Positions 1-64,000 of a stretch of 64,000 nucleotides of DNA are shown one piece after another. Below the pieces are notes generated by a model. It ran no database searches, had not been told where the DNA came from, and worked only from the letters and a program-made list of their open reading frames with translations. The stretch covers positions 310,001 to 374,000 of the forward strand of contig NZ_VFOR01000002.1 of assembly GCF_006716235.1 (NCBI RefSeq), read 5' to 3'. A program made the position numbers and the translations under genes. This DNA comes from Propioniferax innocua (GTDB taxonomy: Bacteria; Actinomycetota; Actinomycetes; Propionibacteriales; Propionibacteriaceae). Each line of letters starts with the position of its first letter. The first letter of the stretch is position 1.

Positions 1-138
1 TTCCGTCTCATCGTCAGCATCTGCTGACAGAACCACCGTGAGGCGTCCAGCAACTGGAGAGTCAACTCGCGGTGGACAAGCGGATCAGGGCAGCATAGAA
101 GCCTTTGCGCGCCGAACTTCACAGGCGCTCACCCCGGG

Positions 139-552
139 CTACCTCACACCGAGATCTTCGAGCAGGTCGACCACCCGTCTGCGAATCTCGTCCCGGATCG
201 GCCGCACGGCGTCGACGCCCTGCCCGGCCGGATCATCCAGGACCCAGTCCTCGTAGCGTTTGCCGGGGAAATAGGGACAGGTGTCACCGCATCCCATGGT
301 GATGACCACGTCGGAGGCCTGCACGGCGTCGGCGGTGAGGATCTTGGGCTGCTCGGCGGAGATGTCGATGCCCTCTTCGAGCATCGCATCGCGGACCGCG
401 GGATTGATGCTGTCGGCCGGCGCGGACCCGGCGGAGCGGACCTCGACCCGCCCCTCGGAGAGGTGATGGGTGTAGGCGGCGGCCATCTGGGAACGCCCGG
501 CATTGTGCACGCAGACGTAGAGGACGGAGGGTCGGGATTCCTGAACACTCAC
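139..552 (-). CDS. arsC: Arsenate reductase (low-molecular-weight phosphatase fold)
   Basis: Cytoplasmic reductase converting arsenate to arsenite for export. The 137-residue protein opens with the phosphatase-fold P-loop CVHNAGRS (nucleophile Cys14 in a C-x5-R loop) and carries a second pair, Cys88 and Cys92, in MGCGDTCP, followed by KRYEDWVLDDPAGQ. That pattern fits actinobacterial arsenate reductases that use mycothiol/mycoredoxin; the thiol partner is inferred from the lineage. I chose the GTG at 552 because a GAAGGGG-type ribosome site lies just upstream and residue 1 then directly precedes the P-loop strand. It is the last gene of arsM-acr3-arsC, 11 bases after the permease. Confidence 0.93.
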   Translation of the reverse strand: MSVQESRPSVLYVCVHNAGRSQMAAAYTHHLSEGRVEVRSAGSAPADSINPAVRDAMLEEGIDISAEQPKILTADAVQASDVVITMGCGDTCPYFPGKRYEDWVLDDPAGQGVDAVRPIRDEIRRRVVDLLEDLGVR

Positions 553-563
553 AGCTGGCCCCT

Positions 564-1673
564 TCAGTTCGATGGTCGAGGTGTCGCGTCGTCTGGGCTC
601 TGATCCGCGCTGTGCGGGAAACGCTTGGCCAGCGCCAACGATACGTAGACCAGCCCGACGAGGATCGGCACCTCGATGAGCGGACCGACGACGGTGGCCA
701 AGGCCTGCCCTGAGGTGATCCCGAAGGTGGCGATCGCGACGGCGATGGCGAGCTCGAAGTTGTTTCCGGCGGCGGTGAAGGCCAGCGTCGTGGTGCGCTC
801 GTAGGTCATGCCGAGCACCTTGCCCAGCAGATATCCCCCGCCCCACATCAGTGTGAAGTAGGCCAGCAGCGGGATCGCGATACGGCCCACATCGAGAGGA
901 CGCTCGATGATCTGGTCGCCCTGGAGAGCGAACATGACCACGATGGTGAACAGCAACCCATACAGGGCCCACGGGCCGACGCGGGGCAGGAACGAGGACT
1001 CATACGCCGCACGCCCCCACCGCTTCTCGCCGATCTTGCGCGAGAGGTACCCCAACAACAGCGGGATGCCGAGGAAGATCAGGACGCTCTTGGCGATCTG
1101 CCACATCGAGATGTCGAGGCCGGCCTGCTGCAGGCCGAGCCAACCGGGCAGCACGGAGAGGTAGAACCAGCCCAGTCCGGCGAAGGCGATGACCTGGAAC
1201 ACCGAGTTCAAGGCCACCAGCACGGCCGCGGCCTCACGGTCGCCACAGGCGAGGTCGTTCCAGATGATCACCATGGCGATGCAGCGGGCCAGACCGACGA
1301 TGATCAGGCCGGTGCGGTACTCGGGCAGGTCGGGCAGGAGAAGCCAGGCCAAGGCGAACATCAGCGCCGGGCCGATCACCCAGTTGAGGACCAGGCTGGA
1401 TCCGAGCAGCCTCCGGTCGGAGGTGACGGTGTCGAGCCGGTCGTAGCGGACCTTGGCCAGGACCGGGTACATCATCACGAGCAGCCCGATGGCGATCGGC
1501 AACGAGATGCCGTCGAGCTGGACCGAGGACAGGGCCTGCCCGAGTCCCGGCACAGCACGACCGAGCAGAAGCCCCACCATCATCGCTACCAGAATCCAGG
1601 CAGGGAGCCACCGATCGAGCACCGACATACGTTGGGCGACCGAAGCGTCCTGCTTCACCCCACGGGACGTCAT
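564..1673 (-). CDS. acr3: ACR3-family arsenite efflux permease
   Basis: Integral membrane exporter of arsenite, the product of the downstream reductase. The 369-residue sequence has about ten hydrophobic segments and ACR3/BASS signatures: the N-terminal LDRWLPAWILVAMMVGLLLG segment, a GLARCIAMVIIWNDLACGD block that holds the conserved Cys needed for arsenite transport, and FTAAGNNFELAIAVAIATFG in the distal half. Length is normal for ACR3. The start ATG overlaps the arsM stop by four bases (ATGA), so the two are translationally coupled and presumably share the ArsR-controlled promoter at about 2.6 kb. Confidence 0.95.
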   Translation of the reverse strand: MTSRGVKQDASVAQRMSVLDRWLPAWILVAMMVGLLLGRAVPGLGQALSSVQLDGISLPIAIGLLVMMYPVLAKVRYDRLDTVTSDRRLLGSSLVLNWVIGPALMFALAWLLLPDLPEYRTGLIIVGLARCIAMVIIWNDLACGDREAAAVLVALNSVFQVIAFAGLGWFYLSVLPGWLGLQQAGLDISMWQIAKSVLIFLGIPLLLGYLSRKIGEKRWGRAAYESSFLPRVGPWALYGLLFTIVVMFALQGDQIIERPLDVGRIAIPLLAYFTLMWGGGYLLGKVLGMTYERTTTLAFTAAGNNFELAIAVAIATFGITSGQALATVVGPLIEVPILVGLVYVSLALAKRFPHSADQSPDDATPRPSN

Positions 1674-2572
1674 GCCGACTCCCCCGGCTTGGCCGCGCGG
1701 ATGAACGCACTGGCGAAGGCCCCGTCGAGGGCCGCGAGCGCATCATCGAGGGTCATGCCCTTCGGGAGGCTCTCCGGGGCCAGCTGGTCGGACATCTCTT
1801 GGAGGGCCTGACGGTCGTAATGGCGGGTGACCTCGATCGAGGCGTCCACGAAACCGGCATCGGTGAGCTTGGCGATGTAATCCGCATCGAGCAGCGATCC
1901 GGAGATGCATCCGGTCCACAACGACATGACGCCGCGCAGGGCGTCGGGGATCTCTCGGAGCAGGACGATGTCGGAGACGGCGAATCGGCCGCCTGGCCGC
2001 AGGACGCGGAACGACTCGCGCAGAACCGCGTCCTTGTCCGGGCTGAGGTTGATCACGCAGTTGGAGATCACGACGTCGACCATCGCGTCATCGAGCGGCA
2101 CGTCCTCGATGGAGCCCTGCAGGAACCGGGCGTTCTCGACGCCGGCCTCGGCTCGGTTGCGTTCGGCCAGCTCGAGCATCTCGGGAGTCATGTCGAGCCC
2201 GTAGGCCATCCCGCCCGGAGCAACCCGACGGGCCGACAGGAGCACGTCGAGCCCACCACCGGAGCCCAGATCGAGAACGTCCTCCCCCGGCGTGAGTTCG
2301 GCGAGTGCGGTGGGGTTTCCGCAACCGAGGGACGCTGCGAGGGCAGCGTCGAACGGGGCGTCGGACTCGTCATAGAGACCCGACGTGATGGGGTCGACGC
2401 CACGCATGGCACCACCTCCACCACAACAGGACGAGCCAGCGTCGTCCAGAGCGATACGAGCAGCCGATGCGTAACGCCCCTGCACGGCCTCCCGGATCCC
2501 CTCGTGAGCGCGCACATCCTCACCCGGAATGGAACTTGTCTCGATAGACATCGAATCAGCCATGTGCATCAT
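1670..2572 (-). CDS. arsM: Arsenite S-adenosylmethionine methyltransferase
   Basis: Methylates trivalent arsenic using SAM. The 300-residue protein has the ArsM cysteine pattern: SCCGGGG near residue 50, then [13 protein letters not shown] and WTGCISGSL in the core, the three positions that bind As(III) in known ArsM enzymes. The SAM-binding motif is [14 protein letters not shown]. Several in-frame ATGs lie in the first 24 bases of the gene and none has a clear ribosome site, so the true start may be slightly downstream or the message leaderless. First gene of arsM-acr3-arsC and divergent from arsR, with 37 bases between them. Confidence 0.93.
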
Positions 2573-2581
2573 GGTGGCAGA

Positions 2582-2600
2582 TTGATTCGATACCTGTCAA
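2582..2600. promoter_or_regulatory. Probable ArsR operator/promoter between arsM and arsR
   Basis: The 37-base divergent gap contains TTGA (2582-2585) and TCAA (2597-2600) as inverted half-sites. On the minus strand the right half reads TTGACA, a consensus -35 hexamer pointing towards arsM. ArsR repressors commonly bind imperfect dyads overlapping such elements and leave DNA when As(III) binds. Assignment rests on position and symmetry only. Confidence 0.5.
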
Positions 2601-2609
2601 GATAAGGGC

Positions 2610-2951
2610 ATGGAACTGCTGGAGAGCGCCCTGGGCGCTGACGCAACCGCCCGGTGCGGCCTGGCGACGTCGCCGGTGACCGCGCAGGAGGCCGAGCGGA
2701 TCGCCCCGATATTCAAGGCCTTGGGAGACCCCGTTCGACTGCGCATGGCGTCGATGATCGCAGCTGTTCCAGAGCTATGCGTCTGCGAGATCACGCCGGC
2801 CTTCGACCTGTCGTCGGGAACGATCTCGCACCACCTGAAGACCCTGCGCGAGGCGGGCATCGTCGCCTGCGAACGCCGGGGAACCTATGTGCACTACTGG
2901 ATTCGCCCCGAGGTGCTCGACGCACTGTCAGGATTATTGGCGACCGCCTGA
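2610..2951 (+). CDS. arsR: ArsR-family As(III)-responsive repressor
   Basis: Winged-helix repressor of 113 residues. The metalloid site ELCVCEI (Cys-Val-Cys) sits at the start of the DNA-recognition region, as in classical ArsR proteins where these cysteines bind As(III) and release DNA. It is followed by the recognition helix LSSGTISHHLKTLREAGIV and the wing RRGTYVHYWI. Divergent from the arsM-acr3-arsC operon, which it presumably represses together with itself from the dyad at 2582-2600. Confidence 0.95.
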   Translation: MELLESALGADATARCGLATSPVTAQEAERIAPIFKALGDPVRLRMASMIAAVPELCVCEITPAFDLSSGTISHHLKTLREAGIVACERRGTYVHYWIRPEVLDALSGLLATA

Positions 2952-2992
2952 CAAACCCACCCCACGCCGACACCCCCAACGGGCTCCATTGC

Positions 2993-3007
2993 CTACATGT
3001 GTAGACT
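2993..3007 (+). promoter_or_regulatory. Palindrome and -10 element before padR-like gene
   Basis: CTACATGTGTAG (2993-3004) is a perfect 12-bp palindrome overlapping a -10-like TAGACT (3002-3007). The ATG at 3014 lies six bases further on, which suggests a leaderless transcript. A repressor bound to the palindrome would block this promoter, so it is a good candidate autoregulatory operator for the PadR protein. Confidence 0.5.
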
Positions 3008-3013
3008 TAGAGC

Positions 3014-3325
3014 ATGAGCACTCCGCTTCGCCGCACCCCGACGCTGATGAGCGTCCTGCACGTACTGACACAGTCCCCAGAGCCCCTGTGGGGCTTGGCG
3101 ATCATCAAGAAGACCGGATACCCATCGGGCACCATCTACCCCCTGCTCGACCGGCTGGAGAACGCCGACCTCCTCACATCCGAATGGGAGGCGGACAACG
3201 ACCGGCCCGGCGCGCGTCGACGCCTGTACCGCCTCTCCCCCACGGGAGAGACCTGGGCCCACGAACAGCTGGCGACACAGAGGCAGCCCGCCTTCCGCAC
3301 GACGTCACAGGTGGCGACAGCATGA
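3014..3325 (+). CDS. PadR-family transcriptional regulator
   Basis: A 103-residue winged-helix protein with the PadR layout: helix LMSVLHVLTQSPEPLWGLAI, recognition helix YPSGTIYPLLDRLENADLL, and the wing GARRRLYRLSPTGE. Size fits the small PadR-s2 type without a long C-terminal dimerisation arm. Its stop overlaps the ATG of the following membrane-protein gene by four bases, so the pair is an operon and the membrane protein is the likely regulated partner. Inducer unknown. Confidence 0.9.
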   Translation: MSTPLRRTPTLMSVLHVLTQSPEPLWGLAIIKKTGYPSGTIYPLLDRLENADLLTSEWEADNDRPGARRRLYRLSPTGETWAHEQLATQRQPAFRTTSQVATA

Positions 3326-3864
3326 AGCCCTTCGACCGCACATTGCGCATCGTCCCGGCCGGACAGCGGGAGCGCCGCAAGCAGGAATGGCTGGCCGACC
3401 TCCACGGCGCCACTGAACTCGACCTCGATCCCGCCGACCTCCACCGGGGCTTCCGGAAGACCGCTTGGCAACTACGGCGACGCCACGTGACCCATGGCCT
3501 CACCGGGAAACGCGGGGCAGCACCCATGATGATCGGCTGGGGCACGCCCTTGACCATCGCCCTACTCGTGACCCCATATCTGATACCACTACTTGGCGCG
3601 GTCGCCATGGTCACACTTGCCATCAAGGCGCCCCGATGCCGCCGCGCACTGGCCGCCTTGGCGACCCTCTGGTCAGGCACCTTGATCTATGCGACTGCAG
3701 CGTGGTGGGTCGGCTTCGACTATGCCGACGCGAACCTTGCGCCCCCGGGGTGGACGCAGGCGTGGCTCCCGGCCTTCGGCGTCAGCGTCGTGACTGCACT
3801 GGCCTTTGCCGTCACCGCACTAACCTCGACAGCACGCCCCAACAGGCACACCCCCTCGGCCTGA
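3322..3864 (+). CDS. Membrane protein coupled to PadR regulator
   Basis: About 180 residues. The first 65 are charged and soluble (MKPFDRTLRIVPAGQRERRKQEW, then a short helical stretch), followed by three or four hydrophobic segments: LTIALLVTPYLIPLLGAVAMV, ALAALATLWSGTLIYATAAW, and AFGVSVVTALAFAVTALTS. This resembles the small membrane partners often found behind PadR regulators, but I cannot name a family. The start is fixed by the four-base overlap with the upstream stop codon. Confidence 0.75.
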   Translation: MKPFDRTLRIVPAGQRERRKQEWLADLHGATELDLDPADLHRGFRKTAWQLRRRHVTHGLTGKRGAAPMMIGWGTPLTIALLVTPYLIPLLGAVAMVTLAIKAPRCRRALAALATLWSGTLIYATAAWWVGFDYADANLAPPGWTQAWLPAFGVSVVTALAFAVTALTSTARPNRHTPSA

Positions 3865-4032
3865 CCAGGCACGCGCCACCGACCCTCTGCACCCTGCCCC
3901 ACGGACGGGGAGACCACCGAATCTGCCCACCTTCGGACAGGCGACGATTCCCGGCGCACGCCCCGCACATACGGCCATGACCCCGACAGCCGACCCGTAC
4001 AGTCACACACGTCGGTCGCCCAGGAGGCTGAA

Positions 4033-4476
4033 ATGCAGACCATTGACTTCGTGGTTCTGGAGAATCACCGCCTAAGCATTCTCGAGGTGGTTCCCCATGT
4101 GGACGGCTCTTCACTCATCGAACTTGTCGCCGCTTTTGAATCCTCGCAAGGATTCACCCCGTCTGGCGCCTACGGCGGACTGATTCCCGACTTCATCAAC
4201 TGCGGCGACCTGAACGCCTACTATCTGGGGCGGAGCAAGATTCAGTGGCCAGAGCCGGGGCGACGAGCGTGGCTGCTCGGCTGCGACTGTGGCGAGGTCG
4301 GCTGCTGGCCCTTTGAAGCCGAAATCACGGAGACGGACGGAACGGTGGTCTGGACCGGATTTCGCCAGCCCTGTCAGCCTGGCTGGAACTACTCTTCCTT
4401 CGGCCCCTTCGTCTTCGATGCCGCCGAATATCGCGAAGCAGTTGCCCAAGCCGCTTCTAGAGTCCCCCAGACCTGA
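4033..4476 (+). CDS. Hypothetical protein, 147 residues
   Basis: Unrecognised soluble protein with an AGGAGG ribosome site seven bases before the ATG. It holds a cluster LLGCDCGEVGCWPFEAEI, a Cys-x-Cys-x4-Cys arrangement that may bind metal, and a Trp-rich tail FRQPCQPGWNYSSFGPFVFD. No signal peptide or membrane segment. It lies just left of the first ychF-terminus repeat, so it may be the oldest remaining cargo of the island or the chromosomal flank; I see no repeat copy to its left that would decide this. Confidence 0.65.
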   Translation: MQTIDFVVLENHRLSILEVVPHVDGSSLIELVAAFESSQGFTPSGAYGGLIPDFINCGDLNAYYLGRSKIQWPEPGRRAWLLGCDCGEVGCWPFEAEITETDGTVVWTGFRQPCQPGWNYSSFGPFVFDAAEYREAVAQAASRVPQT

Positions 4477-4568
4477 CCGACCACACGAACCCGGAACGCC
4501 GCCACGCCCGCACGATCCCACTGAACGAACCCAAGCCGGCCCCGCTCGACCACCCGCACAGCGGACCC

Positions 4569-4597
4569 ACACGCTGAAACAGACCTCCACCACGTTT
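4569..4597 (-). repeat. ychF-terminus repeat, copy 1 (degenerate)
   Basis: Leftmost recognisable copy. On the minus strand it reads Glu-Asn-Val-Val-Glu-Val-Cys-Phe-Ser-Val, matching the YchF ending with several substitutions and no stop codon after Val. The gene-free stretch 4477-4827 holds this copy, copy 2, and 140 bases between them in which I see no gene. Confidence 0.6.
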
Positions 4598-4737
4598 TCG
4601 ACACCGTTGAGCACCACGTGATCAAACAAGATCGCGCCGAAGCACTCGCGTGGGCCACCTACCCACGGTCGAGCAGGCCAACAAGCGCATCCCTCAAAGC
4701 AGACACCCGCATCTCGACGACCGACCCCAGATCAGTG

Positions 4738-4770
4738 CTACACGTTGAAACGGAACTCGACCGCATCCCC
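4738..4770 (-). repeat. ychF-terminus repeat, copy 2
   Basis: Reads Gly-Asp-Ala-Val-Glu-Phe-Arg-Phe-Asn-Val-stop on the minus strand, a near-perfect YchF C-terminus. It lies between gene-free DNA and the BrnT-like pair. The centre is GACC and the upstream half is native ychF-like rather than dyad-symmetric. Confidence 0.8.
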
Positions 4771-4827
4771 ACGGCTGGAACAGCCTGCGTCATTGAACCA
4801 GACATGACGGCAAGGTAACTTGGCCCC

Positions 4828-5055
4828 ATGGACGAGCCGATCATCGCCCAGTCAGCACTCAAGCATGGGCTGACCGAAGACGAGATCCTCCACGCGTACA
4901 GGAATCCGCTGCGAGCTTGGGATCTCGGGGAAGGATTCACGATGATCATCGGCCCAAACCACGCCGCTCTCATCCTCGAGGTCGGCTACATCCAGGGCTC
5001 CACCGCCGTCGTCATCGTCCACGCGATGCGAGCCCGCGAGAAGTTCCTGAGGTGA
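4828..5055 (+). CDS. BrnT-like putative toxin
   Basis: A 75-residue protein: an N-terminal helix (ALKHGLTEDEILHAYRNPL), then beta strands and the ending VIVHAMRAREKFLR. The His-Ala-Met-x2-Arg tail is characteristic of a compact actinobacterial family resembling BrnT/RelE-fold toxins. Its stop overlaps the start of the next gene by one base (TGATG), the usual toxin-antitoxin arrangement. Toxicity and RNase activity are inferred from fold resemblance and pairing only. The module lies between repeat copies 2 and 3. Confidence 0.65.
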   Translation: MDEPIIAQSALKHGLTEDEILHAYRNPLRAWDLGEGFTMIIGPNHAALILEVGYIQGSTAVVIVHAMRAREKFLR

Positions 5056-5330
5056 TGACCATGCCACGCACAGTCGAGGAGATCCTCGCTCACGCCGATG
5101 AGCTTGCCGCCCGGTTCGAGAACTACGAACCCGATGCCGAGCATGAACTCGACCCCTCGGCCATCCGCCAACTCAGGGACGCCGTGGTCGAACAGTCAAC
5201 AGCCGAACGCCATCTGCTCGAAGCCGTCAAGAACGCACGCGCTTCAGGAATGTCCTGGGCCAACATCGGCACCTTCGTCGGCACCTCCGGCGAAGCAGCC
5301 CGCCAGCGCTACGGCACTCGCGTCGCCTGA
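5055..5330 (+). CDS. Helix-turn-helix partner (putative antitoxin)
   Basis: A 91-residue protein with an acidic helical first half (EEILAHADELAARFENYEPDAEHELD) and a C-terminal helix-turn-helix MSWANIGTFVGTSGEAARQRYG. This pairing of a BrnT-like protein with a small HTH partner recurs in actinobacteria. It is translationally coupled to the upstream gene. An alternative ATG lies six bases downstream. The role as DNA-binding antitoxin and autoregulator is inferred. Confidence 0.65.
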   Translation: MTMPRTVEEILAHADELAARFENYEPDAEHELDPSAIRQLRDAVVEQSTAERHLLEAVKNARASGMSWANIGTFVGTSGEAARQRYGTRVA

Positions 5331-5376
5331 AGCAGACAATCAGACCACAGCCGAGCCGAAGACCAGCTCTCGGCAA

Positions 5377-5409
5377 TCACACGTTGAAACAGAACTCCAC
5401 CACGTCACC
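5377..5409 (-). repeat. ychF-terminus repeat, copy 3
   Basis: The best native-type copy: the minus strand reads Gly-Asp-Val-Val-Glu-Phe-Cys-Phe-Asn-Val-stop. It shares with ychF itself the block GGTGACGTGGTGGAGTTC, so it preserves sequence on both sides of the presumed crossover. Confidence 0.85.
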
Positions 5410-5454
5410 GCGGCGATGACCACCTGTGGGCCACGGGAAACCCCATCCACCCAC

Positions 5455-6066
5455 TCAGGATTTCGACCAAACCAAGAGATAACGGAACAGCGGCAGCCGC
5501 CGGAACGCACACCCAGACAGAACGGCAGCCGCTTCCCGTCGAATCCATCTGTAGGTCGTGGGCACGTCGAAGCATTTTGGCGCAGAACCCTCGACATACC
5601 CGCAATAACGTGAATACCACCTGTGCTGCACTGCCCCAATAGCGTCATAGGCCCAGTCCATCGGAGTGCTGCTCTTCCCCAGACCGAGGACGACCAGCTT
5701 TCCGCCCGGAGTCACCAACTCAGTCAAGTGAGCCAGCGCGTCACCGAAATCTGGAAGATGATGGATCGACGCCACAGCTGTGACCAGATCGAACTGCTCC
5801 CCTTCAAGGCTGCCACCCAAAACATCACCTTGCACCCACGTCACATCACAGCCACGCTTTTGTGCCACCGCTAGCACGTCACCGTTCACGTCAAGTCCAG
5901 TCACCGAGAGCCCGCGGACACTGAGGGCCTCCGCCAACTCGCCCTCACCGCATCCAACATCCAATGCGGTCCGCATCGCAGGGTTAACCTGCTCCAGAAT
6001 CAGCTCCCGATAGTGCAGGTTATGGTTCCAGCCCTGCGAGCGGGAGGCCTGTCGCGGAGAACTCAC
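5455..6066 (-). CDS. Class I SAM-dependent methyltransferase
   Basis: A 203-residue UbiE/COQ5-like methyltransferase. Motif I is TALDVGCGEGELAEAL near residue 35, motif II VTGLDVNGD, and motif IV LVTAVASIHHLPD. The substrate cannot be read from sequence. The GTG start overlaps the higA stop (GTGA), so this enzyme is the third gene of a higB-higA-methyltransferase transcript and a passenger on a toxin-antitoxin module between repeat copies 3 and 4. Confidence 0.85.
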   Translation of the reverse strand: MSSPRQASRSQGWNHNLHYRELILEQVNPAMRTALDVGCGEGELAEALSVRGLSVTGLDVNGDVLAVAQKRGCDVTWVQGDVLGGSLEGEQFDLVTAVASIHHLPDFGDALAHLTELVTPGGKLVVLGLGKSSTPMDWAYDAIGAVQHRWYSRYCGYVEGSAPKCFDVPTTYRWIRREAAAVLSGCAFRRLPLFRYLLVWSKS

Positions 6067-6359
6067 GCGACGTGCAGCGGCTGGATCTTGTCGAGCTGAT
6101 CCCCGATCGCGTCACGCTCGACCTCAAGGTCGTAATGGGACTGCAAGTTGATCCAGAACTGGGCGCTCATGCCGAAGAAGCGTCCCAGCCGCAGAGCCGT
6201 GTCGGCGGTGATCCGCCGCATACCGTGCACGATCTCGTTGATCCGCCGCGGAGGCACGTCGATGGAAACCGCGAGCCTGTTCTGCGTGATACCCATTGGC
6301 TCCAGGAACTCTTCCATGAGGATCTCGCCAGGGTGGACCGGGGGCATCTTACCTTCCAC
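6063..6359 (-). CDS. higA: HigA-family antitoxin (first higBA module)
   Basis: Antitoxin and autorepressor of 98 residues with the XRE-type HTH of HigA: HPGEILMEEFLEPMGITQNRLA, then VPPRRINEIVHGMRRITADTALRLGRFFG and the tail AQFWINLQSHYDLE. I chose GTG at 6359 because a perfect AGGAGGT lies five bases upstream; the next candidate is ATG at 6347. It follows higB by ten bases, in the reversed toxin-first order usual for this family. Closely similar to the second HigA at 12172-12471. Confidence 0.92.
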   Translation of the reverse strand: MEGKMPPVHPGEILMEEFLEPMGITQNRLAVSIDVPPRRINEIVHGMRRITADTALRLGRFFGMSAQFWINLQSHYDLEVERDAIGDQLDKIQPLHVA

Positions 6360-6369
6360 GTCGCACCTC

Positions 6370-6651
6370 CTAGTGATAGTCGACGATCTCAACCTCGCCG
6401 GGACCCGCCGGGGTCCAGACGAAGCAAATCCGCCATTGATCATTGATTCTGATGCTGTGCTGGCCAGACCGGTCACCCTTGAGCGCCTCCAACCTGTTCC
6501 CAGGTGGGACACGCAATTCGTCTAGCTCGTGAACCGCGTCCAACAGCAGCAGCTTGATGAGCGCCTTCTTCTGGACTCGAGGGTCGAGCCGCTTCACCCG
6601 CTGCCGCAAGTAGAGCCGCTCGGCATCGCGATCACGGAAGGAGACGATCAC
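6370..6651 (-). CDS. higB: HigB-family mRNA-interferase toxin (first module)
   Basis: A 93-residue RelE-superfamily toxin that cleaves mRNA on the ribosome. Family hallmarks are visible: FRDRDAERLYLRQRV at the N-terminus, ELRVPPGNRLEALKGDR, and the active-site strand QHSIRINDQWRICFVW, ending in VEIVDYH. The GTG start lies 12 bases downstream of the palindrome at 6664-6678 and 17 bases after the ychF-like stop codon of repeat copy 4. Confidence 0.92.
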   Translation of the reverse strand: MIVSFRDRDAERLYLRQRVKRLDPRVQKKALIKLLLLDAVHELDELRVPPGNRLEALKGDRSGQHSIRINDQWRICFVWTPAGPGEVEIVDYH

Positions 6652-6663
6652 GCCAACACTCTA

Positions 6664-6678
6664 TAACGCTAGACGTTA
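6664..6678 (-). promoter_or_regulatory. Probable HigA operator, first module
   Basis: TAACG-CTAGA-CGTTA is a 5-bp inverted repeat with a 5-base spacer just upstream of higB. The same arms and spacing occur before the second higBA module (12797-12811), which strongly suggests the HigA binding site. It overlaps the stop-codon end of repeat copy 4. Confidence 0.65.
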
Positions 6679-6714
6679 AACCGGAACTCCACCGAGTTCC
6701 GATGGATACGGCCA
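6669..6714 (-). repeat. ychF-terminus repeat, copy 4 (symmetric type 1)
   Basis: Minus strand reads Arg-Asn-Ser-Val-Glu-Phe-Arg-Phe-Asn-Val-stop. The core is a perfect dyad: CGGAACTC (6682-6689), centre CACC, GAGTTCCG (6694-6701). The stretch to about 6714 (GATGGATACGGCC) is shared in looser form with copies 5 to 9, making the unit about 46 bp. Confidence 0.85.
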
Positions 6715-6777
6715 TGACGCGACGAACGCGAACAGGCCATACCCCAGAGGACCCCGCCTTGCCCCCATCCATCACCC

Positions 6778-6794
6778 TGAATACACTGTATTCA
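6778..6794 (+). promoter_or_regulatory. Perfect palindrome, RelB-type operator
   Basis: TGAATACACTGTATTCA is a perfect 17-base palindrome (8-bp arms around one C) ending 20 bases before the relB start, with the AGAGGAGG ribosome site in between. Ribbon-helix-helix antitoxins bind such palindromes and repress their own operon. Confidence 0.7.
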
Positions 6795-6814
6795 CGCCCG
6801 CAAGAGGAGGCCCC

Positions 6815-7027
6815 ATGAGCACCATGACAGTGCGCATGAACGAGCAGGACGCTGAACTGGTCCGCAAGTTCGCCCAGTTCGAGGGCGTCACCATCTCCGA
6901 CTTCGCCCGCACCGCGATCCTGGAGAAGATCGAGGACTCCTACGACCTGCAGGAACTGCGCCAGGCGATCGCGCAGGACACCGGCGAGCGCTTCACCATC
7001 GACGAGATCCTCACCGAACTCGCCTGA
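6815..7027 (+). CDS. relB: RelB/DUF6290-type antitoxin
   Basis: A 70-residue antitoxin. The N-terminus MSTMTVRMNEQDAELVRKFA is a ribbon-helix-helix DNA-binding segment, followed by TISDFARTAILEKIED and an acidic C-terminal tail that would wrap the toxin. Strong ribosome site AGAGGAGG. It overlaps relE by one base (TGATG), so the two are co-translated. The module fills the 600-bp interval between repeat copies 4 and 5. Confidence 0.88.
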   Translation: MSTMTVRMNEQDAELVRKFAQFEGVTISDFARTAILEKIEDSYDLQELRQAIAQDTGERFTIDEILTELA

Positions 7028-7311
7028 TGGCCCCACAGACCAGCCCATACCGCGTCGAGCTGACCGCACGAGCACGCAAGCAGCTGAAGAAGATGGACCG
7101 GTTCGACGCCAGGATCCTCGCCACCTGGATCAAGAACAACCTCGACGGCTGTGCCGACCCGCGCGCCTTCGGCAAGGGGCTGGCCGCGAACCGCTCAGGC
7201 GAATGGCGCTACCGCGTGGGCTCCTACCGCATCCTCGCTCTCATCCACGACGACATCGTCACCATCGAGGTCTTCTCGATCGGTCGCCGCGACAAGGCCT
7301 ACGACGACTGA
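7027..7311 (+). CDS. relE: RelE/ParE-superfamily toxin
   Basis: A 94-residue RelE-type protein: YRVELTARARKQLKKMD, DARILATWIKNNLDGCADPRAFGKGL, then the catalytic strand GEWRYRVGSYRILALIHDDIVTIEVFSIGRR, with the Arg residues and final GRR-x-KAYDD typical of ribosome-dependent mRNA interferases. It ends ten bases before repeat copy 5, so the cassette boundary lies immediately behind the stop codon. Confidence 0.9.
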   Translation: MAPQTSPYRVELTARARKQLKKMDRFDARILATWIKNNLDGCADPRAFGKGLAANRSGEWRYRVGSYRILALIHDDIVTIEVFSIGRRDKAYDD

Positions 7312-7320
7312 GCCGATTCA

Positions 7321-7366
7321 CTACACGTTGAAGCGGAACTCCACCGAGTTTCGTTGGATAGAGCCA
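7321..7366 (-). repeat. ychF-terminus repeat, copy 5 (type 1)
   Basis: Minus strand reads Arg-Asn-Ser-Val-Glu-Phe-Arg-Phe-Asn-Val-stop. Arms CGGAACTC and GAGTTTCG flank CACC, one mismatch from perfect symmetry. Flank TTGGATAGAGCCA matches copy 4. Confidence 0.85.
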
Positions 7367-7506
7367 CCACCAATCCCCCACAGAAAGGCACGCCTTCTCT
7401 GGGAAATCCGAAGGGGGCAAGGATGAGCCACATGAGGCACTTGCCGCGATCGCCCGCCTGGTGCTGGTCAGGCCGCCTCTCAGGAAACCCGGCGGCAACC
7501 AAGGAA

Positions 7507-8109
7507 CTATCTCTGCGTTTCACATCTGGAGTGAATGGTTGACACTTCGGCTCGCATGATGTCGAGAGCCCATCCAGGATCCTCATCCGGCGAGCGATGC
7601 ACCAAATGGAATGCGATGCCATCGATGAGCGCGTGGAGTCGCTGAGCGGATGCGCGCATGTCCGTTGATTCACGAGAACAGCCCGACAGCAACTCGACCA
7701 AGCGGAGCATGACTTCCTGCAGCTGCCGATGAGCTTCGTCCTTGATTGCCACAAGTTCAGGCAGCGCCGCAGCCTCAGCTGCGAGCGCCAGGTCCACTTC
7801 CATCTCCGCCCGCGAGTCCGCGGACAACGGAAGCAACTGCTCAATGACGTTGAGGGCATACTGCTCTGGGTCATCCGTCGACGACACCGCGAGCACTCGC
7901 TCAGTCGCTCGTCGCAGCATCAGCTCAGAGGAGAACTGCATCAACTCGGCGCGGGTTGGGAATACGTGCCGGAGCGATCCAACCACCACCCCGGCTTGAT
8001 CAGCAACACTGCGAACCGACACGGCGGAGATGCCCCTATCCAAGATCACCTGCCACACCGCCTCGGCCAGCTGTTCCTTCCTCGCATCAACATCAAGCCG
8101 CCGGGCCAC
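7507..8109 (-). CDS. TetR/AcrR-family repressor
   Basis: About 200 residues. The N-terminal HTH is KEQLAEAVWQVILDRGISAVSVRSVADQAGVVVGSLRHVFPTRAELM (given as family pattern: helix, turn, recognition helix ending in the Phe of the TetR signature). The rest is a helical ligand domain. I take GTG at 8109; TTG at 8118 is the alternative. Divergent from the MmpS-like/GAP genes, with two near-identical palindromes in the gap, so it very likely represses both directions. Confidence 0.88.
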   Translation of the reverse strand: MARRLDVDARKEQLAEAVWQVILDRGISAVSVRSVADQAGVVVGSLRHVFPTRAELMQFSSELMLRRATERVLAVSSTDDPEQYALNVIEQLLPLSADSRAEMEVDLALAAEAAALPELVAIKDEAHRQLQEVMLRLVELLSGCSRESTDMRASAQRLHALIDGIAFHLVHRSPDEDPGWALDIMRAEVSTIHSRCETQR

Positions 8110-8119
8110 AAGCCACAAT

Positions 8120-8166
8120 CTAGCACGGTTGTGCTAGGTTCGCTTTGTAGCACACCTGTGCTACAA
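8120..8166. promoter_or_regulatory. Two tandem TetR-type operators
   Basis: First site CTAGCACGGTTGTGCTAG (8120-8137): 7-bp arms CTAGCAC/GTGCTAG with a 4-base spacer. Second site 8145-8166: 9-bp arms TTGTAGCAC/GTGCTACAA with spacer ACCT. Both share TAGCAC-N4-GTGCTA and lie eight bases apart between the divergent tetR and lipoprotein genes. Confidence 0.8.
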
Positions 8167-8179
8167 GGAAGGAGTCGGA

Positions 8180-8662
8180 ATGCCCGCAGCAGAGAAGCAG
8201 GCCCTCATAGCTTCTGCGCTCTTGGCCGTTGTGGTTGTCGCGCTGAGCGGATGCGGTGTCGTCCAGGACACGATCGACGGGATGACCGAGCCGAGCGCCA
8301 CCAGCCAGCCATCGAGACCGAGCCCACCCCGGCCCGAGGAAACGGACGGGCTCACCGTGACGATCACCGTGGAGAGCGACGCCGAGACCTCTGGCGAGCT
8401 GACTGTGGACGTTGACTCCCCTAGGGGCGGTCAGAGCCTTCGCAAGAAGTCCGTCCCCTTGCCCTTCAAGCGGGAATACACCGTGGCTACGGACTCAATG
8501 TTCCCGCTACGCGCCACACACGTCGAGGTCGTAGCCGACCCTGCCGCAAGCTACATCGAATGCAGCATCAGCACAGGCGGCCAAGTCGTCGCCAGCCACC
8601 GGGCCGAAGGAAGTTCAGCCACAGCCACGTGTGATCGCAGCCTGCGGCTCGGAGCATCGTGA
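8180..8662 (+). CDS. MmpS-like lipoprotein
   Basis: A 160-residue exported lipoprotein: signal segment ALIASALLAVVVVALSGC with lipobox LSGC, then a Pro/Ser-rich linker (PSATSQPSRPSPPRPEET) and a beta-rich domain. The domain pattern VPLPFKREYTV, FPLRATHVEVVADPAASYIECSI, GGQVVASHRAEG, ATC resembles the immunoglobulin-like domain of mycobacterial MmpS proteins, including the paired cysteines. Good ribosome site GGAAGGAG. It overlaps the next gene (GTGATG), forming a two-gene operon under the TetR operators. Confidence 0.7.
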   Translation: MPAAEKQALIASALLAVVVVALSGCGVVQDTIDGMTEPSATSQPSRPSPPRPEETDGLTVTITVESDAETSGELTVDVDSPRGGQSLRKKSVPLPFKREYTVATDSMFPLRATHVEVVADPAASYIECSISTGGQVVASHRAEGSSATATCDRSLRLGAS

Positions 8663-9396
8663 TGATTGAAACCTTCGGAACTCTCGCCATCCTCGCTCTC
8701 ATCGACTCAACCAGTTTCGGCACCCTCCTCATCCCAATCTGGCTGCTGATGACACCGGGGCGACTGCGAATCGGGCGCGTCCTGCTGTATCTGGGCGTTG
8801 TCGCCAGCACCTACTTCGTCATCGGTCTGGCGCTGATGTTCGGGACGAGTACGTTGCTCGCATCCCAGACTCACGTCCAGGACACCGAGGGTTTCCGCAT
8901 CGCACAACTCTCTACAGGGATCGTGTTGCTGATCATCAGCCAGCTCATGGACACGAAGAAGGCTCGCGCGAAGGCTGCCGAGCGCGCCGTTCATGAAGAC
9001 GGCAAGATCCTGACATGGCGCACTCGAATCATGGGAGGCGACGCATCGTCCGGCTCGATGACTACGCTGCTCGGGATAGCCTTCACCGCCGTCCTCATCG
9101 AAGCAGCAACAATGCTGCCTTATCTCGCGGGCATCGGCATCATCACCGTACAAGGCCCTGGCTGGCCCCTCGACGGGCTACTCCTGCTGGGGTATTGCCT
9201 TGCGATGACTCTTCCAGCTCTCCTCCTTTCTGGGGGAAGGCTTGTCGCTCACTCTGCACTTGAAATACCGTTGACAAGACTTGACAGCTGGCTCACAAGA
9301 AACGCACAGGCCACAACCGCGTGGGTCATCGGAGTCGTCGGCTTCATTCTCGCCGCACAAGCAGCCCATGGCCTCTGGTTCTCTGGCCCGAGGTGA
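8659..9396 (+). CDS. GAP/Sap-family membrane protein (LysE-like)
   Basis: A 245-residue membrane protein with about six hydrophobic segments, opening FGTLAILALIDSTSFGTLLIPIWLLM, the signature start of the GAP/Sap family known from mycobacterial glycopeptidolipid and sulfolipid export. A charged central loop (DTKKARAKAAERAVHEDGK) separates the two halves, as is usual there. The coupled MmpS-like lipoprotein upstream strengthens the parallel with mycobacterial mmpS-gap loci, but no mmpL is present. Starts at GTG 8659 or ATG 8662. Confidence 0.8.
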   Translation: MMIETFGTLAILALIDSTSFGTLLIPIWLLMTPGRLRIGRVLLYLGVVASTYFVIGLALMFGTSTLLASQTHVQDTEGFRIAQLSTGIVLLIISQLMDTKKARAKAAERAVHEDGKILTWRTRIMGGDASSGSMTTLLGIAFTAVLIEAATMLPYLAGIGIITVQGPGWPLDGLLLLGYCLAMTLPALLLSGGRLVAHSALEIPLTRLDSWLTRNAQATTAWVIGVVGFILAAQAAHGLWFSGPR

Positions 9397-9441
9397 CGGT
9401 GTTGCCTGTTGTCCTGCCGTGAAGATCCCCGGCTTGCGCTC

Positions 9442-9487
9442 CTATACGTTGAACCTGAGCTCGACCGAGTTCCGGCACGTAGAACCA
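9442..9487 (-). repeat. ychF-terminus repeat, copy 6 (hybrid type 2/1)
   Basis: Minus strand reads Arg-Asn-Ser-Val-Glu-Leu-Arg-Phe-Asn-Val-stop. Left arm CTGAGCTC is the type 2 variant and right arm GAGTTCCG is type 1, with centre GACC, so the two arms no longer match fully. It is the mirror image of the hybrid in copy 9. Confidence 0.85.
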
Positions 9488-9500
9488 TCTGCGCGATCGC

Positions 9501-10773
9501 TCAGACAGGCACAGGCGTCCAGAGCCGGTCGATGGGCATCACGTGCAACCGTTCCTCGTAGGTGTAGGAACGAGTACCGGTCGTCAACATGACGCCGCCG
9601 ATGAACCTTTCCCCCAGCAGGTCGCGAAGCTGCGCCAGCCCGCGGAAGTCCTTGCCCGGGGCCCGCTCGCTGGCCTTGACCTCGAACGCGACGACTCTGC
9701 CATCGTCGTACTCGACGACGAGGTCGACCTCAGCCCCGTCGCTCGTACGCCAGTGCCCGAGCGTGACGGGATCATCGAGCCAGGACGCCTGCTTGCGCAG
9801 CTCCCCGACGACGAAGGTCTCCAGCAGGTGCCCGAAGTCGGTGAGCGACGTCGGGTCGATGCCGGTGACCTTCTCCGGCGTGAGCCGGAGCAGTCGGGCA
9901 GCCAGCCCGGAGTCGACGACGTGGACTTTCGGCTTCGCGCTCACCCGCGAGCGGAGGCTCTTGCCCCACGCGGGGAGACGCACAGCCAGGAACAGGTCCT
10001 CGAGGAGCCGGAGATGGCTCTCCGTCGTCTCCCGGTTGGTCCCCACCTTCTCCGCCGTCGCTGCCACGTTCAACAGTTGACCGGCCTGCGCCGCGATGTG
10101 CCCCAAGAGGCCGGCCAACGCCTGACGCTCGCGGATCCTGCTGAGCTCGACGGCATCGCGCTCGACGGACGCTCGCACGAAGTCATCGAACCAGCGAGCT
10201 CTGGCTGAGACTGACCGACGCAGGGCGAGAGGCATCCCCCGGAGCACACGCGGTCGACATACTCGGGCCGCGTCGTTCTTGACGACGGGACAGCGCTGAC
10301 GACGGCGTCGGCATCACCCGCGAGCACTTCGAGCAGGTTCTCCCGCACTCCCCCGAGTTCCCCTTGGGAGAACGGCCAGATGACGAGCGAATGGAGTCGA
10401 CCTGTCAGCGCCTGTGCTGTCGCCGGCAGAGCGTCCTGCCTCGTCGAGCCCGTGATGATCGCCGTTCCCGGGAGGCTCCCCTCGCGGTTCAGTCGAGCCT
10501 TGAGCGCATCGAGGATGCCTGGCACCCACTGGTACTCATCGACGCAGATCGGGGCCCTGCACGCACCGAAGCGGCCAGGTTCCCCTGGATCGCCTCACGC
10601 ACTTCAACATCATCGAGGTCGATCACCGAGCCGCCTACTGCCTCAGCGAAGCCGCGGAGCACCGTCGATTTTCCCGCCGACCGTGGACCGTGCAGCGCGA
10701 TCACCGGCTCGGTGCGCACCTGTTCGGCCAACAGATCACTGACACGGCGGGGAACGAGGCCATCGAGCTGCAT
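9501..10773 (-). pseudogene. AAA ATPase with DUF4143 domain, two frameshifts
   Basis: Encodes the AAA_14-DUF4143 type of ATPase in three frames. The N-terminus (from ATG 10773) has Walker A ALHGPRSAGKSTVL and IDLDDVEVREAIQGN. A one-base loss in a GGGCCCC run near 10558 shifts to the frame with ICVDEYQWVPGILDALKARLNREG and TAIITGSTRQD. A second one-base loss in a G5 run near 10237 shifts to the frame with MPLALRRSVSARARWFDDFV and the DUF4143 nuclease-like end LLETFVVGELRKQ and GAEVDLVVEYDDGRVVAFEVKAS. Adding one base at each run restores a protein of about 423 residues. Either decay or sequencing error. Confidence 0.85.
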
Positions 10774-10804
10774 GCTGTCGCCCTAGCAGGATCAACCATG
10801 CAAA

Positions 10805-10898
10805 CCCAACAAACGTGAGCGTCTTAATCCAGCACATGTGAGTCCGCTGATCCGGCAAATATGAGCATCTTCGGTCGGCAAACATGAGCGCGTGAGCC
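10805..10898 (-). repeat. Four imperfect 23-24 bp direct repeats before the ATPase
   Basis: Reading forward, units begin near 10805, 10829, 10852 and 10876 and share a core like GGCAAATATGAGC (variants AACAAACGTGAGC, AGCACATGTGAGT, GGCAAACATGAGC). They end about 30 bases upstream of the ATPase start. Regular spacing near two helical turns suggests a multi-site regulatory region. The stretch 10774-11101 otherwise holds only repeat copy 7. Confidence 0.6.
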
Positions 10899-11017
10899 CC
10901 GACCGGACTGCCGGGCAACATGCGACAACAACTACCACGCCCTCACACGAGGACCGGGCTTGACCTGGCCGAACAGGCGAAACCCGCCGCAGCAGCGATT
11001 GCCCCCACGAGCCAGGT

Positions 11018-11063
11018 TCAGACATTGAACCTGAATTCCACCGGGTTCAGGTGGGTACGTACA
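11018..11063 (-). repeat. ychF-terminus repeat, copy 7 (symmetric type 2)
   Basis: Minus strand reads Leu-Asn-Pro-Val-Glu-Phe-Arg-Phe-Asn-Val-stop. Arms CTGAATTC and GGGTTCAG flank CACC. Compared with type 1 the G-C pair in the arm has become T-A on both sides. A second inverted repeat, CAGGTTCA/TGAACCTG (11013-11033), overlaps its left edge. Confidence 0.85.
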
Positions 11064-11101
11064 TCACGGGTTCAGGGACTTACCAGCCTCTCGCCCCGAG
11101 G

Positions 11102-12076
11102 TCATCCACCAGCCGCTACACATTTGCGCAGCGCGACCTCTTCCTCGTCACTGAGCCCTGCCGGCCTCTCTCCCAGCCGCTCTTGCTCGTACCGCAGAGC
11201 CGACGCCAGCGTCTCCCTCAACGGGCGAACCTGCAGGCCGGCTTCACAGGCCGCCGCGCAGTCGAGCAGCGCGACGTTGCGCCATGGCTCGCCGGGCACC
11301 CACAGAGGCAGTGACTTCGGCCCCATCCAAGGGCTCACTCCGCACGCGAGAAGCTGCTCATCGGTGAGAGGTCGCGCCGTCGCCTGCGATCCAGTGAGCT
11401 CGCGGGAGATCGTGAACACATCCGCCAAGGTGGTGGCGTGGCCAGTCGCGTTGAAGGCCCCCTTCCTACCGTCCTCTGCAGATCTGACGATCCAATCAGC
11501 CAGATCCTCCGCATCGATCATGGCGATCGGGAAGGTCGGGTCCGGAACGATCACGTCCCCGCCGGTGGGGTGAGCGAACCGCCACGGGTAGTAGCCGCTA
11601 CGTGCGGTCTCGTCGCCATAGCCTGCGATCAGGCCGGGACGCACGACCAGCACCGGCCCCTCGACAGCACGGTACGCCGCCTCGCAAGCGGACTTGGCGG
11701 CCGGATACTGCTCCATGCTCTCCATGCAGTCGACATCGAGCGGATCGACCACGGGATCGAACTCGACAGAGACGCTCCCCTGATCCGCGTACACGCTGCT
11801 CGAGGACACCAACACCCGGTGCTCAGCATCCAGCTTCTCAACCGCGTCGCGCGCATGCTTCGGGTGACTCGTCAGATCGACGACACTGCCCCAGGACCGC
11901 ATGGCGACTTTATCGTAGGCATCTTCGCGGTCACGATCCGAGACAACGAACTCAACCCCAACAGGCGGTTCCCCCGTTCCCCGAGCAAGACACGTGACGC
12001 GGTGACCCCGCTCTAGCGCAACACGCGCGATGTGTCGCCCGAGAAACCCCGTACCGCCCAGCAGCAAGATATCCAT
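11102..12076 (-). CDS. NAD-dependent epimerase/dehydratase family protein
   Basis: A 324-residue extended short-chain dehydrogenase. The dinucleotide motif MDILLLGGTGFLGRHIA opens the protein and fixes the start at 12076. It also has VVDLTSHPKHARD, VLVSSSSVYADQG, and a Tyr-x3-Lys catalytic pair YPAAKSACE. The tail (LTDEQLLACGVSPWMGPKSLPLWVP) suits a substrate cap as in sugar or isoflavone-type reductases; the substrate is unknown. It lies 95 bases downstream of the second higBA pair and is probably its passenger, parallel to the methyltransferase behind the first pair. Confidence 0.82.
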   Translation of the reverse strand: MDILLLGGTGFLGRHIARVALERGHRVTCLARGTGEPPVGVEFVVSDRDREDAYDKVAMRSWGSVVDLTSHPKHARDAVEKLDAEHRVLVSSSSVYADQGSVSVEFDPVVDPLDVDCMESMEQYPAAKSACEAAYRAVEGPVLVVRPGLIAGYGDETARSGYYPWRFAHPTGGDVIVPDPTFPIAMIDAEDLADWIVRSAEDGRKGAFNATGHATTLADVFTISRELTGSQATARPLTDEQLLACGVSPWMGPKSLPLWVPGEPWRNVALLDCAAACEAGLQVRPLRETLASALRYEQERLGERPAGLSDEEEVALRKCVAAGG

Positions 12077-12171
12077 GCCGGCAGCCTTGCATGACGATGC
12101 CTGCCAACGCGATACCGCTCTCGCGTTGCGCGAGCCGACGACAGGAAGCGAAGGGGCGCCCAGTGACGCCA

Positions 12172-12471
12172 TCACGCGATCTGCAGGGGCTTGATCTCGG
12201 CCACCTGACCAGCAACGCGTTCCTCCGCGATTTCCAGCTCATACCGGCTCTGCAGATTGAGCCAGAACTGCGGCTCCATCCCGAAGTAGCGCCCCAGCCG
12301 CAGCGCCGTGTCAGCAGTGATCGCCCGCTTGCCGTGCACGATCTCGTTGATCCGTCGCGGCGGGACACCGATGGACACGGCGAGCTTGTGCTGCGTGATG
12401 CCGAATCCCTCGATGAAGTCCTCCATCAGGACTTCGCCAGGATGGATCGGCGCGTAGAGCTTCTCAGTCAT
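12172..12471 (-). CDS. higA: HigA-family antitoxin (second higBA module)
   Basis: A 99-residue XRE-type antitoxin, MTEKLYAPIHPGEVLMEDFI, then GITQHKLAVSIGVPPRRINE and ITADTALRLGRYFGMEPQFW. Closely similar to the HigA at 6063-6359 over the whole length, so the two modules are paralogous or were acquired from related sources. It follows its toxin by eight bases and presumably represses the promoter at 12797-12811. Confidence 0.92.
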   Translation of the reverse strand: MTEKLYAPIHPGEVLMEDFIEGFGITQHKLAVSIGVPPRRINEIVHGKRAITADTALRLGRYFGMEPQFWLNLQSRYELEIAEERVAGQVAEIKPLQIA

Positions 12472-12479
12472 GGTGCACC

Positions 12480-12764
12480 TCAGTGGTAGTCCTCGATGAT
12501 CACGTTCTCCGGGCCAGCGTCGGTCCACACGAAGCAGATCCGCCACTGGTCGTTGATCCGGATGCTGTGCTGACCCTTGCGGTCGCCCTTCAGCGCTTCC
12601 AACCGGTTCCCCGGAGGGACCCGAAGCGAATTGAGGGACACCGCAGCGTCCAGCTGATGCAGCTTCCGGTTCGCCGTCTTGTGGATTCTCGGATCGATCC
12701 GCGGCACCCGCTCACGTAGCCACACAAGCTCCGTGTCACGGTCACCGAAGGATTTGATCACCAC
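12480..12764 (-). CDS. higB: HigB-family mRNA-interferase toxin (second module)
   Basis: A 94-residue toxin: FGDRDTELVWLRERVPRIDP, LRVPPGNRLEALKGDRKGQH, and the active strand SIRINDQWRICFVWTDAGPENVIIEDYH. The middle and C-terminal thirds are nearly identical to the first HigB, while the N-terminal 40 residues diverge. Starts at ATG 12764, 32 bases downstream of the palindromic operator. Confidence 0.92.
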   Translation of the reverse strand: MVIKSFGDRDTELVWLRERVPRIDPRIHKTANRKLHQLDAAVSLNSLRVPPGNRLEALKGDRKGQHSIRINDQWRICFVWTDAGPENVIIEDYH

Positions 12765-12796
12765 TCAAGAGTGCCAGACATGACGCAACGCATCAA

Positions 12797-12811
12797 TAAC
12801 GCTATACGTTA
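12797..12811 (-). promoter_or_regulatory. Probable HigA operator, second module
   Basis: TAACG-CTATA-CGTTA has the same arms and spacing as the element before the first higB (6664-6678). Conservation between two modules whose surroundings otherwise differ supports a protein-binding role. It overlaps repeat copy 8. Confidence 0.65.
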
Positions 12812-12850
12812 AATCGTAATTTTAGCCGCATTTCGGTGAATAAAGCCATC
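12802..12850 (-). repeat. ychF-terminus repeat, copy 8 (AT-shifted)
   Basis: Minus strand still ends Leu-Lys-Leu-Arg-Phe-Asn-Val-stop, but the core has drifted to CGTAATTT/GCATTTCG around TAGC. It is distinctly richer in A/T than the other copies. The drift may reflect use as the higBA promoter. Confidence 0.7.
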
Positions 12851-12882
12851 GGTGGGCGACGCAGGCCGACGCTGCGGGGCAG

Positions 12883-13228
12883 TCAGCCGTCAGCAGCGTG
12901 CGCCCGCAGCGCCTCGGCAAGCGGCGGGAGATGAGCCTCCACGACATCGCGGACGACATCGATGTCGACCCCGAAGTACTGGTGGACCAGGATGTTCCGG
13001 AACCCACGGATCTGCGGCCATGGCATGCTTGGATGCGCAGCGGTGATCGATTCGGGCAGATGTTTCGCGGCCTCCCCCGACGATCTGGAGATTCCGCTCG
13101 AGGGCGTCTTCGGCCATGGAGACGATGTCGGCGTCATGCTGGTGCTGAGCGAGGAGCTCCACGTAGCGGGTGGATCGAGAGATCGCTTCCAGGATGTCTG
13201 CCACCCGGTCGCCCGCCGAACGGCTCAC
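12883..13228 (-). pseudogene. hepT: HepT-type HEPN ribonuclease toxin, frameshifted
   Basis: DUF86/HepT protein in two frames. The GTG start at 13228 gives SAGDRVADILEAISRSTRYV up to ALERNLQIVG. One extra G in the GGGGG run near 13078 breaks the frame, which resumes as GEAAKHLPESI, WPQIRGFRNILVHQYFGVD and ends at 12883. The HEPN catalytic motif R-x4-H-x-Y (RNILVHQY) is intact in the second frame. Removing one G restores a protein of about 114 residues. It overlaps the mntA stop by four bases (GTGA). As read, full-length toxin would not be made. Confidence 0.85.
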
Positions 13229-13554
13229 AACGGCACCGCGTCGTCCAGCGCCGTCTGCGAGACCTGCCGCTTCAGCAGCTGCACCGGAAAGACGTCCACC
13301 GTATCGGTTCCGAGGAGCAGCCGGACTTCTTCCATGAGGCCAGAGGCACGCATCAGCAGATTGCCGTCTGCAGGGCCCATCTCCACCAGGATGTCGATAT
13401 CGCTGCCAACATGCGCGTCGCCCCGAGCCACGGAGCCGAACAGCATCGGGTTCGTCGCACCGTACTTCGCAAGCAGACGCTCAAGATCATCGCGGCGCGA
13501 CTCGATGAGCTCACGCATGGCGAGAGTTTCCGACGTCGCAGCGTTGGGGGCCAT
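13225..13554 (-). CDS. mntA: MntA-type nucleotidyltransferase antitoxin
   Basis: A 109-residue minimal nucleotidyltransferase with the polymerase-beta motif GSVARGDAHVGSDIDILV (Gly40-Ser41, Asp52 and Asp54) that in MntA AMPylates the HepT toxin and silences it. Coupled to hepT by GTGA overlap, the standard order for this system. Start at ATG 13554; ATG 13518 is possible but has no ribosome site. The module lies between repeat copies 8 and 9, its start 45 bases after the ychF-like stop of copy 9. Confidence 0.88.
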   Translation of the reverse strand: MAPNAATSETLAMRELIESRRDDLERLLAKYGATNPMLFGSVARGDAHVGSDIDILVEMGPADGNLLMRASGLMEEVRLLLGTDTVDVFPVQLLKRQVSQTALDDAVPL

Positions 13555-13598
13555 GCCCCTAGCGTACTCGGGCACGCCCCTCACACCATGGACGACCC

Positions 13599-13644
13599 TC
13601 AGACGTTGAAACGGAACTCCACCGGGTTCAGGCACGTACCAACC
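13599..13644 (-). repeat. ychF-terminus repeat, copy 9 (hybrid type 1/2)
   Basis: Minus strand reads Leu-Asn-Pro-Val-Glu-Phe-Arg-Phe-Asn-Val-stop. Left arm CGGAACTC is type 1 and right arm GGGTTCAG is type 2, centre CACC. It is the reciprocal of the combination in copy 6. Confidence 0.85.
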
Positions 13645-13718
13645 TCTAGGACGCACGCCCGCAGGCACGGATTCGCCGGCTTCGGCGTGGCTTGCTCTCC
13701 GATTGATAGCGTCAAGAC

Positions 13719-14462
13719 ATGATCACCGCCGCACTCCGACAGCTTATGGAGACCGCCGCTGCCCATGCGCAGCGGTGCAACGATGACAACGACCACACAG
13801 TCGCCGCCGCCTTGCTGACAAGGTCAGGTCAGACCGTACTTGGCTTGAACGCCTTCCATTTCCTCGGCGGTCCATGCGGCGAAATCTCCGCACTGGCCAA
13901 CCACGCGGCCACATGCCCCGATGACCCCATTGTCACCGTGGTCGCGGTATACGGCCCGACAGGCCAAGTGATTTCTCCGTGCGGAAAGTGTCGTCAAGTG
14001 CTGTTCGATATCGACCCCGCCATCCAATGCATTGTCCGCGGCAGCAACGGGCTCGAAGCGCTGTGCGTCTCCGACCTGCTTCCTCACGCCTATGACTGGA
14101 GCGCCATGGAACTCCCACAAAAGGTCTTCATGTGGGAAGGCTACGAGCCGGCCATCAGAGATGGGTCCAAGCGCCAGACCATCCGCGTCGACGATCCCTT
14201 CCGACCTGGGCCAGCACAGCTCGTCTTCGAAAAGGAGAGCGGCGAGGTCACTACCGTCGACGCGAAGGTCACCTCCGTGATTTCCACACGCCGTTGCGAC
14301 CTCACCGAGGAACAAGCACAGCGTGACGGCTTCGCCTCATTGACCGAGCTGCACAAAGCCCTCGACATGCACTATCCCGGTCTCGAAATGGAAGACAGCA
14401 TCGACGTCGTGACTTTCGAATTGAGCAGTGCCGCAGAATGCGACTCCAACCCCAGAGGTTAG
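13719..14462 (+). CDS. Cytidine deaminase-like / ASCH domain fusion
   Basis: A 247-residue two-domain protein. Residues 1-130 are a cytidine/blasticidin-deaminase fold: the zinc-site half GGPCGEISALANHA (Cys and catalytic Glu) and PCGKCRQVLFD (two more Cys ligands). Residues about 135-235 form an ASCH domain, recognised by YEPAIRDGSKRQTIRVDDPF, an Arg-rich strand TSVISTRRCDLTEEQAQRDGF and EDSIDVVTFEL. ASCH domains bind RNA or modified nucleosides, so a role in clearing or editing modified cytidines, possibly in phage defence, is an inference. The stop codon lies inside repeat copy 10. Confidence 0.8.
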   Translation: MITAALRQLMETAAAHAQRCNDDNDHTVAAALLTRSGQTVLGLNAFHFLGGPCGEISALANHAATCPDDPIVTVVAVYGPTGQVISPCGKCRQVLFDIDPAIQCIVRGSNGLEALCVSDLLPHAYDWSAMELPQKVFMWEGYEPAIRDGSKRQTIRVDDPFRPGPAQLVFEKESGEVTTVDAKVTSVISTRRCDLTEEQAQRDGFASLTELHKALDMHYPGLEMEDSIDVVTFELSSAAECDSNPRG

Positions 14463-14491
14463 TTATTGAAGCGGAATTCGACCACGTCTTC
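14459..14491 (-). repeat. ychF-terminus repeat, copy 10
   Basis: Minus strand reads Glu-Asp-Val-Val-Glu-Phe-Arg-Phe-Asn-Asn-stop, native-type with one changed codon. It overlaps the stop codon of the deaminase gene and starts three bases before the end of the zinc-ribbon gene cassette. Confidence 0.8.
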
Positions 14492-14493
14492 GT

Positions 14494-15192
14494 TCATTGG
14501 TCGCCTCCGTCTGTCTTATCTACAGGCCACCAATGTTCGTCGTTCTTGACACATTCCGCAGCCATTCGCCGTTGCGTAACTTTGCGCTTCCCCGTGTTCA
14601 GATCATCTTCCCACTGAACAGGCTTGTCGTAGAATCGCAGCCGACCACCGTCGAACGGGCAGGTTCCTTGCATGCGAGCAAGACCGATCCTTCTACCCCA
14701 GCCAGTAAGCGCCGGGAGCCAAGACAGTGACGGGAAATGCTGGGTCTCGTTCCTTGCAACGCGACGCAGAAACATGGCTAGGGAAAAGACGACTACGAGT
14801 CCCAAGAAAACAAACGCCCAGACAGGCTGGGCCGGCTTGAGATTTCCGATACCATCCATACCGAGAAACGTGCTGACTAAAGGTTCGACAACCTTGTAGA
14901 CCGACCCAAGACTCAGGAGTCCAGAGATCACGCTGATCCAGGTGAGAACAGCAAGCGTCAAGGGGCTTCGCCAAGACCATTTCGGCTCATATGTGGCGCG
15001 GGCTTCCTGGGGCTCACCTCCCAGGTGAATGTCACCACCAGCCTGAAACACACCACCCGAGATATCGCCGCCACCGGTATCGACGTTCTGATTGGCTCCG
15101 TTATCGCTATTTCCTAGCCGCTTGCCGCACTCCGGGCAGAACCGCGCACTTTGGGGGACTTCCGCCCCGCAAGCCGTGTTCGGGCAGATCAT
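14494..15192 (-). CDS. Zinc-ribbon membrane protein with Gly-rich strand motif
   Basis: A 232-residue protein: N-terminal double-Cys zinc ribbon (MICPNTACGAEV, then CPECGKRLG), a linker NQNVDTGGGDISGGVFQAGG of the type seen in effector-associated prokaryotic proteins, two membrane segments (LTLAVLTWISVISGLLSLGS and PVWAFVFLGLVVVFSLAMFL) and a cytoplasmic tail with CPFDGGRLRFYD. Function unknown. Its ATG overlaps the stop of the ychF-like tail in repeat copy 11 by four bases (ATGA), exactly as hsdM overlaps ychF. Confidence 0.75.
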   Translation of the reverse strand: MICPNTACGAEVPQSARFCPECGKRLGNSDNGANQNVDTGGGDISGGVFQAGGDIHLGGEPQEARATYEPKWSWRSPLTLAVLTWISVISGLLSLGSVYKVVEPLVSTFLGMDGIGNLKPAQPVWAFVFLGLVVVFSLAMFLRRVARNETQHFPSLSWLPALTGWGRRIGLARMQGTCPFDGGRLRFYDKPVQWEDDLNTGKRKVTQRRMAAECVKNDEHWWPVDKTDGGDQ

Positions 15193-15236
15193 TTCTTCCC
15201 GCCAGTGGTGAATCCGCTACGGAACTCCACCGCGTT
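15189..15236 (-). repeat. ychF-terminus repeat, copy 11 (extended-tail type)
   Basis: Minus strand reads Asn-Ala-Val-Glu-Phe-Arg-Ser-Gly-Phe-Thr-Thr-Gly-Gly-Lys-Lys-stop. After the shared Val-Glu-Phe-Arg it matches the current tail of ychF (Thr-Gly-Leu-Thr-Ser-Gly-Ser-Lys-Lys-stop) rather than Phe-Asn-Val. Its stop overlaps the start of the zinc-ribbon gene and it supplies a GGCGGGAAG ribosome site. Confidence 0.85.
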
Positions 15237-15312
15237 ATGGACACTGCTTTCGTTTAGAGCACTCGAACTTGCCACCACTTGACCGACCGGATAGGACCGC
15301 GTCAAGTCTTAA

Positions 15313-16706
15313 TCACCGCGACCGCAAGGTGGTTGGAGAAGGATGACCCCACGTGGGCTGTGGTGAGCAGCGCATAGTCAGCACCGGGTAGCGCCGGGAA
15401 CCACGTCGAGATTGAGATACAGACGACCCGGCAGGGAGCGACTTCTCCCGTAAGGCACGGAGGCCCGACAGGGCCCAGTGGAGCATCGCGCACGGCGACC
15501 GGGAAAGTAGCCGGACAACTATTCCCCCGTCTCCGGACAGTTCAAGCTGTCTGGAGTTGTCATGGGGTACTCCCCACCTCCTTCGTCCGATCTCACTCAC
15601 TACATCACGCTCCAGGAAGCCGTCTCGCTCGGCTACGGCGCGTATCAGACCCTCCGGAAGTGGCGCAGAATTGCGCACCCGCTGGTCACTGATCGCCGAG
15701 TCGATACCTGCCGTCTGTGGCCCGCCGTCCGCGAGCTCGACCATGACCCTCGCGTCCTTACGCGCCAGACGCTTGGCGATGACCGTCATGACGAAATCGT
15801 CGATGGCCGCGCCCGAGCGGACGATGTGCCCTGCGCACTTGTAGCCGCGCGGTGCTCCGGTCACTTTTCTCCCGCACACCTCGCCGGTCTCCTCGTCGGC
15901 GTATCCGCACCGGTAGAGCCCGCTGCCAAGGTGCTTGCGCTTAGTCGAGCCGGATGTGTTCGTCACTCGCTCCGTATCGTCGAGGACTTGCTGAGCCTTC
16001 CACCACGTCTCGTCGTCGACGATCTGCTCCCACTGCCCCCGGATCGGCTCACCGGCGTCGTCGCGGAGGATCTGTGGCTTCCACATCCGGCGGCGCTTCC
16101 CGTCCGCCTGGGCAAGCTTCGGCGTGTACGTACTCAGCGCCGCATAGCGCGGGTTCCGCAGGATGCCCAGCACGGTCGAGGGAGACCACGGACCGTCCTC
16201 GACGATCGGCCGGGGTTCGAGGCCTTGCCGCTCGCGGGCGGCGGCGCGCTCGACACTCACGATGTGCGTGTGCTTGGGAAGAGGCGAAAGGTCATCGATC
16301 TTCTCGGAGCCGCCGAGCGCCCGCGCGAGCGAACGCAGCGACTCGGGGTGCTCGATCCTGGTGAACAGGTCGTAGATCGCCCTCACGGCCTCTGCCTCGT
16401 GGGGAATCACCTCGCCGTCTACGGCGTAGCCGAGTGGTCGCATACCCTTCGGAGCACGACCCTGCATGGCGCGCTGACGCTGGGCTGCGGACTGACGGGC
16501 GCTCTTGCGTTCCATCTCAGCACGCGCCACGGCGGCCTTGATGCGTGCATACATGCGCCCACCGTCGGTGGAGAGGTCCGCGTCACGTTGGCTGTGACGA
16601 GGGCAAGTCCGCGCAGCTCGGCGGCGTCGATCCAGTCTTCCAGCTGCCGGGGCTGCCGAGTGAGTCTGTCGAGGTCGTAGCAGATGATCGGGGACTGCTG
16701 CACGAA
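15313..16706 (-). pseudogene. Large serine recombinase, truncated and frameshifted
   Basis: Remnant of a large serine recombinase. The catalytic domain is cut away: recognisable sequence begins with SPIICYDLDRLTRQPRQLED and ITAAE-like helix up to ALVTAN. One missing base near 16585 shifts the frame, which resumes at DLSTDGGRMYARIKAAVARAEMERKS. The recombinase domain (KGMRPLGYAVDGEVIPHEAE, WSPSTVLGILRNPRYAAL) and zinc-ribbon cysteines (YRCGYADEETGEVCGRKV, YKCAGH) follow. Family similarity stops near 15700, and the remaining reading frame to 15313 is antisense to another fragment. No catalytic serine is present, so it cannot act. Probably the former integrase of the island. Confidence 0.82.
15562..15690 (+). 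pseudogene. Possible excisionase-like HTH fragment
   Basis: On the plus strand, opposite the non-homologous end of the recombinase frame, the sequence reads MGYSPPPSSDLTHYITLQEA then VSLGYGAYQTLRKWRR. This resembles the first helix-turn-helix of MerR/excisionase-type proteins found with integrated elements. After about 15690 the similarity stops and the frame runs antisense to the recombinase. If correct, two truncated genes meet tail to tail at a deletion junction here. Confidence 0.3.
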
Positions 16707-16930
16707 CAGGTGACAGTGGTTAGTCACGCAGCCTGAATAGCTGGCGTGGTCATGATTGTCTCGAACTCGAGCTGGACCCCCGACCAAGCCACGAGTGCCC
16801 CCATTCTTTAGGGCGTTGTCCCACGTCAGGTCCTATTTCCCTGTCGAAGCGGTGTGAGGGGTAGAGGAGCTCGTTGAGCGTGTAATGGTCAAAGGCGGTG
16901 AAGCCCTCTACTCCGACGGCGACACCGCGA

Positions 16931-18133
16931 TCAAGCTTTGGCACGCCCAGCCGACAACATGAGCCGGTTTGCGTAGCCGATGAGACTGGTGACCAACATG
17001 AGAACCTGGATGCAGTTGCGCTTACTGAACTGACGCGAGGAGACGCCATGCACGCTCGCATGGCGCGAGTAGTAGTTCGGCACCTTGTCGCCCTTGTGCT
17101 TCCAGAACTGCTCGTGGGCGTTCCAGATCGGCAGCCAGACCATCGCCTCGTGGACACCCATCTCGTCGATGGCGGCCGGCACGTCCGCGCCCTTCTTCCG
17201 ATTCGTGATGAGGCGTCGGGCGGCCTGGTCGGGGTAGAAGCGGTAGATGAGCGTGTCGAGCGTGACGGTGAACATCGCCTGGGCCGAGCGGAAGTGTCCA
17301 GAACGCATCGCGCCGAGCCCGTCGAGTACGAACTTCAGCTCGTCGCCGACTACGTCGCGGTTCGCCTGCTCAAGAACGGTAGCGCAGTCGTCGGTGATCG
17401 ACTCGTAACAGTCACCCAGCACCCGCCGACGGCCCGAGCGGTCCTGTGCCCGGAGCAGGCGGAGCACTGTGCGGCCGCGAGGCACCAGGTAGAGCGGGAT
17501 GCCCTCCTGCTCGAGGAACTCATGCACTTGATAGGCCTTGATCTCGTCTGCGTGGCTCCTCAGATTAGGCGGGAGGAGCGCCCGGTTGAACCCGCGCAGC
17601 ATCTGCGGGTCGAAGAGCGGCTTCAGGGAGCCGCGCAGCCCCTCGAGCATCGCGGCCTGCTGGCTCGCGATCTGCTTGAGCATCGGCTCGATCGCTGGGC
17701 TGACTCCGACGCCCTTCAGCGTCGGAAAGTCGATCATCGGCCCCGTGAACGTCGGTAGGCTCGCCACGATCGACGCCACCTGCGACTTGACCCGCTCGTT
17801 GTACGGCTCGAGCGCATTCTTGACCAGCGCGTCGTAGTCAGGCAGCGCCGACTTCATCTGCTCCTGGAGGCGCCGGTTCAACGGCCCCATGATGTCCCGC
17901 GCGTACGCCGAGGGGTCCGGGAGCATCGCCTTCATCTGCTCTCGGATAGGCGCGAGCATGTTGGCAACGGTGACGTCGATGTTGGGCATCAAAGACTGCG
18001 CGAACCTTGGCGACAGTCGAAGCCTCACCCCGTCGTCCGCAGCAGAGTCTCCGTCTTGCTCGCTCTCCGAGTTGCGTTCCCTCTCTTGGGCGGGCTCGAG
18101 ATCGTCCTCACGGTCATCGTCGTCGCGTGTCAT
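16931..18133 (-). CDS. HEPN-motif protein associated with type I restriction locus
   Basis: A 400-residue soluble protein. Residues 1-35 are acidic and disordered. A long helical part follows (ALPDYDALVKNALEPYNERV and similar). The C-terminal third is predicted helical and ends KVPNYYSRHASVHGVSSRQF then CIQVLMLVTSLIGYANRLML. R357-x4-H362 (RHASVH) followed by Gly fits HEPN ribonuclease motifs of abortive-infection type proteins. It lies 85 bases behind hsdR on the same strand, so it is likely part of the restriction operon. Ribonuclease-based back-up defence is an inference. No family name can be given confidently. Confidence 0.75.
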   Translation of the reverse strand: MTRDDDDREDDLEPAQERERNSESEQDGDSAADDGVRLRLSPRFAQSLMPNIDVTVANMLAPIREQMKAMLPDPSAYARDIMGPLNRRLQEQMKSALPDYDALVKNALEPYNERVKSQVASIVASLPTFTGPMIDFPTLKGVGVSPAIEPMLKQIASQQAAMLEGLRGSLKPLFDPQMLRGFNRALLPPNLRSHADEIKAYQVHEFLEQEGIPLYLVPRGRTVLRLLRAQDRSGRRRVLGDCYESITDDCATVLEQANRDVVGDELKFVLDGLGAMRSGHFRSAQAMFTVTLDTLIYRFYPDQAARRLITNRKKGADVPAAIDEMGVHEAMVWLPIWNAHEQFWKHKGDKVPNYYSRHASVHGVSSRQFSKRNCIQVLMLVTSLIGYANRLMLSAGRAKA

Positions 18134-18218
18134 CGCACTCTCCTGGTCGCCACGCTCGCTCGAACCGACGTTGCATCATCGAGACCGTTGTCGGCACTTT
18201 CGGAAACTCTTGTGCGTT

Positions 18219-21200
18219 TCACGTCGCTGAGTCGGTGACACCCAGTTGTGCGGCCACTTGAGAGGCGAAGGTCGGATCGACGTGGATGCGGGCGACGACG
18301 TCGTCAGCGATCTTGTCCACATCAAGAGGCCCGTCTGGGCCGTCGTACTCCACCGACTGCGCGGGCCACTGGAAATCGACCCGCGGGGTGTAGGCGCTCT
18401 CTCCGTCGTCGCCGTAGGCGGTGAGGACATGATCAAAGACAAGTCGCACCTTCGAGGAGAAGATGTCAAGTGTGTAGGGTGTCTCGGGCAGCTCTTGGTC
18501 TAGGACTCGTCGGATCGTGCTGTCGACGTCATTCATCACGTCGACCTTTCGTCGCCAGTCTTGGACTAGTTTGTCGTGGAGATGTTCCAGCAGCTTCTTC
18601 GCGCTGGCCTTCACCGTGTCACGCTCGTCGTCGGTGAGCACAGGATCGGGCTGGGTCAGCAGATCGAAGAGTGCTAGCTCTTCCTCGGTCATCCCCTCAC
18701 GAGCCGACCGTTCCTCCTCCTTGGTCAGGTTCTGCGACAGCTCGATCAAGCGTCGCAGGTACTCGTCGATGTTCACGCTGCCGGAGTTGTAGTCGTCGAT
18801 CAGCTGCTCGATCCGCTCGACGAGTTCGTACCGGGTGGGGTTACGGGTCGCCGAGACGATGGCCTGCTGGCGGAGCAGTTGCGCCAGCCGGTCCGTCTCG
18901 GCTCGCTTACGACCAGCGAACTTGGTCGCGAGGCCCTCGAAGTCGATCAAAGACAGATCGATCAGCGGGTCTGGCTTGGTGCCTTCGGCAGCGGCGCGAA
19001 TGACGTACTCCTCGGCACCCACTGACCGGTCAAGCAGGGCGTCCACCGCATCCGCCACCGTCCCGAGGTCGGCCTCGGGTGGCCGCGTGACTTCGGAGAT
19101 GCGTTCGGCGAGAACACGTATTGCTGCCACGTTGCGCTGCTGGCCTGCTGCGCTCGGATCTGGCAGGAGGGCCTTGAAGAGTTTTCGGATCTGCCGTGCC
19201 TTCTGTTGGAAGTCGTTGCGGATCTCTTCATCCACCAGGAGCGCCTCGACTGCAGCATCGCGTTTGGCGACATGGTCGAATCCCTCCGCATCCCTCATCG
19301 TCGCGAGATCGACTCCGACACTGGAGCAGAAGGTGAACAAGTCGGCCACAGCTGCATCCAGCTCACCCGCGAGTGCATCGATGATCTCGATGGGCGACTC
19401 GACGGCGTTCGCGGCACCGTAGATCGCCAGGGCCTTCTCCAGGTTTCGGAAAACGCCGACGTAGTCAACGATCAGGCCATTGTCCTTCTCCGGGAATACG
19501 CGGTTCGCACGGGCGATCGTCTGCATCAACGTGTGGTTGCGCATCGGGCGATCGAGATAGATCGTCGAGACACTCGGCGCGTCAAAACCGGTCATCCACA
19601 TCGCGCAGACAAACACCAGTCGCAGCGGGTCCTCGGCGTCCTTGAACTTCTCCGCTAAGTCCTCGCGGTTCATCCGCTCACGGTGCGGCCGAATGTCCAG
19701 CCCGAGGTCGTCGAGCATCTTCAACTCGTTCTGGCTCTGCGAGACGACCACAGCCATGTCGGTGGTCTCCATGAGCTCGATCCGCGAGGCGAGCCATGGC
19801 CGCTCAAGCTCCGGTAGTGCGTCGTGCTCGGCTTTCAATGCCGCCAAGTGCTCGCCCCAGGCCTCCTGGACGAGGTTGTACATGCGGACGGCAGCAGCCT
19901 TGTCGAGCCCGACGTACATTGCTTTACCACTGAACCCGCGCCCTACGAAGTGTGCGACAAGGTCCCTGGCAAGCGTCTTCAATCGCTCCGGGCGGGTGAG
20001 CAACGTGTACTGCGTGCCGAAGTCACGGGCCAACTGGCCTTCTGCGTCCTCGTCGAGCTCAGCATCCTCGAGAATAGCCTCGAGTTCGTCGGAGAAGTTT
20101 TCGTTGGTGAGCTGAAGTTCGGGAATGCGGTTCTCATAATAGAGCGGGACCGTCGCGCCATCTTCAATGGCATCACGGAAGTTATAGACGCTGACGTAAT
20201 TACCAAACTGCTCGCGCGTCACCTGCTCTTCACCCTCGATCAGCGGGGTGCCGGTGAAGCCCATCATCGACGCGTTCGGCAGCGCCGTGCGCATGTTCAG
20301 CGCGAGAGTGTCGTACTGACTGCGGTGCGCTTCATCGGTGATCACGATAACGTCGGAGCGGGTCGAGAGCACCGGCATCTGCCGCTCCCCCAGTGCCTTG
20401 GACGGCTGGAACTTCTGGATGAGTGTGAATACGTAACGGTGATCGGCTGCAAGCAATTCACGCAGGTGGGCGACGGACTGCGCGTGCACCCGGGCCTCTG
20501 GCGAGATAGCTCCGGCGTCGGCGAACTCACCATGCAGCTGAGTATCCAGTTCCGTGCGGTCGGTGACCATGACGAATGTCCAATTGCCCGGTACTTGGCG
20601 CAGCACCTTCTGCGTGAACCACAGCATCGACAGCGATTTTCCGGAGCCCTGAGTGTGCCAGAATACCCCGAGGCGCTTATCCTGGTCGGCCCGGGCCCGA
20701 TGCAGATTCTCGATCGCCGCGTTGACACCGAGGAATTGGTGAGATCGCGCGAGCACCTTGATCAGACCACCAGGCCGCTCCATGTACGCGACGAAGTTCT
20801 CCAGCAGGTCAAGCAGGACGGACGGATCGCAGGTACCTCGAAGCGCAGTCTCCAGAGCGACCACACCGCGGGTGCCGTGGGCGTCGATGACCTTCCAGTC
20901 GTTGAAGAACTCCCACGGCGCGTAAGTTGACCCGACCTTCGCCTGGCTTCCATTGGACAGCAGCACGAAGCAGTTAGGGATGAATAGCTGCGGAATCGTG
21001 TCTCGGTAGTCGGTCAGGTTGTCGTCGTAGGCCGCCTTGACCGACTCGTTGGGCTCCTTGAATTCCATCAGCACCAGCGGTACCCCGTTGACGAACAGCG
21101 CCAGATCCAGCCGCCGGCTGTGCAGGTTGCCCTTGACCCACATCTGCTGAACCGCCAAGAAGTCATTGTTCGATGAATCCTTGAAGTCGAGGAACCGTAA

Positions 21201-21551
21201 GGCCTCCATCTGCTTCACGCCCTGGTCGTCAACCCACTCCGCCAGATAGCCGTCACGCAGCAGATCATAGACTTCCCGATTGGCGCGGACGGGGTCCATG
21301 GCCGATCGGTCCTTGGTGAGGACCTCAACGGCCTCATCGATCGAGGTATCGGGCACATACTCGGGGTTGAGCTTGCGCATAGCAAGCCGCAGCCGGTGAA
21401 CGAGCACGGCATCGCGTTGGGAGTCGCGCCCCAGGCTGCCCCCGGGTCCCAGGATCTCCTGGAAGGCGTCGACTGGAGTCCAGCCGAGCTCCACCAGAAG
21501 CTCGATGCTCGGCTTCTCGACGTACCAGTACTCCGGGCCCGTGGGAGTCAT
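18219..21551 (-). CDS. hsdR: Type I restriction endonuclease subunit R
   Basis: Motor and nuclease subunit, 1110 residues, full length. The N-terminal PD-(D/E)xK nuclease is visible as RRLDLALFVNGVPLVLMEFKEP (Asp149, Glu163, Lys165). The SF2 helicase follows with Walker A HTQGSGKS (302-306), DEAH box ITDEAHRSQYD (406-409), TGTPL, and motif VI-like MRNHTLMQTIARANR. It translocates DNA and cuts remote from unmethylated target sites in complex with HsdM and HsdS. The start overlaps the hsdS stop by four bases, so M-S-R are translated as one unit. Confidence 0.96.
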   Translation of the reverse strand: MTPTGPEYWYVEKPSIELLVELGWTPVDAFQEILGPGGSLGRDSQRDAVLVHRLRLAMRKLNPEYVPDTSIDEAVEVLTKDRSAMDPVRANREVYDLLRDGYLAEWVDDQGVKQMEALRFLDFKDSSNNDFLAVQQMWVKGNLHSRRLDLALFVNGVPLVLMEFKEPNESVKAAYDDNLTDYRDTIPQLFIPNCFVLLSNGSQAKVGSTYAPWEFFNDWKVIDAHGTRGVVALETALRGTCDPSVLLDLLENFVAYMERPGGLIKVLARSHQFLGVNAAIENLHRARADQDKRLGVFWHTQGSGKSLSMLWFTQKVLRQVPGNWTFVMVTDRTELDTQLHGEFADAGAISPEARVHAQSVAHLRELLAADHRYVFTLIQKFQPSKALGERQMPVLSTRSDVIVITDEAHRSQYDTLALNMRTALPNASMMGFTGTPLIEGEEQVTREQFGNYVSVYNFRDAIEDGATVPLYYENRIPELQLTNENFSDELEAILEDAELDEDAEGQLARDFGTQYTLLTRPERLKTLARDLVAHFVGRGFSGKAMYVGLDKAAAVRMYNLVQEAWGEHLAALKAEHDALPELERPWLASRIELMETTDMAVVVSQSQNELKMLDDLGLDIRPHRERMNREDLAEKFKDAEDPLRLVFVCAMWMTGFDAPSVSTIYLDRPMRNHTLMQTIARANRVFPEKDNGLIVDYVGVFRNLEKALAIYGAANAVESPIEIIDALAGELDAAVADLFTFCSSVGVDLATMRDAEGFDHVAKRDAAVEALLVDEEIRNDFQQKARQIRKLFKALLPDPSAAGQQRNVAAIRVLAERISEVTRPPEADLGTVADAVDALLDRSVGAEEYVIRAAAEGTKPDPLIDLSLIDFEGLATKFAGRKRAETDRLAQLLRQQAIVSATRNPTRYELVERIEQLIDDYNSGSVNIDEYLRRLIELSQNLTKEEERSAREGMTEEELALFDLLTQPDPVLTDDERDTVKASAKKLLEHLHDKLVQDWRRKVDVMNDVDSTIRRVLDQELPETPYTLDIFSSKVRLVFDHVLTAYGDDGESAYTPRVDFQWPAQSVEYDGPDGPLDVDKIADDVVARIHVDPTFASQVAAQLGVTDSAT

Positions 21552-22801
21552 TCCGCCACCTGCCTCGCGACCAACGCATCAAGATCTAGCGTCGAGATAT
21601 CGATCTGTCCTGTGACCAGCTTCGGCAGTAGGAGATCTCGGAGCGCGGCGAGACGGGAGCACTCATTGCGCAGCCTCCAGCTCAGATCGTGCATTGGAGA
21701 CACCTTGTCAGCAAACGCCGCGTCGACGGCGACATCGGGGACGACAATCGGAGCTTCCTCAAAGTCCTTCGCTCGAACCGCGGGATACGCCGACCCGGTT
21801 GCACGCCCGACGAGCCAGTCTGAGAACGCTGTCGCCGATGATGTCTCGAAGAGGAAATCCGGTGAGACCGTCGATGGGGTCAGCACCGCCAACCCAGTCG
21901 ATGCGATCCAGTCGCTATCGGGAGCAACGAGCAGAGCGTGCGCTCTACGGTTGGGCCGCACGGTTGCCCATACAGTGTCGCCAGGGCTCACAACTCGACG
22001 AGCCCTGCCGGGTGCACTCGAGCCGCCAATAGCCTCCAGCTCGCCGATGTGGCGCTCCGAGAGAGCCGAGATATCGAGGTATCGGAATACCTCGTCACCA
22101 CCTGGTTTACGAGAAGAGCCATTAACTGTGGCGATGGCGGCAAGGGGTTGGACCTCCCATCCATCGGGTATCAGGCCGAGGGCCGAGTCGACCATGGGCA
22201 CGCCCTCGTGGCCGGGGTAACGGAACTTCACGAACCACTCGCGGTAGATGGCCCGCGCCATCTTCTCCAGCACCTCGATCCGCCGCCGGTTGTTCTCGAT
22301 CAATTCGTCGATGGAACGAAGGATCGCTCCGATGCGTTGCTGAGTCGCCAGGGCAGGGACGGCCAGCTTGAAGGGTTTGATCAGTTGCTGACTCAGATTC
22401 TGCTGAGCGGCACCATGCGCGTTCCCGACGAGGCGCTCGCGGGCACCCGCAAGCGCGTAGTAGAGGAAGCGAGCGTCCGCCTCTTTGGGGTCGGTGACCA
22501 TCGCGCAGATAGCCTGATTGACGGTCGCTTCGACGCCCAGCCAGCCCAGCTGGCCCACGTTTGCCCCGTACATGGCCAACAGTACGGTGTCGGGTGGAAG
22601 CAGTTTTGCGGAGGATCTCTCGAGTCCGGCCTCAGAGATGTGCTCCTCGGTCGTAGCGATCCGTGCCCCAATCAACTCCTGCGACTTGACCCAGGGAATA
22701 CCTTCATCGGTATAGTAGTCGGCTCGCTTGCGACTGGGAGTCCCGCCACTGGTCACTCGAGAACACAGTGCCTCGACTGCTACCTCACGCCACTCGCTCA
22801 T
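21548..22801 (-). CDS. hsdS: Type I restriction specificity subunit S
   Basis: Specificity subunit of 417 residues that chooses the bipartite DNA target for both methylation and cutting. Two target-recognition domains are visible: the first ends LAVPALATQQRIGAILRSID followed by the conserved helix ENNRRRIEVLEKMARAIYREWF, and the second starts GLIPDGWEVQPLAAIATVNG and ends in a helix with LRNECSRLAALRDLLLPKLV. The variable domains set the target, which cannot be read from sequence. Coupled to hsdM upstream and hsdR downstream by ATGA-type overlaps. Confidence 0.95.
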   Translation of the reverse strand: MSEWREVAVEALCSRVTSGGTPSRKRADYYTDEGIPWVKSQELIGARIATTEEHISEAGLERSSAKLLPPDTVLLAMYGANVGQLGWLGVEATVNQAICAMVTDPKEADARFLYYALAGARERLVGNAHGAAQQNLSQQLIKPFKLAVPALATQQRIGAILRSIDELIENNRRRIEVLEKMARAIYREWFVKFRYPGHEGVPMVDSALGLIPDGWEVQPLAAIATVNGSSRKPGGDEVFRYLDISALSERHIGELEAIGGSSAPGRARRVVSPGDTVWATVRPNRRAHALLVAPDSDWIASTGLAVLTPSTVSPDFLFETSSATAFSDWLVGRATGSAYPAVRAKDFEEAPIVVPDVAVDAAFADKVSPMHDLSWRLRNECSRLAALRDLLLPKLVTGQIDISTLDLDALVARQVAE

Positions 22802-24348
22802 ACTTCGAGGATCCCTTGAACTGCCGCGTCGACTTTGGTTCGCAGCACGTCGGCCTCGTCACTTAGCGTGGTGAACTCCTCGTACAACGCAGCGAGATCG
22901 CCCATGAAATCGACATCGCTCTCGTCGACGGCGGCAGTGCCGGTATAGCGGCCCGGATTAAGGCTCCAACCTTGGGCTTCGACCTCAGCTCGAGTGGCGA
23001 CCTTGCACAGGCCACCGACGTCGACGTACCTCCCGTCGGGGAAGTTCTCGGCAACGAGGTCGGCGCTGCCATCGACTGTCTGTACGTCCTCGCCACGGTA
23101 GAGCCGGACGATATTGGCCAGGAACTCGATCTGCTCGGGCGTAAAGTCACGGTGGGCACGATCGATCTGGTGGAAGATGTGCCGGGCGTCGATAAACAAC
23201 ACTGTGTCCTCGCGCGGTGTCCCTCCCTTGGCCTTGTCGAGGAACCACAGCGTCACCGGCAAGGTGACGGTGTAGAAAAAGTTGGGGCTGATGGCGACCA
23301 TAACGTCGACGGCTCCCGACTCGATCAACTGCTTGCGGATGTCCTTCTCTGAGTGGCCCGCGTCTCCGGCCGAGTTGGCCATGACGAAGCCTGCTCGACC
23401 CTTCGGTGAGAGTGCCGCGTAGAACTGCTGGATCCACAGGAAGTTGCCGTTGTCGACTTTCGGCAACCCGAACGGGAATCGCTTGTCGCCAGCGAGCTGA
23501 TCCTTCTTGATCTTGTCGACGTTGAACGGCGGGTTGGCCATCACATAGTCGAAGGCGCCAACCGCGCTATGCGGGTTCTCGTAATAGCTGTTGGCTTGGC
23601 GGATATCCCCTGAGAGCCCGTGCAGCGCGAGGTTCATCTTGGCCAGCGGGACGGTGTCCTCGGTCTTCTCCGTCCCGAAGACAGAGAGCTGGCGGCTGGC
23701 CGACTCGTGATGACGCTCGACGAACTTCGCACACTGGACGAACATGCCACCCGAGCCACATGCTGGATCGAAAACGCGGCCGTGGAATGGCTGCAGGACC
23801 TCGACGATGAGTCGGACGATGGAGTACGGCGTGAAATACTCGCCGCCACCCCTGCCCTCCTGTGCGGCGAAGTTGGAGAGGAAGTCCTCATAGATGAAGC
23901 CGAAGGCATCGCCCGCGAGCTGGGTGGGCAGCGGCGCAAAGAGCCGAAGCAACTCGATCAGCGTCGAACGCTCAAGCTTCTGGTAGCCGCGGGGCAGGAT
24001 GTCCTTGAGCTCCGGATTGGCCTCCTCGATGGCCTTGATCGCATCGTCGGTGGCTTTACCGACGTCATCACCCTCGGGAAGATCGACCAGGCTGGACAGC
24101 CGTGACTCGTCGGGGACGTACAGCACCGATTTTGCCTTGTAGTCCGCGACCGTCGCGGGGTTACGTGCGCTGGAGTTGGCCTCAACCTCTTCGCGGACGG
24201 TCTCGAAACGGTTCTCGGCGTACGCGAGGAACACCAAGCCGAGGACTGGGTCGCGATACTGGACAGGCGTCAGCTTGGAGTTCGCGCGCAACTCGTCCGC
24301 GGCGCTCCACAGCGTCGCGCGAACCTTGGCAAGATCAGTTGTCTTCAT
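22798..24348 (-). CDS. hsdM: Type I DNA adenine methyltransferase subunit M
   Basis: N6-adenine methyltransferase, 516 residues: N-terminal helical domain (LWSAADELRANSKLTPVQYR), SAM motif DPACGSGGM (194-202), catalytic NPPF (272-275). It protects host DNA and anchors HsdS/HsdR. Its ATG at 24348 overlaps the stop codon of ychF by four bases, with the ribosome site GGGAGTAAG inside the altered ychF tail. Expression therefore depends at least partly on ychF transcription and translation. No separate promoter is visible in the overlap. Confidence 0.96.
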   Translation of the reverse strand: MKTTDLAKVRATLWSAADELRANSKLTPVQYRDPVLGLVFLAYAENRFETVREEVEANSSARNPATVADYKAKSVLYVPDESRLSSLVDLPEGDDVGKATDDAIKAIEEANPELKDILPRGYQKLERSTLIELLRLFAPLPTQLAGDAFGFIYEDFLSNFAAQEGRGGGEYFTPYSIVRLIVEVLQPFHGRVFDPACGSGGMFVQCAKFVERHHESASRQLSVFGTEKTEDTVPLAKMNLALHGLSGDIRQANSYYENPHSAVGAFDYVMANPPFNVDKIKKDQLAGDKRFPFGLPKVDNGNFLWIQQFYAALSPKGRAGFVMANSAGDAGHSEKDIRKQLIESGAVDVMVAISPNFFYTVTLPVTLWFLDKAKGGTPREDTVLFIDARHIFHQIDRAHRDFTPEQIEFLANIVRLYRGEDVQTVDGSADLVAENFPDGRYVDVGGLCKVATRAEVEAQGWSLNPGRYTGTAAVDESDVDFMGDLAALYEEFTTLSDEADVLRTKVDAAVQGILEV

Positions 24349-24395
24349 TTCTTACTCCCAGACGTAAGCCCCGTCCGGAACTCCACCACGTCACC
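24345..24395 (-). repeat. ychF terminus itself: repeat copy 12, insertion junction
   Basis: The ychF coding end reads Gly-Asp-Val-Val-Glu-Phe-Arg, then Thr-Gly-Leu-Thr-Ser-Gly-Ser-Lys-Lys-stop instead of the Phe-Asn-Val ending known for the family and present in nine upstream copies. The switch falls right after CGG of the core arm, which marks the junction between chromosomal ychF and inserted DNA. Confidence 0.85.
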
Positions 24396-25436
24396 GTCAG
24401 CCATGACGTAGTCCTTGCCTTCAAGACGCATCTTTCCAGCGGCTTTGGCTTCCTGTTCCGAGCCGGCTGCGACGAGGTCATCGAAGGACACGATTTCGGC
24501 CTTGATGAAGCCCTTCTGGAAATCGGTGTGGATCACTCCGGCGGCTTCGGGAGCCGTGGCGCCCTTCGGGATCGTCCAGGCACGGGCCTCCTTCGGCCCG
24601 GCGGTCAGGTAGGTCTGCAGCCCGAGGGTGTCAAACCCGACACGGGCCAACACATCCAGCCCGGGCTCCTCCACCCCGGCGTCGTCGAGGAACATCTGCG
24701 CGTCCTCCTCGTCCATCTCCGCGAGCTCGGCTTCGAACTTGGCGTCGAGGAAGATCGCCTCCGCCGGGGCGACGACCTCGGCCATCTTGGCCTTGGCGTC
24801 CTCATCGGCGAGCTGGTCAGCGTCGCAGTTGAACACATAGATGAACGGCTTGGCAGTGAGCAGGAACAGCTCCCGCAGATGCTCCATGTCGAGCCCTGCC
24901 TGGAAAATGCCCTTGCCCTCGTTCAGCACGCCCAGCGCCTCCTGCCATGCAGCGAGCTTCGGCTGGGAGTCCTTCTTGATCCGGGCCTCCTTCTCCAGCC
25001 GCGGCAGCGCCTTCTCCAGCGTCTGGATGTCGGCGAGGATCAGCTCGGTCGAGATGGTCTCGATGTCACCACTGGGGTTCACTCCCCCGTCGACGTGGGT
25101 GACGTCGGCGTCGGTGAATGCGCGGGTGACCTGACAGATGGCGTCGGCCTCACGGATGTTCGCCAGGAACGCGTTGCCCATACCCTCGCCCTGCGACGCG
25201 CCACGGACGATGCCGGCGATGTCGACGAAGGACACGGTCGCCGGGATGGTCTTCTCGCTGCCGTAGATCTCGGCGAGCTTGTCCAGCCGCGGGTCGGGGA
25301 GCCCGACCACCCCCACGTTCGGTTCGATCGTCGCGAACGGGTAGTTCGCCGCCAGGATGTCGTTCTTCGTCAAAGCGTTGAACAACGTCGACTTGCCCGC
25401 GTTGGGGAGTCCCACGATTCCAATAGTCAAAGCCAC
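24345..25436 (-). CDS. ychF: Redox-regulated P-loop ATPase YchF (OLA1 family)
   Basis: Universally conserved Obg-related NTPase of 363 residues, ribosome-associated and ATP-preferring. P-loop GLPNAGKST (9-17), switch region [30 protein letters not shown], a coiled-coil insert ([20 protein letters not shown]) and the C-terminal TGS domain ([20 protein letters not shown] to [14 protein letters not shown]). The last nine residues are foreign: the family ends in Phe-Asn-Val, here replaced by a Lys-Lys tail delivered by the inserted island. The TGS fold appears complete before the swap, so the protein is probably still functional. The stop overlaps hsdM. Confidence 0.97.
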
Positions 25437-25494
25437 GGCACGCCAGTCTAGGCGAGCCGTGGCCTTGAGTGGAGTCGGCGCGTTTCAGGCCGGA

Positions 25495-26550
25495 TCAGTA
25501 GCGACGGAAGTACGGGTTGCCACCTGCAGCGTCATCGATCGTGTCAATCGCTGGGTCGTGCTTCTGGCTGTAGGTGTGTGCGACCTTTCCATCACCGATG
25601 TAGATGGCCACGTGGTAGATGGAGTCGGTGGAGTTTCCGTAGAACACCGCATCACCGGGCTGCAGTTCGCTGCGCTTGATGACCTGGCCCTTCTTGGCCT
25701 GGTGCTTCGACGAGCTGGGGCCGAGCACGTCCTTGCCGTAGGCGAGAGCGTAGGCCCAGCGAGCGAAGCCGGAGCAGTCGACGCCGACGCGCTCCTCTGC
25801 GAGACACCGGTAGTCCTTGCGCCACGAGTCACAGTTGCCGACGGTCGGGCCGATGCCCTTGGCGTGTCCACCGCTCCACGTGTAGGGGATGACCCCGCCC
25901 TTCCACGGCTGGGTCGTGACGCCACCCTCGAGGGTCTTGGCGGGGATGGCATCACCATTCACGAACTTCTTGGCGTACTCGGCCACCTGGGCGCGCTCAT
26001 TGGGAACCGGCGCGGAGTCACTCTGCGGCTCGCCATACAGCGCCGACCAGGTGTTGGGGCCGACGACGCCATCGACCTGGAGCCCCTTCTTGCTCTGGAA
26101 CTCCTTGATGGCGCCCATGGTTGCCGTTCCGGCGACTCCGTCGACCTCGATGCTGGCTCCGTGCTTGTTGAGCAGGGTCTGGGTCGCGGCGGTGGCCAGG
26201 CTGCGGTCACCGGAGCGAACCTTGACCATCAGGGCGTTCAGCGTGTCGTCACCGGCGACGCCATCGGCGGCGATCCCGGCGGCCTTCTGCTTGGCGATCA
26301 CGGCGGCCTTGGTGTCGGCGCCGAAGACACCGTCCACCTTCAGGTCGGGCGAGGAGTACCGGAGCATGAGCTGCAGGGCGGTGACGTCCTTGCCGCGCAT
26401 GCCTTCCTTGAGCACGATCGGGTAGTCGACCGCAGAGGTCGCGGTAGCAGCGACAGCGTTGTCAGCGGGAGGGGTCAGTGAGAGGGTGGCCGGAACCGCG
26501 AAGGCGGCCGCAGCGGCGCAGCTGGCGATGAGGGCAGCGATTTTCTTCAC
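25495..26550 (-). CDS. Secreted NlpC/P60 peptidoglycan hydrolase
   Basis: Exported cell-wall hydrolase of 351 residues: signal peptide KKIAALIASCAAAAAFAVPA, two peptidoglycan-binding repeats (about 45-110 and 115-175, each with VDG-x-x-G-x-x-T), a linker, and an NlpC/P60 domain with catalytic Cys259 in GVDCSGFARWAY and His313 in IYHVAIYIGDG. It likely cleaves the gamma-D-Glu-diaminopimelate bond. GTG start with ribosome site AAGGAG. The 275-base upstream gap has two GTTAAC hexamers (26730-26735, 26739-26744) that may be regulatory. Confidence 0.92.
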   Translation of the reverse strand: MKKIAALIASCAAAAAFAVPATLSLTPPADNAVAATATSAVDYPIVLKEGMRGKDVTALQLMLRYSSPDLKVDGVFGADTKAAVIAKQKAAGIAADGVAGDDTLNALMVKVRSGDRSLATAATQTLLNKHGASIEVDGVAGTATMGAIKEFQSKKGLQVDGVVGPNTWSALYGEPQSDSAPVPNERAQVAEYAKKFVNGDAIPAKTLEGGVTTQPWKGGVIPYTWSGGHAKGIGPTVGNCDSWRKDYRCLAEERVGVDCSGFARWAYALAYGKDVLGPSSSKHQAKKGQVIKRSELQPGDAVFYGNSTDSIYHVAIYIGDGKVAHTYSQKHDPAIDTIDDAAGGNPYFRRY

Positions 26551-26825
26551 GAGCAGGTCTCCTTGCTAGGGGGTACCTCCACGCTGCAGAGTCACCGCCC
26601 CGATGACCTCATCGTCACCGGCGGAGATTTCCCCGGAAGATTCCCTGCCATGCAACACCGCCCGCCCGCAAACTTCGGGCATCCCCCCGTATGCACTCCA
26701 GCTGCCCGCATGCCTTCGGGCGGGCCGGTGTTAACGCCGTTAACAACGGTAGCGGGAGGGAGGGTTCACGTCAACATCCCAGAACCGCCCCCGCGCCCGC
26801 GCAGCTGCACCTAGACTCCTTGACT

Positions 26826-27410
26826 GTGACCACCGGCTATCACCACGGACGCCTGCGCGACGAGATGATCCGAATCGGCCTCGAGCTTGCTGCCGAGGGC
26901 GGCTCGGACGCTGTCGGCATCCGGGAGATCACGCGCAGAGCAGGCGTCTCCCCCGCTGCCGCATATCGTCACTTCCGCGATCAGCAGGAACTTCGCGAAA
27001 AGGTGGCCAGGGAGATCGACCGCATGCTCTCTCGCGACCTCGAAGCAGCCGTAAGCAGCACCCACGGCACAGCCCGGGACAAGCTCTTGGCCGCAGGAAA
27101 CGCCTACTTCGATTTCGCCTTCGCCAATCCCCAGCTCTTCGCTCATCTGAACAATGGCTTCAGCCCCGCTCAGGACGGCTCGGTGTTCGATGCGTTCGTC
27201 GAGGTCGTGCACGCATTGGGCGTCGAACAGCTCGGCCATGCGCCCGCCTTGGAGCGCTCACGTGAACTGTCGGTCGCCCTGTGGTCCGCCGGTCACGGCT
27301 TCTGCGTCCTCGTCACCACCGGAGCGCTGAAAGATCTTGACGACGAGACCAAGTACCACCTGCGCGAGGTCACCATCACCAACGTGGTGAACGGCCTCGA
27401 CTTCACCTGA
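26826..27410 (+). CDS. TetR/AcrR-family regulator
   Basis: A 194-residue repressor. HTH region: YHHGRLRDEMIRIGLELAAE, IREITRRAGVSPAAAYRHF, matching the YHHG-leading subgroup of TetR proteins. Its C-terminal domain includes LWSAGHGFCVLVTTGAL, as in the TetR_C WHG group (WSAxHG). The GTG start at 26826 follows a TAGACT -10-like element by a few bases with no ribosome site, so it may be leaderless. Target unknown; the purine permease follows 75 bases after its stop. Confidence 0.88.
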   Translation: MTTGYHHGRLRDEMIRIGLELAAEGGSDAVGIREITRRAGVSPAAAYRHFRDQQELREKVAREIDRMLSRDLEAAVSSTHGTARDKLLAAGNAYFDFAFANPQLFAHLNNGFSPAQDGSVFDAFVEVVHALGVEQLGHAPALERSRELSVALWSAGHGFCVLVTTGALKDLDDETKYHLREVTITNVVNGLDFT

Positions 27411-27485
27411 CCCATCCGCAACTGGCACCCCCGAACGCCGAGTGCGATGATGAGCCGTCACCATCGCCTGCGCCCAGGAGGTTCC

Positions 27486-28967
27486 ATGTCGCGATCGACC
27501 GCTGAGGATTCCACCCCGTCACCTGCCAGCGGCGGCTTCCTCGACCATTGGTTCGAGATCACCAAGCGCGGTTCCAGCATCGGCACCGAGCTGCGCGGCG
27601 GCTTGGTGACCTTCTTCGCGATGGCCTACATCGTGGTGCTCAACCCGCTGATCCTCGGCAACATCCCCGATCGCAACGGCGACACCCTCACCACCCTGCA
27701 AGTCGCCGGTGTCACCGCCCTGGTCGCCGGCGTCATGAGCATCGCATTCGGCATCGGTGCGCGATATCCCTTCGGCATCGCGACCGGCTTGGGCATCAAC
27801 ACACTGCTGGCGGTGACGTTCGTCCAGGTGGAGGGGCTCACCTGGGCCGAAGCCATGGGGCTGGTCGTGTGGGACGGCATCATCATCGTCATCCTCGCGA
27901 TCACCGGCTTCCGCACCATGGTCTTCAACGCGATCCCAACCGAGCTCAAGGCCGCCATCACCGTCGGTATCGGCCTGTTCATCTCCTTCATCGGCTTCGT
28001 CGACGCCGGCTTCGTCCGTCGCCTCCCCGACGCCGCCAACACCACCGTTCCCGTCGGCCTGGGCATCGGCGGTTCGATCGGCTCCTGGCCCACGGTCGTG
28101 TTCCTCTTCGGCCTGATCCTGTGCGGCGTCCTCACCGCACGCAAGGTCCGCGGTGGCCTGTTCATCGGCATCATCAGCACCACCGTGGTGGCCATCATCG
28201 TCGAGATGGTCGCCAAGCCCGGCCCCTCGATGGTCGACGGTGAACCCGTCCCCACCGGCTGGTCGCTCGCGGTGCCCCAGATCCCCGATCAGTGGTTCGG
28301 CATCCCCGACCTCTCCCTCGTGGGCAAGGTCGACATGTTCGGCGCCTTCACCAGCGTCGGCCCCCTGACCGCAGCCCTGCTGCTGTTCACCCTCGTCCTC
28401 GCCAACTTCTTCGACGCCATGGGCACCATGACCGGCCTCGGTCACCAGGCCGAGCTCATGGACGATGACGGCAACCTCCCCGGCCTCAAGCCCGCACTCA
28501 TCTTCGAAGGGCTCGGTGCCGTTGCCGGCGGCCTTGGCTCATCGTCGTCGAACACCGTCTACGTGGACTCGGCGGCAGGCATCGCCGACGGCGCTCGCAC
28601 CGGATTGGCCAATGTCGTCACCGGAGCGGTGTTCCTCCTGGCCATGTTCCTGACCCCTCTCACCCAGATCGTCCCCTTCGAGGCCGCCTCACCGGTCCTC
28701 GTCATCGTGGGCGCACTGATGATCGGGCAGATAACCTCGATCGACTTCAACCGCTTCGAGATCGCCCTTCCGGCGTTCCTCACGATCGTCGCCATGCCCT
28801 TCACCTATTCGATCGCCAACGGCATCGGCATCGGCTTCATCGTGTGGACGCTGTTGCAGGCGCTCAGCGGCAAGGCCCGATCGATCCACCCGATCATGTG
28901 GGCCGTCTCGGTGGCATTCGTCATCTACTTCGGAGCCCAACCGCTCACCGCAGCCATCAGCGGCTGA
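27486..28967 (+). CDS. NCS2-family purine permease (AzgA-like)
   Basis: A 493-residue membrane transporter with 12-14 hydrophobic segments, of the AzgA/PbuG branch that imports adenine, guanine or hypoxanthine with protons. Recognised by RGSSIGTELRGGLVTFFAMAY, IATGLGINTLLAVTF, ANFFDAMGTMTGLGHQAELM and the motif GSSSSNTVYVDSAAGIADGARTGL. Ribosome site AGGAGG precedes ATG 27486. Substrate preference cannot be read directly. Confidence 0.93.
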   Translation: MSRSTAEDSTPSPASGGFLDHWFEITKRGSSIGTELRGGLVTFFAMAYIVVLNPLILGNIPDRNGDTLTTLQVAGVTALVAGVMSIAFGIGARYPFGIATGLGINTLLAVTFVQVEGLTWAEAMGLVVWDGIIIVILAITGFRTMVFNAIPTELKAAITVGIGLFISFIGFVDAGFVRRLPDAANTTVPVGLGIGGSIGSWPTVVFLFGLILCGVLTARKVRGGLFIGIISTTVVAIIVEMVAKPGPSMVDGEPVPTGWSLAVPQIPDQWFGIPDLSLVGKVDMFGAFTSVGPLTAALLLFTLVLANFFDAMGTMTGLGHQAELMDDDGNLPGLKPALIFEGLGAVAGGLGSSSSNTVYVDSAAGIADGARTGLANVVTGAVFLLAMFLTPLTQIVPFEAASPVLVIVGALMIGQITSIDFNRFEIALPAFLTIVAMPFTYSIANGIGIGFIVWTLLQALSGKARSIHPIMWAVSVAFVIYFGAQPLTAAISG

Positions 28968-29056
28968 CGCCACGCATGCAATCCCTCGTGCCCTAAACTC
29001 ACCACGGCCTGCCACGTGCCGGCTCACCACTGCACGTCACGTTCCATGGAGGTCCT

Positions 29057-30088
29057 ATGTCCGGTCTGGCCGCACTGCTGGATGACGTCGCCGCGATCGC
29101 AAAGATGACCGCAGCGAGCGTCGATGACATCGCCGCAGCATCGGCCAGAGCCAGCGCCAAGGCTGCCGGCGTCGTGGTCGACGACGCAGCGGTGACCCCG
29201 CAGTATGTGGAAGGCGTCAACCCCACTCGCGAGCTGCCGATCATCAAGAAGATCGCCATGGGGTCGCTACGCAACAAGCTTGCGATCATCCTGCCGTGGG
29301 CGCTGCTGCTCAGCGAGTTCGCACCGTTCCTGCTCACCCCCCTTCTCATGCTCGGCGGCACCTACCTGTGCTTCGAGGGTGCCGAGAAGATCTGGGGCAA
29401 GATCAGCGGCCATCACAAGGAAACCCCGGCGGTCGACAAGGGTCCCGGCGCCGAGGACAAACTGGTCAAGGGTGCCATCACCACCGATTTCATCCTGAGC
29501 TGCGAGATCATGGTGATCTCCCTCAACGAAGTGGCCACCGAGCCCATCTTCAATCGCGCGGCGATCCTCGCGGTGGTCGCGCTCGGCATCACCGCATTGG
29601 TGTACGGCGCGGTGGGCCTCATCGTGAAGATGGACGACATCGGCCTCTCCCTCGCCCAGCGCGAGAGCCCCGGCGCACAGAAGGTTGGACGGGGCCTGGT
29701 CATGGCCATGCCGAAGGTGATGACGGTGATCTCGGTGGTCGGCGTATTCGCGATGCTGTGGGTGGGTGGACACATCATCCTCGTCGGTCTGGACGAGATC
29801 GGCCTGAGCGCACCCTACGAGTTTGTTCACCACGCCGAGGGGATCTTCGCAAACATCCCCGCGGTCGGAGGCGCGCTGGCGTGGCTCACCAACACCTTCT
29901 TCTCTCTCATCCTCGGGCTCGCCTGGGGCGCTGTGGTCGTAGCCATCGTCGAACTCTTCGGACGCCTCCGCGGCAACGGCCATCAGGCCGCCGAGACCAA
30001 CCCCGACGAGCCTGCATCCCACCAGAGCACCACAACCGATCACGCGACTCCGAACGACGGTCCGTCAGCCGCAGAAGACACCGACTGA
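29057..30088 (+). CDS. DUF808/YedI-family membrane protein
   Basis: A 343-residue protein of the DUF808 family: N-terminal soluble region SGLAALLDDVAAIAKMTAAS with several Ala-rich helices, then LPIIKKIAMGSLRNKLAIILPWALLLS, LLMLGGTYLCFEGAEKIW (family signature), and further membrane segments. The ending (EPASHQSTTTDHATPNDGPS) is low-complexity. Function of the family is unknown. AGGTCC-type weak ribosome site. The last 24 bases overlap the convergent DUF779 gene. Confidence 0.88.
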   Translation: MSGLAALLDDVAAIAKMTAASVDDIAAASARASAKAAGVVVDDAAVTPQYVEGVNPTRELPIIKKIAMGSLRNKLAIILPWALLLSEFAPFLLTPLLMLGGTYLCFEGAEKIWGKISGHHKETPAVDKGPGAEDKLVKGAITTDFILSCEIMVISLNEVATEPIFNRAAILAVVALGITALVYGAVGLIVKMDDIGLSLAQRESPGAQKVGRGLVMAMPKVMTVISVVGVFAMLWVGGHIILVGLDEIGLSAPYEFVHHAEGIFANIPAVGGALAWLTNTFFSLILGLAWGAVVVAIVELFGRLRGNGHQAAETNPDEPASHQSTTTDHATPNDGPSAAEDTD

Positions 30089-30549
30089 CTCCGGGTCCAC
30101 CGGCGCGGTGGGCCCGGGCAGGTTCGCACCGGCCTCCACCTCCGCCCCGGTCAGCGCCACAGGCAGATCGGCGGCTTCGGGAATGACACGGGCACGACTC
30201 AGGAAGCGTTGACCGGTGGGGGCCTCCAACGAGAACCCTGCCCCTCGCCCGGGCACAGCGTCGATCAACAACTGAGTGTGCTGCCACGCCGTGAACTGCG
30301 GCCCTGAAATCCACACTTCGGTTGGCGCTTCCCCCACCGCGAGCCGCCCCAAAAGCACATCGGTGTCACCGATGAGGAAGTCTCCGTCCTCGTAACACAT
30401 CGGCGCCGACCCATCACAACAGCCACCGGACTGGTGGAACAGCAATGGTCCGTGTCGGTCGATGAGCTCGCGCATCAGGGCCGCAGCGGCATGGCTCACC
30501 AGAACGCGGCTGGCGATGAACCCACCCTCCGCACGATCGCCGCTGTTCA

Positions 30550-30550
<1 letters not shown>
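30065..30550 (-). CDS. DUF779 family protein
   Basis: A 161-residue protein of the DUF779 family, a small metal-dependent-looking companion of aldehyde dehydrogenases: LMRELIDRHGPLLFHQSGGCCDGSAPMCY with three clustered cysteines, and FTAWQHTQLLIDAVPGRGAGFSLEAP. The ATG overlaps the aldehyde dehydrogenase stop by one base (TGATG). Family members regularly sit directly behind acetaldehyde dehydrogenase genes; their activity is not established. Confidence 0.88.
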
Positions 30551-32073
<1,523 letters not shown>

Positions 32074-32193
32074 GGTCAGGCCCTTCTTTGGCGTCACCCG
32101 ATCGGCACTGATCGGGACCCCCACCCTAAGTGATGCAGGTCACACAGAAAAGAGGAGACGCCAACCCCCTTTATTCAACGAGGGAAGTGTGAT

Positions 32194-32199
32194 TATTAT
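32194..32199 (+). promoter_or_regulatory. -10 element of a probable leaderless promoter
   Basis: TATTAT lies six bases before the GTG start at 32206 with no ribosome site between, the usual spacing of leaderless actinobacterial transcripts. Confidence 0.45.
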
Positions 32200-32205
32200 G
32201 GAGTT

Positions 32206-32484
32206 GTGAACATTCCCTTGACCGAGAATCACGGCTGCGCCTGCGGCCACGACCACGGCACTCCCGAGCTCGATGCCCGCACGATCCCACATGCGATCCG
32301 CCATGCTGCGATCAACGGGGTCGTCGACTCATTGCAGCCCGGAGGCGAGTTCATCCTGGCTGCACCCCACAAGCCACTCCCCCTCATCGCCGAGATCGAG
32401 AGCCGGCACGGCGATGAGGTCAGGCATGAGTATGTGACAGAAGGCCCCGACGTGTGGCGTATCAGGTTCACCAGGACGCGCTGA
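32206..32484 (+). CDS. DUF2249 domain protein
   Basis: A 92-residue protein: His/Cys-rich head NHGCACGHDHGTPELDARTI (possible metal site), then the DUF2249 core IRHAAINGVVDSLQPGGEFIL and HKPLPLIAEIESRHGDEVRH with the SirA/TusA-like two-layer fold, ending DVWRIRFTR. DUF2249 proteins occur with redox and nitrogen-oxide metabolism; the role is not known. Divergent from the aldehyde dehydrogenase. Confidence 0.85.
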   Translation: MNIPLTENHGCACGHDHGTPELDARTIPHAIRHAAINGVVDSLQPGGEFILAAPHKPLPLIAEIESRHGDEVRHEYVTEGPDVWRIRFTRTR

Positions 32485-32524
32485 TCCCCTTCAACGCCGG
32501 GCGACCCCACGCCGGGGCATCAGA

Positions 32525-32851
32525 TCATGCCGACTGGCCGTCCTCTTCGGCGGCCTGATCGGCGTCCACCGCCTCGCCGGGGATCGTGGGGTTGTCGACA
32601 CGCTCCACGTCCAGACGGACCTTCGCCACCACTCCTCCAATGGCGGCGACCGCAGCCAGAATCGGAGCAGCGAGCACGGTGATCGCCCCACCGGCGACGC
32701 CGAGAGTCAACGGCACTGCGAGCAACTCGCGGTTCTGCTGGTCACGGATCACCACCCGCTTGGCGTTCGCATCATCGAACAGGGCCTTGATCTGATCGAC
32801 GAGTTCTTCTCCAGCCACTTCCATACGCTGGGTCCACTTGTGCTCGGCCAT
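32525..32851 (-). CDS. DUF4342 domain protein
   Basis: A 108-residue protein: an N-terminal UBA-like helix pair EVAGEELVDQIKALFDDANAKRVVIRD, then VPLTLGVAGGAITVLAAPILAAVAAIGGVVAKVRLDVE, a hydrophobic hairpin typical of DUF4342. Function unknown. I take ATG 32851 because AAGGG lies eight bases upstream; GTG 32860 is possible. Confidence 0.85.
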   Translation of the reverse strand: MAEHKWTQRMEVAGEELVDQIKALFDDANAKRVVIRDQQNRELLAVPLTLGVAGGAITVLAAPILAAVAAIGGVVAKVRLDVERVDNPTIPGEAVDADQAAEEDGQSA

Positions 32852-32934
32852 GGTTTTCACCCTTCCCTGTCGGTACCGACCGCAGGTCTGTCGGCTCGGT
32901 TGACCTCAACGTTACCGGGCGTCCGCAAGAACGG

Positions 32935-34212
32935 TCAGGCACCTGCCCAGTAGGCCTGCAGGGCACGCGTCAGGAAATACAGATCGTCGACACCAGCCAT
33001 CTCCCGCGCCGAATGCATGCTCAGCAGAGGGACGCCGACATCAACGGTCGTGATCCCCAACCGCGTCGCGGTGAGGGGGCCGATCGTTGATCCACACGGG
33101 AGCTGGTTGTTGGAGACGAACGTCTGCGTCGGCACCCCGGCCACGGCACACACCCGCTCCCACAGGGTCGCCCCGGAGGCATCCGACGTGTAACGCTGAT
33201 TGGCGTTGACCTTCAACAACGGCCCCTCGTTCAACAACGGATGGTGCACCGGATCGTGGAACGTGGCGTAGTTCGGATGCACCGCGTGTCCGGCGTCGGC
33301 CGAGATACAGGTGGAGCGGGCGATCATGCGCGCGAACTGGTCGGCGTCGGCACCCAGGGCGTGGGCAGTGCGCCGCAGGACGTCCTCCAGAAGCGGCCCG
33401 GCGGCCCCTGAACGGGTACTTGACCCAACCTCCTCGTGGTCGAAGGCAGCCAACACCTGGATGTCATCGCATTCGTCCGCATTCATGAGCGCGATCAGTG
33501 CGGCGTGGACGCTGGAGAGGTTGTCGAGTCGCGGCGAGGCGAAGAACTCGTCATCGGCGCCGAAGACCTCGGGCGCCTGGCAGGTGTGTGCGAAGAGGTC
33601 GTGGCCCGCGATGTCCTCGGCTTCGATCCCCACCTTCTCAGCGAGCAGGTCGAGCAGACGCAGGTCGGGACGACGCGCCGAATAGATGGGCTGCACGTGC
33701 GTCTGCGGATCAAGCTTGAGCCCGTCGTTGTTGACGCCACGGTTGAGATGGATGGCCAACTGCGGGATCCGCATGAGCCCGTCGAGTCGCACCAGCCGAC
33801 ATTCCCCGCTCCGGGTGTGGACGCGCCCGGAAATGCCGAGTTCTCGATCGGTCCACGAACCGAGCAGCGGGCTTCCGTAGACCTCGACGCCGACCTGCTG
33901 CCACCCAGCAGCCCCGAGCGTCGGATCGGGTTTCACCTTGAATCCCGGGGAGTCGGTGTGGCAACCCACGATGCGAAATCCCACGTCACCGGGCGTGGCG
34001 TTCTCGGGCACACGCCACGCCAACACCGCACCGTCTCTGACGAGCACATGCCCTCCGGGGCTCGCGTCCCACGCCTCGGTCTCGTCCTGACGCGTGAAGC
34101 CGGCCTCGACGAGCAGGTCGGCCACGGCGTTGGCCGCGTGGTAACTCGAGGGCGAGGCCTGGACGAAGGCGGCGAGATTCTCGGCATGCGGCGGTGCATC
34201 TGTGTGTGGCAT
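32935..34212 (-). CDS. M18-family aspartyl aminopeptidase
   Basis: A 425-residue cytosolic metallopeptidase removing N-terminal acidic residues. Two-zinc ligands are visible in IVGCHTDSPGFKVKPDP (His-x-Asp), DHEEVGSSTRSGA (Glu-Glu), SADAGHAVHPNY and the C-terminal MHSAREMAG (His). The substrate-domain segment LGISGRVHTRSGECRLVRLD is inserted as usual. Length is normal. Starts at ATG 34212; the upstream TTG at 34224 is unlikely. Confidence 0.94.
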   Translation of the reverse strand: MPHTDAPPHAENLAAFVQASPSSYHAANAVADLLVEAGFTRQDETEAWDASPGGHVLVRDGAVLAWRVPENATPGDVGFRIVGCHTDSPGFKVKPDPTLGAAGWQQVGVEVYGSPLLGSWTDRELGISGRVHTRSGECRLVRLDGLMRIPQLAIHLNRGVNNDGLKLDPQTHVQPIYSARRPDLRLLDLLAEKVGIEAEDIAGHDLFAHTCQAPEVFGADDEFFASPRLDNLSSVHAALIALMNADECDDIQVLAAFDHEEVGSSTRSGAAGPLLEDVLRRTAHALGADADQFARMIARSTCISADAGHAVHPNYATFHDPVHHPLLNEGPLLKVNANQRYTSDASGATLWERVCAVAGVPTQTFVSNNQLPCGSTIGPLTATRLGITTVDVGVPLLSMHSAREMAGVDDLYFLTRALQAYWAGA

Positions 34213-34314
34213 GGGACCATCCAATCACCGTGCCCCTGCATGACACCTGACGGGGTTGCCGATCCGAAAACCTCCCGCGCCAGATTTGTCGTACCCCTGC
34301 GTCAGGATGTCGGC

Positions 34315-35820
34315 ATGGACATCACATCGGTTCTTCTGCTGATCTTCACGCTGGCTGCGGGCGTGGCGATCGGTCTTCTGATCGGAGCCCGCCTCGCAGC
34401 CTCCCGACGCGACGCCAGGCTCCAGGAGCTCACCGCCCATGCCGAGAGTGCCCGCGCCGAGACCGCCGAACTGCGGGGGCTCCGTGCCGAAGCGAAGGCC
34501 GATGTCGAGCAATACCGCGCCGATGTCGCCGAAGCCCGAGCCGAGGCGGCAGCTGCCCGCACCGAGCAGGCCGAGGCCTCGGCACAACTGGCTGGGATGC
34601 GGGCCGAACGCGATGCCGCGACCCAACGTGCCCAGCAACTTGCCGCCGATCGCGAGAGTTTGGTCAACCAGTTCAAGGTGCTCAGCGGGGAATCGCTCGA
34701 GCGTCAGGGCAAGGCTGCCGATGCCACGGCGGAGGAACGCCTGAAGAGGACGCAGCAGGCCCTGGAGCCACTGCAGGCGTTGTTGGAGCGATATCAGAAC
34801 CGGCTCACGGAGGTGGAGAAGGAACGTGCCACGATGGCGGCCGATCTGCGCAGCCAGGTGCAGGCGGTCCAGATGACCGGGGAGCACCTGCGCCGGGAGA
34901 CCCACTCGCTGGCCACGGCTCTACGCAAACCTCAGGTGCGCGGGGCATGGGGCGAAACACAGTTGCGACGCATCGCCGAGTACGCGGGCATGGTGTCACG
35001 TTGCGATTTCGACACCCAGACGACCACCACGACCTCCGCCGATCGCACGATCCGTCCCGATATGCGGGTCAACCTGACCAATGGGCGTCACGTGTTCGTC
35101 GACGCCAAGGTGCCCCTCTCGGCATTCCTCGACGCACTCGAAGCCGCCGACGACACCACGCGGGCCGAGAAGATGAAGCAGTTCGGCAAGAACGTCCGCA
35201 GCCACATCGACGACCTCTCGAGCAAGGAGTACTGGAAGGCCGACATCGGCACCCCGGAGTTCGTGGTGCTGTTTCTTCCCAACGAAAACTTCCTGTTCGA
35301 GGCTCTCGAACAGTACCCGGACCTGCACGAATACGCGGCGTCGAAGAACATCGTGATCGGCACACCGAACACCCTCATCGCGATGCTCCGCGCGGTCGCG
35401 TACGGCTGGAAACAGGTCTCCCTCGCCGAGGACGCTGCAGAAGTGCTCGAACTCGGACGCGAGCTGCACGGACGCCTGGCCAAGATGGGTGCGCATGTGG
35501 AGAAGACCGGCCGCTCATTGAACACGGCGGTGCGGTCGTACAACGAGATGGTCGGGTCGCTGGAGGCCCGCGTCATGGTGACCGCACGCAGGTTCACGGC
35601 CATGGATGTCAGCGACACCGAGCTCAAGAGCCTCAAGGCGGTCGAGGAGCTGCCCCGCAGCGTGAGTGCCGAGGAGTTCTTCGCCGATCCCGACGACGCG
35701 CGAACCCCGGCATCACCGGCATTGGAGGCAGACGATGGTGGCGACGACGGCTCGCATCCGGACGTTGGCGACGACATCTCATCAACCACCGAGCGGGACG
35801 GTCTCTGGAGCACGGGGTGA
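34315..35820 (+). CDS. rmuC: RmuC-family DNA recombination limiting protein
   Basis: A 501-residue protein: N-terminal membrane anchor ITSVLLLIFTLAAGVAIGLL, a long Ala/Glu-rich coiled coil (about 30-190), then the conserved RmuC nuclease-like core: LRKPQVRGAWGETQLRRIAE, DMRVNLTNGRHVFVDAKVPL (PD-(D/E)xK-like strand), FLPNENFLFEALEQYPDL, VIGTPNTLIAMLRAVAYGWK. Thought to limit inverted-repeat recombination. Ribosome site AGGA precedes ATG 34315. Confidence 0.94.
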   Translation: MDITSVLLLIFTLAAGVAIGLLIGARLAASRRDARLQELTAHAESARAETAELRGLRAEAKADVEQYRADVAEARAEAAAARTEQAEASAQLAGMRAERDAATQRAQQLAADRESLVNQFKVLSGESLERQGKAADATAEERLKRTQQALEPLQALLERYQNRLTEVEKERATMAADLRSQVQAVQMTGEHLRRETHSLATALRKPQVRGAWGETQLRRIAEYAGMVSRCDFDTQTTTTTSADRTIRPDMRVNLTNGRHVFVDAKVPLSAFLDALEAADDTTRAEKMKQFGKNVRSHIDDLSSKEYWKADIGTPEFVVLFLPNENFLFEALEQYPDLHEYAASKNIVIGTPNTLIAMLRAVAYGWKQVSLAEDAAEVLELGRELHGRLAKMGAHVEKTGRSLNTAVRSYNEMVGSLEARVMVTARRFTAMDVSDTELKSLKAVEELPRSVSAEEFFADPDDARTPASPALEADDGGDDGSHPDVGDDISSTTERDGLWSTG

Positions 35821-35840
35821 ACAAGGCACAATGAATCGTT

Positions 35841-37106
35841 GTGAATGACCCCACCACCAGCCCCCTGCCCACAGCGGCCGACATCGACCAGGCCGTAGCC
35901 AACGTCCGGACGGTGGTGAACCGCTCACCGCTGCAGTACAACGAGCGGCTCAGTGAGTTCACCGGCGCTCGCGTGCTCCTCAAACGGGAAGATCTCCAGC
36001 CGGTGCGCTCCTACAAGCTCCGGGGCGCCTACAACCTGATCAGCAGCCTCAACGCCGAAGAACGCGCCCGCGGCGTGGTGTGCGCCAGCGCCGGCAACCA
36101 CGGTCAGGGCGTGGCGTGGACCTGCCACCAGCTCGGCATCAAGGCCAAGGTCTTCGTCCCTTCCGGAACGCCGCGACAGAAGCGTGATCGCATGGTCCAG
36201 CTGGGCGGCGAACACGTGGAGCTCATCATCGGCGGCGAGTCCTACGACGACGCCGCAGCAGCAGCCACAGCCGAGGCCGCCCGCACCGGCGCGACCAAGG
36301 TGCACGCCTTCGACGACACCCGCACGATCGTCGGCCAGGGCACCATCGCCCCCGAGATCGTCGACCAACTCGGGTACGCCCCCGATGTGGTGGCCGTGCC
36401 CGTGGGCGGCGGCGGCATGTACGCCGGGTGCCTCACATGGTTTCGGGAGAACTGCCCACAGACCCGCGTGATCGGCGTGGAGCCGAGCGGTGCGCCCTGC
36501 CTGGCGGTGGCCGTGCGCAGCGGTGGGCCGATCACCCTGGAGAACATCGACACCTTCGTCGACGGCGCCGCCGTGCAGCGCGCCGGAGCGCTGCCCACCA
36601 GGATCACCGCCGAGCTGGGCGGTGAGCTCATCGATGTCCCCGAGGGCCAGATCTGCACCGAGATGCTCGACCTCTACCAGACCGACGGCATCATCACCGA
36701 GCCCGCAGGCGCGCTGGCGCCCGCGTCGCTGGGGCGTCAGCTCATGACGCACCACCAGCAGACCATCGTCGCGATCGTCTCCGGCGGCAACAACGACGTC
36801 TCCCGCTACGCCGAGATCATCGAGCGCTCACTGATCCACCAAGGTCGCAAGCACTACTTCCTGGTGAACTTCACCCAGGAGCCCCAGGCACTGCGTCGAT
36901 TCCTGGACGAAACACTCGGCCCCGACGACGACATCACGCTGTTCGAGTACACCAAGCGCAACAACCGCGAGACGGGCCCGGCACTGGTCGGCATCGAACT
37001 CGGTGACGCCTCCGACCTCGCCGGGCTGCTCACGCGCATCGAACAGGGCACCACGAACGTGGAACGCATCGACCCGGAGAGCCCGTTCTACCGGTACTTC
37101 ATCTGA
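35841..37106 (+). CDS. ilvA: Threonine ammonia-lyase
   Basis: PLP enzyme turning threonine into 2-oxobutanoate, first step of isoleucine synthesis. 421 residues: PLP lysine in VRSYKLRGAYNL, SAGNHGQGVAW, phosphate loop VPVGGGGMYAGC, and one C-terminal regulatory ACT-like domain starting RKHYFLVNFTQEPQALRRFL. The single regulatory domain is the short form common in actinobacteria. GTG start at 35841, 20 bases after rmuC. Confidence 0.95.
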   Translation: MNDPTTSPLPTAADIDQAVANVRTVVNRSPLQYNERLSEFTGARVLLKREDLQPVRSYKLRGAYNLISSLNAEERARGVVCASAGNHGQGVAWTCHQLGIKAKVFVPSGTPRQKRDRMVQLGGEHVELIIGGESYDDAAAAATAEAARTGATKVHAFDDTRTIVGQGTIAPEIVDQLGYAPDVVAVPVGGGGMYAGCLTWFRENCPQTRVIGVEPSGAPCLAVAVRSGGPITLENIDTFVDGAAVQRAGALPTRITAELGGELIDVPEGQICTEMLDLYQTDGIITEPAGALAPASLGRQLMTHHQQTIVAIVSGGNNDVSRYAEIIERSLIHQGRKHYFLVNFTQEPQALRRFLDETLGPDDDITLFEYTKRNNRETGPALVGIELGDASDLAGLLTRIEQGTTNVERIDPESPFYRYFI

Positions 37107-37656
37107 GGGGGAAGAGCTGACGCGCGCACTGCAGCGTCAGCCTCTCCGCATCCTCCTCTTCGATCTGGCCGCCGATGACCAATGAGGCCAGCCCGTGCAC
37201 GAGCGCCCACGCAGCTTTCCGGGCGGCATCTCGGTCGGTGGTGAGTACCGAGTCCGGCACCATCGCAACGCCCGAGGTCAGCATGTCGGATGTCTCGGCC
37301 TGGGCGGCGACGAGCTCGTCATCACTCCCGTCGAGCAGATCGGTGCGGAACATCACCGAGAAGTGGCCGGGATGTTTCACCGCCCATCCGACATATGCCA
37401 CGGCGGTCAGATCGAAGCGCTGCTCCTCGATCGAGGCCCGCATCTCGTCGGCCAGGAGCCGGAACCCCTCCGCGGCCACCGCCGTGAAGAGACCCTGCCG
37501 GGACCCGAAGTGGTGAGCCGGCGCGGCATGTGAGACCTCGGCACGGCGCGCTACCTCCCGCAGGGAGACCGCGTCGGGGCCCTCACCGCCCAGCAGCGTC
37601 ACTGCGATGTCCAACACATGCCTGCGCAGGTCCCCATGGTGATATGCCCTCGCCAT
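37099..37656 (-). CDS. TetR-family regulator
   Basis: A 185-residue repressor: MARAYHHGDLRRHVLDIAVT, SLREVARRAEVSHAAPAHHF as DNA-binding domain, and a WHG-type C-terminal domain (AAWALVHGLASLVIGG). Start set at ATG 37656, where the family N-terminus begins. It overlaps ilvA tail-to-tail by eight bases. The divergent neighbour is a DoxX-like gene, and palindromes with TGACTAG lie between them, so it probably controls both. Confidence 0.9.
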   Translation of the reverse strand: MARAYHHGDLRRHVLDIAVTLLGGEGPDAVSLREVARRAEVSHAAPAHHFGSRQGLFTAVAAEGFRLLADEMRASIEEQRFDLTAVAYVGWAVKHPGHFSVMFRTDLLDGSDDELVAAQAETSDMLTSGVAMVPDSVLTTDRDAARKAAWALVHGLASLVIGGQIEEEDAERLTLQCARQLFPLR

Positions 37657-37684
37657 GCGCCAACAGTAGCGACTCCACGCCGAT

Positions 37685-37733
37685 CTAGTCATTGACTAGA
37701 CATCGAACCTCAGGCAATCTATCCAGTGACTAG
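37685..37733. promoter_or_regulatory. Probable TetR operators (CTAGTCA dyad and half-site)
   Basis: CTAGTCATTGACTAG (37685-37699) is a perfect 15-base palindrome. A second TGACTAG half-site occurs at 37727-37733. Both lie between the divergent tetR and doxX-like genes. Confidence 0.65.
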
Positions 37734-37770
37734 ATGCGTGTTCGCCGCGCCTCGCCAGAAAGGTTCAGCC

Positions 37771-38241
37771 ATGGCCCCACTGATCACCCTCGTGACCGTC
37801 ACCCTGATCTGCCGAGTCGTCGGCAGCCTGGGCCTCTCCTACGTCTCGACATGGCCGAACGCCACAGCGGTCGGCCTCGCCGTCATGTTCGTCATGACGG
37901 GCACCGCACACTTCGTGGAACCAAAACGTTCACAGTTCATCGCGATGGTCCCCGAGCCACTCCCCGGCCCCCTGCTCGTGGCGATCACAGGGGTCCTCGA
38001 GATCGTCGCCGCAGTTGCCCTGCTGACCCCACCTGCTCTCCTTCCCGTCCGCCAGGCCGCCGCATGGAGTTCGGCGGCACTGTTGATCGCGCTCTTCCCG
38101 GCGAACGTGCACGCCGCCCAGATGGGCCCCGAAAGCGGCGTTCCCCACACCGACCTCTGGGTGCGCACCCCCATCCAGGCCGTGTTCATCGCTGCTGCGC
38201 TCGTCATCGCATTCGGCGGGCAGGCCGATCAGGCCGGTTGA
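37771..38241 (+). CDS. DoxX-like membrane protein
   Basis: A 156-residue, four-helix membrane protein of the DoxX/DoxD type: LITLVTVTLICRVVGSLGL, AVGLAVMFVMTGTAHFVEPK (Gly-x-x-His motif), GPLLVAITGVLEIVAAVALL and a C-terminal helix. Family members have been linked to quinone or thiosulfate redox chemistry, but the role here is unknown. Ribosome site AGAAAGG. Under the divergent TetR repressor. Confidence 0.85.
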   Translation: MAPLITLVTVTLICRVVGSLGLSYVSTWPNATAVGLAVMFVMTGTAHFVEPKRSQFIAMVPEPLPGPLLVAITGVLEIVAAVALLTPPALLPVRQAAAWSSAALLIALFPANVHAAQMGPESGVPHTDLWVRTPIQAVFIAAALVIAFGGQADQAG

Positions 38242-38261
38242 ACATTTGGCAGGCTTGCCCC

Positions 38262-39071
38262 ATGCGTATCGGACTCGCCCAGATCTGCACGAGCCGCGAC
38301 CTCGATGCCAACCTGCAACTGGTCGCCGACCACGCCGCGCGTGCTGCGGAGCGGTCGTGCGATGTCGTGTTGTTCCCCGAAGCCACCATGCGCGCCTTCG
38401 GGCACAACCTCACCGAGATCGCCCAACCAATCGATGGCCCGTGGGCCGAGGGGCTCCGTTCCATCGCCGATGAACACGGCATCACCGTGGTGGCGGGCAT
38501 GTTCACCCCCGCCCCCGACGGTGAGAAGGGAGCACGTGTCCACAACACGTTGCTGGCCGTGGGCAACGGCGTCGACACCTCCTACGACAAGATCCACCTG
38601 TACGACGCGTTCGGGTTCTCCGAATCCGACACCGTCGCCGCCGGCGAAGAACAGGTACGCATCGCCCCCGCCACCGATGAGGCGCTGACGCTGGGGCTTG
38701 CCACCTGTTACGACGTGCGGTTCCCCCAGCTGTTCATCGACCATGCCCGGGCCGGAGCCGCCGGAGTGCTCCTTCCCGCCAGTTGGGGTGCTGGCCCGGG
38801 GAAGGTCGAGCAGTGGGAGCTGCTGGTGCGCGCACGCGCACTCGATTCGACGTCGTGGATCCTCGCCTGTGGCCAGGCCGAGCCTTCCGCCTCGGGCGTG
38901 GAGGCCAAGCCGAAGGCACCCACCGGCGTCGGGCACTCGATGATCGTCTCCCCCGACGGACGCATCGTCGCCCGAGCCGGTGCGGCGCCCGAGCTGCTCG
39001 TCGCCGACATCGACGACCCCGTCTCCACGCGCGAGAGCATCCCGGTCCTCACCAACGCCAGGTTGAGCTGA
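38262..39071 (+). CDS. Carbon-nitrogen hydrolase (nitrilase/omega-amidase family)
   Basis: A 269-residue hydrolase with the catalytic triad: Glu in [13 protein letters not shown], Lys in [13 protein letters not shown], Cys in [13 protein letters not shown]. The last block and the [15 protein letters not shown] segment resemble Nit1/omega-amidase and deaminated-glutathione amidase enzymes. Substrate is not settled by sequence. Confidence 0.9.
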
Positions 39072-39156
39072 ACAGGCCGAGCCGAAACCCACCGCGCCGA
39101 CGCGGCCCACGTCCGCGCCTCTCGCTTTGTCATACCGGGTACGTAGACTGGCCACC

Positions 39157-40173
39157 GTGACTTCCGAGCAGACCAGTTCTTCCTTGCACCTGGCCGAACC
39201 GGCCGAACCGCGAACCCCCGAGGCCGGGGAGAAGCGCGTCGTCGTGGCGTCTCCCCGCGGATACTGCGCGGGTGTCGATCGAGCCGTGGTGACGGTCGAG
39301 AAGGCCCTCGAGCGGTACGGCGCGCCGGTGTACGTCCGCAAGCAGATCGTGCACAACAAACACGTGGTCGAGACGCTCGAACAACGCGGCGCCATCTTCG
39401 TCGAAGAACTCGACGAGGTTCCCGAAGGTGCCCACACCGTGTTCTCCGCACACGGTGTCTCCCCCGCGGTCCACGCCCAGGCCACCGAGCGGAACCTCCT
39501 CACCATCGACGCCACGTGCCCGCTGGTGACCAAGGTGCACACCGAAGCCAAACGTTTCGTTCGCAGCGACATGCAGATCCTGTTCATCGGCCATGCGGGC
39601 CATGAAGAGGTCGAGGGCACCATGGGCGAGGCCCCCGACGACATGATCCTGGTGCAGTCCCCCGAGGAGGCCCGCACCGTCGAGGTCGACAACCCCGACA
39701 AACTGGCGTGGCTCTCCCAGACCACGCTGAGCGTCGACGAGACGATGGCGACCGTCGAGATCCTGCGCGAGCGCTTCCCCAATCTGCAGGACCCGCCGAG
39801 CGAGGACATCTGCTACGCCACGTCCAACCGCCAGGCCGCCATCAAACAGATCGCCGCGCACTCGGATCTGGTGATCGTCGTCGGCTCGGCGAACTCCTCC
39901 AACTCCAACCGCCTCGTCGAGGTCGCCCTCGACGCCGGCGCCAAGGCGTCCTACCGCGTCGACCACGCCGCCGAGGTCAAAGACGAGTGGTTCGAGGGCG
40001 TCGACACCATCGGCGTCACCAGTGGGGCGTCGGTGCCGGACATCCTGGTCCGCGGTGTGCTGGAGCTTCTCGAGGAGAAGGGCTACCCCAAGGCCGTCGA
40101 GGAACAGCTCACCGAGGAGACACTTACGTTCTCGCTCCCTCGTGAGCTGCGCGCCCCCCGCACCATCGACTGA
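39157..40173 (+). CDS. ispH: 4-hydroxy-3-methylbut-2-enyl diphosphate reductase
   Basis: [4Fe-4S] enzyme of the last MEP-pathway step, producing IPP and DMAPP. 338 residues: first cluster Cys in [17 protein letters not shown], second in [14 protein letters not shown], third in [12 protein letters not shown], with IFSAHGVSP-like [12 protein letters not shown] and [15 protein letters not shown] start at 39157, probably leaderless. The stop overlaps xseA (TGATG). Confidence 0.97.
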
Positions 40174-41414
40174 TGGGCAGGCTCCAGAGCTCGCCGGAAC
40201 GGCCCCAGCCCCTGCGCGAGGTCGTTGCGGCGGTTCAGGACTACATCAACCGTCTCGGAACGATCTGGGTCGAAGGCCAGATCATCGAGATGAACCGCCG
40301 ACGCGGATTGGTGTTCATCACCCTCCGTGATGCCGACGAGGAAGTGTCGGTGTCGGTGTCGGCCACCACCTCGGTGATCGATTCCGCTGGGCCGCTCACC
40401 GAAGGCGCCACCGTCACGTGCCTGCTCAAAGCCACCGTCTGGCGCAAGTCGGGACGCCTCAGCTTCACGTGCACCGACCTGCGTCCCTCGGGTGAAGGTC
40501 GACTCCTCGCCGCCCTCGAACAACGCAAACGGCTGCTTCAGGCCGAAGGCCTGTTCGACCCCCGATTGAAGAAACGGCTGCCGGTGCTTCCCCGACGCAT
40601 CGGTCTGATCACCGGAGCGCACAGTGCTGCCGAACGCGACGTCCTGCAGAACGTGACGCTGCGGTGGCCGGCCGCTGCATTCGAGGTACGCCACTCGCTC
40701 GTGCAGGGTCCATCCGCCCCCGCCGAGATCATCGCCGCCATCGGTGAACTGGACGCGATCGATCAGGTGGACGTCATCATCATCGCGCGCGGCGGAGGGT
40801 CATTGGAGGACCTTCTGGCCTTCTCGGACGAGTCCGTCGTCCGTGCAGTCTTCGAGTGCCAGACGCCGGTCGTCAGCGCAATCGGGCACGAGACCGACAC
40901 CCCGATCCTCGATCTTGTCGCCGACCACCGGGCGTCCACCCCCACCGATGCCGCCAAGACCGTCGTGCCCGATGTCAGCGAGGAGCTCCACCAACTCGGG
41001 CTCGCCCGCAGCGCCATGCGACGCGCCATCGACACCTTCGTGCGGCGCGAACAGGACCGTCTCACCCAATTGCGGTCACGCCCCGCCCTGCAGAACCCCC
41101 TGCACTCGTTCGACCTCCGTCACCGGGAGATCACCGAACTGCAGCGCCGGGTGGGACGCGCGATCGACCACCATCTGCGCGCCGAGGGCACCACGATCGA
41201 TCATCATCTGGCTCGCGTGCGTTCCCTCTCCCCTCGAGCCACCCTCGCCCGCGGCTACGCGATCGTGGCCGATGGAGACGGTGCCGAAGTCACCTCGGTG
41301 GAGTCGGTGGACACCGACGAGGCCCTGCGCATCCTCCTCGCCGACGGTCAGCTCGGCGTCCGTGTGCAGGACGTCGCCCGTTCTCCACGACATCCCCAAC
41401 CCGATGACACATGA
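40173..41414 (+). CDS. xseA: Exodeoxyribonuclease VII large subunit
   Basis: Catalytic subunit of exonuclease VII, 413 residues: N-terminal OB fold (IWVEGQIIEMNRRRGLVFITLRD), then RIGLITGAHSAAERDVLQN, the catalytic block DVIIIARGGGSLEDLLAFSDE, VSAIGHETDTPILDLVADHRASTPTDAA, and a C-terminal coiled coil. Overlaps ispH by one base; the small subunit follows. Confidence 0.96.
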   Translation: MGRLQSSPERPQPLREVVAAVQDYINRLGTIWVEGQIIEMNRRRGLVFITLRDADEEVSVSVSATTSVIDSAGPLTEGATVTCLLKATVWRKSGRLSFTCTDLRPSGEGRLLAALEQRKRLLQAEGLFDPRLKKRLPVLPRRIGLITGAHSAAERDVLQNVTLRWPAAAFEVRHSLVQGPSAPAEIIAAIGELDAIDQVDVIIIARGGGSLEDLLAFSDESVVRAVFECQTPVVSAIGHETDTPILDLVADHRASTPTDAAKTVVPDVSEELHQLGLARSAMRRAIDTFVRREQDRLTQLRSRPALQNPLHSFDLRHREITELQRRVGRAIDHHLRAEGTTIDHHLARVRSLSPRATLARGYAIVADGDGAEVTSVESVDTDEALRILLADGQLGVRVQDVARSPRHPQPDDT

Positions 41415-41491
41415 GCACCCCCACGGCCAGGCGTGGCCGAAGTCAAGCCCCGAGCCAACGAGAACCCCACTCACCTCAAGGAACGATCTCC

Positions 41492-41725
41492 ATGGATGAC
41501 AGTGCCGACACCCCCGACCTGGACAACGAAGAGCTCAGCTACGAGGCCGCCCGCGAGGAGCTGGTGCAGGTCGTCGCCAAACTCGAATCCGGGGAAGCAT
41601 CCCTGGCCGAGTCGATGCAGCTCTGGGAACGCGGGGAGAAACTGGCCGCGACCTGTCAGCAATGGCTCGACGGCGCCCGTGCCAAGGTGGACGCCGCCCG
41701 GGCCGCTCACGATGCCCAGGACTGA
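41492..41725 (+). CDS. xseB: Exodeoxyribonuclease VII small subunit
   Basis: A 77-residue helical subunit: LSYEAAREELVQVVAKLESGEASLAESMQLWERGEKLAATC is the XseB signature. Start at ATG 41492 with AAGGA upstream; an in-frame ATG at 41411 exists but gives a low-complexity extension. Partner of xseA. Confidence 0.93.
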   Translation: MDDSADTPDLDNEELSYEAAREELVQVVAKLESGEASLAESMQLWERGEKLAATCQQWLDGARAKVDAARAAHDAQD

Positions 41726-41810
41726 TCGGCACGCCACTTTCCCGGTCACAGCACCGCTGTTCGACTCGCCGTGACGAACCGGGCTGTGTCCGCACCCGGC
41801 CGGAAACGGG

Positions 41811-42389
41811 TCAGTTCTTCTGCTTCTGCGGCTCGAGGGTCCGCGCGAAGTCGGCGATCTGGGTGAAGTCAGCGTCAGCGGTGACGGTGAGGGTCACCCC
41901 GTCCGCGGTGGTTGCCAGCACTCCGGTGCGTCCATCGGGGCTGCGCCAGCGTTCCCACTCACGCCCCTCGATCGTCTCGCTGCCCTGCTGCTGCCCGCCC
42001 CGGCTGAGATCGCCGATGGTCTCGGCCGCGTCATGGTCGGTCTGCAGCACGCCGTAATAGATCTCGTCGGGGCTGATGAACCCCACGACCCACTCATGGC
42101 CCTGCGTGGGTTCTCCGTCACGCCCCAACTGACCATCATCGAAGTAGTGGGACTGCGTGGGGATCCAGCCCTCCCCCAATCCCTCCGGGGCCATGACCGT
42201 GTACGGGGCGCGCTCATTCGCCTCACGCAGCGTCGGCGCATAGTCGATCGACCGCACCGGCTGCTCTTCGATGTCCTTGGTGAACAACCAGTAGATCAAC
42301 ACCAGGGGAACCAGGATGATCGCCAACGAACGGACCATGTCGCCGACGGTCGGTCCACGCCGCGCGCTCTTCGTCCCCTGATCTGCCAT
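41811..42389 (-). CDS. DUF4245 membrane-anchored protein
   Basis: A 192-residue protein with one N-terminal membrane segment (MVRSLAIILVPLVLIYWLF) and an extracytoplasmic DUF4245 domain including APEGLGEGWIPTQSHYF, HEWVVGFISPDEIYYGVLQT and WERWRSPDGRTGVLAT. Found next to xseB in many actinobacteria. Function unknown. Convergent with xseB. Confidence 0.88.
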   Translation of the reverse strand: MADQGTKSARRGPTVGDMVRSLAIILVPLVLIYWLFTKDIEEQPVRSIDYAPTLREANERAPYTVMAPEGLGEGWIPTQSHYFDDGQLGRDGEPTQGHEWVVGFISPDEIYYGVLQTDHDAAETIGDLSRGGQQQGSETIEGREWERWRSPDGRTGVLATTADGVTLTVTADADFTQIADFARTLEPQKQKN

Positions 42390-42478
42390 TGCGCCAGTCT
42401 CCCAAAGGTCCTGCGCCAAACCAACACCGACCTGCTCGAGTCGCTACGCATATGCCCGCTCGACGCTATGGTTCTCGC

Positions 42479-43918
42479 GTGCGGCTGCTACAGGACCTGA
42501 TGCTGCTCGGATCGGAGACAATCACCATCTGGCTTCAGGCGTTCACGCGTCTGACATTCTGGTGTGCCTTGGGGCTGACCGGAGCACTCCTTGGCCTGTT
42601 CGGTTCTGCGGCTCTCGGCAGCACCAACATGACCTTGGCCCTCGTGGTGTTCGTGCTCGGTGTCCTGACCAAGATCGTGTGTCTGATCATGATGCTCCAC
42701 AGCGCCCGCGAGGTCCTGCAGAGTCCGTCGCAGTTGGGGCGCATCAAACCAGTGGGCGTTCCGGAGACGGTCTTCCACCCCTCCACCGCGCTGACGACTC
42801 TGCTCGCAGCCACTGGCCCGTTCCTGCTGACCTATGCCCTGTGGGGGCTCGTCGAGCAGGAGATCACCCACCTGTTCGGCATGAACATCGTCTTCCACGG
42901 CGCCGCCACCGAACACTGGTCGATCGGAATGAATCGCTGGCCCACGTTCCTCGGCATCGCCATCGTGCTGCTCGTCCTCAAGCAGAGCGTGCAGTTCGTC
43001 TCCGATCGGTGGATCAAGCACCCTCGCCGCCGCACCGTATTGAGCATCATCGTGCTCGGCATGGAGGGGATGTGGGTGTTCGCCGCATTCGCCGTCGCGA
43101 CGTCACTGTGGAGCCTCGCGTTCCCCTGGATCATGCGACGATCCATCGTCGTACGTGCGATGGACGCGTGGTACACCCTGCTCGACGCCATCCCCAGCAT
43201 CGACCTGCCCTTCGGCCTGACCATCGATCAGCTCCTCCTCGAGTCCGGCCCCTGGGTGATGGAGGTGTTCCTGCCCGCCATGGCCGATTACGTCGCTCTG
43301 CCGCTGTTCTGGCTGGCGCTCACTGCCGTGGTCCATGGGTGGCGGGAGTTCCATGTTCACGATGTGGTGACAGGACGCCCCGGGCGCCACCTGTCCCGCA
43401 TGGAATCCGGGCTACTGGGCGTACTCACCAAGGACATCCGGGAGAAGTACCTGCCGGTGTTGGCCTGCCTTCGTCTGGTGGTGCGCAGCGGCCCCTACTT
43501 CGTCGGTGCCTACCTGATCCTCGCGGCGATCGGCCAGTTCACCCAAGCGAATCTCGCATGGACGCTGCATCAGCTCATTGGCCCCCGCAACGACACGATC
43601 CTCATCTCGGTGGCACAGTTCGTGGATCAGACCGCAGAGCTGATCATGCTCCCGCTGCTCAGCGCTCTCTACCTGACGGCGTTCGACCGTGCCGTCAGCA
43701 ACACCACCGGTGCACACTGGCAGCGCCGCCCTCTATCGACCCGAAAATCCACCACGAACGATGCAGGGACGTCACCGGTCACTCGAAGTCAGTTGCCTCA
43801 GAGCCAGACATCGCGAGGCCGTTCATCGAGATCGTGGGATTCGACGGTGACCACCGGACGGATCTCGTCACCTGATCCGGGTTCACCCAACACGCTGGTG
43901 GGCACCATCCACACCTGA
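42479..43918 (+). CDS. Polytopic membrane protein, family not recognised
   Basis: About 479 residues with some eight hydrophobic segments, including WCALGLTGALLGLFGSAALG, LALVVFVLGVLTKIVCLIMM, LLAATGPFLLTYALWGLV and FVGAYLILAAIGQFTQANL. I prefer GTG 42479, six bases after TATGGT, as a leaderless start; ATG 42452 is the alternative. The last 40 residues (beyond HWQRRPLSTRKS) are low-complexity and antisense to the convergent gene. Function unknown. Confidence 0.7.
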   Translation: MRLLQDLMLLGSETITIWLQAFTRLTFWCALGLTGALLGLFGSAALGSTNMTLALVVFVLGVLTKIVCLIMMLHSAREVLQSPSQLGRIKPVGVPETVFHPSTALTTLLAATGPFLLTYALWGLVEQEITHLFGMNIVFHGAATEHWSIGMNRWPTFLGIAIVLLVLKQSVQFVSDRWIKHPRRRTVLSIIVLGMEGMWVFAAFAVATSLWSLAFPWIMRRSIVVRAMDAWYTLLDAIPSIDLPFGLTIDQLLLESGPWVMEVFLPAMADYVALPLFWLALTAVVHGWREFHVHDVVTGRPGRHLSRMESGLLGVLTKDIREKYLPVLACLRLVVRSGPYFVGAYLILAAIGQFTQANLAWTLHQLIGPRNDTILISVAQFVDQTAELIMLPLLSALYLTAFDRAVSNTTGAHWQRRPLSTRKSTTNDAGTSPVTRSQLPQSQTSRGRSSRSWDSTVTTGRISSPDPGSPNTLVGTIHT

Positions 43919-44427
43919 CCGAACTCCACTTGGTCGCCCGTGCGGGGTGCAGGCTCCGATGACGAGGCCAGGCCCACGTAATGCTCGGGGATCAACGGCG
44001 AATAGGACAGGTCGGAATCGGGATGGATGTTGGTGGCCGAATCGGCCCATCGCTGATCGCCACGACCAAGCTGCAGACGCGCCGAGCCGAGCGTCTCGGC
44101 GTCGGTGACGGTTTGCCGCACCACGGCCAACACGAACGTCGTATTCGGCATGGCCGAGACATCCTTCGTGGGGATCGACCGGTTCCCCGGCAAGACGTCC
44201 AGCCTGCGGAACTCGACCAGCTCGATCCGCATGCCAGCCCACTCCGTCGGCCCCTCGATTTGGGTGGCGACCTCGAACCGGGCCCGCTGCCGATGCAGGA
44301 TCGCGGCACTGACCGCAGTGGACGCCGCTATGAACAATCCCAGCGCCACGAACATCGCCACCAGACGCATCCGGGCTCGCGCGGCGACCACTCGTTGGTG
44401 CGCCGAAGGATTCCATGAGGTGCTCAT
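43798..44427 (-). CDS. Membrane-anchored extracytoplasmic protein (operon gene 3)
   Basis: A 209-residue protein with one N-terminal membrane anchor (RLVAMFVALGLFIAASTAVSAA) and a beta-rich outside domain with VEFRRLDVLPGNRSIPTKDVSA, NTTFVLAVVRQTV and a C-terminal EVGQVWMVP-like strand region. It resembles DUF4352-type domains weakly. Coupled to the upstream gene by four-base overlap. The three-gene set 45613-43798 encodes proteins of the same architecture, possibly one cell-surface complex. Confidence 0.7.
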   Translation of the reverse strand: MSTSWNPSAHQRVVAARARMRLVAMFVALGLFIAASTAVSAAILHRQRARFEVATQIEGPTEWAGMRIELVEFRRLDVLPGNRSIPTKDVSAMPNTTFVLAVVRQTVTDAETLGSARLQLGRGDQRWADSATNIHPDSDLSYSPLIPEHYVGLASSSEPAPRTGDQVEFGQVWMVPTSVLGEPGSGDEIRPVVTVESHDLDERPRDVWL

Positions 44428-45086
44428 CGTGCCTCCACCATCGGACTCTTGGTGCCGGCCAGCGGTATCGGCGTGGGGTCCGACCAGGCCACATGGACCA
44501 CCTCGCCAGTGATCCCGCCGTAGAGGCTCTGTGTGCTGTGGAGCACAAGGACGCCATCGTCGATACGGTCATGCGGAACCCAGAACCCGACCTGCCCGGT
44601 CACCACATAGCCCGGGTCCATCTCCGGGACCTGTCGCATCTCCGGGGCCAAGGTGTAGGTGTCATCACCGATGCGCAGTGTGAAGGGATCGAGGATTCCC
44701 TCCTTCTTCCGAAGCCACTCCACGTTCACGGTGAACTGGACCAGTTCGGCGCCCGGCACTGTGATCGTCTCGTCGGTGTATCGGTCCTTCACCGCAGCAG
44801 CACGCTCCACCGAGTCGACGCGGACCCGAACGCGCTCGGTCTCTGCCCATCGGCCCATGGCCGCTCGGGTCACCTTCTCAGGTTCGTCTCGGCTGGGGTC
44901 GAGCACGCCGAGCGCCCCGACCACCAGCAGGGCCACGGTGATCGTCCAGACCCACGTCCAAGCACGTCGCATCCGCCCCATCGTCGCGGGGCGTTCCTGC
45001 TGGGCGGGGTTCCTCGCATCCTGCTGGGCGGGGTTCCTCGCATCCTGCCGGACAGGGGTCCCCATGTTCTGTTGGAGAGGGCTCAT
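44424..45086 (-). CDS. Membrane-anchored extracytoplasmic protein (operon gene 2)
   Basis: A 220-residue protein: Gln/Asn/Pro-rich head containing a tandem duplication (DARNPAQQ twice, from the 24-bp repeat at 44997-45044), a membrane segment TWVWTITVALLVVGALGVL, and an outside beta domain (FTVNVEWLRKKEGILDPFTL, GYVVTGQVGFWVPHDRIDDGVLVL). It overlaps both neighbours by four bases. Function unknown. Confidence 0.7.
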   Translation of the reverse strand: MSPLQQNMGTPVRQDARNPAQQDARNPAQQERPATMGRMRRAWTWVWTITVALLVVGALGVLDPSRDEPEKVTRAAMGRWAETERVRVRVDSVERAAAVKDRYTDETITVPGAELVQFTVNVEWLRKKEGILDPFTLRIGDDTYTLAPEMRQVPEMDPGYVVTGQVGFWVPHDRIDDGVLVLHSTQSLYGGITGEVVHVAWSDPTPIPLAGTKSPMVEAR

Positions 45087-45613
45087 CGGGTGTCGACCGC
45101 CATCAGGGCCACATGGCCCAATGCTGCCGCCGGTTCCCAGCGCTCGTCCTGAATGAACGACTGTCCCCTGCGCTCGTCGAACACCGCCACCTGGATCGGC
45201 ATGTCCCCGCCCTTCCACTGTGGACACGGCACCGACACCTCCGCTGAAGACCGGACTCCGGGTTGCCCGAACCCCGGGGCGCCACGCCACACGAACTCCT
45301 CAACCGCATAGCCATCGGGAGTCTTGACCACCAAGACTCCTTGGGTCGGCGAGGCCGCAGCCCGATCACCGGTGAACATCGCGTCCACCTCGATGAGGAT
45401 CTCGGTCTCCTCGGTGTATCCGAGCTGTACGTGCGCGGAGTTCACCGCGAGCGTCCAGCGCCGCCCCTGCAGTGGTTCGCCCAGCGGTACCTGTCGCCCC
45501 AGATGGGCGTCGACGCGGTCCAGGCCGCCCAAGCACCACACGAGCAGCAACGCCAACACTGCAACGGCACCGCCGATGAGCCAGCCGCGCTGGTCACCTC
45601 GCAGATCGTTCAC
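45083..45613 (-). CDS. Membrane-anchored extracytoplasmic protein (operon gene 1)
   Basis: A 176-residue protein with an N-terminal membrane segment (WLIGGAVAVLALLLVWCLGG) and an extracytoplasmic domain WTLAVNSAHVQLGYTEETEILIEVDA, VVKTPDGYAVEEFVWRGAPG. Same architecture as the next two genes. First gene of the operon, 29 bases behind the phoH stop. Function unknown. Confidence 0.7.
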   Translation of the reverse strand: MNDLRGDQRGWLIGGAVAVLALLLVWCLGGLDRVDAHLGRQVPLGEPLQGRRWTLAVNSAHVQLGYTEETEILIEVDAMFTGDRAAASPTQGVLVVKTPDGYAVEEFVWRGAPGFGQPGVRSSAEVSVPCPQWKGGDMPIQVAVFDERRGQSFIQDERWEPAAALGHVALMAVDTR

Positions 45614-45642
45614 AAGGTCACCGTAGCGGCCTCAGGAGTGGT

Positions 45643-46953
45643 TCAGCGCCCTTCGAGCAGATCGGTGACCAGAGCGGCGATGGGCGAACGCTCCGAGCGG
45701 GTCAGCGTCACGTGCGCGAACAGAGGATGTCCCTTCAGCTTCTCCACCACGGCCACGATTCCGTCGTGACGGCCGACGCGGAGGTTGTCACGCTGGGCGA
45801 TGTCGTGGGTCAGTACCACACGCGAGTTCTGGCCGATACGGCTCAGCACTGTCAGCAGCACTCCTCGTTCCAGGGACTGCGCCTCATCCACGATCACGAA
45901 GGCGTCGTGCAGTGAGCGTCCACGGATGTGCGTGAGCGGCAGGACTTCGAGCAGCTCCCTGTCGATGACCTCGTCGATGACATGTTTGCTGGTCACTGCG
46001 CTGAGCGTGTCGAACACCGCAGTCGCCCACGGGGCCATCTTCTCCCCCTCCGAACCGGGCAGATATCCCAGTTCCTGACCACCCACGGGATACATGGGGC
46101 GGAAGACGACCACCTTGGAGTGCTGGCGACGCTCCAGGACTGCTTCGAGCCCTGCGCACAGGGCCAGAGCCGACTTGCCGGTCCCGGCACGCCCACCGAG
46201 CGAGACGATGCCGACCTCGGGATCCATCAACAGGTCCAGCGCAACACGCTGCTCGGCGGAGCGGCCGTGCAGCCCGAAGGCCTCGAGGTCAGACCGCACG
46301 AGCGAGACCTGCTTGTCGGCGCGAATGCGTCCCAGCGCAGTCGATCCCCCGCCGGAGAGCACCACTCCCTCATTGACTTGGAGGTCCTTGGCCTCATCAC
46401 AATCGGCGATTCCCTCGTCATACAGCTCATCGATGACCGAGGGGGCAACCGACAGCTCACTCATGCCGGTGAAACCGGTTTCCACTACGTTGTCGGCACG
46501 ATATTCCTCTGCGGGCAGGCCGACCGAAGATGCCTTGACGCGCATCGGGAGGTCCTTGGAGACGAGCACCACGTCACTCCCCTCGGAACGGAAGTTCAAT
46601 GCGACGGCCAAGATGCGGGAATCGTTGTCCCCCAACCGGAAGCCGTTGGGAAGCACACTCTGGTCGGTGTGGTTGAGTTCCACCTTCACCGTGCCGCCGA
46701 TGTCATTGACCGGCACCACGTCATCGAGCCTCCCGTACTTCACCCGCAAGTCATCCAGGAACCGCAGTGCGGTGCGTGCGAAGTAACCGAGTTCGGGATG
46801 ATGTCGCTTCCCTTCGAGTTCGGTTATCACCACCACCGGCAGCACGACGTCGTGTTCGGCGAATCGGGTCAGGGCGTGGGGATCACTCAGCAACACCGAG
46901 GTGTCGATCACGTAGGTGCGGCGGTCGGAGTTCATGGCCTGGCTGTTGGTCAC
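45643..46953 (-). CDS. PhoH-family PIN-ATPase protein
   Basis: A 436-residue protein joining an N-terminal PIN ribonuclease domain ([19 protein letters not shown]; acidic [11 protein letters not shown] later) to a C-terminal PhoH RNA helicase-like ATPase with Walker [16 protein letters not shown] and Walker [16 protein letters not shown]. Such PhoH2-type proteins unwind and cut RNA. GTG start 46953 has AAGGA eight bases upstream. Confidence 0.94.
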
Positions 46954-47256
46954 GATGATTCCTTCTTCGAAGGCCGCACGTCACCTGCGTCCGGCCCCCT
47001 CCTGGTCAGGTGTGGAGCCGGAAGACCTCCGGGCCCGGTGCAGGCCCGCGGGTCACGCTCGGGTGAGCACAACGTCGCATCGTTCCTCCGGTCAGGCAGC
47101 TTCCCCTCTGCCTGTTGGAAACGAACGTACGCGGCCAGTGGCGGCACATGGCGAGCACCCCGGGTGTGTCGCGCTTGTTCACCACATCGCGGCATCGAGT
47201 TTCCTTTTTCGTCACCTTCGGCTTTCCCTTTTCGTCACCTTCGACGCCGGGCCGCA
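46954..47256. other. Gene-free stretch between phoH and uppS
   Basis: I see no convincing gene. Near its right end a 23-base unit, TTTCCTTTTTCGTCACCTTCG and a near copy TTTCCCTTTTCGTCACCTTCG, occurs twice in tandem (about 47199-47243). Confidence 0.5.
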
Positions 47257-48072
47257 TCACTTGCCGAATCGGCGCTCTCGCTCGCTGAAGGACCGCAGGG
47301 CTCGCACGAAATCGACCTTGCGGAAATCAGGCCACAGTGCTTCGCAGAACCAGAACTCGCTGTGTGCGGACTGCCAGATCAGGAAGCCGGAGAGTCGCTG
47401 TTCCCCAGAGGTGCGGATCACCAGATCGGGGTCGGGCTGCCCTGCGGTGTAGAGATGCGCAGCGATGTCGTCCATCTCCAGGGTGTCGGCGACCTCCTCG
47501 AGGCTCCGTCCCTTGAGCGCTTCCTCGCGCAGCAACGACCGCACCGCATCCCGAAGCTCATGGCGCCCACCGTACGAAACCGCGATGTTCACCTGCGTCC
47601 GCCCCGTTGCGCCCTCGACACTCCTCGCGCTTGCAGCCCGAAGCCGCTCAGCATGCTCATCGGGGAGCAGTTCAAGGGCACCCACGGTGCGGATGGGCCA
47701 ACGACCGGTGTCGGCGAGTTCCTCGACGAGCTCGGCGATCACGTCCAGCAGCGGACCGAGCTCGGCATCGGCGGAGCGCTGGAAGTTCTCGGTGGAGAGG
47801 ACCCAGATGGTCGCCACCTCGATCCCCAGATCGTCGCTCCATTCCACGAATTGGCGTAGCTTGGCCGCACCGGCTCGGTAGCCGGTCACCAGCGGCTGGC
47901 CCGGCGCGTTCTGCCGAGCCCACCGCCTGTTCCCATCTGCCATGACGGCCACGTGGTGGGGCATCTTGGCGGGATCGAGGGCACGGATCACGTGTCGCTC
48001 GTATGCGGCATAGACCAGTCCGGTCGGGTCCATCCGCGTCACGGCTTCGCGCAGTCGATCACCAAGCGCCAT
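47257..48072 (-). CDS. uppS: cis-prenyl diphosphate synthase (UppS family)
   Basis: Makes polyprenyl phosphate carriers for cell-wall synthesis. 271 residues with UppS blocks HHVAVMADGNRRWAR (Asp for Mg), VATIWVLSTENFQR, NIAVSYGGRHELRDAV, PDPDLVIRTSGEQRLSGFLIWQSAHSEFWF. The product chain length (decaprenyl versus short-chain) cannot be told. ATG 48072 chosen because the family sequence begins there. Confidence 0.95.
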   Translation of the reverse strand: MALGDRLREAVTRMDPTGLVYAAYERHVIRALDPAKMPHHVAVMADGNRRWARQNAPGQPLVTGYRAGAAKLRQFVEWSDDLGIEVATIWVLSTENFQRSADAELGPLLDVIAELVEELADTGRWPIRTVGALELLPDEHAERLRAASARSVEGATGRTQVNIAVSYGGRHELRDAVRSLLREEALKGRSLEEVADTLEMDDIAAHLYTAGQPDPDLVIRTSGEQRLSGFLIWQSAHSEFWFCEALWPDFRKVDFVRALRSFSERERRFGK

Positions 48073-48229
48073 GCACGTCAGCCTAGCGGTTGGCCGCGCG
48101 AACATATCCGCCACCAGTGGCTACGCCAGCGTAGGTTACGGTGGCGTAGCCTGAATGACCGGGCGCGTGTCCATCCACTCGGATGGAGACCGCCCGCAAC
48201 TGCGGCAGAAGGACGAGGTGAGCGACTCC

Positions 48230-48916
48230 ATGCCAGACCCAGTGCTCGACGCGCCGCCCCCCGGCAAGCCCCTGATGCGTGGCTGGATCCATGCAGCGTG
48301 GACGCCCGTGGCCATCGTCGCCGGCATCTGTTTGATCGTGTTCGCCCACAACACCGCAGGCCGGGTGGGTGGTGCGGTGTTCCTGTTCGGCTCGATCATG
48401 CTATTCGGAACCAGCGCCATCTATCATCGGGGCACCTGGAGCGATGCCACCATCGCAGTCCTGCGCCGCATGGACCATGCCAACATCTTCGTATTCATCG
48501 CAGCCACCTACACGCCCCTGGCATTGATGCTGCTGGAGGGACGCTCCCGCGTCCTGCTGCTGAGCGTGATCTGGACCGCCGGGGTGATCGGCCTGCTGTT
48601 CCGCATCCTCTGGCTGCAGGCACCCCGTGCCCTCTACACCGTGCTCTATCTGTTGATGGGTTGGGCCGCGTTGGGTTGGCTGCCACAGTTCTGGGCCAAC
48701 GGCGGGCCTCTGGTGTTCTTCCTGATCATCGGCGGAGGGCTGCTGTACACGATCGGAGCCATCGCATACGCCCGCAAACGCCCCAACCCCTCCCCGCGAT
48801 GGTTCGGGTTCCACGAGATATTCCACGCCTGCACCGTTGGAGCTTTCGCCTGTCATTACTCCGCCATCGCTCTGGCCACTTTCGACTCCGCCATCGCTCT
48901 GGCCACTTTCAGCTGA
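48230..48916 (+). CDS. trhA: Hemolysin III / PAQR-family membrane protein
   Basis: A 228-residue, seven-segment membrane protein: RGWIHAAWTPVAIVAGICLI, FGTSAIYHRGTW (His-x-x-x-x-Trp with YHR), RRMDHANIFVFIAATYTPLAL, GFHEIFHACTVGAFACHY, the PAQR zinc-site histidines. ATG 48230 follows GAGGTGA by eight bases. The last 18 residues are a tandem duplication (SAIALATFD, SAIALATFS) from a 27-bp repeat at 48860-48913, unusual for the family. Confidence 0.9.
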   Translation: MPDPVLDAPPPGKPLMRGWIHAAWTPVAIVAGICLIVFAHNTAGRVGGAVFLFGSIMLFGTSAIYHRGTWSDATIAVLRRMDHANIFVFIAATYTPLALMLLEGRSRVLLLSVIWTAGVIGLLFRILWLQAPRALYTVLYLLMGWAALGWLPQFWANGGPLVFFLIIGGGLLYTIGAIAYARKRPNPSPRWFGFHEIFHACTVGAFACHYSAIALATFDSAIALATFS

Positions 48917-49036
48917 CGCGCCCACCAGCTGAAACATCAGGCGTCTGACACATCCAACAGCCGATGTATCGCCCCGACCAGCCGGGCGACATGAAAGGCA
49001 GCGTCCGGCTTTCCTCACCGGGGTATCGTGCTCGGT

Positions 49037-49288
49037 ATGTTCCTGCCCGTGCTACTCCTGCCCCTGGCACCCACGCCTGCTCCACCCCCGCCGAATCCGG
49101 AGGATGTTGTCGCAGGCTGGACCGGGCTAGCCGTCGTCCTGGTGCTCATCCTGCTCGGCGCGGCGTTGTGCTACCTGTTGCTGCGTCAGCTCCGACGCGT
49201 CAACAGTATGAATCTCCCTTCCAAACATGACCCGGAACCCCCGGCTGACGATCCCGAAAGTATCCAGGACTCTCAGCCCAAGTCCTGA
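49037..49288 (+). CDS. Small single-pass membrane protein
   Basis: An 83-residue protein with a signal-like start (MFLPVLLLPLAPTPAPPPP), a membrane helix GLAVVLVLILLGAALCYLLL and an acidic tail. A TATCGT -10-like element ends seven bases before ATG 49037, suggesting a leaderless message. No family recognised. Confidence 0.6.
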   Translation: MFLPVLLLPLAPTPAPPPPNPEDVVAGWTGLAVVLVLILLGAALCYLLLRQLRRVNSMNLPSKHDPEPPADDPESIQDSQPKS

Positions 49289-50159
49289 CGCGCCACATTC
49301 CCTTGAGACATCTTCCTCTGGATGGGGCCTCCCGTTCCTCCGAATGGGGCCTCCCCTTCCTCCGAATGGGGCCTCCCGCTTTGTGGGGACCTGCTTTGAG
49401 GGAATCGCTTTGACGGAACCCGCTCTGAAGGACCGAAGCCTGGCCGCTTTGTAGGGGCTCCCGCTTTGTAGGGGCTCCCGCTTTCTGGGGCCTCTGACTG
49501 GGTGTCTCTGGCAGTCGTCCTGAATCACCCCACCCGCCCGTCGCCGGACAGGGAACCCGATAGGAACGAAACCCAAGGCGATTCATCCTCTGTCCATTCG
49601 AATCGGTACGCCCCACCATCCACACGACTCGGGTCGCATCACGTATGGCTGATCCGAAACGGAGGATCCCCTGCACGCACCCCCCCCTGCACGCAGCCCC
49701 CCCCATACACATAGAAAACATTGCGGTCACAATCAGTCCGCATCTGCATCGGATAGAGGCTTTTCAGGCGCCATTGCGGCCAGGACCTGACCTCAACGTT
49801 TTTCTCTGCATGGTGCCCCTCACAGTTCCCCCTCCCGAAAACCGGGCCACCGAGCATCGAGCACCGGCCACCGAGCACTGGCCATCGGGCATTGGGCCAC
49901 CGAGCACCGAGCCATCGGGCACTGGGCCATCGGGCATTGGGCCACCGAGCCACCGGCCACCGAGCACTGGGCCACCGAGCACTGGGCACCGGGCCACCAG
50001 TTCTGGCCAAGGCACAACCGCTGAAATCCCTGAGCACTGGCCTTTGAACAGAGATGCCGGAGCACCCTGCTGAAGACGCGGCGTCCCGGAGAGAACCAGC
50101 CCCGCCGAACCGGCCAACAAAGAACCTGCAAGCCAATGGCACGGCAGAGGGAGGGGCGG
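49289..50159. repeat. Gene-free stretch with three repeat families
   Basis: No gene is supported. It holds three 22-bp units (TTCCTCYGRATGGGGCCTCCCS) at 49313-49378, two 17-bp units (CCGCTTTGTAGGGGCTC) at 49444-49477, and a long degenerate field at about 49841-49998 made of GGGCCACCGAGCACT-like units of 10-15 bases (GGGCCATCGGGCATT, GAGCACTGGCCATC and similar). Confidence 0.75.
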
Positions 50160-51041
50160 TCAGACGCCGACGAAGAGGTCGTCCTCGGGCGTTTCGGTGT
50201 CGACCCAGGCACGGACCAGTTCGAAGTCCTCGGTTGGCCAGGTCTCCTTCTGGATGTCCAGCGGGATCGCGAACCAGGCGCCCTTGGGGTCGATCTGCGT
50301 CGCATGGGCCAGCAGAGCTTTGTCGCGCGTCTCGAAATGATCGGCACATTCGACGCGGGTGGTGATTCGCTCACTCATCGACGGACGCTTCTTCATCTGT
50401 TCCAGACGCTCGGCATATGGTGAATCGAAACCTCGCGCGACCATCGCGTCGTGCAGCGCCTGCGTCCGCTCCAGATGGAAGCCGATGCTGTAGTAGAGCT
50501 TGTCGATCTGCCACGGACGTCCCAGCTCCGGATGCATCGACCCGTCGGCAGCCATCTCCACCGCAGCCATCGAGACCTTGTGGCACATGATGTGGTCGGG
50601 ATGCGGGTAGCCGCCGTTCTCGTCATAGGTGGTCACCACCTGCGGTCGAAATTCGCGGATCACCTTGACCAGCGGCAGCGCGGCTTCTTCCACCGGCATC
50701 AATGCGAAGCAGCCCTCGGGAAGCGGCGGCATCGGATCCCCTTCGGGGAGTCCGGAGTCGAGCCAGCCAAGCCAGGTCTGTCGGATGCCGAGAATGTCGC
50801 GCGCGGCGTCCATCTCGGATCGACGCACATCGGTCAGCCGGGCGATCACGTCGGGACGGTCCATCGCCGGATTCAAGATCGAGCCCCGCTCACCGCCGGT
50901 GCACGTCGCCACCATGACCTCGACGCCCTGTTCCACGTACTGAGCTGTCGATGCCGCCCCCTTACTGCTCTCATCATCGGGATGGGCATGGACATGCAGC
51001 AATCGCAGCTTGTCGCCATAGCGATCGGCGCGCTGAGGCAT
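50160..51041 (-). CDS. mca: Mycothiol S-conjugate amidase
   Basis: Zinc amidase releasing mercapturic acids from mycothiol adducts. 293 residues: zinc site LLHVHAHPDDESSKGAAS, catalytic region TGGERGSILNPAMD, and PHPDHIMCHKVSMAAVEMA (third ligand His). The EGCFALMPVEEAALPLVK stretch fits Mca over MshB. Together with DUF4307 and greA it forms a conserved actinobacterial cluster. Confidence 0.94.
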   Translation of the reverse strand: MPQRADRYGDKLRLLHVHAHPDDESSKGAASTAQYVEQGVEVMVATCTGGERGSILNPAMDRPDVIARLTDVRRSEMDAARDILGIRQTWLGWLDSGLPEGDPMPPLPEGCFALMPVEEAALPLVKVIREFRPQVVTTYDENGGYPHPDHIMCHKVSMAAVEMAADGSMHPELGRPWQIDKLYYSIGFHLERTQALHDAMVARGFDSPYAERLEQMKKRPSMSERITTRVECADHFETRDKALLAHATQIDPKGAWFAIPLDIQKETWPTEDFELVRAWVDTETPEDDLFVGV

Positions 51042-51283
51042 GAGGCTCCTTCAGTGGGACGTGTGCAGCTGGGGCATATGCGGCTGCTGGGTGGTACAGC
51101 CTGAGCTGGAAAACGGTGCTGTCAGACGTGGCGTGCCACGACATGATGGCCCAGCATAGGCGGTTCGGCAGGGCTCTCGTCCACACGCGCCACCACCACA
51201 CCACCACACCGGGACGACCGCAGCGGAACGACCGCAGCGGACTGTGACCTCCCAGCCCACGGCACCCATGGCTTTCGTCTCGA

Positions 51284-51413
51284 CAGACGCCACCCCAGAG
51301 CCCTCTCGCCAGACGCCACCCCAGAGCCCCCTCGCCAGACGCCACCCCAGAGCCCCCTCGCCAGACGCCACCCCAGAGCCCCCTCGCCAGACGCCACCCC
51401 GGAGCCTGTCAAA
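51284..51413. repeat. Five tandem 26-bp repeats
   Basis: Unit AGACGCCACCCCAGAGCCCC plus CTCGCC, five copies in perfect phase, only the first (CCCTCT) and last (CGGAGCCTG) deviating. They end 57 bases before the DUF4307 gene. The surrounding stretch 51042-51470 between divergent mca and the DUF4307 gene has no other feature I can support. Confidence 0.85.
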
Positions 51414-51470
51414 CTCACCGCACTGGCAGCACGAAGGACCCTCACACCGACGCCCGATTAGAGTGGAGAC

Positions 51471-51908
51471 GTGCCCGAACACCCCGAGAACCCCGAACAC
51501 CCCGAGAACCCCGACAGCGCCACCCAGCGGATCGCCGATCGCTATCCCCCGGCCGATCGCCGCCACCGATTCGCGGGAATCGCCATTCTCACGGTTGCGG
51601 TTGTTCTGATCGGGACGTGGTATCTCGGCAATTCCGCTCGTTTGGCCGAGCCTCCGGTGGACGGGTCGATCATGACGTTCGAGGTGGTCGACGATGAGCA
51701 CATCGACGTGACGCTGCTGGTGGTGCGCCCCGACCCATCACGCCCGGCCGAGTGCACCGTGATGGCTTCTGACTCGTCGCAACAGGCAGTCGGCGAACTG
51801 GCGGTGGAGGTTCCCCCGTCCGACTCAGGACGCGAGACGCACAAGGCCACGCTTCGGACCTACCAGCCTGCGGTGAATGCCCATCTCAAGGGCTGTCGGC
51901 TCCTATGA
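51471..51908 (+). CDS. DUF4307 membrane protein
   Basis: A 145-residue protein: a Pro/Glu-rich head with duplicated ENPEHP, the family motif RIADRYPPADRRHRF, a membrane segment FAGIAILTVAVVLIGTWYLG and an extracytoplasmic domain with two cysteines (AECTVMA, KGCRLL). DUF4307 genes sit between mca and greA in many actinobacteria. GTG start. Confidence 0.88.
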   Translation: MPEHPENPEHPENPDSATQRIADRYPPADRRHRFAGIAILTVAVVLIGTWYLGNSARLAEPPVDGSIMTFEVVDDEHIDVTLLVVRPDPSRPAECTVMASDSSQQAVGELAVEVPPSDSGRETHKATLRTYQPAVNAHLKGCRLL

Positions 51909-51978
51909 CGTGCTTCCCCAGCACCGCGACTTCCCAAGTATTCCAACCGGACCTTGGAGACGCTGGTAGCCTTCTTCA

Positions 51979-52488
51979 ATGGCTGAAACCACTGACAACA
52001 CCGTATGGCTGACTCAGGAGGCCTACGACAAGCTCGAAAGTGAGCTGACGTACCTCAAGGAAGTCGGTCGCCCCGAAATCTCCGAACGCATCGCGGCTGC
52101 CCGCGAAGAAGGCGACCTGAAGGAGAACGGCGGCTACCACGCCGCTCGCGAGGAGCAGGGCCAGCAGGAGGCCCGCATCGCCCAGCTCGAAGACATCCTG
52201 CGTCGCGCCGAGGTCGGAGAGGCAACCAGCGGCGACGTCGTCGCCCCAGGAACCAAGGTCACCATCGCCTTCGACGGCGACGAGGATGACACCGACACCT
52301 TCCTGCTCGGTTCACGTGAGGTTCTGGGGCTCGACGATGCCGCCGATGACCTCAACGTCTATTCCCCGCAGTCGCCACTCGGCGCTGCGATCACCGGCAT
52401 CAAAGTGGGTTCAGAAGCAACCTATGAGACGCCGACCGGAGCCAAGATCTCCGTCACCGTCCTGAAAGTGGAGCCCTTCGAGTCCTGA
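51979..52488 (+). CDS. greA: Transcription elongation factor GreA
   Basis: A 169-residue factor that rescues backtracked RNA polymerase. N-terminal coiled coil VWLTQEAYDKLESELTYLKE, REEGDLKENGGYHAAREEQG carrying the two acidic tip residues, then the FKBP-like domain ending SPLGAAITGIKVGSEATYET. Length and motifs are standard. Followed by a strong hairpin terminator. Confidence 0.97.
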   Translation: MAETTDNTVWLTQEAYDKLESELTYLKEVGRPEISERIAAAREEGDLKENGGYHAAREEQGQQEARIAQLEDILRRAEVGEATSGDVVAPGTKVTIAFDGDEDDTDTFLLGSREVLGLDDAADDLNVYSPQSPLGAAITGIKVGSEATYETPTGAKISVTVLKVEPFES

Positions 52489-52505
52489 CCAACACCTGGT
52501 TTCCG

Positions 52506-52560
52506 CCAATGCGAACCGCCCCGGGTCGACGACAAGGTCACCCGGGGCGGTTCGCATTGG
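52506..52560 (+). terminator. Large hairpin terminator behind greA
   Basis: Perfect 21-bp inverted arms (52506-52526 and 52540-52560) around a 13-base loop, starting 17 bases after the greA stop. No T-tract follows, as is common for GC-rich actinobacterial terminators. It also separates greA from the convergent gene. Confidence 0.85.
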
Positions 52561-52637
52561 TGGTCCCGGCCATATCGGCTCTCAACCACGGCCGCTGATC
52601 CACGGCCACTGATCCACGGCGCGGTCGCCGGACAGGT

Positions 52638-53963
52638 TCAAGGATGTGGGTCCGCATCAGGGCTTTGTCTTCCCTGATCTTCATGCCGCGGTTCGTGAGG
52701 TCCTTCCGGAGTCACATCGGGTTCCGTGCTCGATCCGATGTGCACCACGGCGCGACCGACGACAGCCCCCACATCGAGGCGCGCCGCGCCATTGCCCACA
52801 GTCACCTCGTCACTGGAACCGGTGTGCTCACCGTCCCAGATCACCCGACCGACGTTCGACTCGGCCCGCACCGTGACGTTGGAATCCGACCCCAGCCGGA
52901 CGGTCAGGTTTCCGGACTCACACCGAATCCGCGAGCGCCCCTGCGTGATCGTCCCGATGACCGTGGCAGCGCCGGTCTGGAACAACGCGTCATCCACCTG
53001 TTCGACATCGACAAGACGGGCTCCACCGGCCGTCACCCGCACATGACCCAACCGAGCCACTCTCTCGGTACGCAGAGACCCCGCAGTCACCTCGGCGTCA
53101 ACGCACATGGCCGGATTGACCCGTACCACCAGTTCCTTGCCGAAACCCAGATCCCGGATGTCCTCCAGACTGCGCGGCAGACGCAACACAGAGAGTCCCT
53201 CGAACGGACGATTGGCTTCCTCGGTGATCACCTCGATCGCCTCCGTGCTACGACGCAGCACATGCTCGCCCTCGACCGACACCGTCTGGACCCGAGGATC
53301 GCCCACGATCCGCACCCGACGGCCGACGCTTCGCACCACGACCTTCTGCCGGGGCTGCTCCGCCGGGCGTCGCGACTGCTCCGCCGATCCCGGATGTCCG
53401 CGCTCCTCACGCCCGAACAGGTCCCGGGTGAGTGTCTCGCGCGCGAAAGCACTCCAATCGCGCAGACGCTCCGGGCTGACCCATCGGGCCGAACCTCCTC
53501 GTTGCTCCGGCCCTGTGTCGGCGGCCCGACGCGGCTCGGGGCCTGTATCAGGGGCCCGACGCGGCTCGGGGCCAGGGCGTGACTGGCCCTGGTTCGGCTC
53601 GGATTCGTCGACGCGAGCCGGCTCGGGCCGTTCCTGCCCGGCGGCGGATACGGTTTCTTCAGCTGGCCCCGATGCCGGCTTCCCGGCTCCGGCGTCGGCC
53701 GCTCCACTCCCGGTTGGAATGGACGCCGATGAGCTCGGCGGATCCATGTCGAAGGTCTCACGGGCGAAGCGGTTACGGGCATAACGGTTCTGGCCCGTGG
53801 AATCAGCGTGAGAGGAATCGGCGTCGACGACATCCATGGACGCGGGCTCCTGCTCGATGGGACGCATGGCCTTGGCAGCCGCGATCCGACGCGATGCCTC
53901 GGCGGCGTCGATTCGTCCGGCAGCCAGTTCTTCGAGGATGGACGTGACATCGGGCGAGCTCAT
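52638..53963 (-). CDS. SHOCT-like / DUF4097-type surface-modelled protein
   Basis: A 441-residue protein. Residues 1-30 (SILEELAAGRIDAAEASRRI) form a SHOCT-like helical hairpin. A long Pro/Gly/Glu-rich disordered middle contains two near-identical GPEPRRA-DTGPE units. From about 210 a beta-solenoid-like domain follows (VVVRSVGRRVRIVGDPRVQT, LRTERVARLGHVRVTAGGAR, RSRIRCESGNLTVRLGSDSN) of DUF4097 adhesin-like type. No signal peptide. Function unknown. ATG 53963 chosen. Confidence 0.78.
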   Translation of the reverse strand: MSSPDVTSILEELAAGRIDAAEASRRIAAAKAMRPIEQEPASMDVVDADSSHADSTGQNRYARNRFARETFDMDPPSSSASIPTGSGAADAGAGKPASGPAEETVSAAGQERPEPARVDESEPNQGQSRPGPEPRRAPDTGPEPRRAADTGPEQRGGSARWVSPERLRDWSAFARETLTRDLFGREERGHPGSAEQSRRPAEQPRQKVVVRSVGRRVRIVGDPRVQTVSVEGEHVLRRSTEAIEVITEEANRPFEGLSVLRLPRSLEDIRDLGFGKELVVRVNPAMCVDAEVTAGSLRTERVARLGHVRVTAGGARLVDVEQVDDALFQTGAATVIGTITQGRSRIRCESGNLTVRLGSDSNVTVRAESNVGRVIWDGEHTGSSDEVTVGNGAARLDVGAVVGRAVVHIGSSTEPDVTPEGPHEPRHEDQGRQSPDADPHP

Positions 53964-54046
53964 GCCCTCAGCATAGGAGCCGTCCACACGGTTCCCCTCC
54001 CCGCCTTGACACATTCCGGTCGGCCTCGGGGAGAACCCCGATCAGG

Positions 54047-55441
54047 TCACCCCGCAACCGGCTCCTCGGCCGCGTCACGATCCCCCGCGAGACTTTCACC
54101 GAAGGACTTGGTGAACGCCAGGATCGGAACGACCATCAGGCCACCGACGATGCCGGCGATGGAGATACCCACCGCGATCGAGAACAGCACAGCCAACGGA
54201 TGCAACGAGACCGCGCGCCCCAGCAGCATGGGCTGCAGGATGTTGCCCTCAAGCTGGTTCACCAACACGATCACCCCGAGCATCACCAACGCGTGGATGG
54301 GGCCGAGCGTCACCAGCGTCACGAACACCGCGACGGCACCGGTCAGGACCACACCGACGATCGGGATGAATGCACCGAGGAAGATCAATGCACCGAGCGC
54401 CCCGGCAAGGGGAACACCCATGATGAGCGCGGCGATCAGCGGCACGACGGCGTCGACCGCGGCGACCATGACCGTGGCCTTCACGTACTCACAAAGGGCG
54501 TGCCATCCGGCCATCCCCGCACGGTCGGCGCGGGCGCGTCCGGCGCGCGGCACGAAACGCAGGGCGAAGGCCCAGATATTGCGGCCGTCGTGCAGCAGGA
54601 AGAACACTGCGAACAGCGCCATGACACCACCTGCGATGAAATTCCCGATATAGCCGCCGGCCTGCAGGCTGTACTGGGCGATCAGAGCCTGGGACTGGCC
54701 GACCCAATGCGTCAGCCAGTCGACGCCCTGCTCCTGCCACCTCAGGATCTGTTCCTGTGACACCCCGACCGGGCTGCGCGACAGCCAGTTGGAGAACTGT
54801 TCGACGCCGGCGACCGTCTGATCGGCCAATCTGCCTGACTGGCTCACCACCTGACTGATGATGACCGTGAGCACACCGGACACCACCACCACGCCACCCA
54901 CCAGACACACGGCTGCGGACAGGATGTTGGGCCATCCCCATTTGAGAAAGAGATTCTTCAATGGGGACAGGCCTGCGGCCAGCAGGACGGCGACGCCGAG
55001 CGGGATCGTTATCACGGTGAGCTTGACGATCAACCAACCGACCAGCGCCACTGCGGCCGCGATCACGATGAGCCGCCATGCCCATGCCGACGCGATCTGC
55101 ATTCCCCACGGCACGGCGCGGGTGAACTGTTCATCTGCCAGCGCCCGGGCCTCGGCGCGCATCGCCGGACCGCCCGCTCCGGGGACATGGTGCGCCGACT
55201 CGGGAGCGAGACGCTCGGTGTCGGCCGAGTCCATCGGCGGGGCGGCCCCTCTCGGGCTGGCCTCTCCCGGGCTGGCCTCTCCCGGGCTGGCCTCTCCCGG
55301 GCTGGCCTCTCCCGGGCTGATCTCTCCAGGCCTGATCTCTCCAGGGGCGTCCTCGGCGTCTCCTGTGAGTTCCTTGGACTTAGGCACCTCGGAGTCACCA
55401 CCACGGGGGCGGAAATTGCGCAGGCGTTCGAGGAATCCCAT
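54047..55441 (-). CDS. AI-2E/PerM-family transporter
   Basis: A 464-residue membrane protein of the AI-2E transporter family: IVKLTVITIPLGVAVLLAAG, VVSQSGRLADQTVAGVEQFS, FLLHDGRNIWAFALRFVPRA, the conserved GALGALIFLGAFIPIVGVVL, LVNQLEGNILQPMLLGRAV. The acidic N-terminal tail contains a run of five Ser-Pro-Gly-Glu-Ala/Ile units from 15-bp tandem repeats (about 55246-55350). Substrate uncertain; family members transport varied small molecules or ions. Confidence 0.9.
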   Translation of the reverse strand: MGFLERLRNFRPRGGDSEVPKSKELTGDAEDAPGEIRPGEISPGEASPGEASPGEASPGEASPRGAAPPMDSADTERLAPESAHHVPGAGGPAMRAEARALADEQFTRAVPWGMQIASAWAWRLIVIAAAVALVGWLIVKLTVITIPLGVAVLLAAGLSPLKNLFLKWGWPNILSAAVCLVGGVVVVSGVLTVIISQVVSQSGRLADQTVAGVEQFSNWLSRSPVGVSQEQILRWQEQGVDWLTHWVGQSQALIAQYSLQAGGYIGNFIAGGVMALFAVFFLLHDGRNIWAFALRFVPRAGRARADRAGMAGWHALCEYVKATVMVAAVDAVVPLIAALIMGVPLAGALGALIFLGAFIPIVGVVLTGAVAVFVTLVTLGPIHALVMLGVIVLVNQLEGNILQPMLLGRAVSLHPLAVLFSIAVGISIAGIVGGLMVVPILAFTKSFGESLAGDRDAAEEPVAG

Positions 55442-55527
55442 TCGTTTTCGCCGTTTCTTGTGCAGGGTCGGTCAGGTTCGGCCGTCATCCTACGGGGTAC
55501 TGGCGGGGCACGGGCTAGGGTCGAAGC

Positions 55528-56742
55528 GTGACCTTTTCTCCGCGTTCGTGGCTTCGCAGCCGCACTTCGATGCCCCGCGAGGTGCTCGTGCTGACGATGG
55601 TCGCGTTCTCGGTGGCCGTGGGTTTCGGCGTTCTCGTTCCGGTGTTGCCGGTGTTCGCCAAGCACTTCGGCGTCAGCAACTTCGCTGCTTCGGCCGTGGT
55701 GTCGGCCTTTGCCGCGATGCGTCTGGCCATCAGCCCGTTCTGCGGCCGGATCATCGGCGCCCTCGGTACCCGCGCCACGATGACCATCGGCATCTTCATC
55801 GTCGCGCTGAGTTCGGCGGCCGCGGGGTTCGCTCCCACCTATGGCTGGCTGTTGGTCATGCGCGGGCTGGGTGGCATCGGTTCGGCGATGTTCACCGTCT
55901 CGGCCATGACACTGCTGTTGGCGTCAGTACCGCCGACCATGCGAGGACGCGCGACCGGCACCTTCCAGACCGGCTTTCTCATCGGCGGCATGGGCGGACC
56001 GGCCCTGGGTGCGTTGATCGCACAGATCGGTCTCACCGCACCATTCCACTTCTACGCGATCATGTTGCTGGTCGCCGGCTCGGTGGCCGCGATGTTGCTG
56101 CGCCGGGAACAGCATGAGGTGGAGTCGAAGGGCGAGCCCCCACGTCCACTCGGGGAGGTGATCCGGGACATCCGGTTCCGTGCCGCATGCATGGCCGGGC
56201 TGAGTCAGGGATGGAACACCCTGGGCATGCGCAACTCCCTCACTCCGGTCTTCGTGACCGAGGCACTGGGACGGGGCACCGCCTGGACCGGTATCGCCTT
56301 CGCCAGCTCGGCGGTGGTCCAGACCATCTCCCTGCAGCCCGTGGGCCGTTTCGTCGACACGGTGGGACGCCGCCCCGCGATAATCGGTGGTGCCGTCGTG
56401 TGTGGCACCTGTTTGATCACGCTGCCGTTCACCACCTCGGTCTGGCCCTTCGTGGCGATCATGGCGGTGTACGGTCTCGGCGGCGCATGCCTGGGCACGG
56501 CCCCCGCGGCCTCGGTGGGTGATGCCTCGGGCGGACGAGGCGGTACCCCCGTGGCGATCTTCTCGATGTTCACCGACACCGGCGCCATCATCGGCCCGCT
56601 CACCGCCGGGTTCCTCGCCGACCGTTTCTCGTGGACGGTCGCCTACGGATCGGGAACTCTGCTGTTCGTCGTGGTCATCGCTCTGGCTGCGGTGATGCCA
56701 CCCGGCGTCCCGAAAGACCGTTCCACCCCTGCCGAAGCCTGA
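55528..56742 (+). CDS. MFS transporter
   Basis: A 404-residue major facilitator with 12 predicted helices: [33 protein letters not shown], motif A-like [18 protein letters not shown], and second-half [20 protein letters not shown]. This looks like a drug or metabolite exporter of the DHA1 type; substrate unknown. GTG start. Divergent from the AI-2E gene. Confidence 0.9.
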
Positions 56743-56768
56743 GCCGATGCGCGAGTGAAGGAGCCCCC

Positions 56769-57443
56769 ATGCCACAACCGTTGAATGCACTCGTCGCGCC
56801 TGACTGGGCCGAGGCCCTGGCACCGGTTGCCGATGACATCACGGCGATGGGTCGTTTCCTGCGCGCCGAGATCGCCGAAGGACGCGGCTATCTCCCGCCC
56901 GGCGACGCGGTGCTGAAAGCCTTCACCCGCCCGCTTGCCGATGTGCGCGTCCTGATCGTCGGGCAGGACCCCTACCCCACGCCCGGGCACGCCATGGGCC
57001 TCTCGTTCTCCGTGGCGCCGGACGTACGGCCCATCCCGAAATCACTCATCAACATCTACCGTGAACTTCACGACGACCTGGGCGTCCCACCGGCCGAGAA
57101 CGGCGACCTGACCCCATGGTTCGAGCAGGGCGTGTTGTTGTTGAACCGTTCGCTGACAGTCCGCCCGGGCAAGCCCGCATCGCACCGCGGCAAGGGCTGG
57201 GAGAAGGTCACCGGCTGCGCGATCGATGCACTCGTGCGACGTGGCGGCCCACTCGTCGCCATCTTGTGGGGTCGCGATGCGCAGTCGCTGGAGCCACATC
57301 TCGGTGACGTCCCGGTGGTGAAGAGCACTCACCCCTCCCCCCTCTCAGCACACAACGGGTTCTTCGGTTCGCGTCCGTTCTCCCGCACCAACGAATTGCT
57401 GCAGAAGCAGGGGGCGACCCCGATCGACTGGAATCTGGCCTGA
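56769..57443 (+). CDS. ung: Uracil-DNA glycosylase
   Basis: Family 1 enzyme excising uracil from DNA, 224 residues. Catalytic Asp in [39 protein letters not shown]; and [20 protein letters not shown] with the catalytic His. The GQDPY is followed by Pro rather than His, a variant I associate with actinobacterial members. ATG at 56769 after GAAGGAG. Confidence 0.94.
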
Positions 57444-57521
57444 CGGCACGCCGCGCGTCGGGCCCCTCCGGCGAGACGCAACGCTCCGCCCCGGTCTTCG
57501 ACACGCGACTACCGTGGAGCC

Positions 57522-58160
57522 ATGTTCTTCCAGCGTGAGCCCGTCATGATCAACGCCGACCAGGCCCTGCCGGGCCGTGACGCCCCGGTGCTCGACCCGA
57601 TGCCCGAACACGCCGTGCTGGGGCGTCCCCTCGATGAGGTGCCGGCCGGTTGCCAGGTCGCCCACTTCGCCCTCGGCTGTTACTGGGGCGAGGAACGCAT
57701 GTACTGGCAGACCGATGGTGTGGTGAACACCGCGGTCGGGTTCATGGGTGGCTTCACGCCCAATCCCACGTACATGGAGTCCTGCACCGGGCGGACCGGG
57801 CACACCGAGACCGTGCGCGTGGTCTTCGACCCGAACGTCATCACCTACCGCGACCTGCTCGTGCAGTTCTGGGAGGCCCACGACCCGACCCAGCTCAATC
57901 GTCAGGGCAATGACGTGGGAACGCAGTACCGTTCGGCGCTCTTCCCCGTCGACGACGCCCAGTTGGCCGCCGCTCATGAGACCCGCGATGCCTTCCAGAA
58001 GGCTCTCACCGAAGCCGGCTACGGCGAGATCACCACCGAGATCACTCCCGGGCAGACCTTCTACTACGCCGAGGCCGAACATCAGCAGTACCTGCACAAG
58101 AACCCGGGCGGCTACTGCCCGGTGCACGCGACCGGTGTGAGGTGTGGTCAGGCCGACTGA
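57522..58160 (+). CDS. msrA: Peptide methionine sulfoxide reductase A
   Basis: Repairs methionine-S-sulfoxide. 212 residues: catalytic Cys in [14 protein letters not shown] (GCYWG in place of GCFWG), [50 protein letters not shown], and resolving cysteines near the end ([13 protein letters not shown]). Confidence 0.96.
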
Positions 58161-58188
58161 TCGGGGCAGGCGGCCTCACAATTCCCGA

Positions 58189-59568
58189 TCAGCTGGGAAT
58201 GGCCTTGCCGGGATTCAGGATGCCGTGCGGGTCGAGTGCCCGTTTCACCGCGCGATACATCTCGGCGACGGTGGGGCTGACCTCCTGACGCAACCCGTCG
58301 AGCTTCAGCAGCCCGATGCCGTGTTCACCGGTGACGGTGCCCCCGGCGGCGATGGCGGCAGCGATGATCTCATCGAATGCCGCCTTGGCACGCTCCTCGG
58401 CCTCATCGTCCCCGGGCGGCGTGATGAGCAACGGATGCAGGTTGCCGTCGCCGGCGTGAGCGATGCTGGCAACGAGCACGCCGTGCCGTTCGCCGATGTC
58501 GGCGCATTCCTGCAGCACCTCGGCCACCTTGGTGAACGGCACGCAGATGTCCTCGGTCAGCACTGGCCCCAGGCGTTCCAGCGCGGGATAGGCCAGCCGC
58601 CGAGCCGCATACAGGGCGTCCCCCTCCTGAGCATCCGACGACCGCATCGACAGGGTCGCTCCGGCATTGTCGAAGCACCTCAGCATGGCGCCGGCTTCGG
58701 CGTCCCCTTGGGCTCCCGGCGAGTCGGTGCGGCCGATGAGCACGACCTCCGCATCGGCCGAGAGGCCCATGTTCTTCCATTCGTCGACCGCTTGGAGGCA
58801 GTAACGGTCCACCAGTTCCAACGCGCTCGGCCGGATGCCCTGGCCCCGAATCGCCGCGACGGCATTGCCGGCGTCGATCAGCGAGTCGAAGAAGCCCGCC
58901 ACCGTGATGGGTTCGGGGGGCAGGTTCTCCACGCGGACCACGATCTCGGTGACAACGCCCAGCGTCCCCTCCGAACCGACCATGAGTCCTCGCAGGTCAT
59001 ATCCCGCAACGCCCTTGGGCGTGCGCCGGCCGAGGCGGACGATCTCGCCGGTTCCGGTGACAACCTCGAGTTCACGCACCCAGTCGGCGGTGACGCCGTA
59101 TTTGACGCAGCACATCCCGCCGGCATTGGTACCGACATTCCCGCCGATCGTCGACCACGGGCTCGACGCCGGGTCCGGCCCGTACCAGAGGCCTTCCTCA
59201 GCCAGAACGGCGCGGAATTCGTCACCGACCATGCCCGGTTGGACACGTGCGATGTGGTTCGCATGATCGATCTCCAGAACCTTCGCCATGCGTTCGAAAC
59301 TGATGATGACGCAGCCGTCGATCGCGTTGGCCCCGCCGGAGAGCCCGGTTCCGGCACCACGCGGAACCAGCGCGGTGCCGGTCTCGATGCACGCCTTCAC
59401 CACCTGCTGGACCTCGAGGGTGTCGGCGGGCCGCACCACCGCCGCGGGTGCACCATAAGGCGCCCAAGCCGCTTCATCGTGAAGGAAGCCCGTCATGGAG
59501 TCGGGGTTGATGATCACCGATTCCGGCGGCAGTACCGACGTCAGTGCGTCAACGATCGCAGTGTTCAC
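58189..59568 (-). CDS. FAD-linked 2-hydroxyacid oxidase/dehydrogenase (GlcD-like)
   Basis: A 459-residue flavoprotein of the glycolate oxidase GlcD / D-lactate dehydrogenase family: FAD site [74 protein letters not shown] and the C-terminal [11 protein letters not shown] and EHGIGLLK. Substrate likely glycolate or D-lactate. GTG start 59568. Confidence 0.92.
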
Positions 59569-59610
59569 CCACGACAGGCTAGTCCTCTGGCGCGCTGCAG
59601 CGGCGTTTGT

Positions 59611-60264
59611 TCAACGCTTGGATTTCAGCGCCTGGATCGTGCCGAAGCGTTCCTCGGCATGCGGCAGGCTCACCCGACGCAGGTACTCGGCCATGTCAGT
59701 GGCCCCTTCTTCGGCGAACCTGTCGGCCAGGCCGCGCACATCATCGGGATGGCGGTTCTGACTCATCTTGGCCTTGCCCTCGATCTGCTCGATCTGGAGG
59801 TCGACCCTGACGATCGCCCGCGCCATGCGTTCCAGCTTCTCATCACCCACCGGGGTCAGGACGTCCTCGGATTCGAACCGGTCGGTCAGTTCACGGGCCG
59901 CGGCCAGAGCGGCCTCCGGGCTCGTGTCGACGCGGACCGGTCCGGTGACGTGCAGCGTCACGTAGTCCCACGTCGGAACGTTCGGCATCACGTCGTTCGT
60001 GGCGTACCACAGCGGCGAGACGTAACCGTCCATCACGTCGATGATCGCCAGACCACGCCCCGTCATGGGTTCGATCGCCTGAGGGTTGTTGCGCACCAGG
60101 TGCGTCACGAGCGTCCGACCTTCCAAGTGGAAGGGCACGAACGTGGCGCTGGGGGGCGCATCCCCCGCGTCGGCCGGCATGGTCACCAGATTTCCGGGGC
60201 GAGGCGTGGCGAGCAACTCCCAGGCAGCGTCGTCGGGGATCCGGAAATGTGCTGGTACATACAT
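59611..60264 (-). CDS. PaiB-type FMN-binding regulator
   Basis: A 217-residue PaiB-family protein (MYVPAHFRIPDDAAWELLAT, GRTLVTHLVRNNPQ, GYVSPLWYATNDVMPNVPTWDYVTLHVTG). The fold is a flavin-reductase-like split barrel; PaiB acts as a negative regulator of protease and sporulation genes in Bacillus, but the target here is unknown. Start at ATG 60264 where family similarity begins; 18-bp repeats lie just upstream. Confidence 0.9.
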   Translation of the reverse strand: MYVPAHFRIPDDAAWELLATPRPGNLVTMPADAGDAPPSATFVPFHLEGRTLVTHLVRNNPQAIEPMTGRGLAIIDVMDGYVSPLWYATNDVMPNVPTWDYVTLHVTGPVRVDTSPEAALAAARELTDRFESEDVLTPVGDEKLERMARAIVRVDLQIEQIEGKAKMSQNRHPDDVRGLADRFAEEGATDMAEYLRRVSLPHAEERFGTIQALKSKR

Positions 60265-60280
60265 CGCCCCTGAATCTACT

Positions 60281-60352
60281 CGGCAACCTGAATCCACCCG
60301 GCAGCCTGTATCCACCCGGCAGCCTGTATCCACCCGACAGCGTGTATCCACT
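60281..60352. repeat. Four tandem 18-bp repeats upstream of paiB-like gene
   Basis: Units CGGCAGCCTGTATCCACC at 60299-60316 and 60317-60334 are identical; those at 60281-60298 and 60335-60352 differ at two to four bases. They start 17 bases upstream of the paiB-like ATG. The rest of the gene-free stretch 60265-60624 shows only a short duplicated CATCCCGGCCCCGAC. Confidence 0.8.
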
Positions 60353-60624
60353 CCACAGCTTCTGCGCACCGGGCCACAGGTGTTCGGCCATGGCCGTTCA
60401 TCCCGGCCCCGACGTCCATCCCGGCCCCGACATCGGCGTCACCAGCCCCGCTCCCGAGGGTGGGGCCCGGATGCCAAACAGGAACGGTTGCCCGTTGAAA
60501 CGATTGCTAATGTGGCCATATGCCCGGAGATGTCCCCCAGCGCCGCATGTCGACTGGCGTGTGCCCTGGGAGGCATGCATCATGCGCAGCCCTCTTCCCG
60601 CCAACCACCGGGAGAACCTGATCG

Positions 60625-63573
60625 ATGCTGTGGACCCTGCTTCTCGTAGCAGTGGCCCTGGTCGTCTCCCCTGCGTTGGTGGTGGCCACAGGTCGCCGCA
60701 CAGGATGGCTTCTCGCCGTCGTGTTCCTGGCCGCCGCCGCCCTCTTCACTCCCACCGCGCTCGCGGTCTGGTCCGGCAACATCCCCACGTGGAGCATGCC
60801 GTGGATCCCCGAACTCGGTGTCGATCTCTCCCTGCGCGCCGACGGTCTCGGCGTCGTGTTCACCTATATGGCACTGCTGATCGGCGCGGTCGTCCTCACC
60901 TACTCGGCCAGTTATCTGCCCCCCTCGAATCGGCGACGAAGCATGTCGTTCTACCCGATCATGGTGGCGTTCACCGTCGCCATGATCGGATTGGTGCTCA
61001 CCGATAATCTCCTGGTGCTGTTCGTGGCATGGGAGCTGACGTCCCTGGCCTCCTTCCTGCTGATCGGACGTTCCGGAGCGGGCGCCGAGGCGCCTTCCAT
61101 GCGAACCCTGCTGCTGACCTTCACCGGTGGTCTGTTCCTGTTGGCCGCAGTCGGCGCCATGTGGGCACGTACCGGAACCACCGTGCTCAGCGAGGTTCTG
61201 ACCCATGGCGTCTGGGACACCGACCCACTGTTCACCGGGGCCATGGCCCTCCTCGTGGCGCTGGCCGCGATGACGAAATCAGCCCAGTTCCCCTTCCACG
61301 TGTGGCTGCCCGACGCCATGGCCGCCGCCACCCCCGTCTCTGCGTACCTTCATGCCGCAGCGGTGGTGAAAGCCGGCATCTTCTTGCTGATGCGCTTCAG
61401 CCCGGCCTTCGCCGACGTTCCGATCTGGAACGCCCTGCTCATCTGCATCGGCCTGTTCACCAGCCTGTTCGGGGGATATCTCGCGATCGGGCAGGATGAC
61501 CTCAAGCGGTTGATGGCTTATTCGACGGTCAGCCAGCTCGGTCTCATCGTCGCCGCAGTCGGCGTCGGTACCGCATTCGCTCTCGGCGCCGCTGTCGTCC
61601 ACACGATCACCCATGCGCTGTTCAAGTCCGGGCTGTTCATGGTGGTGGGTGTCATCGACCGCGCCACCGGCACGCGTGATGTTCGACGTCTCCCGCACCT
61701 GGCGCGAGCGATGCCGGCCATGTTCGTGGTGACCGTGCTCGGTGCGGCATCGATGGCCGGGGTCCCACCAATGCTCGGTTTCATCTCGAAGGAGGGTCTT
61801 CTCGGCGCCATGCGCCAGGCACCGGGCCCGATCTTCAACGGCTGGATCGCGTTCGCGGTAATGACGATCAGCGCCGTGGTCACGTTCACCTACACCGCCA
61901 AGATCGTGACCGGCGGATATATCGACGGCGACAGCGATCGTGAAGTCATGCCCGTCTCACTCGGGCTGCGCATCAGCTCCGCGCTGCCCATCGTGCTCGG
62001 CCTTCCCCTCGCACTGGCGGCAGGGCTCCTGGACATCCCGGTGAACGCCGCGACCACCGCAGCCAACACCCCCGGATCCCCAGAACCCCACGTCCACCTC
62101 GCGTTGTGGCACGGCATCACACCCGAGTTGATCGCCACCGCGGTCGTGATCGGTATCGGAATCGTCATCCTCGCCCGCCGCACCGCGCTGCATCCGCACA
62201 TCGAGCGTCGACGCGCCGCTGGCGACGGAACCACCGCCATCAACCGTCTGTACACCCTCGCCGGGGCAATGGGGCGCCTGGTGAACCGGATGGCCAACTC
62301 AGACAGCCCCACGCGCCATCTGGCGTTCATCGCGCTGGGACTGACAGCCGTCATCGGACTGGGCGCGGCACACTCCCACGACAAGCTCCCTCCCCTGCAG
62401 GATGGCGTTTCCCAGCCACTCGATGCATTGTTCCTTGTGCTGATGACCGGCGCGGTGATCGTGGTCTGCACCTCCAATTCACGACTCGGTGCGACCGTGG
62501 CGTTGTCGACCATCGGCATCGTCGGCACAACCCAGATCTTCTCCCTCGGCGCTCCCGATGTGGGCCTGACACAGCTGCTGGTGGAATCACTGACGGTGAT
62601 CGTCATCATGCTCGTGCTGCAGAAACTTCCGTTGACCTTCGGTAAACCCGGCAAGAACCGGCGTCCATCCGCGCTGGCCATCGCATTGCTCACCGGCACG
62701 GCCGCCGGCGTGGCCACCCATCTGTTCAACGGCCGACGCTTCCCCTCGGGAACCTCGCGCTACTACTTGGGAAGCGGTGCCCAGGAGGCCGGCGGTGAGA
62801 ACGTCACGAACCTGATCCTCGTGGAGTTCCGGGCTCTGGACACCTTCGGCGAACTCGCAGTGCTCGGCATGACGGCTGTGTCGGTGATCGCGATCATCTC
62901 GACCGTCCGACACCGCCACCTCGACCCGCCCCCGAAAAAGGACCGTTCCTATGTTCCCGCCCCGAAGATTCCGTTGCAGGGCCCGGGCACCCTCGCCTAC
63001 CGCGCGGTCACACAGGCCTGGGGTAACGCGGTCCACATGCAGATGCTGGTGAACCTGAGCACTCCGATGATCGGGCTGTTGTCACTGTGGTTGTTCTGGC
63101 GCGGCCACAACGCACCCGGCGGCGGTTTCGTCGCCGCGCTCGTGGGTTCCTGCATCGTGGCGATGGTTTACTTGGCCACTTCACGCGACCGGCAGATCGG
63201 CCCTCCGAAACTTCCGTTGCGGCTCATCACCGCAGGTATCGTCATCGCCCTTGTCATCGGCGGCGTCGGCTTCATCAAAGGATCCTTCCTGGCACCCCTG
63301 CACTTCTACATCGGCGAGGTGCATCTCACCACCTCCCTGATCTTCGATGTCGGCATCTACCTTGCAGTTCTCGGGCTGATGCTCGTGACGTTCAATCTGT
63401 TGGGCACCAGCGCCTCCACCGCGCTCCAACGTGGCGAGCAGACCCGTGAGCGTGCCGACGAGGCGGTCGAGGGAGAGCTGCCCGGGCCGATGGACACCTC
63501 TCGAGGTGAGCGCCCCATCCGCTACGGCCGCGGCACCCGGATCCTGTCGACCGGAAGGGAGTACCGCCCATGA
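60625..63573 (+). CDS. mnhA: Mrp Na+/H+ antiporter subunit A (with MnhB-like domain)
   Basis: A 982-residue membrane subunit of the multi-protein Na+/H+ antiporter, related to NuoL. Landmarks: VLFVAWELTSLASFLLIGRS (functional Glu), AAMTKSAQFPFHVWLPDAMA (Lys and His conserved in proton channels), LKRLMAYSTVSQLGLIVAAV, HTITHALFKSGLFMVVGVID. From about residue 790 comes a MnhB-like domain (MLVNLSTPMIGLLSLWLFWR, GHNAPGGGFVAALVGSCIVA), so subunits A and B are fused as usual in actinobacteria. Ribosome site GGGAGAA. It overlaps mnhC. Confidence 0.95.
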   Translation: MLWTLLLVAVALVVSPALVVATGRRTGWLLAVVFLAAAALFTPTALAVWSGNIPTWSMPWIPELGVDLSLRADGLGVVFTYMALLIGAVVLTYSASYLPPSNRRRSMSFYPIMVAFTVAMIGLVLTDNLLVLFVAWELTSLASFLLIGRSGAGAEAPSMRTLLLTFTGGLFLLAAVGAMWARTGTTVLSEVLTHGVWDTDPLFTGAMALLVALAAMTKSAQFPFHVWLPDAMAAATPVSAYLHAAAVVKAGIFLLMRFSPAFADVPIWNALLICIGLFTSLFGGYLAIGQDDLKRLMAYSTVSQLGLIVAAVGVGTAFALGAAVVHTITHALFKSGLFMVVGVIDRATGTRDVRRLPHLARAMPAMFVVTVLGAASMAGVPPMLGFISKEGLLGAMRQAPGPIFNGWIAFAVMTISAVVTFTYTAKIVTGGYIDGDSDREVMPVSLGLRISSALPIVLGLPLALAAGLLDIPVNAATTAANTPGSPEPHVHLALWHGITPELIATAVVIGIGIVILARRTALHPHIERRRAAGDGTTAINRLYTLAGAMGRLVNRMANSDSPTRHLAFIALGLTAVIGLGAAHSHDKLPPLQDGVSQPLDALFLVLMTGAVIVVCTSNSRLGATVALSTIGIVGTTQIFSLGAPDVGLTQLLVESLTVIVIMLVLQKLPLTFGKPGKNRRPSALAIALLTGTAAGVATHLFNGRRFPSGTSRYYLGSGAQEAGGENVTNLILVEFRALDTFGELAVLGMTAVSVIAIISTVRHRHLDPPPKKDRSYVPAPKIPLQGPGTLAYRAVTQAWGNAVHMQMLVNLSTPMIGLLSLWLFWRGHNAPGGGFVAALVGSCIVAMVYLATSRDRQIGPPKLPLRLITAGIVIALVIGGVGFIKGSFLAPLHFYIGEVHLTTSLIFDVGIYLAVLGLMLVTFNLLGTSASTALQRGEQTRERADEAVEGELPGPMDTSRGERPIRYGRGTRILSTGREYRP

Positions 63574-63902
63574 TCATCTCCATCACGGTCGGTGTGCTCG
63601 TCGCAGGTGGCATCTACCTCATGCTCCAGCGCAGCATGGTGCGGACCGCCTTCGGCGTCAGCCTGTTGAGCCATGCTGCGAACCTCGCGATCCTCACCTC
63701 GGGAGTTCCCGCATGGCGCGAGGACCCGATCCTCAACGTCACCACACCCGACCAAGCGGCCGACCCCCTCCCCCAGGCATTCGTGCTGACCGCCATCGTC
63801 ATCACCATGGCCTCGACGATCCTGATGTTGGCGCTCTCGGTGATCGGTCACAATGACGACCTGCTGCGCGCCCCCGAATCCGGAGAGTCGCACCGCCCAT
63901 GA
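63570..63902 (+). CDS. mnhC: Mrp Na+/H+ antiporter subunit C
   Basis: A 110-residue, three-helix NuoK-like subunit: VGVLVAGGIYLMLQRSMVRT, GVSLLSHAANLAILTSG, DPLPQAFVLTAIVITMASTILMLAL with the family PLPQALVLTAIVI signature. ATGA overlaps join it to mnhA and mnhD. Confidence 0.95.
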   Translation: MIISITVGVLVAGGIYLMLQRSMVRTAFGVSLLSHAANLAILTSGVPAWREDPILNVTTPDQAADPLPQAFVLTAIVITMASTILMLALSVIGHNDDLLRAPESGESHRP

Positions 63903-64000
63903 CCACGCCCACGATTCTTCTCCCGGCCCTTGTCGCGGTCCCCCTGCTGCTCAGCGCATTGCTGGTGGTGGTCCGTCACCGCTGGCTGGAGCGCCTGCTG
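63899..64000 (+). CDS. mnhD: Mrp Na+/H+ antiporter subunit D, start only
   Basis: The window ends 34 codons into this gene. The visible start MTTPTILLPALVAVPLLLSA is a hydrophobic first helix. Identity rests on gene order (A-C-D) and the four-base overlap with mnhC. Confidence 0.75.
   Translation, partial: MTTPTILLPALVAVPLLLSALLVVVRHRWLERLL

Follow-up and report, generated by a model that had tools for sequence, protein, structure and literature searches.

Small-cassette arrays are familiar mainly from integrons, tyrosine-recombinase systems in which small cassettes, often toxin-antitoxin pairs, stand in arrays between recombination sites. A tyrosine recombinase is also used by ICESt1, and SCC islands carry type I restriction-modification (RM) cargo and polymerase-like genes. 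One study of SCC and ECC islands describes them by a large serine recombinase (LSR), a conserved core-gene 3' end, direct-repeat att sites and variable cargo, and states that ECCs in tandem, with more than one ccrAB, were 'not observed directly' (PMC6222049). CIMEs are integrase-less units that retain attL and attR; an active element next to which they are stacked carries them along (PMC5704250). Serine recombinases were counted in 19 of 144 AICEs in PMC3218068, a paper whose main text uses neither 'GTPase' nor 'GTP-binding'. Likewise, ychF is mentioned 0 times in the main text of an LSR survey (PMC10083194), and in a literature search that left most subscription papers and preprints outside its reach, none of the papers listed linked ychF to serine recombinase arrays.

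The window analysed here is a stretch of 64,000 nucleotides from Propioniferax innocua (contig NZ_VFOR01000002.1, positions 310,001 to 374,000), in which ychF lies on the minus strand at 24345..25436 (Pfam YchF-GTPase_C and sequence). The initial annotation had listed eleven copies of a sequence resembling the end of ychF, all oriented as that gene, and all eleven positions are confirmed in the window sequence in this orientation. Most had been read as VEFRFNV followed by a stop. This is exact for five copies; three more are one residue off (VEFCFNV, VELRFNV and VEFRFNN), two copies are degenerate (one at 4567 and one at 12802, which reads LKLRFNV-stop and by eye has an extra base in its core) and the copy at 15189 is of another type. 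That the end of ychF is itself a twelfth FNV-stop copy was not borne out, as the gene carries a different tail, ..TSGGKK-stop, its stop overlapping the start of hsdM. The copy at 15189 (VEFR-SGFTTGGKK-stop) is of the same type as this present end, and its stop overlaps the start of a 232-aa gene. Approximately 25 bp on the 5' side of the core are also conserved among copies and differ from the ychF sequence. One count goes against the repeats being confined to the array: a shorter 20-base pattern, with at most one mismatch, matched six array sites but also two places on another contig of the same genome.

We designate the half-sites B (ychF), B' (the native ychF end, VEFRFNV-stop) and P and P' (the element ends), where P' supplies ychF with the new tail ..TSGGKK-stop. 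In the window the C-terminus of ychF is now element-supplied, at a B.P' junction with the GT crossover at 24385-24386. The ychF-proximal element spans 9.2 kb (15189..24386, minus strand; Pfam and comparison) and holds, all on the minus strand, hsdM (22798..24348; Pfam N6_Mtase), hsdS (21548..22801; Methylase_S) and hsdR (18219..21551; HSDR_N and SWI2_SNF2) of a type I RM system, a called gene for a 400-aa protein (16931..18133) that matched no Pfam or NCBIfam family, and a broken LSR (15313..16712; Pfam Recombinase, and tblastn with the LSR of genome G026). Residues 74-430 of a 518-aa intact relative survive in this remnant, in two frames, and the rest is missing, the N-terminal part included. 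The remnant had been overlooked in the initial annotation and is key to the mechanism; it is the sole PF07508 match in the window's genome, and it has intact relatives located at ychF both elsewhere in the Propionibacteriaceae and in the wider Actinomycetota. Given that both its ends match at the sites, the whole element looks like an internally deleted relative of a 19-kb element in G026.

The cassettes beyond it carry B' at their left end and P at their right end, so that insertion can regenerate attB and allow stacking. Ten of the eleven intervals had been described as holding one complete unit each, which is too strong: the 171-bp interval 4569-4738 is empty and several units are broken. 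From the distal end, with all junctions on the minus strand and called from sequence, a degenerate junction (4567..4617) and the empty interval are followed by a P.B' junction (4738..4788), two small called genes of 75 and 91 aa (4828..5330, plus strand; the 75-aa product matched no family in the domain scan, and the 91-aa product was scanned as the longer ORF 4917-5330), and a P.B' junction (5377..5427). Next come genes for a HigB-like toxin, an HTH antitoxin-like protein and a methyltransferase (5455..6651, minus strand; Pfam), a P.B' junction with the dyad CGGAACTC-GGTG-GAGTTCCG (6669..6719), a DUF6290 antitoxin-like gene with a ParE toxin (6815..7311, plus strand; Pfam) and a P.B' junction (7321..7371). 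The cassette at 7507..9396 combines an SfLAP/GAP transporter (8659-9396, plus strand) with genes of 160 and about 200 aa (Pfam, gene calls), and is followed by a P.B' junction (9442..9492). A DUF4143 ATPase (9501..10773, minus strand; Pfam, sequence comparison) is split over three frames, and its cassette shares 91% DNA identity over 1.4 kb, and its right end, with an intact cassette in G019. Beyond the P.B' junction at 11018..11068 lie an epimerase-like gene, an HTH antitoxin-like gene (12172-12471) and a HigB-like toxin (12480-12764) in one cassette (11102..12764, minus strand; Pfam), then the degenerate junction (12802..12852) and two small genes (12883..13554, minus strand; sequence comparison), one of 109 aa and one, split over two frames, that is related to a 111-aa protein; their homologues lie next to each other in G100. 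The VEFRFNV-stop P.B' junction at 13599..13649 precedes a cytidine-deaminase/ASCH protein cassette (13719..14462, plus strand; Pfam), which is followed by a junction with a B'-type end (VEFRFNN-stop; 14459..14509), the 232-aa zinc-ribbon protein whose start overlaps the P' stop (14494..15192, minus strand; Pfam Zn_Ribbon_1) and the P.P' junction (VEFR-SGFTTGGKK-stop; 15189..15257).

Across the family, a degenerate codon pattern for VEFRFNV-stop matched 128 of 198 genomes, and its reversed control had no match among the rows listed. Two observations would speak against a ychF-targeted system, namely repeats equally common far from ychF and the same modules lacking boundary repeats in relatives; both were looked for as far as one genome per species permits, and neither was seen. 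Among the matches listed outside the window's genome, ychF could be placed for 135 of 145: 76 coincide with the end of the gene itself, a further 49 follow it on its strand at distances of up to 28 kb, none is on the wrong strand or elsewhere on the ychF contig, and 10 are on other contigs. An exact copy lies downstream of ychF in at least 33 of the 198 family genomes besides the window's. A looser rule applied to 77 ychF-downstream regions (1.32 Mb) gave 174 matches in the direction of ychF, 4 in the opposite direction and 0 for the reversed pattern; neither these nor the other figures from the 77 regions are prevalences, because 37 regions, among them the window's and two that served as comparisons, were selected after copies or an LSR had been noticed. 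The final list of 187 sites was obtained from the 174 by removing 6 coding look-alikes and adding 19 sites (18 of 39 new PWM hits, picked by eye, and the 12802 copy). When the first site of each region is set aside, 3 of the remaining 112 fall inside a predicted gene, versus a mean of 75.3 (minimum 62) over 200 random placements. In an even sample of the phylum (396 genomes searched), 7 of 66 other matching genomes show groups of 2-4 copies that share a strand and span no more than 6.1 kb, counted without reference to ychF.

The 67 array copies compared seem to have evolved as if they were coding ychF ends, given that differences at codon positions 1, 2 and 3 number 1049, 426 and 5021. Moreover, the Phe codon of the B' end goes with the HigBA-type cassette (TTT in 19/22 versus 12/97, p 3e-11). 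The suggestion that the newest cassette lies next to ychF found no support: site quality does not fall with rank (n 66; rho 0.08 with p 0.54 for the right half, rho 0.20 with p 0.11 for the left; the 'ychF' and 'internal' labels used here miss three ychF ends, in G009, G100 and G154, and the Phe-codon analysis used another rule), and G079 and G080 do not share one cassette order.

Internal junctions are mostly P.B', with 91 by automatic class versus 7 P.P' with a recognisable tail (14 were so labelled, of which six that read through and one with the short tail VEFRHS were left out). The exchange point is a GT dinucleotide, G and T each being present in 171 of 174 sites of the first list. An empty attB in G109 (..tagt|GGAATTCC) corresponds to an occupied site in G114, where attL (..tagt|CGAGTTCC) and attR (..ccgt|GGAATTCC) enclose a 13.8-kb LSR element; the boundary is base-exact in these related but different species, and a further 1.46-kb difference begins 59 bp downstream. 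Six elements have attP arms that match each other at 15-19 of 24 positions, compared with 7-10 for their B/B' arms. The symmetry of attP is weak (4-13/24) in the other eight of the 14 pairings (G026, G114, G162, G011, G155, G068, G110 and G085), through either replacement of an end or incorrect pairing. The traits of serine-integrase sites (inverted attP half-sites of about 25 bp, a distinct attB and a 2-bp crossover) are thus found in six pairings and one empty/occupied pair.

Eleven intact LSR genes encode proteins of 459-579 aa; elements with an intact LSR include those of G026, Arachnia and Tessaracoccus. Both PF00239 (Resolvase) and PF07508 (Recombinase) are present in the two that were tested, and S18, the catalytic serine, is invariant in all eleven. 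A relative of the broken LSR lies within about 11 kb of ychF in 11 of the 13 family genomes that have one (the window's included), and 12 of the 77 regions contain one in a search for that LSR type only. Relatives with VEFR-type sites are widespread in actinobacteria; of 80 LSR loci from named genomes, 47 include ychF and, by hand count, 65 a VEFR-type site. The LSR gene starts 45-46 nt past the ychF crossover in five cases and, on the other strand, 23-43 nt from the P end in three. Other genes of the elements are NikA-like (below cut-off) or FtsK-like, and one encodes an excisionase-like protein; an HTH_17 protein is a candidate RDF. In addition, an element protein of about 1000 aa is tentatively placed as a DNA polymerase by PHROGs (1.8e-7), B-family motifs and weak PDB matches (E 0.57 and above); its predicted structure, of mean pLDDT 43, did not help.

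Homologous cassettes of different genera share ends at the sites, which delimit 112 segments in the 77 regions. HSP ends lie near sites in both partners for 74 of 250 left ends and 16 right ends, versus 1.6 and 1.2 with random sites, and 12 HSPs cross a site versus 70.5; these HSPs are not independent, many pairs coming from the one HigBA family, and the conserved site itself favours alignments that end there. Three genera show one and the same 2.5-kb cassette in three different states. In G026 it follows an LSR element, in G155 it stands at the right end of an element (99.7% identity over 2534 bp), and in G067 it adjoins ychF directly (96%). The congeneric G079 and G080 hold common cassettes in different order, and their half-sites exchange partners at the core. 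Integrase-less units bounded by att sites of a relative's integrase, as in CIMEs, are part of this picture.

In our reading, to which we give a probability of about 0.83, an LSR family built the array as an accretion island on the ychF 3' end, and elements of this family delivered and collected the cassettes. An LSR element circle with attP (P.P') would integrate at ychF (B.B') by exchange within GT, yielding ychF-B.P', the element and then P.B', with P' encoding the substitute ychF tail. A cassette beside ychF, with B' left and P right, would leave attB intact and let the array keep growing. The element might then excise alone, leaving cassettes behind and restoring attB, or excise with neighbouring cassettes (attL x distal attR); either way, cassettes would be delivered and collected by LSR elements through canonical serine-integrase reactions only. 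Since the only LSR found in its genome is broken, the window array is probably immobile for as long as no new element comes in. The proposal that an insertion system directed at ychF gathers small addiction and defence cassettes thus gains support from the LSR family at ychF, the base-exact empty/occupied pair and the cassette ends common across genera.

Alternatively, the cassettes could move by themselves: an LSR acting in trans would excise a P.B'-flanked cassette as a circle (P.B') and insert it at B.B' of ychF, in an integron-like manner. The excess of P.B' over P.P' among internal junctions and the reordering between G079 and G080 are consistent with this, as is one IME that reportedly integrates and excises with a serine recombinase without an RDF (PMC5704250). 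However, serine integrases are normally limited to attP x attB, or attL x attR with an RDF (PMC3783163), and the G155 and G026 states of the 2.5-kb cassette fit carriage with an element; we consider free movement less likely than not. It is less likely still that the array is old CIME-like debris, with present variation arising from homologous recombination or transformation between strains rather than LSR action. The broken LSR and cargo of the window, and the absence of a relative of this LSR from most regions, would agree with such decay; yet homology breaks off at a short site even where the surroundings and the genera differ, half-sites swap partners at the core in G079 and G080, and cassette identities of 96-99.7% across genera suggest recent movement.

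A tyrosine-recombinase integron or a dif-like (Xer) cassette system would share the gene-by-gene granularity and the common orientation of the sites, but LSR genes abut the sites and a Pfam scan of 30 window ORFs detected no tyrosine recombinase; we rejected the tyrosine-type integron on this last ground and consider this family of explanations highly improbable. That the repeats arose by chance, or merely by duplication of the end of ychF in tandem, has a negligible probability in our view. In its favour, only the short ychF end is repeated, and in G154 a ychF end is duplicated together with both of its sides. Against it, the sites avoid genes, the reversed controls and the strand bias of 174 to 4 dispose of chance repeats, and the conserved left half, foreign to ychF, disposes of tandem duplication. 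We also discarded sequenced phages or plasmids as the origin (45 phage records, each with <60% identity, and 2 plasmid records).

Going further than the accretion island itself, the system might be the serine-recombinase counterpart of the integron, which we hold to be somewhat short of an even chance. Gene-sized cassettes with B' left and P right would bring along the final codons of a conserved host gene, each insertion mending both host gene and attachment site, and an LSR clade specific for ychF would reshuffle and disseminate them among actinobacteria. At a conserved GTPase gene, arrays comparable to those of integrons appear to be the work of a serine recombinase, and the collection and delivery of integrase-less cassettes becomes a testable question. 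Searching between VEFRFNV sites downstream of ychF could serve as a finder for new toxin-antitoxin and defence genes, and the family is a source of natural site-specific LSRs with identifiable attB and core.

How does the ychF array compare to the described systems? The initial annotation's view of SCC-like logic with integron-like granularity is supported as part of the core inference. Like SCC/ECC, the array combines direct repeats with insertion by a serine recombinase at the 3' end of a core gene, a likeness drawn from comparison of sequences only. Unlike them, it targets ychF with the core GGTGGAGTTCCG rather than the 3' end of rlmH with a TATCATAA-type core, its units are mostly gene-sized, and its recombinases are not CcrA, CcrB or CcrC: five intact LSRs scored 18-84 bits against NCBIfam Ccr models (CcrB 55-84, CcrA and CcrC lower) with cut-offs of 700-900. 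Integrase-less stacked units are shared with ICE/CIME accretion of the ICESt1 type, whereas the serine recombinase, the many gene-sized units and the attB-restoring B' ends are not. Small cassettes between recombination sites recall integrons, but the sites are LSR-type half-sites, the target is the end of a core gene and the scanned window ORFs include no tyrosine integrase. Serine-recombinase AICEs and IMEs resemble the elements in having, besides the LSR, NikA-like (below cut-off in the elements) or FtsK-like genes and an excisionase-like protein, to which the ychF system adds a passenger array. Overall, the array is closest to SCC/ECC islands and to ICE/CIME accretion, and is neither a Ccr system nor an integron.

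Sequence comparison identifies large serine recombinase (LSR) genes at the sites downstream of ychF (24345..25436, minus strand), half-sites, a GT crossover (one pair) and independent cassette units. The eleven repeat copies listed in the initial annotation are all present in the orientation of ychF. The copies at 12802 and 4567 are degenerate, that at 15189 reads VEFR-SGFTTGGKK*, and the ychF stop overlaps hsdM. The repeat extends further than first read: in 106 non-ychF sites about 25 bp preceding the core are also conserved and are not ychF sequence (consensus .....gcagA.Gtt..tacg.gcCGgaACGtGGTGGAGTTCCGgTTCAACGTcTag). With one mismatch allowed, a short site pattern has two off-array matches in the window genome, both on another contig (C1:304379-304398 and C1:1233939-1233958).

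We surveyed 77 ychF-downstream regions from 75 genomes, one per species: 40 came from 57 relatives and were picked irrespective of copies, 36 were picked once copies or an LSR had been detected (G057 and G061 among these as comparisons), and one was the window. A further 20 regions served only for empty-site and C-terminus comparison and codon training. The site rule matched 174 times on the ychF strand, against 4 on the opposite strand and 0 in the reversed control; 2 of the 77 regions were site-free, and 11 of the 40 picked irrespective of copies held extra ones. The hand-curated list, drawn from partly selected regions, comprises 187 sites, with 112 segments of median length 1840 bp. Once each region's first site is left out, 3/112 fall within predicted genes; random placement gives 75.3 on average. 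Among the 145 exact-pattern matches listed family-wide outside the window genome, 76 are at ychF, 49 lie at most 28 kb downstream (33 genomes), 10 are on other contigs, 10 are unplaced, and none is on the opposite strand or elsewhere on the ychF contig. Pattern matches occur in 255 of 293 genomes of the order, some clustered (four within 6 kb in G039).

The ychF-proximal module (15189-24345) contains hsdM, hsdS, hsdR and a gene for a 400-aa protein, together with an ORF carrying a Pfam Recombinase domain. Alignment identifies this ORF as an LSR remnant, and it is the sole PF07508 match in the window genome. Relative to a 518-aa protein of genome G026, residues 74-129 and 117-430 are left, in two frames, and the remainder is missing. 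Because both ends of the window element match the 19-kb G026 element, with gaps internally, it is probably a deletion form. LSR relatives (E 1e-15) were found in 13/198 family genomes, the window's counted, and lie at most about 11 kb from ychF in 11 of the 13, the exceptions being G076 and G069 (a fragment). Among the best 80 of 120 loci from the LSR scan of named genomes, 79 are actinobacteria by title and one an Armatimonadota MAG; ychF is present in 47, and a VEFR-type site (hand count) in 65, not always adjoining the LSR. A 5.4-kb element (L231:9931-15330, also in loci L251 and L237) with an LSR, a lactococcin-972-like gene and an ABC transporter (the latter two below NCBIfam cut-offs) is 98-99% alike across Actinotignum and two Corynebacterium. 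It begins about 2.5 kb past the ychF end in L251, and ychF is absent from the DNA fetched around it in L237; therefore, secondary integration sites probably occur.

The crossover could be placed with two genomes of one genus. Homology between G109 (ychF free) and G114 is 92% over the ychF end and runs up to the site, where G114 carries 13.8 kb before it resumes at a site for 59 bp; 1.46 kb of G109, absent from G114, follows, and homology then returns. We denote the ychF side B, the native tail end (VEFRFNV*) B', and the element ends P and P'. AttB (B.B', G109) reads ..tagt followed by GGAATTCC, attL (B.P', G114) ..tagt followed by CGAGTTCC, and attR (P.B', G114) ..ccgt followed by GGAATTCC, which on this one empty/occupied pair puts the exchange within the GT dinucleotide. 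Reversed P and P' form a dyad. Its arms match at 15-19/24 in six genomes (G080, G118, G074, G036, G072, G000), where the B and B' arms reach 7-10, and at 4-13/24 in eight other pairings. Automatic classes were B.B' 46, B.P' 26, P.B' 91, P.P' 14 (recognisable tail in 7) and other 10. Of 24 B.P' sites picked out by an automatic rule, 23 are at ychF and one lies within the G100 array. Their P' tail (..TSGGKK* and variants) alters the YchF C-terminus, and a predicted gene starts at most 60 nt from the new stop in 14/24, overlapping it in 4, an arrangement that points to expression from the ychF transcript. Second ychF-end copies with the B half ctacgtcatggccgacgggga lie 2.1 kb downstream in G154 (L160 near 17422) and 9.8 kb downstream in G100 (L139 near 9608), so that B-type left halves can be displaced as well.

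The 250 HSPs that join different genomes were compared with the site positions. Both partners have a site within 40 bp of the HSP start in 74 cases and of the HSP end in 16, where 20 random site sets average 1.6 and 1.2; a site is crossed by 12 HSPs, against 70.5 at random. These HSPs are non-independent, and a conserved site by itself tends to make alignments end at it. In G026 one 2.5-kb cassette follows an LSR element, in G155 it is located at an element's right end (99.7%, left core missing), and in G067 it sits directly at ychF and has an insert (96%); its right half-site is nearly identical in all three and its right neighbours are three different ones. G079 and G080, of one genus, are 98% identical over 302 bp at ychF and 83% in the chromosome past the array; they have cassettes in common, arranged in another order and with half-sites swapped at the core, and between two of the common pieces no site was recognised in G080. 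The motif-defined HigBA-type left end (23 occurrences in 19 genomes, window excluded) carries its own ychF codons, with TTT in 19/22 against 12/97 others (p 3e-11), and at ychF's own ends in 4/6 against 4/36 (p 0.008). The window array itself holds two diverged HigBA cassettes (6063-6651 and 12172-12764; identity 78% and 75% over two matched stretches).

We infer that an LSR element integrates at ychF and would then either exit alone or exit with cassettes. The first would proceed by attL x proximal attR, so that attB is restored and the cassettes stay in place, the second by attL x distal attR. Such exits would account for inner junctions being mostly P.B'. The proposed reactions are only those described for serine integrases with a recombination directionality factor (RDF; PMC3783163). 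Less probably, attR-type circles might insert directly. The earlier proposal that the newest cassette sits next to ychF draws no support from the site analysis.

Cargo was sampled as 200 genes, in two sets of 100, from cassettes other than those of the window (segments of at most 6 kb). Among the first 25 families listed per table were HTH_3 (21), PIN (9), HigB (8) and, in the first set of 100, DUF4143 (5; PADLOC PDC-S01), with GNAT, Fic, AbiEii, an oligonucleotide cyclase and a type III methyltransferase as further cargo. The G026 element encodes ArdA, a NikA-like protein (below the Pfam cut-off) and an excisionase-like HTH_17 protein (below the NCBIfam cut-off), and the G036 element an FtsK-like protein. 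An LSR-element gene of about 1000 aa (L093:1282-4290 in G026, and relatives) matched no family in the Pfam scan and a PHROGs DNA polymerase at 1.8e-7; its product is a probable DNA polymerase, and the element may replicate after excision. Directly past the distal array end, at 139-2572, Pfam hits mark consecutive genes for a low-molecular-weight phosphatase, an SBF-type transporter and a methyltransferase, a row that by these hits resembles an arsenic-resistance cluster.

No published description of cassette arrays at ychF turned up in the literature searched. A pneumococcal prophage is reported to adjoin ychF, but upstream of the gene and with 14-bp repeats (PMC6375853). The ychF array differs from integrons by its recombinase, the type of which rules that identity out. 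SCC/ECC elements work alike, but differ in target and in recombinase, the ychF-array LSRs not being Ccr. The proposed mechanism resembles ICE/CIME accretion as outlined in PMC5704250.

Follow-up and report, generated by a model that had tools for sequence, protein, structure and literature searches.

A candidate HEPN-type ribonuclease family encoded behind exchangeable restriction cassettes at the 3' end of ychF

The gene behind hsdR

The window, a stretch of 64,000 nucleotides of Propioniferax innocua DNA (contig NZ_VFOR01000002.1), includes a run of genes all on the minus strand, in the order ychF, hsdM, hsdS, hsdR, a HEPN-like gene and a serine recombinase. In Table 1, we report the features of this region together with the cassettes that take the place of hsdMSR in related loci. 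The HEPN-like gene starts 85 bp past the hsdR stop, with an AGGAG Shine-Dalgarno sequence upstream of its ATG. A simple consensus scan of positions 16600-25500, from ychF through the HEPN-like gene, finds no terminator, and we infer that the run is co-transcribed.

The original prediction, made from the letters of the window, described a 400-residue protein of no recognised family, encoded 85 bases behind hsdR and carrying RHASVHG near its C-terminus. All of this holds: the reading frame and the gap are present, the protein is recognised by none of Pfam, NCBIfam, PADLOC and PHROGs, and residues 357-363 are RHASVHG, in a C-terminal part that reads ...YYSRHASVHGVSSRQFSKRNCIQVLMLVTSLIGYANRLM.... 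A PDB sequence search with the protein gives nothing meaningful. Purifying selection acts on the reading frame, with a dN/dS (synonymous/non-synonymous comparison) of about 0.12-0.15 at moderate divergence for the C-terminal domain, and 0.4-0.5, a looser constraint, for the N-terminal region. The 400-residue frame is a real, previously unannotated bacterial gene, and its product is probably an RNA-cutting "last resort" defence protein.

Table 1. Features of the window around the HEPN-like gene, and cassettes found at the same position in close-clade loci.
Feature	Position in window, or loci	Strand	Basis or remark
Far-side remnant of native ychF end, DVVEFRFNN*	14459..14488	-	likely other boundary of island
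Zinc-ribbon protein near island far boundary	14494..15192	-	
Large serine recombinase, truncated	15313..16554	-	catalytic-domain fragment in other frame, 16419-16787
HEPN-like protein gene, 400 aa	16931..18133	-	ORF and homologues
Conserved all-helical C-terminal domain, residues 188-398	16940..17572	-	predicted; pLDDT mostly >90, conservation
R357-H-A-S-V-H362 motif, R[H/N]x3H	17048..17065	-	R and H invariant, 43/43
N-terminal region, residues 1-187	17573..18133	-	acidic then helical; poorly conserved, faster evolving, low-confidence model
hsdR to HEPN-like gene intergenic stretch	18134..18218	-	Shine-Dalgarno AGGAG at 18140-18144
hsdR, type I restriction endonuclease subunit	18219..21551	-	Pfam and PADLOC
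hsdS, specificity subunit	21548..22801	-	Pfam and PADLOC
hsdM, methyltransferase	22798..24348	-	Pfam and PADLOC; ATG overlaps ychF stop by 4 bp
ychF, housekeeping GTPase	24345..25436	-	3' end is island boundary
Boundary repeat GACGTGGTGGAGTTC, ychF-side copy	24378..24392	-	
hsdMSR cassette	window, G093, L023, L024, L044		
Bpu10I-type cassette	L031		
BsuBI/PstI-type cassette	L041		
Type IIG with specificity subunit	L039		
Type III cassette	L032, L035		
Eco57I-type methylase and helicase	L036		
HsdR and Avs1b-like protein	L033		
GHKL ATPase	L025, L026, L027, L042		
Exonuclease VII large-subunit-like protein	L028, L030		
Without further cassette	L029, L034, L037		

The R/H motif and the predicted domain

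Homologues of the protein are patchy: the order has them in 7 of 294 genomes, the phylum in 5 of 396 and the family in 5 of 198. A collection of species-level genomes contains 48 homologue loci, and eight plasmids (from Streptomyces, Nocardia and Dietzia) carry a homologue; the phage records and viral contigs searched have no homologue. Some copies are damaged: the G093 gene is split by an insertion, L042 has a frameshift, and L041 and L045 have stop codons, although part of these broken copies may be assembly errors. The G093 insertion, of about 1.7 kb, falls just ahead of the R/H motif (about 5.6-7.3 kb in L087, which corresponds to 3503.6-3505.3 kb of contig C1 in G093). That several copies are broken indicates a dispensable function. 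Two homologues (L063, 9533-10786, and L065, 9569-10810) have a MarR/ArsR-like winged helix, apparently N-terminal, in place of the usual region.

An alignment of 43 homologues (actinobacterial sequences and two from Chloroflexi, plasmid rows being left out) has only four invariant columns, P218, Q285, R357 and H362. Both R357 and H362 are thus unchanged in 43 of 43 members; at position 358, 37 members have H and the other six have N. Residue 293 (D293 in the window) is acidic, D or E, in 42 of 43; the form Ex3[KR] that is typical of HEPN domains, with K or R at +4 after residue 293, appears in just 11 of 43. Because one of the genome-scan patterns included the R/H motif, we checked its retention separately among homologues that whole-protein or whole-profile searches had recovered, and it is kept in 7 of the 7 aligned. 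Complete plasmid homologues also retain it. As a sequence pattern the motif is above chance, and the catalytic signature of HEPN domains is R[N/H]x3H, in which the second residue is polar (PMC3710099). Across the superfamily the spacing is Rx4-6H, the polar residue after the arginine is N, H or D, and the expected RNase activity is metal-independent. Known members of PF18735 (HEPN_RiboL-PSP) include RHRIAHG and RHPIAHG, which places the RHxxxHG variant within the HEPN repertoire. What we have is an undescribed, mainly actinobacterial family whose alignment displays R[H/N]x3H, the pattern of a HEPN-type active site.

From the 43-row alignment, AlphaFold2 models residues 188-398 confidently as an all-helical domain and the N-terminus with low confidence; modelled alone, the C-terminal domain reaches a pLDDT of 94 and a pTM of 0.92. 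In the model, the motif is a short helix between a 17-residue loop, which separates it from the preceding helix, and the long last helix (371-399); the modelled motif-to-helix spacing is unlike that of Ymh, a HEPN family (PMC3710099). A Foldseek search with the full model is dominated by the disordered N-terminus. With the C-terminal domain alone, Foldseek returns nothing below an E-value of 1.5, and no HEPN structure stands above the helical background in either Foldseek or VIA-align. We rejected the VIA-align rows with Z up to 6.3 as unrelated helical bundles, and set aside a Csm6 row at Z 3.6, which we do not count as evidence. In BFVD, one phage protein is matched, A0A8S5NQ77 (prob 0.97, E 0.24). 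Some hhalign alignments against Ymh (PF09509), Abi_C (PF14355) and HEPN_RiboL-PSP (PF18735) place motif on motif, with scores for the HEPN-like family against known HEPN families that equal those of column-shuffled controls, the alignments being shallow. The accepted HEPN families also miss each other in hhalign, with the exception of Ymh against Abi_C at 6% probability, and the test is therefore without power.

The original prediction named hydrophobic helices and the HEPN R-x4-H motif. The helices are predicted, the motif is invariant and position 358 is H or N; the structure prediction, proposed as a check for a HEPN four-helix bundle, gives an all-helical C-terminal domain with no HEPN match in Foldseek or VIA-align, and the fold and profile searches together neither establish HEPN nor speak against it. 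By motif and predicted topology, membership in HEPN is likely. If the helical domain were not an RNase and the protein were instead an accessory or regulatory factor, its R/H pair serving structure or ligand binding, the lack of HEPN support from the fold and profile searches would be expected, and the MarR-like N-terminal winged helices of L063 and L065 would be easy to accommodate. The invariant motif with its polar second residue, being the HEPN catalytic signature, argues against such a factor, which we regard as quite improbable.

An island at ychF with exchangeable cassettes

The HEPN-like gene comes after ychF, with a variable cassette in between, in 17 loci that include the window and the relative G093. 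Close-clade loci have it as the unchanging 3' gene of an island joined to the 3' end of ychF, in which a large serine recombinase is usual. L038 shows the native ychF ending, DVVEFRFNV*, from which the tail of the window ychF differs; a native-like DVVEFRFNN* lies beyond the recombinase, and together these observations fit DNA having inserted at the ychF 3' end. The window recombinase is truncated and frameshifted with respect to a 521-residue frame in G093, so this enzyme can probably no longer move the island. Past the island there are more pieces resembling a ychF tail, at 6669-6693 (VEFRFNV*) and 5377-5409 (GDVVEFCFNV*), both on the minus strand, which suggest that several insertions may have stacked at ychF.

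Other features of these surroundings are reported for their own sake. A plus-strand gene that adjoins the far boundary of the window island (13719-14462) encodes a cytidine-deaminase fold fused to an ASCH domain. On the minus strand at 12890-13668, a nucleotidyltransferase-domain gene (13225-13668) directly precedes a short helical ORF (12890-13228), a pair that resembles HEPN-MNT; the small ORF has no Pfam match and may be degraded. The L034 contig, of 3939 bp, has the ychF 3' end on one side, an internal piece of ychF on the other and a Ymh-HEPN pair between them, an arrangement that may stem from assembly or represent a minimal island.

We scored the cassette as whatever lies between ychF and the HEPN-like gene, or directly before the gene. 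By a raw count that excludes L033, 11 of the 21 close-clade loci have a restriction cassette upstream of the gene, and four have a GHKL ATPase. On the gene tree, the cassette type switches 12 times; GHKL cassettes occupy three places and type III cassettes two. Between type I loci, synonymous divergence is about 0.06-0.07 in the HEPN-like gene and about 0.6 in hsdR, and DNA identity is highest over the 3' half of the HEPN-like gene; low against high silent divergence and the identity peak indicate that gene and cassette are exchanged independently. The HEPN-like gene is the constant of the island, and the restriction cassette between it and ychF is swapped. Beyond the close clade, restriction genes adjoin the family in three loci (L011, L049 and L064), in a survey by homology to our own probes that under-counts restriction genes. 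The association with restriction advanced in the original prediction is therefore recurrent in about half of the close clade, with distant homologues mostly apart from restriction genes, and the specific tie to hsdR and type I systems gives way: the same gene stands behind types I, II, IIG and III, behind GHKL ATPases, or behind none of these. As for individual cassettes, the GHKL ATPases, of 683-737 residues and without PADLOC match, lie directly before the gene (7941-9992 in L026, 4562-6775 in L025) and possibly form a two-gene defence system with it. The L041 island, which holds the BsuBI/PstI-type system, also encodes a DUF3644 protein (7239-8342), the PADLOC candidate PDC-S19.

These observations bear on whether the protein is a latent toxin in the manner of PrrC, silenced by binding to HsdMSR and released when a phage inactivates restriction. 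The operon-like place past hsdR with no predicted terminator, the same gene order in five type I loci and the precedent of PrrC with EcoprrI (PMC3710099) would all suit such a toxin. The gene is found equally behind unrelated type II, IIG and III enzymes or with no restriction genes, its silent divergence, ten times lower than in the hsdR next to it, speaks for separate histories, and Pfam finds no ABC ATPase in the protein, unlike in PrrC; we therefore think a toxin held by HsdMSR unlikely. The constancy of the gene in a serine-recombinase island whose cassettes are exchanged, and the fact that HEPN domains are common as toxins (PMC3710099), would also agree with a selfish rather than antiviral function, in which the toxin stabilises the island by punishing its loss. 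Against this stand the window, which has no adjacent antitoxin gene, the broken copies that persist in several islands, and the distant homologues that sit outside such islands, and we give a selfish stabilising toxin only a slim chance.

In ten loci, the HEPN-like gene overlaps by 4 bp with a Ymh gene whose 270-residue product matches the PD-Lambda-3_B model over its length (E 7e-69). PD-lambda-3 has been reported as an abortive-infection system (PMC13190303). We considered whether the HEPN-like protein could be PD-Lambda-3_A and dropped the idea, the protein having no match to the PD-Lambda-3 models; in seven genomes with the family and two with Ymh only, the PD-Lambda-3_A model finds no confident match and one at chance level. 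If Ymh and the HEPN-like protein worked as a heteromeric RNase or as a toxin-regulator pair, the window copy would be a derived one that has lost Ymh. The overlapping gene pairs, the Rx4H motif present in both proteins and the homology of Ymh to PD-Lambda-3_B are in keeping with two subunits. Ymh is nonetheless missing beside the gene in the window, in the other type I loci and in the GHKL loci, a search of the window genome for PF09509 gives no match, and the distant homologues are also without Ymh. For these reasons, we hold a two-subunit system to be improbable.

Interpretation and comparison with known systems

The reading that we prefer, and to which we give a little better than an even chance, is that the family consists of autonomous HEPN-type abortive-infection RNases, which provide a second layer of defence next to restriction cassettes that can be interchanged. 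Its own N-terminal region, or its dimer state, would normally keep the protein silent; infection, the putative trigger, would switch it on, and the cleavage of RNA would then stop phage growth. In the window, as the last gene of the ychF-hsdM-hsdS-hsdR-HEPN run, it would be a second layer behind DNA restriction, and by analogy with PrrC it may fire when restriction fails. The gene is kept behind types I, II, IIG and III as well as alone on plasmids, so that dependence on one restriction complex is unlikely, and this is why we favour an autonomous RNase over the four alternatives above; plasmid and chromosomal homologues without restriction neighbours likewise point to autonomous function.

We count in favour of an autonomous RNase the invariant R357 and H362 with H or N at 358, the acidic residue 293 and the occurrence of RHxxxHG in PF18735; the predicted all-helical domain with the motif right before the long last helix; the restriction and GHKL cassettes with their switches on the tree; and the Ymh overlaps, given that Ymh matches an abortive-infection component. 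Counted against it are the libraries, Foldseek, VIA-align and hhalign, none of which supports HEPN above background, the 17-residue loop with a motif spacing unlike that of Ymh, and the broken copies. A variant that we deem less probable by far, though worth stating, is a portable RNase module, with or without Ymh, that serves any restriction cassette and responds to a signal shared by every restriction system, for example cut DNA or anti-restriction; with Ymh it would act as a heteromer of two HEPN proteins.

What is new here is an unannotated family, mostly from Actinobacteria, whose active site is probably that of an RNase, together with a mobile island that keeps this suspected RNase while very different restriction types are exchanged. 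If our preferred reading is true, a second layer need not match one restriction enzyme, and the family amounts to a small set of natural RNase-restriction combinations that can be tested.

The combination of HEPN with restriction is itself a known theme, of which the HEPN-like family is a new instance. HEPN RNases beside restriction systems were proposed as a multi-pronged defence in 2013, with at least 16 HEPN clades (Anantharaman et al. 2013, PMC3710099). The HEPN-like family has in common with those restriction-linked RNases the R[N/H]x3H motif, a (predicted) helical domain and the restriction neighbourhood, and differs from them in having no match to their library models and in not being tied to one restriction type. 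PrrC, an HEPN anticodon nuclease in the type Ic hsdMSR locus of EcoprrI, is the proven case of an HEPN RNase as a second layer beside restriction (PMC3710099). Both it and the window protein are encoded with hsdMSR and proposed as a second line, and the window gene does lie within a type I hsd locus, after hsdR, a placement that is not constant in the family, which is also found behind other restriction types. PrrC has an ABC ATPase fused before its HEPN domain, whereas the HEPN-like protein has no Pfam domain at all. The likeness to PD-lambda-3 (PMC9519451, PMC13190303) is in the Ymh of the ten sister loci, which matches PD-Lambda-3_B; the pair of A and B is absent (no confident PD-Lambda-3_A in the nine genomes), and the window has no Ymh. 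HEPN-MNT toxin-antitoxin systems share the HEPN-type motif and the context of a small mobile island, but no nucleotidyltransferase adjoins the HEPN-like gene, whose neighbours are hsdR and the serine recombinase. Finally, among RM hotspots with exchangeable cassettes, the immigration control region of Listeria is also a single chromosomal site that hosts diverse restriction types (PMC10059834); the site described here differs in lying at the ychF 3' end, in having a serine recombinase and in that its cassette is closed by a fixed HEPN-like gene.
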